Source: Bacteroidota bacterium (GTDB taxonomy: Bacteria > Bacteroidota > Bacteroidia > Bacteroidales > GCA-2748055). Taken from it: a stretch of DNA of 45,067 nt. The stretch covers positions 1 through 45,067 of the forward strand of contig JAIFNN010000178.1 of the NCBI GenBank assembly GCA_020047715.1, read 5' to 3'. Positions 1-45,067 of the stretch are shown piece by piece. Within the stretch, counting starts at the first letter, position 1; every line of letters starts with the position of its first letter. The notes beneath the pieces were generated by a model. The model searched no databases, had not been told where the DNA came from, and worked only from the letters and a program-made list of their open reading frames with translations. The position numbers were made by a program, and so were the translations under genes.

Positions 1-99
1 AGCGATACGCCTGCAATTAAATTTTCTGTTGTTGGCCATTATCTTTACTATATAATTAAACTGACACTTGAAAAAGTGGCCGGTAAATTGGGCGTTTAA
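1..99 (+). CDS. 3' end of an upstream gene, product unknown (partial)
   Basis: Frame 1 is open from the first base through 32 codons to a TAA at 97-99. The peptide ends in a hydrophobic/aromatic stretch (GHYLYYIIKLTLEKV) followed by AGKLGV. The composition looks like real coding sequence, but there is too little to name a family. It lies 39 bases before the next gene on the same strand, so it could be the preceding gene of the same transcript. A chance open frame of this length cannot be excluded. Confidence 0.4.
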   Translation, partial: SDTPAIKFSVVGHYLYYIIKLTLEKVAGKLGV

Positions 100-138
100 A
101 AAATAAAGTCTGCAACAAGTGGCTTTTAGGAAAAACCT

Positions 139-2268
139 ATGAACTTAGAATTGACAAAAGTAAAGATTGTTTCCTTCATCATTCTGATTCTATTCCTTAC
201 ATCGGGATTGGATTTGACAGCCGGCTTAAGCGGAACCTACTATATTGACGCCGCAGATGGAAATGATCTGTCCAGCGGTAAGTCGGAATCCGAAGCCTGG
301 AAAACATTCACTAATGTCAATAAAACAGTTTTGTCTGCAGGCACCAAAATACTTTTAAAGCGAGGTGCCGTATGGAACCATCGACTCGAAATCAGAGGGT
401 CAGGAACCGTTGATAACTGGATTACAGTAAGTGCCTATGGAACCAGTGAAATCCGACCATTAATCACCCTAACGAACAATATAAACGATATAGGCATTTT
501 GATTTGCGATTTGGATAAAACAACCGGAATTGCCAGAGCGCAGAAAATAAGTTATATCGAAATTAAAGATATTGAAATTGCCAATTCACGACTGGGAATT
601 TTCTACCGGGTGATAAGCGGTACCCAAAACACAGGATTCAGGGTTTCTAACGTGATCTTCAACAATATTAACTGCGATGAAGTGATGGCGGCTTGCAATG
701 CAGGAAACGATAAGGATTTGAAACATGCTGAAATATCCAGGCAACTAAGTTTAGCGAAAGGAAATCTTCAAACATTAAACACTACCTCAGGCGGAGGTTC
801 TTACGAATATATATTTCCTGCCGCCATTTTTGTTGGAGGGCAGGTTGCAGGCGTTCAAACGGTTTCAGGCACTCATACAACAGTTCTTACAGAATTTGAA
901 GTTGCAGACTGCAAGTTTTTTGATGGATCATGCAGCGTGATGAGCTCATTTTATTTCCCATTTATTGCAGGATCAGATGTCTGGAGGCAATTGATTTATA
1001 AAGTAAAAATCAGCAATTGCGTTTCAACTGGTTCGGTGAATGGAGCAATCGGATTCGATGGTGTAAACGGTGGTGCTGTTGCAGATGAAAATGGCGTTAT
1101 GCAAGCCGACGAAAACGGATGGGGCGTGATAAAACATTTCGAAGTGAATGATACTTACGCACATCCTGACCGTACCTGGCCTGACGGAACAACTGCCGTA
1201 ATTTTGTCAAACAGTCAGAATTTTCTTGTCGACAGTTGTGAGTTTTCAAATATCCTGAATCAGGGAAACCCTGATGGATGCGGCTTTGATTTTGAAACTG
1301 ACGTTAGCCGTGTGACAATTCAAAACACTAAGTTTTTCAGTAACGATGGCCATTCTATTCTCGTAATGAACAGCGGTCCTTTTGGTGGCAACACCGATAT
1401 CACCATTCAGAAAAACCTGTTTGCCAATAATGTTAAAAGCAGCCCTTCTTTATTTGAGTTCAGCTTATCGAATGGGATTGACGGACACAAAAATATCCGA
1501 ATCAGAAATAATATTGCATTTCTACGAAAAACAAATATTGATAATCTGGCAATCGGCTTTATAAATTCCAACAGAACCTATATTACTGCTTCTGATAATG
1601 ATGTTTACTATTTAGACGAAGCAGCACAGCCTGTAACGGTTACTTTTTTAGGCAAATTATTTACCTATAATGCAATTGTGAGTGCGGTTTTAGCCCCGCA
1701 AATATCAAATTTACTCGCAAATAATGGCGATTTATATACTGATATACAGGAAATCCTTATTACCAGCGTTGTTTCCAAAGGTTCCCCGAATGTTTATTTG
1801 GTAAGTGAAAACTCTGGTTTTTCTGATGCACAATGGTTACCTTATGAAGCAATAGTACCCTTCAGTTTATCTCCCAATCCCGGGATAAAAACTGTATATT
1901 TTAAAGTAAAAAACATAAGCGGCGTGTCTTCATCTGCAAAACTTAAAGTATCTTTAAAAGGGGCACCCAAAAAACTCGACGCAGGATCAAAGGTGCACAC
2001 AATGTCTGCAAGTATTTATCCGAATCCTGCAGTTTCATTAGTGAATGTTGCAATTGATAATGATTTTAAACCAGAAGTAGAAAAAGGGAATTCCGAAAAG
2101 GATATTTATACTGTCACAGTGATGACAACTGACGGAATTGTTCTTGACCAAAGCAGGCATTCCGGAGATGATTTTTTTCTTGATTTAAGTCCATACCAAA
2201 AAGGGACTTTGTTAATAAGAATGGTGGGGAATAATAGAGTAGTTACAAAAGCAATCGTTAAAAACTGA
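139..2268 (+). CDS. Secreted right-handed parallel beta-helix protein with T9SS sorting domain
   Basis: 709 aa. A hydrophobic N-terminal segment (about residues 10-28) acts as signal peptide. The mature start, YYIDAADGNDLSSG followed by SEAWKTF, is the opening seen in many secreted beta-helix proteins related to polysaccharide lyases and glycosidases. Residues about 30-520 carry repeated short beta-strand/Asn turns typical of the right-handed beta-helix (for example VTIQNTKFFSNDGHSI). Residues about 540-615 form an Ig-like module (YLVSENSGF...YFKVKN). The C-terminus (SIYPNPAVS...KAIVKN) is a T9SS type A sorting domain, so the protein is probably exported across the outer membrane and surface-attached or released. 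No catalytic motif is recognisable. A lyase or glycosidase acting on an uronate- or galactose-containing glycan is only a guess. The next gene follows after 28 bases. Confidence 0.8.
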   Translation: MNLELTKVKIVSFIILILFLTSGLDLTAGLSGTYYIDAADGNDLSSGKSESEAWKTFTNVNKTVLSAGTKILLKRGAVWNHRLEIRGSGTVDNWITVSAYGTSEIRPLITLTNNINDIGILICDLDKTTGIARAQKISYIEIKDIEIANSRLGIFYRVISGTQNTGFRVSNVIFNNINCDEVMAACNAGNDKDLKHAEISRQLSLAKGNLQTLNTTSGGGSYEYIFPAAIFVGGQVAGVQTVSGTHTTVLTEFEVADCKFFDGSCSVMSSFYFPFIAGSDVWRQLIYKVKISNCVSTGSVNGAIGFDGVNGGAVADENGVMQADENGWGVIKHFEVNDTYAHPDRTWPDGTTAVILSNSQNFLVDSCEFSNILNQGNPDGCGFDFETDVSRVTIQNTKFFSNDGHSILVMNSGPFGGNTDITIQKNLFANNVKSSPSLFEFSLSNGIDGHKNIRIRNNIAFLRKTNIDNLAIGFINSNRTYITASDNDVYYLDEAAQPVTVTFLGKLFTYNAIVSAVLAPQISNLLANNGDLYTDIQEILITSVVSKGSPNVYLVSENSGFSDAQWLPYEAIVPFSLSPNPGIKTVYFKVKNISGVSSSAKLKVSLKGAPKKLDAGSKVHTMSASIYPNPAVSLVNVAIDNDFKPEVEKGNSEKDIYTVTVMTTDGIVLDQSRHSGDDFFLDLSPYQKGTLLIRMVGNNRVVTKAIVKN

Positions 2269-2296
2269 AGAATTGAAAACCGAAGAAAACATAAAC

Positions 2297-3511
2297 ATGA
2301 TTTATAAATATTCATCACTGATATTGGTATTATTGTCTCTTTTCTGGTTTAGCTGCGATCCTAAAACTAAAAAAGAAGATGTTCTTACGGTTTCAGTTGC
2401 CTCCATTTCAGCTTCTGCGAATTCGAATACCTATGAAGTAAAGGTCACAACCTCAGCTAAAGAGTTTGAGGTTTCTTCCAATGCAACATGGTGTACAACG
2501 GTTTCCAATGTTGCTAACAGTAGTTTTTCAGTTTCAATCACTGCAAATAATCTGGATCTTATCAGAAGTGCCGTAATAACAGTGACAGCCGGAACCAAAA
2601 CAGTTACCATTTCAGTTACCCAGGCAGCCGGAGAAGTAATTGTAATTATAATCACCCCTACAATGCGCGACAGTATTGCTCTGGTCGCTTTGAATACGGG
2701 TACCACAAAGTGGAATACTGCCGAACCAATGGATAAATGGGCAGGGGTAAAGCTTGATGTTATTTCCGGCTCTCGCAGGGTAACAGAATTAAGCATTCCT
2801 GATAATACAATAATTACAGGAGCCATTTCCGACTCTATAAAGAATCTTACAGAATTGATTTACCTCGATTTTTCAGGTAATAATCTTACCGGTTCGGTGC
2901 CTGACTTATCCGGTCTTGTTAAATTGGTTGTTTTGGAATTGAAAAATAATACATTAACCGGTGGTATTCCCCTATTGCCGGTTTCACTGGCATATCTGAG
3001 TATGGGGCAAAACACCTTATCGGGCACACTGCCTGTTCATGTAAATAATCTTACTTCATTAATGGTATTTGATTTGGGATTAAATGATTTTACCGGCACT
3101 ATTCCTGCAGAATGGCTAAGCCTCACCAAAATGAAATATTTTTACCTGTATGGCAATCAGCTGAGCGGAGAAATGCCAGTATACCTTTCAACATTTTCGA
3201 AAATGGAGGCTTTGGCATTGGATTATAATCAATTAACCGGGAGCATACCTGCAGGAATAGGTTTAATTAGCTCCCTGCAGAAATTGACATTGCAGCAGAA
3301 TAAACTTACAGGAACAGTTCCTGCTGACTTGGTCAATAATGCAAATTGGTCTGTCTGGAGCGCAACAGTAGTGCCTCAGCAAAACGGTGAAATGTTACTT
3401 ACAGGAAAGAAAACAACATCAGAACTGAAAAATACTATCTGCATTTCTGAAAGCAGAGATGCATTGAAAGCGTATCCATTACCTGGTAAGCGCTCAGAAA
3501 AATGGAGGTAA
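2297..3511 (+). CDS. Lipoprotein with BACON domain and plant-type leucine-rich repeats
   Basis: An in-frame TTG at 2273 would add eight polar residues. ATG 2297 is preferred because it puts the lipoprotein signal MIYKYSSLILVLLSLFWFSC at the N-terminus, with lipobox FSC. Residues about 30-115 (trimmed numbering) form a BACON-like beta-sandwich: the pattern FEVSSNATWCTTV...VTVTAG...VSVTQAAG is characteristic. After a linker, residues about 125-365 hold roughly seven leucine-rich repeats with the consensus NxLTGxIPxx, the subtype best known from plant receptors. The last ~30 residues are polar and match nothing recognisable. Expected location is the cell surface, anchored in the outer membrane. 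Role: probably binding of glycan or protein rather than catalysis. An open frame after the stop may be a decayed tail (see 3520-3666). Confidence 0.8.
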   Translation: MIYKYSSLILVLLSLFWFSCDPKTKKEDVLTVSVASISASANSNTYEVKVTTSAKEFEVSSNATWCTTVSNVANSSFSVSITANNLDLIRSAVITVTAGTKTVTISVTQAAGEVIVIIITPTMRDSIALVALNTGTTKWNTAEPMDKWAGVKLDVISGSRRVTELSIPDNTIITGAISDSIKNLTELIYLDFSGNNLTGSVPDLSGLVKLVVLELKNNTLTGGIPLLPVSLAYLSMGQNTLSGTLPVHVNNLTSLMVFDLGLNDFTGTIPAEWLSLTKMKYFYLYGNQLSGEMPVYLSTFSKMEALALDYNQLTGSIPAGIGLISSLQKLTLQQNKLTGTVPADLVNNANWSVWSATVVPQQNGEMLLTGKKTTSELKNTICISESRDALKAYPLPGKRSEKWR

Positions 3512-3519
3512 AAAACTGA

Positions 3520-3666
3520 ATAGAAAACATTGCAAAAATTTCCGGATTTACTGGGAATGAAGCCACCCGGTTATTGCTGGTGAAATTTGCTTTTGGGAAT
3601 TGCAATAAAACAACTATCAATGGCTACAAAGACATTGATCATTTTAAAGACAGGTTAAAATCCTGA
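3520..3666 (+). pseudogene. Possible coding remnant without a start codon
   Basis: Directly after the LRR gene, in another frame, a stretch of about 48 codons is open from 3520 to a TGA at 3664. It has no ATG or GTG near its beginning and is preceded by an in-frame TGA at 3517. The peptide looks protein-like (for example ATRLLLVKFAFGNCNKTTI). It could be the displaced end of the LRR gene, a fragment of a lost gene, or chance. Confidence 0.2.
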
Positions 3667-3731
3667 AGAAAACGAATTATCCATTCATTAATAATAAATT
3701 ATGATTTAAACTTTACTTAAAAACTACTATT

Positions 3732-4643
3732 ATGAAAAAAATTATTTTCTCTTTTCTTGTTTTGGCTGTAGGCTTTACTGCAAAAGCTCAGGTCGATGGT
3801 TTCTTCCCCCAATTTGGGCAAGATGCACAATGGGCAGTAAATGAACAATTCGAATTGGTATTCACCGGAGATGTTGCTCCTGCACCTACTGCATCTATTG
3901 CGACTACTTTTGAAGGAATGGTTTCTGACGGAATTGGTGGTAATGATTTTACTGGACTTAACATGAAGTTTGATTGCATTATTTTTGATGCTGCTACAAA
4001 TACTCAGATTCTTCTTGGTTATGATGGAACATGGGGTAGTAAAGGTGTTAGCCTCGAGTTTAGCCAATGGTTATGCCAGGCTACATTCGATTTTTCATAT
4101 GGCGCAGGAAATGACAAATGGATGATAGTTGATCCAAGCAGTTATCAGGCTGCAGTGGTTAAAAATGGCTACAACGCATTTGAAATAAATGTGGATGCAA
4201 CAGGACTGATCAGCTGCAAATTGAATGGATACGTATGTGATGTTCCTTATCAGGCTCCATTAGCTTCATTAAAACCAACAGCTGTTTCTACATTCTTTGT
4301 TGTTTTCGCAAATAACATAACTGGGTTTAAGATGAAAAATCTTATAGTCACAAAAGGTGGTGTTACCAACAAATATTTTGTAGATCCATCAAGTGGTATT
4401 AAAAATGCAAGCCATCAATCAATCGACATCTATCCAAATCCAAGTAAGGGAGTTTTTACCATTGCAAATATCCCTGCAGGACAGAAATATCAGGTTACAA
4501 ACATGCTGGGACAGCAGATTGAGTCCGGCGTTATTAAAAGCAACGACCATAAGCTGGATCTTACTTCAAAGCAAAAAGGTGTGTATTTTGTAACTATTGA
4601 TGGAATCAATGGCAAAATGGTGAAAAAAATTATGAAGGATTAG
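3732..4643 (+). CDS. Secreted single LamG-like domain protein with T9SS sorting domain
   Basis: 303 aa. Signal peptide MKKIIFSFLVLAVGFTAKAQ. Residues about 22-218 form one beta-rich domain of LamG/concanavalin-like appearance (FFPQFGQDAQWAVNEQFELV to VTKGGVTNKYF). Residues about 225-303 are a T9SS type A sorting domain (IDIYPNPSKGVF...GKMVKKIMKD). The beta domain is about three-quarters identical, with almost no gaps, to residues about 501-696 of the next gene's product. Two cysteines in SCKLNG and CDVPYQ are kept in both. Likely a surface or extracellular glycan-binding protein. No catalytic residues can be assigned. A terminator hairpin follows, so the transcript probably ends here. Confidence 0.8.
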   Translation: MKKIIFSFLVLAVGFTAKAQVDGFFPQFGQDAQWAVNEQFELVFTGDVAPAPTASIATTFEGMVSDGIGGNDFTGLNMKFDCIIFDAATNTQILLGYDGTWGSKGVSLEFSQWLCQATFDFSYGAGNDKWMIVDPSSYQAAVVKNGYNAFEINVDATGLISCKLNGYVCDVPYQAPLASLKPTAVSTFFVVFANNITGFKMKNLIVTKGGVTNKYFVDPSSGIKNASHQSIDIYPNPSKGVFTIANIPAGQKYQVTNMLGQQIESGVIKSNDHKLDLTSKQKGVYFVTIDGINGKMVKKIMKD

Positions 4644-4682
4644 TTTTAGCATTTATTGGCAGGTTTTTTTACTGCTACTATT

Positions 4683-4740
4683 AATGCCACAGATTATCCG
4701 CTGCACTTTTGAGGCATGCATTTAATCTGTGGCATTTTTG
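4683..4740 (+). terminator. Rho-independent-like terminator
   Basis: A perfect 14-base inverted repeat (AATGCCACAGATTA at 4683-4696 and its complement at 4723-4736) with a 26-base loop is followed by a T-rich run. It starts 40 bases after the stop of the 303-aa protein gene. The long loop is unusual, but stem and position fit a terminator. Confidence 0.7.
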
Positions 4741-4881
4741 CTTTTTCTCACAATGGTCCGTTGGTTATTGATATTTTATTGAGAGATTACATTCATTGAG
4801 TTCGTACGTCAGCGCACTCGGTTCTTTACTTCACTTCGTTTTGTTCAGTATGACAATTGTATATCAATGTCGATTGGTTAT

Positions 4882-5037
4882 GAACAGCCAACGCTACCCC
4901 TGGCTCCTAACCGCGTGCCGCTGAAGCTTGCGCCTCCGCTAAAGCTTCGGCGGCACGCGGATAGCGGAGGGGCAAGGGGAATTCTGGTGCGCTGACCCCT
5001 TTAGGGGATTTGGGGTGAGCGATGGCAATTGCTACTA
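4882..5037. repeat. Dispersed intergenic repeat, copy A (interrupted)
   Basis: From GAACAGCCAACGCTACCCC to GGGGTGAGCGATGGCAATTG and CTACTA, this segment matches the reverse complement of 16370-16461 closely, except for an extra 64 bases at 4911-4974. It lies in the 641-base gap between genes (4644-5284), which otherwise holds the terminator, the sequence at 4741-4881 in which no gene is visible, and the promoter. The short block around 4811-4855 (CACTCGGTTC ... GTTCAGTATGAC) also has the look of a common Bacteroidota intergenic repeat, but no second copy occurs in this window. Confidence 0.75.
4911..4974. repeat. 64-base hairpin insertion within repeat copy A
   Basis: The extra segment splits the arm CCCCTAA|AGGGG that is intact in copy B. 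It contains a 19-base inverted repeat (4911-4929 with 4942-4960) with a single G-T mismatch and a 12-base loop. A second complementary pair, CCTCCGCT (4933-4940) and AGCGGAGG (4963-4970), could form a competing stem. It is much richer in G+C than its surroundings. No target-site duplication is evident. Confidence 0.75.
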
Positions 5038-5085
5038 TTTAATCGACATTGAATTGCATATGTGGATAGAGTCTAAAAATCCCAA

Positions 5086-5161
5086 TGTTACAAAAAGGCA
5101 TAAATAATGATACCTCTGAATTTTTACTAAGACTACCTCTCAACTACATTTGTTTGGAGAA
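5086..5161 (+). promoter_or_regulatory. Promoter with conserved upstream boxes (module 1)
   Basis: The sequence holds TGTTACAAAAAGGCATA (5086-5102), AATGATAC (5106-5113) and a Bacteroidota-type -7 box TACATTTG (5145-5152) that runs on into TTTGGAGAA. The same boxes recur at identical spacing at 8323-8398 ahead of the first GH110-like gene, while the bases between them differ. No -33 element is conserved between the two, so a transcription activator bound at the upstream boxes is likely (inference). The leader to the start codon of the 956-aa gene would be about 120-130 bases. Confidence 0.65.
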
Positions 5162-5284
5162 CTTGTTTTTAAGAAATTAAAATAGTTCTGCCAGAGACTC
5201 AGAAATTGCTCTGCCAATTTTTTTACGATGCAAATAAATAATAATCTCTAACTATAAATTACTAACATTTTAATTTATCCAATT

Positions 5285-8155
5285 ATGAAAAAAATCTTAC
5301 TGTCTTTTATTGGTATGCTTTTCGCTGCATCAGTGATGTCGCAGAATTTGGCAGTTAGTACATACACTCCGGACTGGTGGGTTCAATCAGGAAAGAATTG
5401 CGCGGATGGAGAAACTGATGGTTGGTACTACAGATCCAATGTTGCGAGCGAACGGTTGGTTTTTAACGGTACCGTAACTACACCTTGTCATATTGCTACT
5501 ATGTTAGGTATGGGTAAACCATGGCTGGATATGGTTATAAAATTCAGGGCAGATATTAATACAGATGGAACTAATACCACATTTATCCTTGGTTCAAATG
5601 CTGCATGGGGAGGACAGGGAGTAATGATAGAAGCAAGCAAATACGGAGTAATGGTTCAGGAAAACTTTGATTATAGTGTTCTAAACTGGATATCCACCGA
5701 TGTTGCAACATATCAGGGAAAGTTTACCGGAGGATTCTATAATTTCATTATCCGGATTTCAGCAACCGGTTTAATTTCTGTGCAAATTGACGATTACCTG
5801 TTACCAGGAACTTTTCAGGTAACGGCGTTAGGTTTAAGCGATCTGCAGAACAACGATTTCTTCATGGTAAATATTGGTTCAAAACCTGCTACAGGCTGGA
5901 GAATGAAAGTTGTTGATGTACAAAGAGGAGCTACTAAAAAATCTTATTTCCCGACTGCGACAGCTCCTGCTGTCAGTACAACAAGTGTAACCATTAATTC
6001 TTCAACATCTGCAACTGCAATAGGCAACGTAACATCAGACGGCGGTGCTTTCACTGTAACACGTGGTTTCTGCTGGGGCGCAGTAACCGGCCCGACTATT
6101 GCCGATAGTAAATCAGAAGAATCTACTTTGTCTGGCGGCATTGGCTCTTATACTCACGAACTGACACTATCAGCACATTCCGATTATTACATCAGACCTT
6201 ATGTTACCAGTGTATATGGCACAGAATATGGCACTGAGCAGATGATTACAACAAAATCAGCACAGGCTCATCTCAGCGGTCTCACTGTGGATGGAACTGC
6301 AGTTAGTGGATTTGACAGCAATACCTTGAGCTACAATATTGAATTGCCTTTTGGAAGTACAGCAATTCCCGTTGTGGCATACACGCTAACCGACGAACTG
6401 GCAACAGCTGCACTCGTAAATCCAGATGCTTTACCAGGCTCATCCATTGTTACCGTAACTGCTGAAGATGGAGTCACTAAACTGGAATATACAATTGCAT
6501 TTACAGTTGCTGCCGGAGCAGGAAATGCCAACCTATCCGGGATTTCAATTAATGATGTTGCTATTTCAGGCTTTGATCCGGCAACTTTAAGCTATTCAGC
6601 TGGGTTAGCCAATGGTACCACAGAAGTACCTGTTGTAACTTATGCACTGGCTGATGCAACATCAAGTGCCGTGCTAACTAATGCGACATCTTTGCCAGGT
6701 TCTACAACAATTGTAGTTACTGCACAGGATGGAACAACTGTTAAAACCTATACGATTGAGTTTACCCTAGCAGCTGCTCAGATTGCGGACTTCTTCCCAA
6801 TGTTTGGAAAAAACGCAGAATGGGCGGTAAATGAACAGTACGAATTAGTTTTCTCAGGAGCTGTAGCTCCCGGTCCGGTGGCAGCTATTGCAACAACCTT
6901 CGGCGGACTGGTATCTGATGGTGTTGGTGGAAATGATTTTACTGGTCTCAATATTAAGTTTGATGGCATAATTATGGATGCAGCCACAAACACAGTTGTT
7001 GTTCTTGGTTGGGATGCTGTATGGGGAGGAAAGGGAATTAACCTGGAGTTTAATCAGTGGCTATGCCAGGCAACAACAGATTTTTCCTATGGAGCAGGTG
7101 CCGACAAATGGATGATTTCTAATCCGGGTGCATATCAACCCATAGTTAACAAAAACGGATACAACGCTTTTGAAATTAATGTGGATGAGGCAGGTCTTAT
7201 CAGCTGCAAATTGAATGGATTTGTGTGTGATGTTCCATATCAGGCTTCACTTGCTTCATTGAAACCAACTGCTGCTTCAACATTCTTTGTCGCTTTTGTA
7301 AATAATTTAACCGGATTTAAGATGAAAAATCTGGTGGTTACAAAAGGTGGAGTTACAAAGAAATATTTTAGCGCTCCAGTTGCTGCAGGTACTGATGCTC
7401 ATTTATCGGATCTGAAAATTGACGGATTAGCATTACCAGGTTTTGATCAAGGTACTTTCACTTACAATTATGAATTACCTTATGGTACCGTTGCTATTCC
7501 TGCAATTACCTATACATTGGCAGATGTGAATGCTTCTGCAGTAATTCAGAATACCGTTAGTCTGCCCGGGGCATCACTGATTACCGTTACTGCTGAAGAT
7601 GGAACAACAAAACTTGAATATGCAGTTTCATTTACCTTAGCAGCACCTTCTCAAAACGCAAGCTTATCAGGTATTTCAAGCGATGGTGTAGCCATTGAAG
7701 GTTTCAGCGCAAACACTTTTAGTTATCCTGTGAAACTCGCTCAGGGAACTACAACTGTGCCTGTTGTTACCTATGTTCTCGCAGATGAAAAGGCAAATGC
7801 AGTGATTACCAATGCCAGTGCTTTACCTGGAAATACAACCATTGTTGTTACAGCTCAGGATGGTTCAACTGTATTAACCTATACCATTGAATTCACAGTT
7901 CATACCAGCATTCAAAGTAATGCAGGTGCAGGATTCAGCTTGTATCCAAATCCTGCTTCTTCCTCGATAAACATCAGAAGCACCAATGATTTGACAGGCA
8001 AATCATATTCTGTTGTTTCGATGGATGGAAAGGTTTGCCTCAATGGTAAAATCAACCAGTCAGAGCAGTCAATAGATATTTCTGGTATTCCTGCAGGTAA
8101 CTATTTCCTCACAATAGAAAAGATAAAGAATAAAATGAAGTTTGTGAAGAAATAG
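5285..8155 (+). CDS. Multidomain T9SS adhesin-like protein (LamG-like, FN3-like and cadherin-like modules)
   Basis: 956 aa. Signal peptide 1-19 (ends SVMSQ). Residues about 20-220 are a divergent LamG-like domain. Residues about 225-325 are an FN3-like module (GFCWG ... YYIRPYVTSVYGTEYG). Four repeats of about 86 aa follow in two tandem pairs, at about 328-413, 414-499, 704-790 and 791-876. Each has the pattern [HNS]LSGxxxDGxxxxGFD ... TYxLAD ... LPGxxxxxVTAxDGxTxxxYTI, as in the cadherin-like beta-sandwich family. Between the pairs, residues 501-696 repeat the LamG-like domain of the 303-aa protein. Residues about 880-956 are a T9SS sorting domain (LYPNPASSS...). This is an extracellular binding or adhesion protein, perhaps a scaffold that captures the glycan. 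Its own promoter lies upstream and a terminator hairpin downstream, so it appears to be monocistronic. Confidence 0.8.
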   Translation: MKKILLSFIGMLFAASVMSQNLAVSTYTPDWWVQSGKNCADGETDGWYYRSNVASERLVFNGTVTTPCHIATMLGMGKPWLDMVIKFRADINTDGTNTTFILGSNAAWGGQGVMIEASKYGVMVQENFDYSVLNWISTDVATYQGKFTGGFYNFIIRISATGLISVQIDDYLLPGTFQVTALGLSDLQNNDFFMVNIGSKPATGWRMKVVDVQRGATKKSYFPTATAPAVSTTSVTINSSTSATAIGNVTSDGGAFTVTRGFCWGAVTGPTIADSKSEESTLSGGIGSYTHELTLSAHSDYYIRPYVTSVYGTEYGTEQMITTKSAQAHLSGLTVDGTAVSGFDSNTLSYNIELPFGSTAIPVVAYTLTDELATAALVNPDALPGSSIVTVTAEDGVTKLEYTIAFTVAAGAGNANLSGISINDVAISGFDPATLSYSAGLANGTTEVPVVTYALADATSSAVLTNATSLPGSTTIVVTAQDGTTVKTYTIEFTLAAAQIADFFPMFGKNAEWAVNEQYELVFSGAVAPGPVAAIATTFGGLVSDGVGGNDFTGLNIKFDGIIMDAATNTVVVLGWDAVWGGKGINLEFNQWLCQATTDFSYGAGADKWMISNPGAYQPIVNKNGYNAFEINVDEAGLISCKLNGFVCDVPYQASLASLKPTAASTFFVAFVNNLTGFKMKNLVVTKGGVTKKYFSAPVAAGTDAHLSDLKIDGLALPGFDQGTFTYNYELPYGTVAIPAITYTLADVNASAVIQNTVSLPGASLITVTAEDGTTKLEYAVSFTLAAPSQNASLSGISSDGVAIEGFSANTFSYPVKLAQGTTTVPVVTYVLADEKANAVITNASALPGNTTIVVTAQDGSTVLTYTIEFTVHTSIQSNAGAGFSLYPNPASSSINIRSTNDLTGKSYSVVSMDGKVCLNGKINQSEQSIDISGIPAGNYFLTIEKIKNKMKFVKK

Positions 8156-8187
8156 GAACTTTTATTCGGTTTCTAAATAGAAATTAT

Positions 8188-8233
8188 AGGCCACGGATGC
8201 GCGAATTTATTAGAGCATTCGTGGCCTTTTTCT
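8188..8233 (+). terminator. Rho-independent-like terminator
   Basis: Arms AGGCCACGGATGC (8188-8200) and GCATTCGTGGCCT (8215-8227) pair over 13 bases with one G-T wobble, have a 14-base loop, and are followed by T-rich sequence. The hairpin starts 32 bases after the stop of the 956-aa gene. Confidence 0.75.
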
Positions 8234-8322
8234 TTTCCATGAAAGTAATTTTTTTGGTGTGCCGGTCAGGAAAAGCAATTAGCCTGCATATTCCGAACAA
8301 TTTGCACTACAGAATGGTCTTT

Positions 8323-8398
8323 TGTTACAAAAAAGCATAGCCAATGATACGAGGGCAAGGCATTAATAAATGGCCGGAGAATATCTTTGTTTGGTGAA
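8323..8398 (+). promoter_or_regulatory. Promoter with conserved upstream boxes (module 2)
   Basis: The sequence holds TGTTACAAAAAAGCATA (8323-8339), AATGATAC (8343-8350) and the -7 box TATCTTTG (8382-8389) followed by TTTGGTGAA. The spacing is exactly as in module 1 (offsets 0, 20 and 59). The boxes match while the intervening ~30 bases do not, which argues for functional constraint rather than recent duplication. The start codon of the first GH110-like gene lies 27 bases downstream of the module. Confidence 0.65.
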
Positions 8399-8424
8399 GA
8401 ATTCATTTTAAATATCAGGGAATA

Positions 8425-10176
8425 ATGAAAACACGAAATCTGCAAATAATCCTTATCATTTTAGTATTACTTACTGCTGGAATTTCAAAAAATGTGGCTC
8501 AGACTGTTTATGTGAAACAGGGTGATGCCGGCGAAGACGCTACCTTGAAAGTGATAGACGCGCTGAACGAATGCAAAGAAAAAAAAGCCACCAGATTAGT
8601 CTTCGAAAAAGGCAATTATTTATTTCTTCCTGATTTCGCTTCTGAAAAATATATTTTTACCAGTAATAATGATGAAGGGCTGAAACGGTTTGTATTCAAT
8701 CTTTCGGGTATTTCAAATCTTGAAATTGACGGGCAAAATTCGTCTTTTATGTTCGACGGATATATTTGTCCGTTTCTGATGGAAAACTCGAATCAGATCA
8801 GTATAAAGAATTTTTCAATCGACTATAAACGAACGTTTCATTCCGAAGGGAAGATAATCGCTGCGTATCAGGATAGTCTGGATATTGAATTTTCACCAGC
8901 CTTTCCATACTCTGTAAACAATAACAAACTTATGTTTACGGGGGATCAGATTATTGGCAAAGACAACGCCGGAGAACCCAAACGCGTTATATATCCATTC
9001 TGGCATCTTCTTGAATTTGATGCGGCGAAACGTGAGCCGGCTCCTTATGCCCACGACTATCTGAACGTGCAAAACATGCTGGTGAAAGAACTCAAACCCG
9101 GAGTGGTTCGGATTTTTTTCCCGCGACTAAACGGAACCGTTGGTAATACAATGGTTTTTAATTATTCAGACAGAGCTGTTCCTGCATTTACTGTAACAGA
9201 CAGCGAGAATCTGAATTTCACAAACCTCACTATTTATCATGCAGGCGGGATGGGCGTTATTGCCCAGCGAAGCAAAAATATTTTATTGGATAAGGTAAAT
9301 GTTGTAGCCGCTCCGGGACGAATGCTTAGCCTGGCTGCTGATGCAACTCATTTTGTAAATTGCAGTGGAAACATAACCATGCAAAATTGCAGGTTTGAAA
9401 GTCAGATGGACGACGCTACCAACATTCATGGTATTTATGTTAAAATAGTAAAACTTATTACCCCAAGCGAAGTCCTTGTTAAATTAATTCATTACCAGCA
9501 ATTTGGATTTGATTTCCTCACTCCAAATGCCAAAGTAGAAATTACCGAAGCGCAAAGCCTCAATGTTTACGAAGAAAATATTGTGGCGAAATCGGTTCGT
9601 CTCAATAAAGAATACTCGAAAGTTACATTTACCAAACCCATATCTGATAAAGTGAAATTGGGTGATGTAATCGCGGCTTCTGGCGAGTATCCCGACGTAT
9701 TGATTAATAATTGTGTTATGCAGAAAAACCGTGCACGCGGATTCCTGCTTGGTTCACGGGGGAAAATTGTTGTTGAGAATTCTTATTTCCATACACATTG
9801 TGCATCTATAGTTTTGGAAGGTGATGGACGTTTTTGGTTTGAGCAATCCGGTGTACGTGATCTGACTATCAGAAACAACACTTTTGACAACTGCAACTAC
9901 AGTCTGATGCTTGGCCTTGGTGTTATAATGGTAGGCTCTGGAATTGAAGAAAACCGCAAAGAAGACAGCCGGTACAACAGGAATATACGTATTGAAAATA
10001 ATACTTTTAAGCTTGCAAACCCATGTATCTTGAAAATGTACTCCGTTGATAATCTGATTTACAGAAATAACAAAACCGAAAATTCAGACGATTACAAAAT
10101 GAGTGAATGGTGGCAAAAAATGGAATTGAAGCCATTTATAATTAGCAATTCTTCTAATGTGAAGATTGAAGAGTAG
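8425..10176 (+). CDS. GH110-like alpha-1,3-galactosidase, paralogue 1
   Basis: 583 aa with a signal peptide of about 26 aa (ends NVAQ) and no T9SS tail, so probably periplasmic. The rest is a right-handed beta-helix with the signature segments of family GH110: YHAGGMGV (271-278), DATHFVNC, QMDDATNIHGIY with the adjacent acids D329-D330, GSRGKIVVENSYF and GDGRFWFEQSGVRD. GH110 enzymes hydrolyse alpha-1,3-linked galactose (blood group B, carrageenan-type linkages) by inversion, and an adjacent Asp pair has been placed in the active site in this family. Length fits (about 580-620 aa). Closely related paralogues lie at 10316 and 14578. Transcription probably starts at module 2. Family membership is judged from motifs. 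The exact linkage specificity cannot be read from sequence. Confidence 0.75.
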   Translation: MKTRNLQIILIILVLLTAGISKNVAQTVYVKQGDAGEDATLKVIDALNECKEKKATRLVFEKGNYLFLPDFASEKYIFTSNNDEGLKRFVFNLSGISNLEIDGQNSSFMFDGYICPFLMENSNQISIKNFSIDYKRTFHSEGKIIAAYQDSLDIEFSPAFPYSVNNNKLMFTGDQIIGKDNAGEPKRVIYPFWHLLEFDAAKREPAPYAHDYLNVQNMLVKELKPGVVRIFFPRLNGTVGNTMVFNYSDRAVPAFTVTDSENLNFTNLTIYHAGGMGVIAQRSKNILLDKVNVVAAPGRMLSLAADATHFVNCSGNITMQNCRFESQMDDATNIHGIYVKIVKLITPSEVLVKLIHYQQFGFDFLTPNAKVEITEAQSLNVYEENIVAKSVRLNKEYSKVTFTKPISDKVKLGDVIAASGEYPDVLINNCVMQKNRARGFLLGSRGKIVVENSYFHTHCASIVLEGDGRFWFEQSGVRDLTIRNNTFDNCNYSLMLGLGVIMVGSGIEENRKEDSRYNRNIRIENNTFKLANPCILKMYSVDNLIYRNNKTENSDDYKMSEWWQKMELKPFIISNSSNVKIEE

Positions 10177-10183
10177 TTTTTTA

Positions 10184-10261
10184 TGCCACTAAGGCACAAA
10201 GGCACAAAGGTTTATTGTGCCTGTTCTTTGTGAAGCCATGATGCTTAGTGTCTTTGTGGCA
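10184..10261. repeat. Imperfect inverted repeat built from GGCACAAAG-type units
   Basis: Two tandem GGCACAAAG units face TTGTGCC and CTTTGTG units. GGCACAA (10201-10207) pairs with TTGTGCC (10215-10221), CTAAG (10189-10193) with CTTAG (10244-10248), and the outer edges are TGCCAC and GTGGCA. Similar CTAAGGCACAAAGGCACAAAG strings are familiar intergenic elements in Bacteroidota. It may act as a partial terminator or RNA-stability element between the first two GH110-like genes. Confidence 0.45.
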
Positions 10262-10315
10262 ATTTGCGAAATTTTCAATTGCTTTTTTAAGTGAGTGAAC
10301 TAAAATCAAACTAAA

Positions 10316-12052
10316 ATGACTAAACTGATTTCAACTTTAGTGGCCTTTTTATTTATTTCCAACGCAATAGCTCAGCAGAAAACTATTTATATAAAAGAAT
10401 GCCCGAATGGTGAAGATGCAACACCTATTGTTGTTGCTGCCATAAAGGAATGTAAAACCAAAAAAGCTACTAAACTTGTTTTTGCTAAAGGCACTTACAA
10501 CTTCCTGCCCGATTTGGCTTTTGAGCGCTATGTCTCCGTTAGTAATAATGATGAAGGTCTGAAACGTTTTCTCTTTGATCTCACCGGATTTGAAAATCTG
10601 GAAATTGACGGACAGGGATCCGCATTTATTTTCGATGGATATATCTGTCCTTTTTTAATGAATTCTTCAAGTCAGATAACTGTCAGGAATCTTTCCATCG
10701 ATTATAAGCGTACATTCAGCTCGGAGGGGATTATTACGGCCGCTTATAAGGATAGCATAGATGTCGCTTTTTCATCCGCTTATCCATATATGGTTTCAAA
10801 CAATAAGCTGATGTTCACAGGCGAAAAATTTGTTACTAAAGACAATGCCGGACAACCGAAAAAGGAGTTTTATCCTTTTTGGCACATGCTTGAATTCGAC
10901 GCATCGAAAAGAGAACCTATGCCGGGATTGGAATTCCTGCCGGTTCAGAATATTGTTGTGAAAGAATTAAAACCTGGTGTTGTGCGCTTTTTTTACCCCA
11001 GATTAACCGGTACAGTTGGAAATACAATGCTGTTCAATGCTGAAAACAGACAGGTATCGGCATTTACTATTTCCGATAGTAAAGATATCAATCTGAAGAG
11101 TGTTACCATTTATCATGCTGGGGGAATGGGAGTTATTGGTCAACGCAGTAATAATATCATGTTAGATTCAGTAAAGGTTATTGCCGCTCCCGGCAGAATG
11201 GGCAGCGTTTGCGCAGATGCTACTCATTTTGTAAATTGTGGAGGACAAATCACCATGCAGAATTGTGTATTTGAAAGCATGATGGATGATGCAACAAATA
11301 TCCATGGTATCTATGTGAAGATAGTTAAGATTATTTCACCCACTGAAGTCCTGGTTAAACTTATTCATTATATGCAGTATGGCTTTGATTTTCTTGTGCC
11401 AAAAGAGAAAATTGAAATTGTTGAGGCTCAGAGTTTAAACACCTACATGGAATGCACTGTAAAAAAGTCAGAACGTATAAACAAAGAGTTTACACAAATC
11501 ACCTTAAGTGAGCCCCTATCCGATAAGGTAAAAGTTGGGGATGTTATTGCATCTGCTCAACAATATCCTGATGTACTGATTAAGAATTGCACAATGCAGA
11601 AAAACCGGGGAAGATCTCTATTGCTGGGTTCCCGGGGAAAAATTATACTTGAAAATAACTACTTCCACAGCCATTGCGCTTCTGTAGTCTTTGAAGGTGA
11701 TGGTCGTTTCTGGTTCGAACAGGCCGGGGTGCGCGATGTCACTATCCGTAACAATATGTTCGAAAATTGCAATTATAGTTTTATGTTCGGATTGGGAGTT
11801 ATCAGGGTAGGCTCTGGAATTGAGGAAGACAGAAAAGAAGACAGCAGGTATAATCGAAATATTCTTATCGAGAATAACACCTTCCGGGTATTCAATCCCT
11901 GCGTTCTTAGCATGTATTCTGTCGATAATCTGACATACAGAAACAATAAAATTGAGAAAACCACTGATTATCCATTATTAGAGTGGTTTCAGAAAATGGA
12001 TCTAAAAGAAGTTATGATTACGAATTCATCAAATATCAACATCCAGAAATAA
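10316..12052 (+). CDS. GH110-like alpha-1,3-galactosidase, paralogue 2
   Basis: 578 aa. Signal peptide MTKLISTLVAFLFISNAIAQ; no sorting domain. The whole length aligns with the preceding paralogue, with well over half of the residues identical by eye. It keeps YHAGGMGV, DATHFVNCGG, the acid pair D324-D325 in MMDDATNIHG, LLGSRGKI and GDGRFWFEQAGVRD. The last third has the same NRNILIENN-type beta-helix coils. Expected to remove alpha-1,3-linked galactose in the periplasm. The differences from paralogue 1 are spread along the chain rather than clustered, so a change in specificity cannot be localised. The GH78-like gene starts 11 bases after its stop, so the two are almost certainly co-transcribed. 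Confidence 0.75.
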   Translation: MTKLISTLVAFLFISNAIAQQKTIYIKECPNGEDATPIVVAAIKECKTKKATKLVFAKGTYNFLPDLAFERYVSVSNNDEGLKRFLFDLTGFENLEIDGQGSAFIFDGYICPFLMNSSSQITVRNLSIDYKRTFSSEGIITAAYKDSIDVAFSSAYPYMVSNNKLMFTGEKFVTKDNAGQPKKEFYPFWHMLEFDASKREPMPGLEFLPVQNIVVKELKPGVVRFFYPRLTGTVGNTMLFNAENRQVSAFTISDSKDINLKSVTIYHAGGMGVIGQRSNNIMLDSVKVIAAPGRMGSVCADATHFVNCGGQITMQNCVFESMMDDATNIHGIYVKIVKIISPTEVLVKLIHYMQYGFDFLVPKEKIEIVEAQSLNTYMECTVKKSERINKEFTQITLSEPLSDKVKVGDVIASAQQYPDVLIKNCTMQKNRGRSLLLGSRGKIILENNYFHSHCASVVFEGDGRFWFEQAGVRDVTIRNNMFENCNYSFMFGLGVIRVGSGIEEDRKEDSRYNRNILIENNTFRVFNPCVLSMYSVDNLTYRNNKIEKTTDYPLLEWFQKMDLKEVMITNSSNINIQK

Positions 12053-12063
12053 TAATCAGAATA

Positions 12064-14391
12064 ATGAAAAATATACTGGCTTTTATTTTTTGTGTAATCC
12101 TATTTTCCTTGTCAGGTATTGAGGTGAAAGGGAACAGTATCGATGTTGGTAAGAACCTGATGTGGATCAGCCCTGCCAGTGAAAACCCCGATACCCACCT
12201 TGCTTTTCGGGGAAAGTTTAATTTGCTGAAAGAAGCAGTTGTTGACCTGCAAATTTCCGGCGCTTCCTGGTATGTGGTTTGGATAGATGGGAAGATGTTC
12301 ACAGAAGGCCCCGACCGCTATGATGCCGGATTTCCCGAATACCAAACCCGCAAAATTAGTTTGCCCCAGGGAAATCATGTTGTTGCAGTGCAGGTTCATT
12401 TCGAAGGGGTTGAAACACGTATTCAGGAAGTCATTCAGCCTTTTCTCTATTTTCAGGCTTTCATTTCCGGAACTATTATTCCAATTGAATGGAAATGTGA
12501 ATACCTGAGAGGATATATTTCACAGGGTCGCCGGATAATTCCAAGTCTGGGATGGACAGAATGGGCAGATACAAAATGGCAGCAAATTGATTGGCAGCAA
12601 GCAGATTATAATGATGCCTCCTGGACAAATGCAATCTTTGTAAGCCGGAAACTCGGGAATTTTTCAGCCTCCGGATTATCCCCTGTTAAAATGATTCCGG
12701 TAAAATCCAGAATGATTGCACAGGGTGAATTGGCTGAAGTTTATGGCGTTTTTAATGATAGTCCGGGTGCTACTTTTTATCTGCGGGATCTGAAATGCGA
12801 TATTTATCCACCTGAAGGAGTCTGGTTTCGTTTCGATCTAGGCCAGGTTATGTTGTCGCGCCCGAAATTTTTGCTCGACCTTCCCGCCGGGACAATTGTG
12901 GAATTTGCCTACAGCGAAAGTTTGCTCAATGGCAGAGTCAGTCCCTGGATTTGTGTTTCAGGAGGCGATACCTATAACATTTATCGTTATCTGGCGCGAG
13001 GGGGTACTCAGGAATTTTGTCCGTTAACTCCCCTTGGAGGCCGTTTTGTTGAACTTCACATAATGGCTGCGAAAGCTAAAGTAAAACTCATGGATTACTC
13101 TTTTATCCAGCGAACATATTCAGAAAAAGAGAATGGCTCTTTCTCCTGTAACGACTCCCTATTAAATAAAATCTGGCAGGTAGGGATTAATACACACCGG
13201 GCATGTTCTGAGGATGCACTGGTTGATAATCCTACACGAGAACGTGGTCAGTGGGTTGGCGACTTCGGTCTCGTGGGACTTGAAAATGCAAGCGTTGCCT
13301 ATTCCGATATAGCCAATGTTCGCCGCGGATTTGTTCAGGCTGCGCAGTCTGCTCTTCCCGAAGGAATGGTAGTTGCCCAAAGTCCGGGAAACGAAATTGT
13401 AATTCCTTCATTTTCCCTGCAGTGGATTTCATCCTGTTTGAATTACTGGCGTCTTACAGGCGATAAAACCCTGATTACAGAACTTCATCAGGCTGCTGAA
13501 AAAAACATCGATTCTTTTAATAAATACTGGACTAAAGAAGGAATTGTATGCCCTTACTGGAATTTCATCGACTGGGGATATGTAACCAACTCCGGACCAT
13601 CAGACATGGCCCTCAATCTCCACTATTATATTGGTCTGCACGCAATGGAAAACTGGGAAATGGCTGTAGGACGAAATGATCGTGCTTTGACCTACAGAAA
13701 TAAGGCAGCAGAAGTTAAACAGGTCATTCAAATCTGGCTCGATAAATACAAAATTCAGTCGGCATACAACTTTGATTCTATCGGTTATCACAAAACAGTT
13801 CTGGCCATGAAAGCCGGATTAATTCAGGATAATCAGAAAACTGAGGCAATCGCTTCCATAAAAAAGCACATCCTGAACTGTTATCCGAATAATCTAAGTG
13901 CTCCCCGGCTTAGCAATCCCGGTGTAAGCAATGCTCAGCTGATAACGCCCTATTTTGCCAGTTATGCTTTTCCCGTTCTTTTTGAAAACAACGAGGCTCA
14001 GTTTGTTCTCGATCAATACCGGACATGCTGGGGATGGGGAATAAACCAGGGATTAACAACCTGGATGGAAGTATTTGATTTGCGCTGGTCGCATTGCCAT
14101 CAATGGTCGGGAGCTCCAACCTGGCAGCTTTCCCGGTATATGCTGGGCTTACATCCCACCTTCGATAAAAAGATGAACTCGTTTACCCTGGATTTAAAAA
14201 CCGGCGATTTGCAGCATGCCCAAGGCAGGTTACCACTTCCAAATGGTAAAATAGTTGAGGTTTCCTGGAACAGAAAAGAAAACGAAATTCATTACAATAT
14301 CAGCACTGAAGAGCCAATAGAAATAAAAATCATTAAAGATGGAAAAGCTAAACTGTTGAAAGTAAGTAAATCGGCGGATTTTAAAATTTAG
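12064..14391 (+). CDS. GH78-like alpha-L-rhamnosidase (short-motif type)
   Basis: 775 aa from ATG 12064. The frame is open further upstream into the previous gene, but only this start gives a signal peptide (MKNILAFIFCVILFSLSGIE). N-terminal beta-sandwich modules cover about 25-340. The (alpha/alpha)6 barrel covers about 350-700, and a C-terminal beta-domain follows. The catalytic region has DNPTRERGQWVGD with D388, E393 and D400, the spacing seen in Bacillus RhaB-type GH78 enzymes, and the distal acid is probably E669 in TTWMEVFD. GH78 enzymes cleave terminal alpha-L-rhamnose by inversion. The C-terminal motif SGAPTWQLSRYMLGL matches the usual ...W..RY..G. segment. No T9SS tail, so probably periplasmic. 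It sits between GH110 paralogues 2 and 3, which suggests that galactose and rhamnose occur in the same substrate. Confidence 0.8.
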   Translation: MKNILAFIFCVILFSLSGIEVKGNSIDVGKNLMWISPASENPDTHLAFRGKFNLLKEAVVDLQISGASWYVVWIDGKMFTEGPDRYDAGFPEYQTRKISLPQGNHVVAVQVHFEGVETRIQEVIQPFLYFQAFISGTIIPIEWKCEYLRGYISQGRRIIPSLGWTEWADTKWQQIDWQQADYNDASWTNAIFVSRKLGNFSASGLSPVKMIPVKSRMIAQGELAEVYGVFNDSPGATFYLRDLKCDIYPPEGVWFRFDLGQVMLSRPKFLLDLPAGTIVEFAYSESLLNGRVSPWICVSGGDTYNIYRYLARGGTQEFCPLTPLGGRFVELHIMAAKAKVKLMDYSFIQRTYSEKENGSFSCNDSLLNKIWQVGINTHRACSEDALVDNPTRERGQWVGDFGLVGLENASVAYSDIANVRRGFVQAAQSALPEGMVVAQSPGNEIVIPSFSLQWISSCLNYWRLTGDKTLITELHQAAEKNIDSFNKYWTKEGIVCPYWNFIDWGYVTNSGPSDMALNLHYYIGLHAMENWEMAVGRNDRALTYRNKAAEVKQVIQIWLDKYKIQSAYNFDSIGYHKTVLAMKAGLIQDNQKTEAIASIKKHILNCYPNNLSAPRLSNPGVSNAQLITPYFASYAFPVLFENNEAQFVLDQYRTCWGWGINQGLTTWMEVFDLRWSHCHQWSGAPTWQLSRYMLGLHPTFDKKMNSFTLDLKTGDLQHAQGRLPLPNGKIVEVSWNRKENEIHYNISTEEPIEIKIIKDGKAKLLKVSKSADFKI

Positions 14392-14577
14392 ATAACTGAA
14401 TCCACTCCGAAAAGAAAGATTTATGAATAATACCAATAAGACTACAAGTCTCCAGGTTACACAAAGTTATGGTATTCAAAGGATTAAATTTCGTGAACCT
14501 TATTGTCTTTGGACCTTTGTGGCGCAAAATCATCTTTTCAGAGTGAAACTTATTCATGGCCATTATTAAAAACTAAA

Positions 14578-16317
14578 ATGTTGCATTTGAAATTATTATA
14601 CAGTCTTATAGGTTTATTTTTTATGTCGGCTGTTTACTCAGGCAACGGAACAGTTTATATAAAGGATTGCAGCAATGAGCCTGACGCCACGTTTGCAGTG
14701 CGAAGGGCATTGGAAGAGTGCAAGGCAAATAAAGCAACAAAATTAGTTTTCCCAAAAGGGACATATCATTTTTTGCCAAACCTGGCTTTTGAAAGATTTG
14801 TACATGTTACAAACAATGGCGAAGGACTAACAAGGTTTTTATTCGACCTCACTGGATTTGAAAATCTGGAAATTGACGGACAAGGTTCATTGTTCCTGTT
14901 CGATGGGTATATAGTGCCATTTCTTATCAGCAATTCCAGAAATATCGTAGTACGCAATTTATCTATCGACTATAAGCGTACCTTTCATTCGGAAGGGATT
15001 ATTGTAAAATCTTATATTGACAGTCTGGATATTAGCTTTAGTGACAAATATCCCTATTTTGTTGAAAATAATAAGCTTATGTTCACAGGGGATGAATATG
15101 TTACCACCGATAATGCCGGACGGAAGCAGAAAACACTTTATCCTTTCTGGCACATGATTGAGTTTGATGCCGCGAAACGCGAACCTGTAGCGGGGATAGA
15201 ATTTCTTCCTGTCCAGAATATTATTGTAAAAGAACTTCAGCCCGGACTTGTACGTTTTTATTATCCCAGATTGAAAGGTACTGTCGGAAATACAATGGCT
15301 TTTAACGCTGAAAACCGAAGTGTTTCTGCCATTATACTTTCAGACAGTGAAAACGTAAAAATCGTTGACGTCACTATTTATCATGCAGGAGGAATGGGTG
15401 TCGTAGCCCAGCGCACCAAAGATATTTACATCGACAGCGTGAAAGTAACACCTGCCAAAGGACGGATGGTTAGCTTAACAGCTGATGCAACTCATTTTGT
15501 AGAATGCACCGGAAAGATCACTATAATAAATAGCACCTTCGAAAATCAACTTGATGATTTTACCAATATTCATGGTATTTACCAGCAAATACAGAAAATT
15601 ATTTCTCCCACCCAGTTGCTTATTAAGCTGGGACATTCGATGACCTATGGTTTTGATTTTCTGTATCCGAAAACACGAATCGAATTTGTAACTCCCGCAG
15701 CACAAAACACCTATGGATATAGCAGTATTGAAAAACTGGAAAAACTAAACAAGGAGTATTATATAATTACATTAAGTAAGCCAATTCCAGCTGAGACAAA
15801 AGAAAAAGATGTTATTTCCTCTATCGATCATTATCCTGAGGTATTGATCAAAAATTGTGTCAGCCGGGGAAACAGGGGACGTGGCGTGCTTTTGGGATCC
15901 CGCGGAAAAATGGTATTGGAAGATAACTATTTCCATTCGCATTGTCCGTCTGTCTGCCTCGAAGGCTGTTCCAGGTTTTGGTTTGAACAGGCAGGCGCCA
16001 GAGATTTAACCATCAGGAACAATGTATTCGACAATTGCAACTACTCGTTCATTTTGGGTCTGGGTGTAATTCAGGCAGGTTCAGGTCTCGAAGACCAACC
16101 TTATTCACGAAATGTTACAATAGAGAACAACAAATTTGTGATGGCCGGCCCTTGTCTGTTGAATCTTCATGCTGTTGATAATGTAATTTTCAGGAATAAC
16201 ATAATTGAGGAATCAAATGAATATCCGTTGGATGGGGGAATCAGACAGTATTTTGAATCGATAAATTTAAACCGTTTTAAAATTACAAATTCCACTAATG
16301 TTACTATTGAAGAGTGA
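14578..16317 (+). CDS. GH110-like alpha-1,3-galactosidase, paralogue 3
   Basis: 579 aa from ATG 14578. An upstream in-frame ATG at 14503 would add 25 residues that look unlike a signal peptide, whereas MLHLKLLYSLIGLFFMSAVYS does, and the trimmed length equals the other paralogues. It keeps YHAGGMGVVAQ, DATHFVEC, the acid pair D326-D327, GSRGKMVLEDNYFHSHC and RFWFEQAGARD. It differs from paralogues 1 and 2 at several conserved places: DDF instead of DDA after the acid pair, GCSRFWF instead of GDGRFWF, and a deletion in the charged loop after GSG[IL]E near the C-terminus. These changes near the presumed active site suggest an altered specificity (inference). The gap before it (186 bases) shows no clear promoter or terminator. 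Confidence 0.72.
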   Translation: MLHLKLLYSLIGLFFMSAVYSGNGTVYIKDCSNEPDATFAVRRALEECKANKATKLVFPKGTYHFLPNLAFERFVHVTNNGEGLTRFLFDLTGFENLEIDGQGSLFLFDGYIVPFLISNSRNIVVRNLSIDYKRTFHSEGIIVKSYIDSLDISFSDKYPYFVENNKLMFTGDEYVTTDNAGRKQKTLYPFWHMIEFDAAKREPVAGIEFLPVQNIIVKELQPGLVRFYYPRLKGTVGNTMAFNAENRSVSAIILSDSENVKIVDVTIYHAGGMGVVAQRTKDIYIDSVKVTPAKGRMVSLTADATHFVECTGKITIINSTFENQLDDFTNIHGIYQQIQKIISPTQLLIKLGHSMTYGFDFLYPKTRIEFVTPAAQNTYGYSSIEKLEKLNKEYYIITLSKPIPAETKEKDVISSIDHYPEVLIKNCVSRGNRGRGVLLGSRGKMVLEDNYFHSHCPSVCLEGCSRFWFEQAGARDLTIRNNVFDNCNYSFILGLGVIQAGSGLEDQPYSRNVTIENNKFVMAGPCLLNLHAVDNVIFRNNIIEESNEYPLDGGIRQYFESINLNRFKITNSTNVTIEE

Positions 16318-16369
16318 AATTGTTAAAATTAGTGTCATGTTAAACATATTCTGTCGCTTTTAGAGTGGT

Positions 16370-16461
16370 TAGTAGCAGTTGCCTTCGCTCACCCCAAATC
16401 CCCTAAAGGGGTCAGCGCGCCAGGATTCCCCTTTAGGGGCTAGGGGTAGCGTTGGCTGTTC
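16370..16461. repeat. Dispersed intergenic repeat, copy B (intact, opposite orientation)
   Basis: Reverse complement of 4882-5037 without the 64-base insertion. It contains a perfect 12-base inverted repeat, CCCCTAAAGGGG (16400-16411) and CCCCTTTAGGGG (16428-16439), with a 16-base loop. It lies in the 256-base gap between the GH110/GH78 cluster and the first giant TIM-barrel gene. A strong hairpin here could also end or attenuate transcription. The remaining gap sequence shows nothing else I can name. Confidence 0.75.
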
Positions 16462-16573
16462 TTAACTAAAGGATATTGAACTATGGTTTGCTAAAATACA
16501 CTTAACTTAACACTAGAATGGATTCAAACATTTTGAAAACCTTGAATGAAATTAATTTGTAAGCAATAATAAA

Positions 16574-19500
16574 ATGAAAATATACAAAGCAATAGTATTT
16601 GTCCTGCTTATCGGTTGGAGTCTCAGCAATGCTTCAGCTCAAAATCAGGCGGGCGACAGGATAAATCTCGAGAGTGAAGCAGGCATGCGGAAAGGCACCA
16701 TTTTCTTTGCCCCTGAAACAGATTTAGCCTTTCATCAGACAGCCATTTCCAGCAACGAGATATTTGGGAGCGAAATATATACAACCTGGGGAACCATTGA
16801 AAAAAATGAAGGCGTTTATAATTGGGCCACCATCGATAACCTAATCGGACGATACAAAGCCGTTGGAAAAAAAGTTGCTCTAAGAATTGCTACTGCCAGT
16901 TTCTCTATTAATGATTCACCAGATTACCTGTTCAGCAAGTACAATATACGGCGCATAGTTGCCGGTTACTGGGAAAACTTTGAGAAGGGCGATAAAGGAT
17001 ATATTATTCATGGAACGAAGACTGCAAATGCCATATCTGGCTCATATTCCCTTCAAATGGCTACTGAGGTTGCCCTTCCTGTAATTGAGACAGGTGCGAC
17101 TCATAATCTTAATGTGCAAACAGGGATCATGAATCCAAGTTTTGGCCCGACAAAAACGGTTTACCCTCTTTATTCGCCGGGGTTTTGCGCTCAGTTTGAC
17201 TTTAAAGCCAATACGGCTACAACATTTTATGCGAAGGCATATTCAAAAAGTCTGGGGGCATCGAGTGTGATTTATAAGGAATGGACTTCAAATGCAGGCG
17301 AAACCGGTTCCCGCACCCTGGAATTTTTCCCGTTAAACAGTTTAAGTGATTATCATGTTGAAATTGGAATTGTAAAAGGAGATCTGACCATAGACAACAT
17401 CAACATCTGTGACATGAAAACTGCCTATTATTCGGGAACGCTTTGTTTCCCAAATTATCTGGATACCATTTTTGAACAGCGGTATGAAGTTTTTATTAAG
17501 GCACTTGCAGCAAAGTACAAAGACGAAGAAACCCTGAATTCAATCTGCATAGGCGGGTACGGTCGCTGGGAGGAAATGACCATCAGCGATGATGTTGAGC
17601 CCAATCGTTTTGAAGACCAGTGGCCAACTTTCGGATTTACAAATGATAATTACATCAATCATATTAAATGGTGTATCGATACATACAAAAAACATTTCCC
17701 AACAAAGAAATTATTTACTGGTGCGGTAGGCTGGTCAACGGACTACTTTCGAGATCAGAATCTGATTGAATGGCAGGTTGGCGGATATGCAGCCAGAAAT
17801 GGTGTAAGCATAAAGTATAACGGATGGCAATCGATGTGCAGCGAATGGGGATCTGAAGCCACAGCCTTTTTCTACCTGATAAACAGATTCAAATATGAAC
17901 CGACTATCTGGGCTATGTTTGAGGAAGGCGGACAGATTAACAATACTCTTTCCGAAATAATGGGGCATCCCATAAGCCTTTTTAACAGAGCAATTCTCGA
18001 TGGAATAGATTATTACTGGGTTTATTCTACCGATCTGGGCCAGACATATTTTAACCGTTATGAACATTATGCAAACGAGATGGCCGGTTCGGGCTTAATT
18101 ACTAAGCTGTACAACTATTTCGGCGGATATAATTATTATTCCCCATGGGTAAAAAAGGACTACCTGCACAAAAATATCTGGATGGGAATATTCCAGAACG
18201 ACCTTCAGGAAGGAACAAAATGGACTTATACAACGATAAATGGTCAGAAGGCGGTACAAACAAATGCAGCAAACCACCGGATTTATCTGAGCATCGATGA
18301 TCGGCAAAAGTACAACGAAATGTATGGGGCAATTATGACTCTTGATTACCTTGACCAGGGAACTGATAATTTTAAAATTTACGGTGTTTCACCTATAGGT
18401 TTTATGGAATTAGCCACCATAAAAAAAACAAATTCAGGAACCTGGAAATCAGTAAGTCTTAAAGATAATGGATGGGGATCAGCCATTAACAATGGAGGCA
18501 AAGATATTTTAAATGAAATTCAGATTGATGACCTGAGTGATGGAGTGGAAACATTGCAATCGATTGAAATTAATTATGTTCCGGGAATTGAATGGCAGGA
18601 ACAAGTAGTGCAGTCAAATTTGCTGGTAAGCGGAAACACTGCTTCATTGAATTCGGATTATACTTTTAATGTATCTGTTCCGGATAATCCCTCCATTAGT
18701 GGAATTGCAGTTAATGTCAGCCCGGTAAGTACAGGATATGTGAATATTGCAGCAACAGTTACAGCACTTGTTGACGGAGTTACTGTAAGCCTTTCAAATA
18801 AAGATTTTTACATGCCTCAGAAAGAAGATTGGTTCTATATTCCGGTGGGGAGGGTTCCCGATGCAGAGAGTTACAAGATTGTGTTGCACACTGATTTGGG
18901 CAGTGCCACAATTAATCTGGGAGCAGACAATAAACCGGCTTATCGTGTTTATTCTTTCATTACGGAACCTGGTGTGCAGTCAGGCGGAAATGCAGAAGGA
19001 GTTATCGAGGCCATGAAACCTTTCAGTGTACTTCAGGTCCCGGGTCAGGCGAACAATAAACTAAGCCTTTTCAGAAAATTGCCGGATGGCAGCAAAATTA
19101 AAATGGCTGAAATCAGGGTAAACGAAAGTGGTGTAGCTGTTTTTGAGCCGCAGTCTGCAGGAAGATATGAACTTCTCAATTCGGGAGGACTCCGGCTGAG
19201 TGCAATACCAAATTACCTGAAACGACTTTCAGTGTCCAAATCTCCTGTCAGGAGTATTAAAGGTGTTTTGGTAAAGGAATTCAAGGGAGATAGCGCTTTT
19301 TTGGTTGTCAGTGGTTTGACAGCTTGTGAAAACGATAATCTGGGTTTTCATGCTCTTCTTTCAGCAGAGAATCCTGAACTTTTGCTTCCGGATCCAATGT
19401 CATTGCTCAGCAGCACTGCCCATAAATTTCATCTGGTTATTAAAAATGAGACGAATTCCTCCTTATCAAAAGTATATTGGAAAACTGATAAAAAAGATTT

Positions 19501-20314
19501 TTGCGAGGAAAACTCAATGCTGATTCCTATTGTTCCAAACGATACTGAATACCGCGAATACATCTACCCAATTGGTGAGGAAAGCGGGTGGACTGATGTT
19601 ATTACGGGACTCAAATTTCTGCCGGTATGCGGACATACTGATATTGGAAAAATCCACATTTTTGCAATAGGGCTCAGAAGCGGGAATACCACTCCTAATG
19701 CCTTTGGTGAAAAACTGGAGCCCTTGCTTACTGATTTTACAGTAAATGCCATGCTCGAAATATCTGGATTATTGCTTGATGGAGGGACAAATTTTACCGA
19801 AAAATCAGTTATTCCGGTTTCTTATGAATTTGAAGGCAGGTTACCAACAGAATATTTGATTAGTGAAAATGCTGATTTTGCTGGAGCTGCATGGCTGCCT
19901 TGTTCCAATAACATTGAATTTGCATTTTCGCCAAATCCGGGCAGGAGAAAAGTTTTTTTTAAAGTCAGGGATTCCCTCGGAGAAGCAAATACCCTGAGTT
20001 CAGAAATTATCTTCAAGTCCCCTCCCGAAAAACTTGATGCTTCTGGAAAAATCCATGCCATGGCCAGTGTATTTCCAAATCCTGTAAATATGAAAGCAAA
20101 TGTATCCGTTGAATATCCTGATAGCTCTGCATTTGCTAACCCATTTGAAATCTATCAGGTAACAATATTGACTCTTACAGGTACAGTTCTTGGAAATTCC
20201 AGCCAGGTAGGGAATACTTTTTCAATTGATATAAGTGAGTATCCAAAAGGTGCACTAATGGTGAAAATGGTTGGGAATGAAAATTCATTTACCAAAATAA
20301 TAATTAAACAATAA
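16574..20314 (+). CDS. Giant TIM-barrel putative glycoside hydrolase with inserted CBM-like module and T9SS tail (paralogue 1)
   Basis: 1246 aa. Signal peptide to about 22 (ends ASAQ). A clan GH-A-like barrel begins at about residue 30 (TTWGTIEKNEGVYNWATID, then GKKVALRI). It is interrupted at about 136-280 by a beta-sandwich that looks like a galactose-binding/CBM4_9 module (WENFEKGDKGY ... SGSYSLQM ... DNINICD), and resumes with FPNYLDTIFEQRYEVFIKAL and IGGYGRWEEM. E334 (with E333) in RWEEM and E450 in FEEGGQ are the best acid/base and nucleophile candidates. This layout recalls beta-galactosidase-like/DUF4832-type proteins, where a G.WGE motif takes this place. Several beta-sandwich modules follow (about 540-1080), then an Ig-like module and a T9SS sorting domain (about 1170-1246). 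Substrate unknown. The protein is likely on the cell surface. Confidence 0.65.
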   Translation: MKIYKAIVFVLLIGWSLSNASAQNQAGDRINLESEAGMRKGTIFFAPETDLAFHQTAISSNEIFGSEIYTTWGTIEKNEGVYNWATIDNLIGRYKAVGKKVALRIATASFSINDSPDYLFSKYNIRRIVAGYWENFEKGDKGYIIHGTKTANAISGSYSLQMATEVALPVIETGATHNLNVQTGIMNPSFGPTKTVYPLYSPGFCAQFDFKANTATTFYAKAYSKSLGASSVIYKEWTSNAGETGSRTLEFFPLNSLSDYHVEIGIVKGDLTIDNINICDMKTAYYSGTLCFPNYLDTIFEQRYEVFIKALAAKYKDEETLNSICIGGYGRWEEMTISDDVEPNRFEDQWPTFGFTNDNYINHIKWCIDTYKKHFPTKKLFTGAVGWSTDYFRDQNLIEWQVGGYAARNGVSIKYNGWQSMCSEWGSEATAFFYLINRFKYEPTIWAMFEEGGQINNTLSEIMGHPISLFNRAILDGIDYYWVYSTDLGQTYFNRYEHYANEMAGSGLITKLYNYFGGYNYYSPWVKKDYLHKNIWMGIFQNDLQEGTKWTYTTINGQKAVQTNAANHRIYLSIDDRQKYNEMYGAIMTLDYLDQGTDNFKIYGVSPIGFMELATIKKTNSGTWKSVSLKDNGWGSAINNGGKDILNEIQIDDLSDGVETLQSIEINYVPGIEWQEQVVQSNLLVSGNTASLNSDYTFNVSVPDNPSISGIAVNVSPVSTGYVNIAATVTALVDGVTVSLSNKDFYMPQKEDWFYIPVGRVPDAESYKIVLHTDLGSATINLGADNKPAYRVYSFITEPGVQSGGNAEGVIEAMKPFSVLQVPGQANNKLSLFRKLPDGSKIKMAEIRVNESGVAVFEPQSAGRYELLNSGGLRLSAIPNYLKRLSVSKSPVRSIKGVLVKEFKGDSAFLVVSGLTACENDNLGFHALLSAENPELLLPDPMSLLSSTAHKFHLVIKNETNSSLSKVYWKTDKKDFCEENSMLIPIVPNDTEYREYIYPIGEESGWTDVITGLKFLPVCGHTDIGKIHIFAIGLRSGNTTPNAFGEKLEPLLTDFTVNAMLEISGLLLDGGTNFTEKSVIPVSYEFEGRLPTEYLISENADFAGAAWLPCSNNIEFAFSPNPGRRKVFFKVRDSLGEANTLSSEIIFKSPPEKLDASGKIHAMASVFPNPVNMKANVSVEYPDSSAFANPFEIYQVTILTLTGTVLGNSSQVGNTFSIDISEYPKGALMVKMVGNENSFTKIIIKQ

Positions 20315-20361
20315 ATAGAAAAAATTAGAACTGATTTAAAAATCTATAAAAGAAAAGTCTG

Positions 20362-20397
20362 CTAATGCTAATCATCAGTCAAGCATTAGGTGTTTTT
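20362..20397 (+). terminator. Weak terminator or attenuator hairpin
   Basis: CTAATGCT (20362-20369) and AGCATTAG (20382-20389) form an 8-base stem with a 12-base loop, followed by GTGTTTTT. It lies in the 111-base gap between the two giant paralogues. The stem is A+T-rich, so it may stop only part of the transcripts. Confidence 0.5.
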
Positions 20398-20425
20398 AAG
20401 TTAATTATTCACAAGCAGTTGCGCA

Positions 20426-23400
20426 ATGAATGGAGCGAAATTTATACTGTCATTATTTTTCATAACCAGCTATATAAGTATAGTGACAGCACAAAAAATG
20501 TCTGGTGATAAAACTTATGCTGAAAGTGAAGGAGGAATGCGCAAAGGAATTATTGTAAAAGGCATTGAGGCAGATTTCACTTTTCATAACGTTGCTTCAA
20601 CAAGCAGAGAAATCTATGGAACCGAAATTCACTCTACATGGGGTGAAATTGAAAAAGTTGAAGGAGTCTATGATTGGTCATATATTGATCAGGTTATAGC
20701 ACAATATAAAGCGCAGGGGAAAACAATTGGCCTGAATCTGGTAACTGCCAATTTTTCAATCAACGATTCCCCGGATTATCTGTATAGTAAATATAACATC
20801 AGACGTGTTGTTTCGGGTTATTGGGAAAATTTCGAAAAAGCAGATAAAGGGTTTGTTCTTCATACTCCAAAAACTTCAGTGAATCCGCTTAGCGGGAGTT
20901 TTTCATTGCGACTGGCATCAGCTACAAAAGCCAAAATGATAGAAACCGGTGTGAGCCATATTCTGAATCGGGCTACCGGGATTATGAATCCCTCGTTCAA
21001 TCCAAAGAACACTGTTTATCCTTATCCTTCTGTCGGTTTCTGCCTGCAATTCGATTTCAGAGCAAATTCAGCAACTACCTTTTACGCCAAAGCAAGCTCT
21101 GCAACACTAGGCGAACAGAATGCCTTTTATCAGGAGTGGAACGCAAATGCCGGTGAATCCGGTTCAAAAACATTTCAGTTTTCGCCTTCATCCAATGATT
21201 ACCGGGTCGAGATTGGCATTGTCAGTGGTGATTTAAGTATTGACAATGTAAATATCTGCGATATGAAAACCGCTTACTATGTCGGAACACTTTGTTTTCC
21301 AAACTATTTCGACAGCAAATTTAAAGAGCGTTATGAAATTTTCATTCAGGCAATCGCCAATAAATACAAAGATGAACCAGGATTAAGTTCTGTTTGCATA
21401 GGTGGTTACGGTCGTTGGGAAGAAATGACACTATGCGATGATTTGGAGCCTAACCGCTTTGAAGACCAATGGACTACCTATGGTTTTACAAATCAAAAAT
21501 ATATTGAGCACGTGCAATGGTGCATCGATACATTTAAAAAGTATTTTCAGAATAAAAAACTCTATACAGGTGCAGTTGGATGGTCGACCGATTCATTTCG
21601 CGACCAGATACTTATTGACTGGGCAGTTCAGGGCTATGCTGCAAAAAACGGTGTTGGCATCAAATATAATGGCTGGCAAACCAAATGCAGCGAATGGGGT
21701 TCTGGAGGGGTGTCGATTTTCTACCAGCTCAACCGATATAAGCAGGATACCGCTGTTTTAACTTATTTCGAAGAGGGTGCTCAACTGAACAATTCATCAC
21801 AGTTTCTTACTCAGATTATGGGGCATCCGGTAAGTCTTTTAAACAGGGCAGCAATAGATGGAATTGACTACCAATGGATGTATCAGCTTGATGCAGAAGA
21901 TCCTTACACAACCCGTTACTTCCATTACTCCAATGAAATGGCAGGCAGTGCTTTATTCACCAAATTGTATAATAAATTTGAAGGGAACGTTTATACCTCA
22001 CCCAAATCAGGCAACACTAGTGTATTAAAGAATATCAACAACGGACTTTTCCAAAAAGATTACGACGAAGGAACAAAATACACCTACACAACATGGAACG
22101 GTGAAAAAATGATACAAACCAATACAGGAAACAGCCGTATTGAATTAAGTATCGATGACCGGCAAAAATATAATGGAATGTATGGTGCAGAGTTGGTTAT
22201 GGATTATCTGGATAGTGGTACTGACGAATTTAAAGTATTAGCCTATTATGATAATGGAACTTTTTCGGAACTTATTAAAGTAAAGAAAACCAACAGCAAA
22301 CAATGGAAAATATTGAATTTGAAGGACAATGGCTGGACTTCAAAAGTTAAAAGCCGGGGGGTAGATAAGTTGATTGAAATTGCAATTGACGATATGGGCG
22401 ATGGCATCGAGTCACTCCGTTTGGCCGAAATTAATTACGTTCCTGCGCGTGAGTGGCAGGAAAATGTAATTCAAAGTAATCAACCGGGTAGCGGTTTATC
22501 TTCCTCAATATCCGGTAATTTTACTTTTGAAATTACGAACGACCAGAATAAACCGGTCAGTAGCATGTCGGTCAATGTAAGTCCCGCATCACAATCGTAT
22601 GTTAACATAATTGCTGAAGTATATGCGAAAATTAATGGATATTACATTCTGGCAAATAAAAAAGACTTTTACATGCCGCAAACTGAGGATTGGTTTGATA
22701 TTCCACTTGCGGGCAAACCTTTCGCAACGGCTTACAGGGTAATTCTGACAATGGATATCGGCTCGGCAAATATTAATCTCGGTGCAGATAATAAACCAGC
22801 TTACAGGTTGTTTTCTTTTGTAAATGAAACCGGCGACGCAATCGATGCAGGAACTTCAGGAAACTATATTATTGAATCGCTAAAACCATTTTGGAGTCTG
22901 TCAATGAATGATAATTCCCAGACTAATCTCATACTGAAAAAGCAACTTGTCGACGGAACATTTATTGAAGCATCTGCAGTTTATGGAAATGGGAATCAGG
23001 TTTATTTTGAACCCCAGACAGCTGGGAGGTATATGCTTATAAATTCGTCGGGTAATTCAATTTCAGCCACACCGAATTATCTAAAGCGTATTTCGAAACC
23101 TAAATTTCCTGTCCGGAATGTTAGGGGAAATCTTTTTATGGGATTTAAAGGCGACAATGCATTTAGAGTAGTTTCAGGTCTGAAAAATGGCGCAAATGAT
23201 GGCAACGGTTTTCATGCATTGGTTTCAGAGGCGAATCCGGTGTTGGAAACCCGTAAACCTTTCAAATATGAGACTATAAAAAATCAGGACAGGCTTCATT
23301 TTGTCATGAAAAACGAAACTGGTGCCATGTTTGCCAAAATCTACTGGAAAACAACGAAAGCAGATTATTCTGAAGAAAATGCAATGTTAATGCCCGTTGT

Positions 23401-24151
23401 ACCTAATGACAATGAATACCGGGAATACAGCTACGCATTTGTCCGGGAAGCAGGGTACAGAGACAGCATTACTGGCTTCCGGTTTGTTCCGGTATATGGA
23501 TTTACCAATGCTGGTAAAATCCACATATATAAAATTGAAATTCGAAAAGGAAATACGTTTTCAAGTGCCTATGCCGATTCACTGCTATTGGAGCAAACAG
23601 ATTTTAATGTGTTTACCCAACTCGGAATAAAAAGTTTTAAATTGAACCAAGGCTCAGATTTTACAGAACAATCGCTAATTTCAGTAACAAATGAAGTGGT
23701 TGGTGGAATTCCGGCTGAATACATAATCAGCGAAAAAGAAGATTTTACTGATGCAAACTGGATGTCTTACAATACTGCTTTTGATTATACTCTTTCATCT
23801 GAGCCGGGATTGAAAAAAGTTTACTTTAAAGTCCGGGATGGAATATTTGAAACTCCCTCAGTAAGCGCTTCTATTGTGTTTAAAACACCAAATGAAAAGT
23901 TGGATGCTTCCGCAAGGACACATGCAAGTTTCTATCCTAATCCTGCACAATCAAGTGTAAGAATCGATTGTACGGATAACCCTGTCGAAACTTTTGATGT
24001 CTCAGTTATGTCCGTTTCTGGCGTTATTTACGAACAACTCAAAGTGTCTGGTAATTTCAATTTAAATGTAAGTAATTACCCAAAAGGTGCCTTACTGGTT
24101 AGAATTGAAAACAAAAAGGGAATAATTCAAACCGTAATTATAAAAGAATAG
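20426..24151 (+). CDS. Giant TIM-barrel putative glycoside hydrolase with inserted CBM-like module and T9SS tail (paralogue 2)
   Basis: 1241 aa, colinear with the preceding gene over its entire length, with roughly half or more of the residues identical by eye. Signal peptide ends near VTAQ. Same plan: barrel start (STWGEIEKVEGVYDWSYID), inserted CBM-like module (WENFEKADKGF ... DNVNICD), barrel continuation with GGYGRWEEM (E332/E333) and FEEGAQL (E449/E450), accessory beta modules, an Ig-like module (IISEKEDFTDANW ... YFKVRDG) and a T9SS sorting domain (FYPNPAQSS ... VIIKE). Both motif pairs are 117 residues apart, as expected for strands 4 and 7 of a clan GH-A barrel. Probably a surface enzyme with the same chemistry and a different fine specificity. 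The GH106 gene follows after 24 bases, so this may be the first gene of the long downstream operon. Confidence 0.65.
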   Translation: MNGAKFILSLFFITSYISIVTAQKMSGDKTYAESEGGMRKGIIVKGIEADFTFHNVASTSREIYGTEIHSTWGEIEKVEGVYDWSYIDQVIAQYKAQGKTIGLNLVTANFSINDSPDYLYSKYNIRRVVSGYWENFEKADKGFVLHTPKTSVNPLSGSFSLRLASATKAKMIETGVSHILNRATGIMNPSFNPKNTVYPYPSVGFCLQFDFRANSATTFYAKASSATLGEQNAFYQEWNANAGESGSKTFQFSPSSNDYRVEIGIVSGDLSIDNVNICDMKTAYYVGTLCFPNYFDSKFKERYEIFIQAIANKYKDEPGLSSVCIGGYGRWEEMTLCDDLEPNRFEDQWTTYGFTNQKYIEHVQWCIDTFKKYFQNKKLYTGAVGWSTDSFRDQILIDWAVQGYAAKNGVGIKYNGWQTKCSEWGSGGVSIFYQLNRYKQDTAVLTYFEEGAQLNNSSQFLTQIMGHPVSLLNRAAIDGIDYQWMYQLDAEDPYTTRYFHYSNEMAGSALFTKLYNKFEGNVYTSPKSGNTSVLKNINNGLFQKDYDEGTKYTYTTWNGEKMIQTNTGNSRIELSIDDRQKYNGMYGAELVMDYLDSGTDEFKVLAYYDNGTFSELIKVKKTNSKQWKILNLKDNGWTSKVKSRGVDKLIEIAIDDMGDGIESLRLAEINYVPAREWQENVIQSNQPGSGLSSSISGNFTFEITNDQNKPVSSMSVNVSPASQSYVNIIAEVYAKINGYYILANKKDFYMPQTEDWFDIPLAGKPFATAYRVILTMDIGSANINLGADNKPAYRLFSFVNETGDAIDAGTSGNYIIESLKPFWSLSMNDNSQTNLILKKQLVDGTFIEASAVYGNGNQVYFEPQTAGRYMLINSSGNSISATPNYLKRISKPKFPVRNVRGNLFMGFKGDNAFRVVSGLKNGANDGNGFHALVSEANPVLETRKPFKYETIKNQDRLHFVMKNETGAMFAKIYWKTTKADYSEENAMLMPVVPNDNEYREYSYAFVREAGYRDSITGFRFVPVYGFTNAGKIHIYKIEIRKGNTFSSAYADSLLLEQTDFNVFTQLGIKSFKLNQGSDFTEQSLISVTNEVVGGIPAEYIISEKEDFTDANWMSYNTAFDYTLSSEPGLKKVYFKVRDGIFETPSVSASIVFKTPNEKLDASARTHASFYPNPAQSSVRIDCTDNPVETFDVSVMSVSGVIYEQLKVSGNFNLNVSNYPKGALLVRIENKKGIIQTVIIKE

Positions 24152-24175
24152 AAAAACGATAAACAAATTATACTC

Positions 24176-27100
24176 ATGAAACGAGGTTTTAGATTTCTGA
24201 TAATTTTGATTGCATTTTTCTCAATTGCACTTAAATCCACGGCCGGGGATATTGAAAAAAGTTTTAAAAATCCACCCGAATCTACCAAACCATGGGTTTA
24301 TTGGTACTGGATAAGCAGTCATATTACAAAAGAAGGAATCACCAAAGATTTGGAAGCAATGTACGAAGCCGGCATTGGTGAAGCGTTTATTGCTAATGTG
24401 AATGATGCTGCTGTTAAACCCGGCGATGTACCTGTGTTGAGTGAATTCTGGTGGGAGTGCATGGAACATGCCATTCGCGAAGCCGGAAGAATAGGCATTA
24501 AAATAGGAATGTTCAACTGTCCGGGGTGGTCAATGTCAGGCGGACCCTGGGTAGGAGCCGATAAAACCATGCGTTACCTTGTATCATCTGAGATTCAGGT
24601 AAAAGGGTCTCAGAGTTTGAAAATCCAACTCGAAACTCCTAAAAAGGAATTTCAGCAGGTTGTTGTGCAGGCGTTTCAAACTCCTAAAAATGAAAACCAT
24701 AACGTCAGCAAGGGATTGAAAACGATTACATCAAGCCCCAAACTTCCAAATCCTGAGTGGATGTTTGATGGAAAAAAAGACAGCTATTTCTCTATTACTT
24801 CTTATCCTGTAACGATAGAGATTACACTTGAAAAACCCGAGGAAGTAAGAAGCATCCGGTTGATACCTGCAGAAGTTCCAATGCATGCCTATTATGAATT
24901 ACAGTATTTGGACAGGAATAATTACTGGAGATCGATATTCAGGGATAAAATCGACCGGCAGATTATTGAGCAAATGGGTGGGCCAATGAGATTCGGAGAC
25001 ATATCCGAATCGTTTGAAGTTGTGAAATCAAAACAATTCAGAATAATTTTTACCGATGGCGGGCCACTTTTACCCTGGATAAAATTATCAGAAAACAAAG
25101 CCCTCGGCTGTATTTCAGAAATTGAATTAAGCGGAAAAGCTCTGGTCTCCCACTACAACGAAAAGCAATTAGGAAAAATGTCTCCTACTCCATTCATCAG
25201 CTGGGATACCTATATGTGGCCTAAATCGGCAGAGCCTGAAACAAAAGATTTGAATATCGACCACACAAAAGTGTTGAACATAACAGACAAGGTCGATGTA
25301 AATGGGGTATTAACATGGGATGTTCCTGAGGGAGATTGGACAATTGTAAGAACAGGAATGACTCCAACAGGATCAAAAAATCACCCCGTAACTCCTGAGT
25401 GCGAAGGATATGAAATCGATAAAATGAATAAAGCCCATACAAAATACCATTTTGATAATTTTGTGGGAGAGATTTTGCGTCGCATGCCGGCAGCTGATCG
25501 TAAAGCACTTACTCACGTAGTAATGGACAGTTACGAGCAGGGTCCGCAAAACTGGACTGACGACATGACTGCACGGTTTATTGCAGCTTACGGCTACGAT
25601 CCAACACCGTGGTTGCCGGTGCTGACAGGTCGCGTTGTTGACAGTGCTGAGAAATCAGATCGGTTTCTGTGGGATCTGCGACGGTTGGTAGCTACGCTTA
25701 TATCAACGGAATATGTCAGTGGATTACGTGAGAAAGCAAATGAAAACGGTCTTCGCCTGTGGTGCGAAAACTATGGTTTCGGTTACCCTGGTGAATCCTT
25801 AATGTATGGAGGAGCAAGCGATGATATTTCAGGAGAATTCTGGAATACAGCTCCCGATATTGGCCCGGCAGAATGCAGAATTGCTTCTTCATGTGCCAAT
25901 ATTTATGATAAAAAAACCACATCAGCCGAAGCATTTACCTCCCATCAAAATCATAGCAATATGCCTCGTGATTTAAAATCACTCGGCGACTGGTCTTTTA
26001 CTCAGGGGATCAACCATTTTGTGTTCCATCTGTATATTCATCAGCCTTACGACACGCCTCCGGGAGTTAATGCCTGGTTTGGTACCGATTTCAACCGGAA
26101 TTCAACGTGGTTTATTAAAGCGAAGCCTTATTATGATTATGTAAGACGTTCTTCTGCATTGTTACAGTCGGGACTGCATGTGGCTGATATGCTCTATTTT
26201 TTAGGGGAGGATACTCCCAAACAATCAGCCGAACTGAAGCCTGCACCTCCAGCAGGAACAGATTATGATTTGATTAATGCCGAAGTCCTTCTGCGTGATG
26301 CCTATGTGAAGGAAGGCAAAATCGTGCTCAAATCCGGCATTAGTTACAATGTCCTGGTTTTACCAGGGCAATCAACCATGCGCCCTGAAGTCCTGCAAAA
26401 AATCAGTCAGCTGGTAAATGACGGAGCTGTTGTGATTGGCCCAAAACCAACGCAGTCGCCAAGTCTAGCCAACTATGCTATTGCCGATAACCAGATAAAG
26501 GATATTGCAGCAAAACTTTGGGGGACTATTGATGGTATTAATATAACCGAAAACAGATTTGGAAAAGGCAGGATGTTTTATGGCATCAGTCTGGAAGATG
26601 TTTTCAGCCGCATGAACCTGAAAACCGACGTGGTTATACCCGAACAATTCAATTACATTCACAGGAAAGACGGCGATTCGGATATTTATTTCATTACAAA
26701 TCAGTCGCAGCAGTTTTTCAAAGGCGAAATCGGGTTTAATATTTCCGGAATGCAACCCGAATTATGGGATGCTGTGACAGGCGAAACGCGCATCCTACCA
26801 GAATTTGCAGAAAGAAACGGCTATACTTATATCCCTTTACAGTTCAATGAAACCGATGCATGGTTTATTGTATTCAGGAATAAAATCTCTCAAAAAAATA
26901 GCGGACAAAACTTTGTGGAAAAAGTGCCTGTTCAGACAATAGAAGGTTCATGGATGGTTTCTTTTGACACGAGCATGGATGCTCCGGCCAAAGTGGAATT
27001 CAAAACATTAAGCGACTGGGCAACAAACGAAAATAAGAACATTCAATATTACGGAGGTACTGCTACATACAGCAAAACATTCGAATTTACCGGCGATGTT

Positions 27101-27424
27101 TCAAAGTCTTATTCAATCAATTTAGGAAGAGTTGAAAAACTGGCGGCAATTCGAATAAACGGTGAATTGCTTGGCACAGCATGGTGTTACCCTTACAGCC
27201 TAAAGATTACAAACAAGCTAAAAAAAGGAAAAAATACTATTGAAGTCGATATTACAAATCCCTGGTGGAACAGAATTGTTGGAGATCTGCAGGACGGTGT
27301 AACTAAAAAACATACATGGATGACATTCCCGTTTGAGTGGGCAAAAGTCGCGCCTCTCCAACCTGCCGGATTGTTTGGTCCGGTGGTGATTGAAAAAGAA
27401 AAGACGACCGACAAAGTCAATTAG
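24176..27424 (+). CDS. GH106 alpha-L-rhamnosidase
   Basis: 1082 aa. Signal peptide to about 24 (ends KSTAG). Family GH106 is recognisable from WVYWYWISSHITKEGITKDL followed by EAMYEAGIGEAF, and from FNCPGWSMSGGPW (about 113-125). The barrel carries MDSYEQGPQNWT with E454 and SAEAFTS with E585. Their separation (131 residues) is almost the same as that of the acid and base glutamates I recall for the characterised Bacteroides GH106 enzyme BT0986 (E461 and E593), so these are the likely acid and base. A C-terminal beta-sandwich (about 930-1070, with RVEKLAAIRINGELLGTAW) is usual for the family. GH106 removes alpha-L-rhamnose by inversion. No sorting domain, so probably periplasmic. The spacing to both neighbours is operon-like (24 and 39 bases). 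Confidence 0.88.
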   Translation: MKRGFRFLIILIAFFSIALKSTAGDIEKSFKNPPESTKPWVYWYWISSHITKEGITKDLEAMYEAGIGEAFIANVNDAAVKPGDVPVLSEFWWECMEHAIREAGRIGIKIGMFNCPGWSMSGGPWVGADKTMRYLVSSEIQVKGSQSLKIQLETPKKEFQQVVVQAFQTPKNENHNVSKGLKTITSSPKLPNPEWMFDGKKDSYFSITSYPVTIEITLEKPEEVRSIRLIPAEVPMHAYYELQYLDRNNYWRSIFRDKIDRQIIEQMGGPMRFGDISESFEVVKSKQFRIIFTDGGPLLPWIKLSENKALGCISEIELSGKALVSHYNEKQLGKMSPTPFISWDTYMWPKSAEPETKDLNIDHTKVLNITDKVDVNGVLTWDVPEGDWTIVRTGMTPTGSKNHPVTPECEGYEIDKMNKAHTKYHFDNFVGEILRRMPAADRKALTHVVMDSYEQGPQNWTDDMTARFIAAYGYDPTPWLPVLTGRVVDSAEKSDRFLWDLRRLVATLISTEYVSGLREKANENGLRLWCENYGFGYPGESLMYGGASDDISGEFWNTAPDIGPAECRIASSCANIYDKKTTSAEAFTSHQNHSNMPRDLKSLGDWSFTQGINHFVFHLYIHQPYDTPPGVNAWFGTDFNRNSTWFIKAKPYYDYVRRSSALLQSGLHVADMLYFLGEDTPKQSAELKPAPPAGTDYDLINAEVLLRDAYVKEGKIVLKSGISYNVLVLPGQSTMRPEVLQKISQLVNDGAVVIGPKPTQSPSLANYAIADNQIKDIAAKLWGTIDGINITENRFGKGRMFYGISLEDVFSRMNLKTDVVIPEQFNYIHRKDGDSDIYFITNQSQQFFKGEIGFNISGMQPELWDAVTGETRILPEFAERNGYTYIPLQFNETDAWFIVFRNKISQKNSGQNFVEKVPVQTIEGSWMVSFDTSMDAPAKVEFKTLSDWATNENKNIQYYGGTATYSKTFEFTGDVSKSYSINLGRVEKLAAIRINGELLGTAWCYPYSLKITNKLKKGKNTIEVDITNPWWNRIVGDLQDGVTKKHTWMTFPFEWAKVAPLQPAGLFGPVVIEKEKTTDKVN

Positions 27425-27463
27425 AATTAATTGCGAGTCATTTAAAATGAAAATGGTAACCGG

Positions 27464-29374
27464 ATGAAATTATTCCAATTCATATTATTTCTTTTGCCGT
27501 GGTTGGGGATACCGGAACAGGCATCTGTTTCCATGCATCTGCCAAAACCCGTTGCCTACTGCGGCCCGAGGGAAGATTATTTTCTTGGAAACGGGGTTTC
27601 CGGAGCGATAGGTACACCCGATGGAAGCTGGAATGCACTTTTCGGACCAAATTACACTTCACCTAACTTCATTAAAAGCGAAGTTCTTACCATAAACTTT
27701 AATGGGAAATCATACCAGATTAAGCCTGAAATGCACAGACTTCGTGAAACTGGTATTTATTCGGGGGTTTTCATGATTGACAGCATTTCAGTGATTATTG
27801 CTGATTACTCAAATCAAAACCAACCCTGGCTTGCCCGGTTGCTGACTATAGAAAATAACTCGGGACGAGACTTAAGTTTTTCCGTAACCACTCAAATTTT
27901 CCCTAAAGAAATTGAGCCACAGATAATAAACAATGAGGCTATCTTATTGCATGCTGATACTTCAAAATGGAATTTCAGCGATTGCTGGAATGACTCTAAA
28001 AACTGGAAAGACCGGTATGCATTAATTTCATTTAATATACCTTCTCTGCCGAAAATAGTAAACAGCGAACTTGCTCAGATTGAAACAGGCATCATTGAAA
28101 TCTCGAAAAACGGCAGTTTTCAGCTCGCACTTTATCATCATATGTTTTATGTTGAAGATCTGAAAAATACAACAGCAATTCTGAACTCTGTAAAGAACCG
28201 GAAAGCCTCTGCAGATCTAACTGTTTGCATAAAGGAATGGCAAAAATGGTATAGAAACGGAGCAGATTTTTCAGGCAAAATCACCAGCCAAAAAGCCCTC
28301 GATATTGTGGAAGGGGCTCAAATAACTATTAAGATGCTTCAGGACAGTTCGGGTGGAATACTTACAGGTTTGAGAGCATATCCAAATGGATATATCCGTG
28401 ATTCACACGGCGCAAGCCGATTACTGAGAATTGCTCAACGTAATGAGGAACTGAAAAAGTTAGTTTTATCAGCAACTGAAAAAACTATTGAACTTGGTTA
28501 TGTGCCTAATTCATGGCCCTTAGGATACAAAGGATTTAAAAATCAGCTATTCCATAACCGTAATTCGGAAACTCCTGCTTATTATGTATTAATGGCGAAA
28601 TATTATTTTGAAAACACAAACGATAAAGCATTTCTCAATCAGATTTTTCCTGCTCTGACGATTGCTATTGACTGTCAATTAGACAATTTAAGAGAAAATA
28701 ACTGGAGAATTGATTTCAACGGCGATGAAACGGAAAAATACACAGTTCGTACCGATGGACAGATGTATGGTTTTATTACTGATTTTAAGGAAGACGAATG
28801 GTCTTTATCCTCATCTGCACTTGCCATTGCATCCATTGATTTCTTTGTAAAAGCCGCTGAATTATCGGGCAGAAATATTAATACAGTTCTTTATTCCGAT
28901 GCTGTAAAGAATATAAAAAATGCAATTGATGATGCATTCTGGCGGGATGATTTAAAAATACTCGATTGGTGTCGCAAGCAGGATGGCTCATTCCCTGCAT
29001 ACCGAATCACAAATTATTTACTTTTTCCCGCATGGATAGGCGTTGAACTTAATATGGACCGGGAAATACCAACGGCTTTATATTGCTCCAGTTATATTAA
29101 TCCTGAAACAGGCTTTTTGCCCACTGCTCCTTCTGATGCAGAGGGTTTTAGCGGACATAATCTGGGCTATTATGTTTATACTATGACAAAACTTGATCAG
29201 CAGGAGGAAGCGGATAAAGCAATGAAAACATACCTGAACTCCGGGATAATCAGCGCATGGGGGACAGTTTCCGAATTTTATGGTCCGAATGGAACTCCAA
29301 ACGGACATTTACATAATCCATTTTCTACCGGAATAATGGGGGAAGCTATTATCAGATATTATTGTGGATTTTAA
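27464..29374 (+). CDS. Putative (alpha/alpha)6-barrel glycoside hydrolase, family unassigned
   Basis: 636 aa. A hydrophobic N-terminus (MKLFQFILFLLPWLGIP) suggests export. Residues about 25-260 form a beta-sandwich (REDYFLGNGVSGAIGTPDGS opens it), followed by an alpha-rich region (about 285-636) with repeated helical hairpins, as in GH15/GH65/GH95-type enzymes. Possible catalytic acids are E422 or E424 in NGDETEKY and E604 in VSEFYGPNG. Further aromatic/polar motifs are YIRDSHGASRL and YVPNSWPLGYKG. I do not recognise the exact family. The context, between a GH106 and the URO-D-fold genes, suggests a glycosidase that works on the same glycan. It could also be a phosphorylase-like or non-catalytic relative. 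Confidence 0.6.
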   Translation: MKLFQFILFLLPWLGIPEQASVSMHLPKPVAYCGPREDYFLGNGVSGAIGTPDGSWNALFGPNYTSPNFIKSEVLTINFNGKSYQIKPEMHRLRETGIYSGVFMIDSISVIIADYSNQNQPWLARLLTIENNSGRDLSFSVTTQIFPKEIEPQIINNEAILLHADTSKWNFSDCWNDSKNWKDRYALISFNIPSLPKIVNSELAQIETGIIEISKNGSFQLALYHHMFYVEDLKNTTAILNSVKNRKASADLTVCIKEWQKWYRNGADFSGKITSQKALDIVEGAQITIKMLQDSSGGILTGLRAYPNGYIRDSHGASRLLRIAQRNEELKKLVLSATEKTIELGYVPNSWPLGYKGFKNQLFHNRNSETPAYYVLMAKYYFENTNDKAFLNQIFPALTIAIDCQLDNLRENNWRIDFNGDETEKYTVRTDGQMYGFITDFKEDEWSLSSSALAIASIDFFVKAAELSGRNINTVLYSDAVKNIKNAIDDAFWRDDLKILDWCRKQDGSFPAYRITNYLLFPAWIGVELNMDREIPTALYCSSYINPETGFLPTAPSDAEGFSGHNLGYYVYTMTKLDQQEEADKAMKTYLNSGIISAWGTVSEFYGPNGTPNGHLHNPFSTGIMGEAIIRYYCGF

Positions 29375-29391
29375 TACTTAATGAATAAACT

Positions 29392-30525
29392 ATGAATTCA
29401 AGAGAACGAGTATTAAGCGCCTATAACAGAACCGGCTACGACCGCATTCCTATCAAACACGAAGGAACGCCGGAAGTGAATCGCATGATAATGCAGCATT
29501 TCGGTCTCACCAACATGAACCAGCTATTGAAGGTACTTGGTGATGATTTCCGCTATGTGGAAGCTGTGTATACCGGGCCTGAGCTGAAAAAATTTCCCGA
29601 CGGAAGTTTCGAAGGATACTGGGGGGAACGATATAAATATATGGAGTTCGGAACTGGTAAATACATGGAATCCTGCTATCAGCCTTTTGCCGGAGTGGAT
29701 ACACTTGAAAAACTTGATCGCTCGCATTTTCCTGAAGCAAGCTGGTTCGATTACTCAACCATTCGTGAACAGTGCGAAAACCTGCGGGGAGAATTTGCCG
29801 TCTGTTTTGGCGGTGCCGGTGATATGGATTTTATCAACAGCATCTCCCGCGCAAAAGGCATGGAAGAAGTGATGATTGATATGATGATGGAAAACGAAGC
29901 CTTTATCGCTATTCTTGAGCAGCGGTTTAAATTCTATTTCGAAATGCACGAAAATGCTCTCAAGGCAGCCGGTGGTTTAATAGATTTCATGCATATTGGC
30001 GAAGATTTAGGTAATCAGCGCGGACCTATGATTGGAATGGACTTGTTTGAACAGTATTTTGCCCCGAAATTCAAAATGTATTTCGACATGGTGCATAGCT
30101 ACGGAGCTAAAGTGATGATGCACATGTGCGGAACGGTTGATGCTTTTCTCCCCCGGCTTATCCAACTGGGCCTCGATATTCAGGATGTCGTTCAGCCTAC
30201 AACACCGGAAATGGATATCGCCTTTCTGCAAAAGAATTTTGGCAATAAACTTTTTTTCCAGGGAAGCATGGATGTGCAGAAAGAACTGGCCTTCGGTACG
30301 GCCGATGAAGTCAGAATGCAAGTGCGCCGGCGTCTTGAGTTATTTCCAAAGGGAGGAATGTTCCTGGGGCCTTCGCATGCGATTCAATCCGGTTCCCCAC
30401 TTGAAAATATTCTCGCAATGTATCGTGAAGCCGGCAGTCTGACTGAAAAAATTGACAATTCTATTTTGTCCATAAAAGGAGAGGAAGATAAAGTGGACGC
30501 AGTCAATCTGGCTAAATTGTTTTAA
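29392..30525 (+). CDS. URO-D-fold protein (MtaA/CmuA-like methyltransferase family), member 1
   Basis: 377 aa, no signal peptide; this and the next gene are the only clearly cytoplasmic products in the window. The N-terminus MNSRERVLSAYN and the C-terminal FLGPSHAIQSGSPLENILAM are typical of the uroporphyrinogen-decarboxylase superfamily branch that includes corrinoid:coenzyme M methyltransferases. H244-x-C246 in MMHMCGTVD matches the zinc-binding HxC motif of MtaA-type enzymes. The third ligand, a cysteine in MtaA, is replaced here by H329 in GPSH. The substrate-binding Arg motif of true HemE is not seen, so porphyrin decarboxylation is unlikely. No corrinoid protein is encoded nearby. A methyl transfer or demethylation step on an imported product is an inference. 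Confidence 0.78.
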   Translation: MNSRERVLSAYNRTGYDRIPIKHEGTPEVNRMIMQHFGLTNMNQLLKVLGDDFRYVEAVYTGPELKKFPDGSFEGYWGERYKYMEFGTGKYMESCYQPFAGVDTLEKLDRSHFPEASWFDYSTIREQCENLRGEFAVCFGGAGDMDFINSISRAKGMEEVMIDMMMENEAFIAILEQRFKFYFEMHENALKAAGGLIDFMHIGEDLGNQRGPMIGMDLFEQYFAPKFKMYFDMVHSYGAKVMMHMCGTVDAFLPRLIQLGLDIQDVVQPTTPEMDIAFLQKNFGNKLFFQGSMDVQKELAFGTADEVRMQVRRRLELFPKGGMFLGPSHAIQSGSPLENILAMYREAGSLTEKIDNSILSIKGEEDKVDAVNLAKLF

Positions 30526-30548
30526 CTTCCTTCAAAAAAATTAGTATT

Positions 30549-31634
30549 ATGAACCAAAGAGAACGATTTATTAAAACACTTAATGGAGAGCCAACCGACA
30601 GACCTCCGGTTTACGTTAGCCTTGTGCCTCAATTAGCCAAAAGGCTAAGTGATCATCTCGGAGTTCCTTACGAAAAGCCGATTTCTTCATTGCTTGGTAG
30701 CCGTATTTCATTTAACGGGTTGCTTACAGGAATGGGAGTTGATGCCATCGGCGTCGCAGCCTGTTTTCCTGATAACGCGCAGCCTTTTCTCCGGCCTGAT
30801 GGAATTACCATCAATGAATGGGGGATGGGTACAAGACCGGTTGGATTATATGATGAGTTTGCCGTTTATCCTCTTTCACATGTGCAGTCTGTTGAAGATA
30901 TTGAGAAGTATCCTTTTCCTGAAGTTGATGCTCCCGGTCGTTTCCGCTTTGCTAAGGAAACCATTGCGAAATATGGTAAGGACTTTGGTATCATCGGCGA
31001 TCTCGAGTGCGCAATTTATGAAACCTCATGGTATCTCGTAGGACTCGAAAAACTGCTCATGGATATGGCAATGGAAGAACCTTATGTTGATGCATTGTTC
31101 GACAGAGTGGCGGGAATAACCACTGAAACCGGTTTACGCCTCATCGATTGTGGAGTGGATATGCTCTGGTGTGGTGACGATTTTGGCACTCAGACAGGTT
31201 TAATTATGGATCCTGATATGTTTGATCGGTACTTTGCTCCCAGAATTAAAAAAATGTTTTCTGCATTCCGCGCAGCCAACCCGAATATAAAAATTGCATG
31301 GCATTCATGCGGCTCCATTACTCCGATTATTCCAAAGTTTATCGAATTGGGACTTGATTATCTTAATCCCCTGCAACCTCTGGCAACAGGAATGGATGCT
31401 GAAAATATCAATATATTGTTTGGAAAGAAGATTAACTACTTCGGAGCTATTTGTGTTCAGGATCTTCTGCCGAACGGCACTCCTGAAAAAATAAAATCAG
31501 AAGTTAAAAGGATTGCAGGAATACTTGGTAATGGCGGAGGATATATTCTGGCTCCCGCACATAATATCCAGGATGATACTCCTGTTGAAAATGTTCTGGC
31601 ATTTTTTGAAGCAGCAAAAGAACTTGAAGTGTAG
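30549..31634 (+). CDS. URO-D-fold protein (MtaA/CmuA-like methyltransferase family), member 2
   Basis: 361 aa, cytoplasmic. It starts MNQRERFIKTLNGEPTDRPP, the classic opening of URO-D-fold methyltransferase-like proteins. H252-x-C254 in AWHSCGSI and H338 in LAPAHNI mirror the HxC...H pattern of the neighbouring gene. Other shared segments are MDPDMFDRYFAPRIKKMF and FIELGLDYLNPLQP. The two proteins are related but diverged through most of their length, so they may form a hetero-pair or act in sequence. The gap between them is 23 bases. Neither encodes a fused corrinoid domain. A demethylation of a methylated sugar or aglycone is possible, but nothing in the sequence identifies a substrate. 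Confidence 0.78.
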   Translation: MNQRERFIKTLNGEPTDRPPVYVSLVPQLAKRLSDHLGVPYEKPISSLLGSRISFNGLLTGMGVDAIGVAACFPDNAQPFLRPDGITINEWGMGTRPVGLYDEFAVYPLSHVQSVEDIEKYPFPEVDAPGRFRFAKETIAKYGKDFGIIGDLECAIYETSWYLVGLEKLLMDMAMEEPYVDALFDRVAGITTETGLRLIDCGVDMLWCGDDFGTQTGLIMDPDMFDRYFAPRIKKMFSAFRAANPNIKIAWHSCGSITPIIPKFIELGLDYLNPLQPLATGMDAENINILFGKKINYFGAICVQDLLPNGTPEKIKSEVKRIAGILGNGGGYILAPAHNIQDDTPVENVLAFFEAAKELEV

Positions 31635-31664
31635 GTAAATTCAACTAATTCCAATTTCAGAAAA

Positions 31665-33152
31665 ATGAAAAAATCACCTGAATTATATGTAAGCTCCGGA
31701 ATCCTTAATCCGGGTTTTATTTTAATCGTATTCCTGTTATCCGCACCGTTTTATACAAGCTTTTCTCAGGATAGACCTAAACAGAAAAACAAAACAACTC
31801 AGATAAAAGATAATTCCAATACCCTTGGATTTGATATTTCCACTATGCCGAATTTCTGCGGACACGAACACTGGGGATGCGTGCAATCGAATGGTGGCTA
31901 TGTACCCGAACTGAATGGTTTTCGTGCTGACATATTTGCAGGCGCCTCTCCCCAGAGTCCTACCTCAATATGGGATATAATTCTGGATCCGTATCTGACC
32001 GGCTGGTTTTTTGGAAACGGTCAAAACCCATTTGCCATTGCAAAGGCTGCGGGTTACAATACTTTTGACGAATGGTGGAAAGTAAATCCTCAGCAAGCTT
32101 TATCCGGGTTTCAAACCATGGCATCCTCCTCAATTATGACAGGCACGTTCCAGTGCACTGCCAAAGGAATAGAATTCTTATATGGGACGGATATCACAGG
32201 TTTTGATCTGAACAACTGGAAAAAGGCCGATTCTTTAATCCGGATAAGTTATTCTGATATGTTCACCTGGTACGAAACCGCAATGAAAAAGGCTCATTTC
32301 ACAGAATTAATTCGCCCCGTTCAGCCTGAATTTTATTTGCAGCAACAGTCTGCCGAAACTGCCAAACATGAACTCTCTTTCACTCACACCATACTCCGGA
32401 TTGATCCCTTCATGGAATTCTGGAAAGCAGATAGTCCACGACGCGATAATCTTGCAAAAGTTGCAGATATTGAACCGATAGACGCAGCAAGCTGGAGAGG
32501 TTTTATTACGTTTTATTTCGATCTGGCCGAAAAAAATCATACCACCGGTATCAAGCAATTGCAGGCCTACCTTCGCGATTTAAATTATAAACCCAGAAAA
32601 GATGAGGAGGTGAAATTCCGGGGAAACCTGTCAGCTGAAGAAGTTATTGTTTTTCAGGACTGGGTAATGAATGAATGCTGCCGGCAGGCAAACGAACGAA
32701 AATGGGTACATCAGATGCATGTTGGTACGCATAATATGCCTTCATCAAGTCCTTTGCCACTGGCCGATCTTGGTGCACGGTATCCTGATATGAAAATCGT
32801 AATGCTTCATTGCTGGCCCTATTTTAAAGAGGCAGCTTTTCTGGCAAAAAACAGACCCAATTTTTATATCGATAATTGCTGGATGCCTATTCTGAGCCCT
32901 GAATTTTTTTCTCAGGCATTAGACACCTATCTTAACTATGTGCCATACAACAAGATTATGCTTAGCCATGATGCTACAACCATTGAAATGGCTGTAGGCT
33001 CTTCATTATTTACCCGTGAAATTCTGGAGGAGAAATTGCTTCATCAGAAGGACATGCTTAAACTAAGCAGCAGCCAGGTGCGCGCCGCGGCTCTGGATAT
33101 GCTTCAGAATAATGCGGTAAAGGTTTATGGAATAGGCGAATTGGCGAAATAA
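31665..33152 (+). CDS. Secreted amidohydrolase-superfamily metalloenzyme
   Basis: 495 aa. An N-terminal hydrophobic segment (about 15-35, PGFILIVFLLSAPFYTSFSQ) is the export signal. The metal site of the amidohydrolase barrel can be traced: H67-E-H69 in CGHEHWG (strand 1), H349/H352 in HQMHVGTHN (strand 5), H382 in MLHCWPY (strand 6) and D436 in LSHDAT (strand 8). This arrangement is seen in the amidohydrolase_2 group (decarboxylases and lactonases) and in uronate isomerase-like proteins. Export of such an enzyme next to rhamnosidases is unusual. The substrate is unknown. Hydrolysis of a lactone, ester or amide, or a decarboxylation, is plausible. It lies 30 bases after the second URO-D-fold gene. 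Confidence 0.75.
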   Translation: MKKSPELYVSSGILNPGFILIVFLLSAPFYTSFSQDRPKQKNKTTQIKDNSNTLGFDISTMPNFCGHEHWGCVQSNGGYVPELNGFRADIFAGASPQSPTSIWDIILDPYLTGWFFGNGQNPFAIAKAAGYNTFDEWWKVNPQQALSGFQTMASSSIMTGTFQCTAKGIEFLYGTDITGFDLNNWKKADSLIRISYSDMFTWYETAMKKAHFTELIRPVQPEFYLQQQSAETAKHELSFTHTILRIDPFMEFWKADSPRRDNLAKVADIEPIDAASWRGFITFYFDLAEKNHTTGIKQLQAYLRDLNYKPRKDEEVKFRGNLSAEEVIVFQDWVMNECCRQANERKWVHQMHVGTHNMPSSSPLPLADLGARYPDMKIVMLHCWPYFKEAAFLAKNRPNFYIDNCWMPILSPEFFSQALDTYLNYVPYNKIMLSHDATTIEMAVGSSLFTREILEEKLLHQKDMLKLSSSQVRAAALDMLQNNAVKVYGIGELAK

Positions 33153-33173
33153 ACGGATCTTTTAATTATTATA

Positions 33174-35630
33174 ATGAGAGTACTGCTTCTGAATATTCTT
33201 TTTAGCTCTATTTTCACTCTGATTGCATTTGGCCAGAGTGAAACCGGAATACTTTTGCCGGAATCACCTCAGCCATACCCTTTGCTAAAGGCAGTTGCTT
33301 CGGGGGAAAGCACACAATATTCGCCGGATCCGCTGATTAATTACCGATGGGAATCACCAAAAGCTTCAGACGATCTGGAAGTTTATGCCCTTGCTCCGGT
33401 TTCTGTTTCATGCGACCAAAAGATGGCTGCAGTTTGGAATGCAAAAACTCTTGCGCCGATTGAAATTACCGCTGAATGCAATTTGCAATTCGATTTCGGA
33501 AGAGTATTGGCCGGCTGGCTCGAATTTGAAAGCGATGATTTCGAGGGAGAGATAGAAATGAGCATCAGCGAATACAATCAACCTGCCGTAACCAACTGGA
33601 TGGTTAAACATTCAAAAAAAACTACAGCTCCAGTAAAATATGGCAATACCTACCGGCTTGAATTAAATGATCAACTGTATGAAGGCGTTCGTTTTGGATG
33701 GATCCACATCCGAAAACTCTCTCACCCCTTTAAAATCAAAAGTGTCCGACTGGTTTGTCAGGCTAAACCTGCCAATTATGATGGTAGTTTTAGTTGCAGC
33801 GATCCTACTTTGAATACGATTTGGTACACCGGAGCGTACACGGTACGATTAAATTTTCTGAAAGATTATTTCGGTGCCATTCTTATGGATCGCGGGGATC
33901 GGTATTCATGGACGGGCGATGCCCATATCTCCCAGTATGTCTCCCTGCTTGCTTTTGGAAACTACGATTTTGTGAAAAACAATCTGATTCGAACAGCTGA
34001 TGATGCAAATGGAATTGCCAGCTACTCGCTTTACTGGGTCCAGAGTTTGATTGATTACTATAATTTCACCAATGATAAAGTCCTGTTTGAAAAATACATT
34101 TCCAATGCATGCGGCAAGCTGGATACTGCTTATTTGCTTTGGGGAAAAAATCCAAACCTTGGTTTTTATGGGTGGGACGAACGGCTTGGTGCCGGATTTG
34201 AAACACCAAACTGTGAGGAAAATCAGCTTGCCTATAAGATGCTTTCGGTCGGCACATGGCGAGCATTTAGTGAAGCACTGAAATGTTTTGGGAGTCCTGA
34301 AATTGCTGCAAAATATCAAGGGTTTGCTGATGAAAAATCTCGGGAAATCCGTTCGGAGTCTGAATGGTACAAATCTCTGGGTGTTCATGCTTCTGCCGAT
34401 GCTGTTAATGCATTCATACCTGACAATACCGAACAGCAAAAGATTTGGGAAAATGCGTTTTCTGACAGGCTAGATAGAATTTCATATTCGCCTTTTAACC
34501 AATATTTCATTGTCAGGGCAATGGCAAACATGAACCGTTATTCTCAGGCATTAGCGACGATAGATGATTGCTGGGGAGGACAAATACGCAACGGAGCTAC
34601 TAGCACCTATGAAGTTTATCATCCGTCGTGGAATACAGCTCAGCCGCCCAATAGTCCACCCGTGAACATGCAGTTTGGATTCACAAGTCTGGCGCATCCC
34701 TGGAGCTCCGGTGCCACCCGCTGGCTCACTGAGGAAATTCTGGGGATAAAACCTGTCTTCTCTGGCTTTTCATCATTCAGCTTCATCCCGCATCTTTCGG
34801 CAGCAGTTTCTTTTGTTGAGGGCAAAGTTCCTTCACCGCATGGGATCATTTCAGCATCATTCAACATAAATAGTGGAAAAGGAAGTCTTGAAATCCCCCG
34901 GGGAACTACCGCCAGAATTGGGATCCCAAAATCCGGCAGGAGCATCCAGAATGTTAAATTCAATAATAAGACGATCTCAAAATCTGCTGAGGATGGAGAT
35001 TTTCTGTATTTTGAAAACCTTAGCGAAGGAAAATATTCAATTTCGGTAAAATATAAAGGAAAGCCAATTCCTGAACCAACTGAAAAACTGGAATACAGCT
35101 GTTTGAAAAAAGTTTCTGAGGACTCAGTGACTTCCGGAAACTGGTTGGGAACTTACGGCCGGAATGGTTACCTGCTTTGCGATTTTGATGGAAAGAATAT
35201 GCACCGCACAAAAATTCCTGATTTTGCAGAGAATGTTGATGTTAAATGTGCCGAAAATTTCAGGGACTGGGGCAGCGGAATAACAACTATGAATGCATCA
35301 GATAGCAGAGCATTGCGATCCGACAGGAAAGACGAGGAGAAAAGAAGTATCGGCATTCTGAATGCTATCACCACAACGATAGAAATATCCTGCAGGGATC
35401 AGTCTGAATACAAACTCTCACTTTATTTTACCGATTGGAAAAATGAGAACCTGAGTTCAGTTATCGAAGTATTCGATCTGAATACCAAAAAAATCCTGAT
35501 GCCTGATTATTTCTTCAGCAATTATCATAGCGGGAAATATATAACACTTCCGTTACATCAGTCTGTCCGGATAAGAATACAAAGGGTAAGAGGAGAGAAC
35601 ACTTCTCTTGGAGGAATATTTTTTGACTGA
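33174..35630 (+). CDS. GH78-like alpha-L-rhamnosidase with extra C-terminal module
   Basis: 818 aa. Signal peptide to about 21 (ends IAFGQ). A beta-rich N-terminal part runs to about 205 (QFDFGRVLAGWLEFES resembles the usual GH78 beta-domain). The helical barrel covers about 210-540 with DRGDRYSWTGDAH: D239, D242 and D249. The general-acid position, Glu in many GH78 enzymes, is Asp (D242) here. The distal acid is E480 in GATSTYEVYHPSWN. A GH78 C-terminal beta-domain covers about 545-635. The last ~175 residues form an additional module with SGNWLGTYGRNGYLLCDFDG, a segment I associate with binding modules attached to rhamnosidases. No sorting domain. It stands between the two amidohydrolase genes in the operon-like run. 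Confidence 0.75.
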   Translation: MRVLLLNILFSSIFTLIAFGQSETGILLPESPQPYPLLKAVASGESTQYSPDPLINYRWESPKASDDLEVYALAPVSVSCDQKMAAVWNAKTLAPIEITAECNLQFDFGRVLAGWLEFESDDFEGEIEMSISEYNQPAVTNWMVKHSKKTTAPVKYGNTYRLELNDQLYEGVRFGWIHIRKLSHPFKIKSVRLVCQAKPANYDGSFSCSDPTLNTIWYTGAYTVRLNFLKDYFGAILMDRGDRYSWTGDAHISQYVSLLAFGNYDFVKNNLIRTADDANGIASYSLYWVQSLIDYYNFTNDKVLFEKYISNACGKLDTAYLLWGKNPNLGFYGWDERLGAGFETPNCEENQLAYKMLSVGTWRAFSEALKCFGSPEIAAKYQGFADEKSREIRSESEWYKSLGVHASADAVNAFIPDNTEQQKIWENAFSDRLDRISYSPFNQYFIVRAMANMNRYSQALATIDDCWGGQIRNGATSTYEVYHPSWNTAQPPNSPPVNMQFGFTSLAHPWSSGATRWLTEEILGIKPVFSGFSSFSFIPHLSAAVSFVEGKVPSPHGIISASFNINSGKGSLEIPRGTTARIGIPKSGRSIQNVKFNNKTISKSAEDGDFLYFENLSEGKYSISVKYKGKPIPEPTEKLEYSCLKKVSEDSVTSGNWLGTYGRNGYLLCDFDGKNMHRTKIPDFAENVDVKCAENFRDWGSGITTMNASDSRALRSDRKDEEKRSIGILNAITTTIEISCRDQSEYKLSLYFTDWKNENLSSVIEVFDLNTKKILMPDYFFSNYHSGKYITLPLHQSVRIRIQRVRGENTSLGGIFFD

Positions 35631-35676
35631 AGAATAAATGAAATAATACTTTGATAATAATTCAAACTATATAAAA

Positions 35677-37125
35677 ATGAAAAACAACAAATCTTCAGCT
35701 TTGGGTCTCGAATCAAAATGGATTCCTGCAGGACTGATTTTAATTGTGTCGGTAATTCTATGTGCTGGTATAATCAGTTGCGCTGGCACTTCTGATAAAT
35801 CCACCAATGCAAATAACAGTTATGTCGCCAACAAAAACACATCCCTCTGGAAATATATTGATTCCCTTAAGGTAATTGATACCCACGAGCATATCAGCAG
35901 CGAATCAGAATTGCTGGGATTGCAGATCGATATTTTCAATCTCTTCATTCCATACATTGTAGATAACCTCGAATCTGCAGGAATTACTGCTGATGAAATG
36001 GCATTGATGAAAAACGGACAGGCAGCTTTCAATGAACGTTGGGGAGTCTTCAATAAATATTATCCTTCCATTCAGAGTACCACATACATTCTGGCTTTGC
36101 AAACATCCCTGAAAGAGCAATATCATTTAAAAGACTGGAGTCTGGAAGAGTGCCAGCGCGTCACAGAACTTCTAAAGCAGGATTTTGCCACCAAAGGCTT
36201 TATGCAAAAGTTTATGGATAAAAATAAAATTGAATCCATGCTTACTTTCAGATCACCCTCGCTTGAAGACCTGCGGAGAGATTATGGCGACAATAAAATC
36301 ACGATTGTTCCAACTGTGAATAATATTTGTGTGCTTGAAGCGAAAAGTTTGGATGACATTTCTAAAATTACCGAAATGCCAATAAAAAATCTGGATGATA
36401 TCCTCGCCGGAATTGACAAACTATTCAAAGAATATGATGCCCGTGGAATTAAAAATATAAAGTTTGGCAGTGCCTACAATCGTGAGATTAACTACAGATC
36501 AAGAACCAGATCAGAAGCAGAAGCCTCTCTTCAGAAAATTTTGGCTACACCCTTTGACTATTCAAATGCTGTGCCCAATAAATATTATGTGTTTACCCTT
36601 TCAGATTACCATATTCCACTCGATGATTATCTTGGAGTTTACATGATTTCATTGGCTGAGAAATACAATATGAATGTTATTTTTCATGTGGGGATATTTG
36701 CCTGGAATTTCAATTCTGTAAAAAACAATCATGCATCAAGTCTGGAATGGGTAATTAAGAATTTCCCTAAAGCCAATTTTGTCATACTTCATGCAGGCTA
36801 TCCGTTTTTTGATGAAGCAATCCTTTTGGCTAAATATTACCCCAATGTATATATAAACATGACCTGGGATCATATTATTGAGCGAGCTAAAAGTATAGAG
36901 GTAATAAAAAGCTATGTTGAGATGTTACCAACCAGCAAAATTCATCTTTTTGGCGGGGATTACCTCTTTCCTCAGCAAATTTACGGTAATGTAATTTTTA
37001 CCAAGGAAAACCTGTATATCGCTTTGTCAGATTTAATTGAAAACGGAACACTGAATGAGGAACAGGCTAAAAAAATTGCTTACGATTGGTTGTATGCGAA
37101 TCCAAAAGCTTTTTATTACAGGTAA
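35677..37125 (+). CDS. Lipoprotein amidohydrolase-superfamily metalloenzyme
   Basis: 482 aa. A membrane segment (about 17-34) ends in the lipobox IISC, so the mature protein should be lipid-anchored. Barrel metal ligands: H70-E-H72 in DTHEHI, H337 in VIFHVGIF, H372 in VILHAGYP and D428 in FGGDYLFP. A helical region at about 85-200 precedes the second half of the barrel. The C-terminus (KKIAYDWLYANPKAFY) is typical for amidohydrolase_2-type proteins. It is only distantly related to the secreted amidohydrolase at 31665, so the two may act on different bonds. Substrate unknown. Confidence 0.76.
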   Translation: MKNNKSSALGLESKWIPAGLILIVSVILCAGIISCAGTSDKSTNANNSYVANKNTSLWKYIDSLKVIDTHEHISSESELLGLQIDIFNLFIPYIVDNLESAGITADEMALMKNGQAAFNERWGVFNKYYPSIQSTTYILALQTSLKEQYHLKDWSLEECQRVTELLKQDFATKGFMQKFMDKNKIESMLTFRSPSLEDLRRDYGDNKITIVPTVNNICVLEAKSLDDISKITEMPIKNLDDILAGIDKLFKEYDARGIKNIKFGSAYNREINYRSRTRSEAEASLQKILATPFDYSNAVPNKYYVFTLSDYHIPLDDYLGVYMISLAEKYNMNVIFHVGIFAWNFNSVKNNHASSLEWVIKNFPKANFVILHAGYPFFDEAILLAKYYPNVYINMTWDHIIERAKSIEVIKSYVEMLPTSKIHLFGGDYLFPQQIYGNVIFTKENLYIALSDLIENGTLNEEQAKKIAYDWLYANPKAFYYR

Positions 37126-37149
37126 CAAACGGCATTAATTTATAAACTC

Positions 37150-39582
37150 ATGAAAAAAATTCAATTCTCAGTCCTGTTAATTGTGTCTTTGTTTTGCCAG
37201 CTCAAAATTAATGCGCACGATTTACCTCATACCCAGGTAACCGTAAATTTTAAAATTTATGAAGAGGATACGAAAAAGATTACACCTGTCATAATGTGCA
37301 TTCAAAATGCCGAAACAAAAGAAGTCGTTACCCCTCCTTACGGAAAGGTTGTGAAAGAATTTTCAACGGTCGACGATTTCGTTTCAGGCATCATGTTTAG
37401 CAGTGATCGAAACTGGGTCGGGCCTGTAAGGAAAACAACGGGTAAAGGAGTGGATGCCCGACGTAGTTTTGAGTACGATATGGCTCAGCCGGTCCCCTTT
37501 TGGAGGGCACCGGCATTGTATCAGACTTCGGGGAATTTCTCCATTAATCTGAAGCCCGGTAAATATTTGCTAAGTATTTCACACGGTTACGAATATATAC
37601 CGGTAGTAATGAAGGAGTTCGAAGTGCCTGCCGATAATCATGAGTTTTACATGAATTTGACACTGAAACGCTGGATTGATATGCCCGCTATGGGTTGGTA
37701 TTCAGGCGATGTTCATGTGCATCATCCAACAACGAAACCTGAGTATAAACAATTCCTCATCAATTTTGCCAAAGCTGAAAATTTGCATGTTGTCAATACT
37801 TTGAATATGGGATATCATCGTTTTCAGGGTGATTCTAAAACAGGCGTGGATTTTGAACAGGAAGGTTTTGGAAAAAAATTCAGAACACAGGAAGGGAATT
37901 ATTGCCTGGTTTCGGGTCAGGAAGATCCACGGAGCATATATGGACATATTATTGGACTAAATCTCTCGGAATTTGTCAGAGATACCGCGCATTATGATTA
38001 TTACGACCGTGCTTTCGAGGATATTCACAACCAGCCGGGGGCATTGGTTGGTTTTGCCCATCTGGCCTTTAATGGTTGTGATATTTTGCAGGGATTGCCC
38101 TGGTTTGTAACCACAAATCAAATTGATTTTATCGAAATATTGCAATTGACAAAGATAAATACCCTGGGTTACTACGATTATCTGAACCTGGGATTCAGAC
38201 TTACAGCTGCAGCCGGAAGCGATCTTCCCTGGGCCGCAACCATTGGCGAGGTAAGAACTTATGTTTACACAGGAAAGCATTTTTCTCCCGATAAATGGTT
38301 TAAAGGTCTGAAAAAAGGGAACACATTTGTTTCTAATGGCCCTATGTTGTTTTTTGAAGCAGATGGTAAACTACCGGGATCAGAAATCCAATGTAAAAAA
38401 GGCGCCACAACCCACCTGAGTGTTAAAGCCCGATCGAATGAAAAAATTGGCCGGATAACAAGGGTTGCTTTGTACAATAACAACGGCTTGGTGCGTGAAA
38501 TGCAAAATCCGGAAAATGCAGAAGCTATTGATCTGAATATGGATCTTCAAATTAATAATAGCCAATGGCTTACTGCAGTTGTATATTGCAGTAATGAATC
38601 CGTAGCTCATACTTCTCCAATATATTACGTTGTTGATGGTCAGCCCACATGGAGTGCTGAAAAAGCACCTGAAATTATTCGCCGACATTTCCAGATAATG
38701 GATGATGTTCAAAAGGATACCAAAGATGCCGGTATCATAGAAAGACTAAATAACGCGCGTGCATTTTACCGCGCCATGTTAAAACAAATAGGAGCGGCTG
38801 AATTAACATACGAAACCATTGAGCAAAAAATAGCATCAGATAAACTGTCAAAACCTTTGGAAATTGACAAGGTACTTGTCACTGGCGGCGATTTTATAAT
38901 GGGCGATCCAAACAATAACGGCGATCAGCCAATGCATACAGTAAAAGTTTCAGATTTTGAGATCGGAAGAATGGAAGTGACCAATTATCAGTTCGCAAAG
39001 TTTTTAAATGACCAGAAAATCGATTACACAACAAACTTCAAGGGAAAATGCATGGTGATTGCTTTTGGTCCATATACCCGACTTGAAAACGTAAATGGAA
39101 TATGGCAATCCAGAAAAGGTTATGAAAATTTTCCTGTTGTAAACGTCACCTGGTGGGGCGCGTATGAGTTCTGCAAATATGCCGGAGGAAGGCTGCCAAC
39201 CGAAGCTGAATGGGAATATGCGGCAAAAGGAGGCCGGAATTCGAATCACTACCTCTTCGCAGGGTCAAATGATGTAACTGAAGTTGCATGGTTTGGACTT
39301 AACAGCATTAACAGACCAAACGAAGTGGCGAATCTCAAACCGAATGAACTGGGCTTGTCGGACATGAGTGGAAATGTCAACGAATGGTGCGCAGATTGGT
39401 ACGAAGAATATCCTGCAAACGATCAGATCAACCCTTCCGGTCCGGAAAACGGCGATTACAGGATATTCAGAGGGGGCTCACATCATGAGGTGGATTCCAA
39501 TTGTCGCACCACCAGACGTAACGCCTATTTCCCTGACGCTGGCATCAATTTTATCGGCTTCCGGATTGCTTTTTCGAAATAA
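37150..39582 (+). CDS. CehA/McbA-like PHP metallohydrolase fused to an FGE/SUMF1-like domain
   Basis: 810 aa. Signal peptide to about 22 (ends KINAH). After a beta-rich N-terminal part (about 25-180) comes YSGDVHVHHPTT (D187, H189, H191, H192), the metal-binding start of the CehA/McbA branch of PHP hydrolases, with further likely ligands in GQEDP, GFAHLAFNG and AAGSDLPW. Residues about 575-810 form a formylglycine-generating-enzyme-like domain (GGDFIMGDP, EVTNYQFAKFL, GRLPTEAEWEYAAKGG, GNVNEWCADWY, FRGGSHHEVDSNCRTTRRN). In true FGE two cysteines four residues apart bind copper. Here the first is Glu (E780) and only C785 remains. No sulfatase gene is in the window. The FGE-like part is therefore more likely structural or binding than a sulfatase activator. 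Substrate of the hydrolase is unknown. Confidence 0.78.
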   Translation: MKKIQFSVLLIVSLFCQLKINAHDLPHTQVTVNFKIYEEDTKKITPVIMCIQNAETKEVVTPPYGKVVKEFSTVDDFVSGIMFSSDRNWVGPVRKTTGKGVDARRSFEYDMAQPVPFWRAPALYQTSGNFSINLKPGKYLLSISHGYEYIPVVMKEFEVPADNHEFYMNLTLKRWIDMPAMGWYSGDVHVHHPTTKPEYKQFLINFAKAENLHVVNTLNMGYHRFQGDSKTGVDFEQEGFGKKFRTQEGNYCLVSGQEDPRSIYGHIIGLNLSEFVRDTAHYDYYDRAFEDIHNQPGALVGFAHLAFNGCDILQGLPWFVTTNQIDFIEILQLTKINTLGYYDYLNLGFRLTAAAGSDLPWAATIGEVRTYVYTGKHFSPDKWFKGLKKGNTFVSNGPMLFFEADGKLPGSEIQCKKGATTHLSVKARSNEKIGRITRVALYNNNGLVREMQNPENAEAIDLNMDLQINNSQWLTAVVYCSNESVAHTSPIYYVVDGQPTWSAEKAPEIIRRHFQIMDDVQKDTKDAGIIERLNNARAFYRAMLKQIGAAELTYETIEQKIASDKLSKPLEIDKVLVTGGDFIMGDPNNNGDQPMHTVKVSDFEIGRMEVTNYQFAKFLNDQKIDYTTNFKGKCMVIAFGPYTRLENVNGIWQSRKGYENFPVVNVTWWGAYEFCKYAGGRLPTEAEWEYAAKGGRNSNHYLFAGSNDVTEVAWFGLNSINRPNEVANLKPNELGLSDMSGNVNEWCADWYEEYPANDQINPSGPENGDYRIFRGGSHHEVDSNCRTTRRNAYFPDAGINFIGFRIAFSK

Positions 39583-39594
39583 TAAACTTGTGTT

Positions 39595-42246
39595 ATGTAC
39601 TTAAAGATTGTAAAAGTAGGCCTTACTATCATCTTTTTGTTTTTTCAGGTTATTGGGTTTTCACAAAGTCCGGAAACAAAAAGCAAAAATGGATTGGTCT
39701 ATTTCTATGGGTATCCATTCAATACTAAATATGAAATCAATCAGATTTCTCAGATCCCCGGCATTATGCGGGCTGAGATTTCGATAGAATGGAAAGATGT
39801 TTTTATCGATAGAAATCATTTCAACTGGGATTTTATTGATAACAATATTGAGATCTGGAAAAATCAGGGAAAAACAGTTATTCTCAGGTTTATGACTGCC
39901 AATAACTCTACCTATTCAACATCTTCAGAGCTAATTGATCAGGAGAGAATCAGACTTGTTGGCGAAGGTTTTTTCTCGGATTTCGAGAATGACACACGCA
40001 AGGACGGATATGAATTGGTTCAGGCACAAATTCTTAGGGAGAATTTCACTTCAATTGGAAAGGATTGCGCGGTTCTCGTATCTAATGCAAAGCAAAATTC
40101 CTCCCTCCTGCGAACCAATCCTGATATTAAATTCAATTCCAATGCTTCATACCTGGTGCAGTTTGACTATAAAATCCTGCAATTTATTGATAGAAAGGAA
40201 GCCGGTAGTTTCAAAATCGTTTTCAAATCCAAATCAAAGGAGAAAGTTAGTATTTTCAAAACTTCTTATGTGAAGGAGGGAGAATTGAGTTTGTGCACAA
40301 GTGAAATTAAACTCGACTCCATTGAGGATTACTTCTTAAGCATAGAAGCCGAAAACATAAGCGACTGCCTTATCGATAATATTAATGTCATCCAATCTTC
40401 CGACAGCAGAGGCAGGAGAGTAGCTTTCCCCAATTATTTTTCACCCAATTTCAAATCTGCCTACATCCGGTTTATGGAAGAACTGGCAAAAAAATACAGC
40501 AAAAATCCTGCTGTTGATGCGATTACTGTAAGCGGAATAGGCCGTTGGGAGGAAATGCTGCTGAATGCCAATGAGGAAGGTGTCTTGGATGTTCAGGAAT
40601 CGATTTTTCGTCAGTGGAAGGCTTATGGATACACGGATGTGAATTACCTCAAAAATGTTGTTGAATGGTCGATCGATTTGTCGTTAAAATATTTCCCCGA
40701 CAAGGAACATATTCTTCAAATATCGCCCATGAACAACGGATATGAAAACGAAGATTTCATTTATCGGCGAGCTGCATCCATTGCTGTTTCAAAAGGAGTA
40801 TCGATTAAACAAAATGGAATGAGCGAAAAATACGATATTTGGGCGGCTACATCCGATCCGGCATTTATTATGAACCGTTATCGCAATAGGAATAATGTAA
40901 AACGCTATTATGAAACAGGAGGACAAATATGCAATAACACTTTAAATGCTATGGGACACCCGGTTTCACTATTCAATCGGGTTGCCATCGACGGTGTAAA
41001 TTACCTGTTCCTTTACAAGGCTGATATTCTAGAGCCAAACGTTCAAAAGTATTTTTCTTATTTCGATAGTTTGATACAGAAACCGTCAATTTCAACACTT
41101 TACACAAAACTTGGTGAATATCCCCTTGCCAACCGGAAAAAACGAATGCCTCATTTGCTAGACACCATTGTCTATCATAACAATTGGTTGGGCATCCGTC
41201 AATATGAGGAAACTGAAGCAAAAGCGGATTACAGTATTGACGAAAAAACCCAAAAGAAAGGGGTGAAAACCAATACAAATAATCCCAAAATTCTCTTTGA
41301 TATTGACGATCGGGTTATGTACAATGGAATGTCAAATCCAATATTGACAGTCGAATACCGGGATACCGGGATTGATAGTTTTAGTGTTTATATTTTAAAC
41401 AGATATACATGCATAACTGAAAAAGTCAGTTCTGTTCGGAAATCTGATTCTGGTAACTTCTTAAAAAAATCCATTCCTCTTGGAAGAAGTCTGGATGTTT
41501 TTGAAAACCATAAGGAGGTAAAACCTGAAATTGTAATTCATGACAATCAGGATGGATATGAGTTTATCAGCTCCGTTGTAATTGATTTTGTGCCGGTAAA
41601 TGAGTTCAGAATGAGCGTGATATCTGAAAGCAATGTCGCAAAAAAGCCACTGATTTTGAAAGATGCGTATGATACATTGCAAAGGACCATCCCTCTTTCT
41701 TGTAACAAACCTGTTTCAAAAGCCGAGTTTGTTTATTTTGATAATGAATTTGGTACCAAGACTGATGTATATGCTACACTGCAATTGGTAAATAGTAAAA
41801 ACACCAGAGTGGTTTCAAAAAAACAATATTATATCGGGGGAGATAATGAGGTAGTACCCTTGCCGGTTGCTGATAATATGATCCCGCAGCAAGCCATCCT
41901 TACTGTCTTTTCCGGAAAGGGACAGGTCGGAGCATACAGTGCCGGAGATGGAGAGATGGCTTATCGTTTATACAGTTATGACAACCATAAAAGCTCAGAT
42001 TTTGGATATGAAAACGGGTATTTGGATGTAAAAGAATTTTTCAACGGCTTTGAATTTTCGCCCGATGCGGATACTAAAAATATTGAAGTAAAAAAGATGC
42101 TGCCTGATCAGTCTGAAATGAATATTGAGTTTTCTGTCTCTGGAAATACTATTTATTTTCAGCCACAGACAAAAGGACGCTACAGAATTATTTTAAACAA
42201 CCAGACGCTGAATCCAATATCAATTTGTGGGTTGGAAGGAAGGTGA
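39595..42246 (+). CDS. TIM-barrel putative glycoside hydrolase, short paralogue 3 without T9SS tail
   Basis: 883 aa. Signal peptide MYLKIVKVGLTIIFLFFQVIGFSQ. It follows the plan of the two giant paralogues: barrel start (ISIEWKDVFIDRNHFNWDFID), inserted CBM-like module (FFSDFENDTRKDGY ... CLIDNINVI), FPNYFSPNFKSAYIRFMEEL, SGIGRWEEM (E319/E320) and YETGGQI (E440), then beta modules. It stops after the module that ends GRYRIILN, so the Ig-like and sorting domains of the paralogues are absent. Sequence identity to them is clearly lower than they share with each other, but RWEEM, the [FY]E.GGQ site and GHP[IV]SLFNR are kept. Probably periplasmic, acting on products made outside. It starts 12 bases after the previous gene. 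Confidence 0.65.
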   Translation: MYLKIVKVGLTIIFLFFQVIGFSQSPETKSKNGLVYFYGYPFNTKYEINQISQIPGIMRAEISIEWKDVFIDRNHFNWDFIDNNIEIWKNQGKTVILRFMTANNSTYSTSSELIDQERIRLVGEGFFSDFENDTRKDGYELVQAQILRENFTSIGKDCAVLVSNAKQNSSLLRTNPDIKFNSNASYLVQFDYKILQFIDRKEAGSFKIVFKSKSKEKVSIFKTSYVKEGELSLCTSEIKLDSIEDYFLSIEAENISDCLIDNINVIQSSDSRGRRVAFPNYFSPNFKSAYIRFMEELAKKYSKNPAVDAITVSGIGRWEEMLLNANEEGVLDVQESIFRQWKAYGYTDVNYLKNVVEWSIDLSLKYFPDKEHILQISPMNNGYENEDFIYRRAASIAVSKGVSIKQNGMSEKYDIWAATSDPAFIMNRYRNRNNVKRYYETGGQICNNTLNAMGHPVSLFNRVAIDGVNYLFLYKADILEPNVQKYFSYFDSLIQKPSISTLYTKLGEYPLANRKKRMPHLLDTIVYHNNWLGIRQYEETEAKADYSIDEKTQKKGVKTNTNNPKILFDIDDRVMYNGMSNPILTVEYRDTGIDSFSVYILNRYTCITEKVSSVRKSDSGNFLKKSIPLGRSLDVFENHKEVKPEIVIHDNQDGYEFISSVVIDFVPVNEFRMSVISESNVAKKPLILKDAYDTLQRTIPLSCNKPVSKAEFVYFDNEFGTKTDVYATLQLVNSKNTRVVSKKQYYIGGDNEVVPLPVADNMIPQQAILTVFSGKGQVGAYSAGDGEMAYRLYSYDNHKSSDFGYENGYLDVKEFFNGFEFSPDADTKNIEVKKMLPDQSEMNIEFSVSGNTIYFQPQTKGRYRIILNNQTLNPISICGLEGR

Positions 42247-42320
42247 AACCATAATTATTGCCACAAAAAAGAGAGATTCTTATCGGCTTTAAATTGAAAT
42301 GAATTGTAAAACCTAATCGT

Positions 42321-45067
42321 ATGAGAAAAACGGGCATTCTTTTTTTATTCTTTACAACTGCCATGACTATTTTGCAATCATGTAGCAACAACACAACAAT
42401 AGCAACAAAATTAAAAGTCGAAACACGAATCAATCCCCTTGGAATTGATGCTTTGTCCCCACGCTTCTCATGGCAGATTGAATCTGGTCAGCGCGGAATT
42501 CTCCAGTCGGCCTATCAGATTGTCGTTGCAGAATCCCCTGAAAATCTAAGCTCTGAAAATAATTTGATGTGGAATTCAGGAATGGTTGAGGCCGGAACAT
42601 CCGTGCTAATACCTTACCAGGGAAAAGAGCTGATGTCGGCAAAAACCTATTTCTGGAAAGTGAAAGTATGGACAAATAAAGGCGATTCAAAATGGAGTCT
42701 GCCAGCTGCCTGGACAATGGCACTTTTAGACAGTTCTCTCTGGAAGGCAAATTGGATTGGTCTCGACAGCACCATGAATTCGGGAAAGCTAACCACCAAA
42801 ACACGACTTTCTGCGCGTTACCTCAGAAAGGAATTCACACTGACTTCGAAAGTCGCCAATGCCCGACTTTATATTTCCGGCCTTGGGTTGTATGAATGTT
42901 ATATAAACGGTTTGAAAATAAACAATGACATTTTTGCTCCAACTGCAACCGACTATTCAAAACGTGTGAATTACAATGTTTTTGATGTCGGAAAATTCCT
43001 GAATGATTCTCAAAATACAATCGGAGTAATTCTTGGCAATGGACGTTTCTTTTCAATGCGGATGGGAAACATACCCGGCGGTCAGCCTTTGGATGGTCCG
43101 GCTATTGAACATTACGGTTTCCCTAAATTATTGATGCAATTGGATATTGACTATGAAAATGGAGAAGCAGTAAGCATTTTAAGTGACACCTCCTGGAAAA
43201 TTACTACAAATGGCCCAATTGTGGCAAATAATGAATTTGATGGAGAAGAATACAATGCCAATCTGGAACTACCGGGTTGGAATTCCAACGGATTCAACGA
43301 CTCTAACTGGATGCCGGCTCAAAAAGTTGATGCACCTTCAGGTAAGCTGGTGGCACAACTAAATCCAAATATCACTACAATGCAGGAGATTAAGGCTGTT
43401 GCTGTTGCCCGGTTAGCTGAAGACCGCTATATTGTTGATATGGGACAGAATATGGTCGGGTGGGTAGCCGTAAATCTTAAAGGGAAAAAAGATAAGGCAG
43501 TAAGCTTGCGATATGCCGAGACTTTACATAAGGACGGCAATGTTTACATGGCCAATATCAGGGGAGCTAGGACAACCGATATTTATACACCAGCCATAAA
43601 TGGTGCTTTTTCGTATGAACCCCGTTTTGCCTACCATGGCTTTCGGTACTTGGAAATTACAGGAATTGACTATCTGCCATCGGTAAACGATTTTGTGGGG
43701 AAAGTTAATTACGATGAAATGGCTGGTATTGGCACTTTTGTATGTTCGGACTCTACTCTGAACCAGATATATAAAAATGCCTGCTGGGGGATTATGGGGA
43801 ATTATCGGAGTATGCCTACCGACTGTCCGCAGCGCGACGAGCGAATGGGATGGCTCGGTGATCGGGCTACCGGATGTTTTGGCGAAAGCTTTATTTTTGA
43901 AAATCAATTGCTATATGCCAAATGGGCGCAGGATATCCACGATTCTCAAAAAGAAAGTGGAAGTCTGCCCGATGTGGCACCTGCCTATTGGCCATTTTAT
44001 TCCGATAATATCACCTGGCCTGCCGCTTTCATTCATGTGAACAATATGCTCTATGAGCAATTTGGTGATATTACTCCTGTTAAATTGCACTACGATTCAA
44101 TGAAAAAATGGATCAGGTATATGCAGGATAATTATATGAAAGATTATATCATAACCAAAGATCAATATGGCGACTGGTGCATGCCTCCCGAAAATCTGAA
44201 TATTATTCTATCCAAAGATCCGAATCGCATAACTGATGGTGAAATTCTGAGCACCAGCTTCTTTTATAACATTCTTACTATCATGGCTAAATATGCTGGT
44301 ATTCTAAACAATTCGGCTGATCAGAAGCAATTTCTCGATCTCTCCGGAAAGGTAAAATCAGCCTATAATGATAAATTCTTTCAAGAGGATAAAGCCCAAT
44401 ACGGCAACAATACGGTAACTGCAAATATCATCTCCCTTATGCAGGGATTGGTTCCAACCGAATATGAGCAAAAGGTTTTCGATAATTTATCAGCCAGAAT
44501 TGATGGCGAATTCAACTCCCATGTAAGTGTCGGACTGATTGGAATTCAGTTTCTGATGCGCGGTCTGACGGAATATGGACGTTCAGATTTAGCCTACCGC
44601 ATTGCAACCAACAGAACTTATCCAAGCTGGGGTTACATGATCGATAACGGAGCTACAACTATCTGGGAGCTTTGGAACGGCAATACGGCTGATCCGGCTA
44701 TGAATTCAGGCAATCACGTAATGCTCCTGGGCGATTTGCTAAGCTGGTATTATGAAGATCTGGCAGGTATTAAAACGGATAAAGAGGAGGTTGGATTTAA
44801 AAAAATCATCATGAATCCTGTGTTCCCCAAAGGTCTTGAATTTGTTAATGCATCCCACGAATCGCCTTATGGGATTATAAAAAGCGAGTGGAAAAAAGCA
44901 GGTGAGGATTTAATCTGGAAGATTTCAATTCCGGCAAATACATCAGCTCTGGTTTCTTTTCCGGCAAATTCACTGTCGCAAATCACTGAAAACGGTAAGC
45001 CAGTTGCCGGTCAACAGGGCATCATTCCAAAAGGTGATAAAGAGAGAAATGTAACTATAAATGTGCT
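42321..45067 (+). CDS. GH78 alpha-L-rhamnosidase lipoprotein (canonical type), 3' truncated by the window
   Basis: Open from ATG 42321 to the last base (915 codons) without a stop. The N-terminus MRKTGILFLFFTTAMTILQSC ends in a lipobox-like cysteine. Next come the Fn3-like and N-terminal domains of classical GH78 enzymes (VETRINPLGIDALSPRFSWQ; RYLRKEFTLTSKVANARLYI). The (alpha/alpha)6 domain has DCPQRDERMGWLGD with D501, E507 and D514, and the distal base E783 in GATTIWELW. Near the window end the C-terminal beta-domain is almost complete, so only a few residues are probably missing. It should hydrolyse terminal alpha-L-rhamnose at the cell surface or in the periplasm. It is the clearest of the three GH78 proteins here and follows paralogue 3 after 74 bases. 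Confidence 0.9.
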   Translation, partial: MRKTGILFLFFTTAMTILQSCSNNTTIATKLKVETRINPLGIDALSPRFSWQIESGQRGILQSAYQIVVAESPENLSSENNLMWNSGMVEAGTSVLIPYQGKELMSAKTYFWKVKVWTNKGDSKWSLPAAWTMALLDSSLWKANWIGLDSTMNSGKLTTKTRLSARYLRKEFTLTSKVANARLYISGLGLYECYINGLKINNDIFAPTATDYSKRVNYNVFDVGKFLNDSQNTIGVILGNGRFFSMRMGNIPGGQPLDGPAIEHYGFPKLLMQLDIDYENGEAVSILSDTSWKITTNGPIVANNEFDGEEYNANLELPGWNSNGFNDSNWMPAQKVDAPSGKLVAQLNPNITTMQEIKAVAVARLAEDRYIVDMGQNMVGWVAVNLKGKKDKAVSLRYAETLHKDGNVYMANIRGARTTDIYTPAINGAFSYEPRFAYHGFRYLEITGIDYLPSVNDFVGKVNYDEMAGIGTFVCSDSTLNQIYKNACWGIMGNYRSMPTDCPQRDERMGWLGDRATGCFGESFIFENQLLYAKWAQDIHDSQKESGSLPDVAPAYWPFYSDNITWPAAFIHVNNMLYEQFGDITPVKLHYDSMKKWIRYMQDNYMKDYIITKDQYGDWCMPPENLNIILSKDPNRITDGEILSTSFFYNILTIMAKYAGILNNSADQKQFLDLSGKVKSAYNDKFFQEDKAQYGNNTVTANIISLMQGLVPTEYEQKVFDNLSARIDGEFNSHVSVGLIGIQFLMRGLTEYGRSDLAYRIATNRTYPSWGYMIDNGATTIWELWNGNTADPAMNSGNHVMLLGDLLSWYYEDLAGIKTDKEEVGFKKIIMNPVFPKGLEFVNASHESPYGIIKSEWKKAGEDLIWKISIPANTSALVSFPANSLSQITENGKPVAGQQGIIPKGDKERNVTINV

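Follow-up and report, generated by a model that had tools for sequence, protein, structure and literature searches.

Three paralogous barrel proteins with an inserted beta-sandwich, candidate glycoside hydrolases of an unnamed family in a Bacteroidota rhamnose/galactose locus

The genes, their relatives and their neighbourhood

The window, meaning the whole stretch of DNA analysed here, is one entire contig (C148) of 45067 bases in a draft genome (G000). Three related genes, P1, P2 and P3, are found in it among genes for rhamnosidases and galactosidase-like enzymes, as listed below; L005 to L009 denote relatives of the trio in other genomes.

8425..16317, plus strand: three GH110-like (GLAA-B) genes and one GH78-like gene, upstream of P1
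16574..20314, plus strand: P1, 1246 aa, with a signal peptide, a (beta/alpha)8 barrel with inserted beta-sandwich, C-terminal beta domains and a type IX secretion (T9SS) sorting tail
20069..20305, plus strand: Por_Secre_tail of P1, the type IX secretion sorting domain (31.6 bits, cut-off 27)
20426..24151, plus strand: P2, 1241 aa, tandem paralogue of P1 with the same architecture (T9SS tail 33.6 bits)
24176..27424, plus strand: GH106 alpha-L-rhamnosidase, adjoining P2 and adjacent in L005 too
29392..31634, plus strand: two URO-D/MtaA-CmuA-like methyltransferase genes, HxCG motif in both, between GH106 and P3; neighbours that do not belong to the glycosidase family
39595..42246, plus strand: P3, 883 aa, distant paralogue with orthologues in L008 and L009
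42321..45067, plus strand: GH78 alpha-L-rhamnosidase, cut by the contig end, adjoining P3 and adjacent in L008 and L009 too

A preliminary description of this DNA had proposed that the three genes are paralogues, and the open reading frames, all on the plus strand, bear this out. P1 and P2 share 60% identity in the putative catalytic half, while P1 aligns with P3 over 838 residues at 27% identity (E 1e-72), which takes the homology far beyond the barrel, to about residue 870 of P1. Nothing in P1 to P3 scored above a Pfam cut-off except the T9SS tails of P1 and P2, and the same search detected no such tail in P3. A further T9SS-tailed protein of the window (139-2268) has its C-terminal 190 or so residues in common with P1 1059-1245 at 39% identity, a shared C-terminal module on a protein otherwise unlike P1.

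The family is rare. A profile built from the three sequences and run against about 85,000 species genomes returned five relatives, although the scan relies on conserved peptide patterns and divergent members can therefore escape it. L005 and L009 come from one Paludibacter MAG and L008 from a second, and L006 and L007 from a MAG labelled Bacillota. Sampling 100 related genomes and 395 of the class brought no further full-length member, only short matches; L013 to L015 are likewise short matches, and the viral contigs scanned contained no relative. The eight members fall into a first group of P1, P2, L005, L006 and L007 (40-64% identity) and a second of P3, L008 and L009 (57-65%), with 23-30% identity between groups. 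Both groups are carried by MAG RS341 as well as by the window, and the split is therefore old. L006 and L007 (JAKPNJ010000299.1 and JAKPNJ010000239.1) are of the P1 type and 40-46% identical to the Bacteroidota members; their presence in a Bacillota-labelled MAG may reflect horizontal transfer or mis-binning.

In five of the six loci (window, L005, L006, L008, L009) the family genes stand directly beside a GH78 or GH106 gene, and the sixth, L007, is cut by the contig end. The placing of the three copies in a rhamnosidase/galactosidase locus, as first described, is thus upheld by GH78, GH106 and GH110-like neighbours, and the gene content suggests that the cluster serves to degrade a glycan rich in rhamnose and galactose. 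Other genes recur here as well. A CehA/McbA-type metallohydrolase fused with an FGE-sulfatase-like domain is encoded at 37150-39582 of the window, and homologous sequence is found directly upstream of the P3-type gene in all three such loci (L008 7334-9832; L009 3-917, C-terminal part only). Two Amidohydro_2 genes (31665-33152 and 35677-37125) have relatives near family members in L007 (1777-3309) and L008.

Acidic motifs, predicted fold and inserted module

The conserved motifs and the inserted module map to the following positions.

16985..17428, plus strand: P1 insert, residues about 138-285, CBM22/CBM16-like beta-sandwich between strand 3 and helix 3
17564..17578, plus strand: P1 RWEEM (331-335), after barrel strand 4; E333 and E334 invariant
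17918..17935, plus strand: P1 FEEGGQ (449-454), on barrel strand 7; E450 invariant
21413..21427, plus strand: P2 RWEEM (330-334), from motif search
21767..21784, plus strand: P2 FEEGAQ (448-453), from motif search
40009..40395, plus strand: P3 insert, residues about 139-267, CBM-like beta-sandwich in the model
40543..40557, plus strand: P3 RWEEM (317-321), after strand 4
40909..40926, plus strand: P3 YETGGQ (439-444), on strand 7

In a six-frame translation of the whole window, RWEE[ML] and [FY]E.G[GA]Q each occur three times, once per protein. In P1, P2 and P3 the two motifs begin 118, 118 and 122 residues from one another, and the two glutamates are separated by 116, 116 and 120. Family-wide the forms are RWEE[MIL] and [FY]E.G[GA]Q, present in all eight members. 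R331, W332, E333, E334, E450 and Q454 are unchanged throughout, at pairwise identities of 23-65%, and other invariants include E67, D88, R126, E137, K414, N416, H465, N471, R472 and D476. The two invariant acidic motifs of the preliminary description hold, the first of them as RWEE[MIL] in full, and its spacing of 117-121 residues lies within about one residue of the values found.

AlphaFold2 models were obtained for P1 (mean pLDDT 67, pTM 0.65) and P3 (mean pLDDT 67, pTM 0.69); they share the same eight-sequence input and are independent in query, not in data. The order of elements is the same in both, with strands 1-3, the beta-sandwich, helix 3, strand 4 and so on to strand 8. E334 of P1 follows strand 4 (321-326), and E450 is contained in strand 7 (448-451); the corresponding glutamates of P3 are found after strand 4 (288-294, model numbering) and at the end of strand 7 (419-421). 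The first half and the insert are predicted with high confidence, the second half and the surroundings of the two motifs poorly; in P1 the pLDDT is below 50 around residues 329-345 and 451-465, where both candidate catalytic residues are placed. In structural comparison with VIA-align the top matches were GH14 beta-amylases for P1 (Z 21.1, rmsd 3.5 Å, 302 aligned) as well as P3 (Z 15.3, rmsd 3.6 Å, 255 aligned), followed by matches at about Z 18-19.5 for P1 (GH35 19.5, GH42 18.7) and about Z 12-13.4 for P3 (GH35 13.4, GH42 13.3). The top rows of the raw Foldseek output (pyruvate kinase, Cry proteins, GlfT2, toxin subunits and others) were composite or partial alignments and were set aside, their rmsd being mostly above 13 Å or the beta-sandwich alone being covered. 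The TIM barrel first proposed is recovered as a (beta/alpha)8 barrel in both models, at Z 15-21 to barrel glycosidases, and the predicted secondary structure of both is compatible with a glutamate at the C-terminal end of strand 4 and another at that of strand 7, in regions where pLDDT is low.

The insert, put at about 140 aa in the preliminary description, measures some 130-150 aa and was recovered inside the barrel in both models despite the different query sequences. In these predicted structures it has the jelly-roll beta-sandwich fold of CBM22, CBM16 and CBM4. The P1 insert matched CBM22 1h6x in Foldseek (TMt 0.58), and the P3 insert matched CBM22 at Z 11.7 (rmsd 2.8-2.9 Å, 143-144 aligned) and CBM16 at Z 10.2. 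No CBM family was matched by sequence in Pfam up to E 5. A D-N pair (D274, N275) is conserved in the insert, and among the eight aligned members there is no invariant aromatic residue; the module is CBM-like in its modelled fold, and sugar binding is putative.

The presence of CBM-like modules together with several beta domains, and the lack of a known activity for any member, could suggest that the proteins are non-catalytic barrels that merely bind glycans. However, E333, E334 and E450 do not vary even between members with 23% identity, and no aromatic residue of the insert is invariant; keeping the glutamates but not the insert aromatics is the opposite of the pattern of a pure binder, and we regard this explanation as highly improbable.

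Corrinoid-type methyltransferase genes beside the family

The corrinoid-type methyltransferase genes nearby are a more surprising lead than the glycosidase trio. One of the URO-D-type proteins is related to the methylcobalamin:CoM methyltransferase 4ay7 (E 2e-11), and no part of the block shared with L008 is better conserved than the URO-D pair, at 85% and 81% identity against 55% for P3. In L008 the P3 orthologue and the GH78 gene are followed by genes for a corrinoid protein, a B12 methionine-synthase activation domain protein and CobW, and the same stretch continues with a third URO-D gene and the RhaT L-rhamnose symporter; the corrinoid-related regions of this locus are at 3416-5694 and 15322-20028. 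The window's own genome has a corrinoid/RACo cluster apart from the window, on contig C165 (L097, 1256-7915), which encodes a corrinoid protein, a URO-D protein, a homocysteine S-methyltransferase, CobW, an activation-domain protein and RACo.

B12-dependent anaerobic demethylation of O-methyl-rhamnose is plausible from this arrangement. We tentatively suggest a single pathway, doubtful as it still is, in which the barrel family and the GH78, GH106 and GH110-like enzymes would dismantle an O-methylated rhamnose/galactose glycan, and the URO-D pair and a corrinoid protein would demethylate the methyl-rhamnose released. Two observations speak against a B12 route for O-methyl-rhamnose: for related clusters in other anaerobes the proposed role is methyl-sulfur or methyl-selenium metabolism (PMC10418091), and L008 also has a PhyH-type oxygenase gene. 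No published account of corrinoid-dependent sugar demethylation was found in a literature search, a result that does not prove absence. Marine bacteria demethylate 6-O-methyl-galactose oxidatively by a P450 (PMC10033563), and if the single-pathway reading is true it would be the anaerobic, B12-dependent counterpart of P450 demethylation of methoxy sugars. The linked methyltransferase genes raise the testable question of how anaerobes handle O-methylated sugars without oxygen.

Barrel affinity, candidate mechanisms and comparison with known systems

Searches of PDB sequences with single proteins found nothing, and with the family profile they gave weak N-terminal matches only, mainly to GH42 and GH35. 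The GH42 Pfam model (PF02449) was touched by seven of the eight members (best E 1.4e-7) through the N-terminal motif W..iE..eGvydW..iD, the matches spanning some 40-95 positions at the N-terminal end of the profile, at most a quarter of it. P1 and P3 scored 16 bits each, below the cut-off of 21; L006 (22.2 bits) and L007 (31.6 bits) passed it, but only over positions 32-80 of 376. For DUF4874 (PF16173) the best E was 0.014-0.026, with 14.6 bits (L009) against a cut-off of 30.1; DUF4832 (PF16116) gave no Pfam match in family members, and GH14 (PF01373) none in the window's genome at E 0.001. That the trio could not be placed in a characterised GH family in the preliminary description agrees with this, as no curated Pfam family spans the domain and GH42 and DUF4874 stay below cut-off in P1 to P3.

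More distant relationships emerged when the insert was removed and the barrel compared by hhalign. The probability was 99.8% against a mixed small-barrel set that included the DUF4832 protein L011, a value inflated by selection because some of these proteins had been collected with the profile of the family itself. Against sets gathered without that profile it was 95.3% for proteins found with the DUF4832 model and 94.7% for GH42; GH14-like proteins gave 92%, and seven unrelated window proteins, other TIM barrels among them, gave 0.1-1.2% as controls. These alignments are trustworthy through strand 4 only and unreliable in the second halves, and for this reason no equivalence of E450 to DUF4832 residues is claimed. 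L011, from the same taxonomic family and with a clear DUF4832 domain (55.9 bits), aligns its GSYGTWGEAH with the GYGRWEEM of the family. A Gly-rich loop ending in W-G-E after strand 4 is invariant in seven aligned DUF4832-type proteins, where the family has W-E-E, and GH14 chains have GGPSGEL or GLGPAGEM at the corresponding place. Several barrel genes of the DUF4832 type are also present in the window's genome; contig C160 has three, and one of the genes includes a CBM_4_9 domain (L091, G000:C160, 3895-16545; L093, 2056-4188).

Clan GH-A is marked by an Asn-Glu pair on strand 4 and by retention of anomeric configuration, and GH14 is an inverting family. The Asn before the strand-4 acid/base is absent from all eight members, which have E333 there (or W332, if E333 is the acid). 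The DUF4832 protein SIR_1591 of S. intermedius is an active glycosidase that disperses Pel-dependent aggregates, and its authors found its nearest folds among beta-amylases and beta-galactosidases (PMC12345266). Judged by sequence, the nearest traceable relatives of the trio are DUF4832/DUF4874-type barrels. The clan GH-A label first given to the trio is therefore too specific: the barrel fold stands, but the Asn-Glu pair is missing, GH14 is the top fold match, and motif and profile links and the activity of SIR_1591 point to the DUF4832 type. DUF4832 and DUF4874, named as search targets at the outset, were well aimed in view of the profile homology, the W-[GE]-E motif and the glycosidase activity of SIR_1591.

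We consider it reasonably likely that P1 to P3 are secreted and act as glycoside hydrolases, and that their family, which has no name, belongs to the barrel group that takes in DUF4874/DUF4832, GH14 and GH42/GH35-like proteins. Two mechanisms are contained within this explanation. As an inverting hydrolase of alpha-linkages resembling GH14 beta-amylase, the enzyme would use E334 as general acid and E450 as general base; this is possible, as GH14 chains come first in both models, their Gly-rich loop after strand 4 also ends in Glu, and SIR_1591 acts on Pel, although the window's genome has no GH14 Pfam match, stereochemistry cannot be read from a fold rank, and the link of DUF4832 to Pel hydrolysis is one protein. 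As a retaining clan GH-A beta-glycosidase like the GH42/GH35 beta-galactosidases, with E334 as acid/base and E450 as nucleophile, it would account for the GH42 matches, two of them above cut-off, and for the strong fold matches to GH35/GH42 structures; this seems rather unlikely, since the GH42 match of P1 falls short and covers so few positions, a Glu in place of Asn precedes E334 in a motif that resembles the loops of DUF4832 (W-G-E) and GH14 (GPxGE), and GH14 outscores GH35/GH42 in both models. The nucleophile role first assigned to E450 presumes the retaining mechanism, and a general base is proposed here equally.

For the glycoside hydrolases favoured here, the proton donor would most likely be E334 (or E333), in the loop that follows strand 4, with E450 on strand 7 as general base or nucleophile. 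GH78, GH106 and GH110 are exo-acting by family. The trio would probably supply backbone (endo) cleavage, which is argued from the partners alone, the alpha-rhamnosidases and GH110-like enzymes being exo-acting. P1 and P2, displayed by type IX secretion, would make the first cut of the glycan, and the tail-less P3 may finish fragments in the periplasm. Most likely, then, the proteins are a divergent, probably endo-acting member of the DUF4832/GH14/GH42-type barrel group. In a comparison that covered Pfam models, they probably amount to a glycoside hydrolase family new to CAZy, unless a recent CAZy family lacking a Pfam model takes them in. If confirmed by assay, they would establish a family where DUF4832-, GH14- and GH42-like barrels meet, an area little studied so far, would help settle retention against inversion for such barrels, and would give another CBM insertion in the beta3/alpha3 loop, outside GH10.

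In comparison with known systems the trio look like familiar barrels in variant form, bearing an insertion of a type already described, and not a new kind of enzyme. With DUF4874/DUF4832 barrels such as SIR_1591 they share the W-[GE]-E motif and profile homology through strand 4, but their Pfam scores stay under the cut-offs, no DUF4832 domain is detectable in them, and they contain the CBM-like insert. GH14 beta-amylases are the best structural match in both models and have the Gly-rich loop with Glu after strand 4, whereas P1 to P3 lack a GH14 sequence match, contain the insert and belong to a rhamnose/galactose and not a starch locus. The GH42/GH35 beta-galactosidases are alike in barrel fold and in the N-terminal motif recognised by the GH42 model, and differ in that P1 to P3 match at most a quarter of the profile, have no Asn-Glu pair and bear the insert. 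The insert itself resembles CBM22 and CBM16 in fold and differs from them in having neither a Pfam CBM match nor an invariant aromatic. Its position between strand 3 and helix 3 is that of the CBMs inserted in GH10 Xyn10C-type xylanases of Bacteroidota, which are removable without loss of catalysis (PMC7848910), and the CBM-like module inside the barrel is a fresh instance of this known device. The likeness to the Xyn10C/Pm25-type xylanases is thus a CBM-type beta-sandwich at beta3/alpha3 of a Bacteroidota TIM barrel, while the barrel of P1 to P3 has no GH10 sequence match and harbours one module, not detectably CBM4 by sequence.
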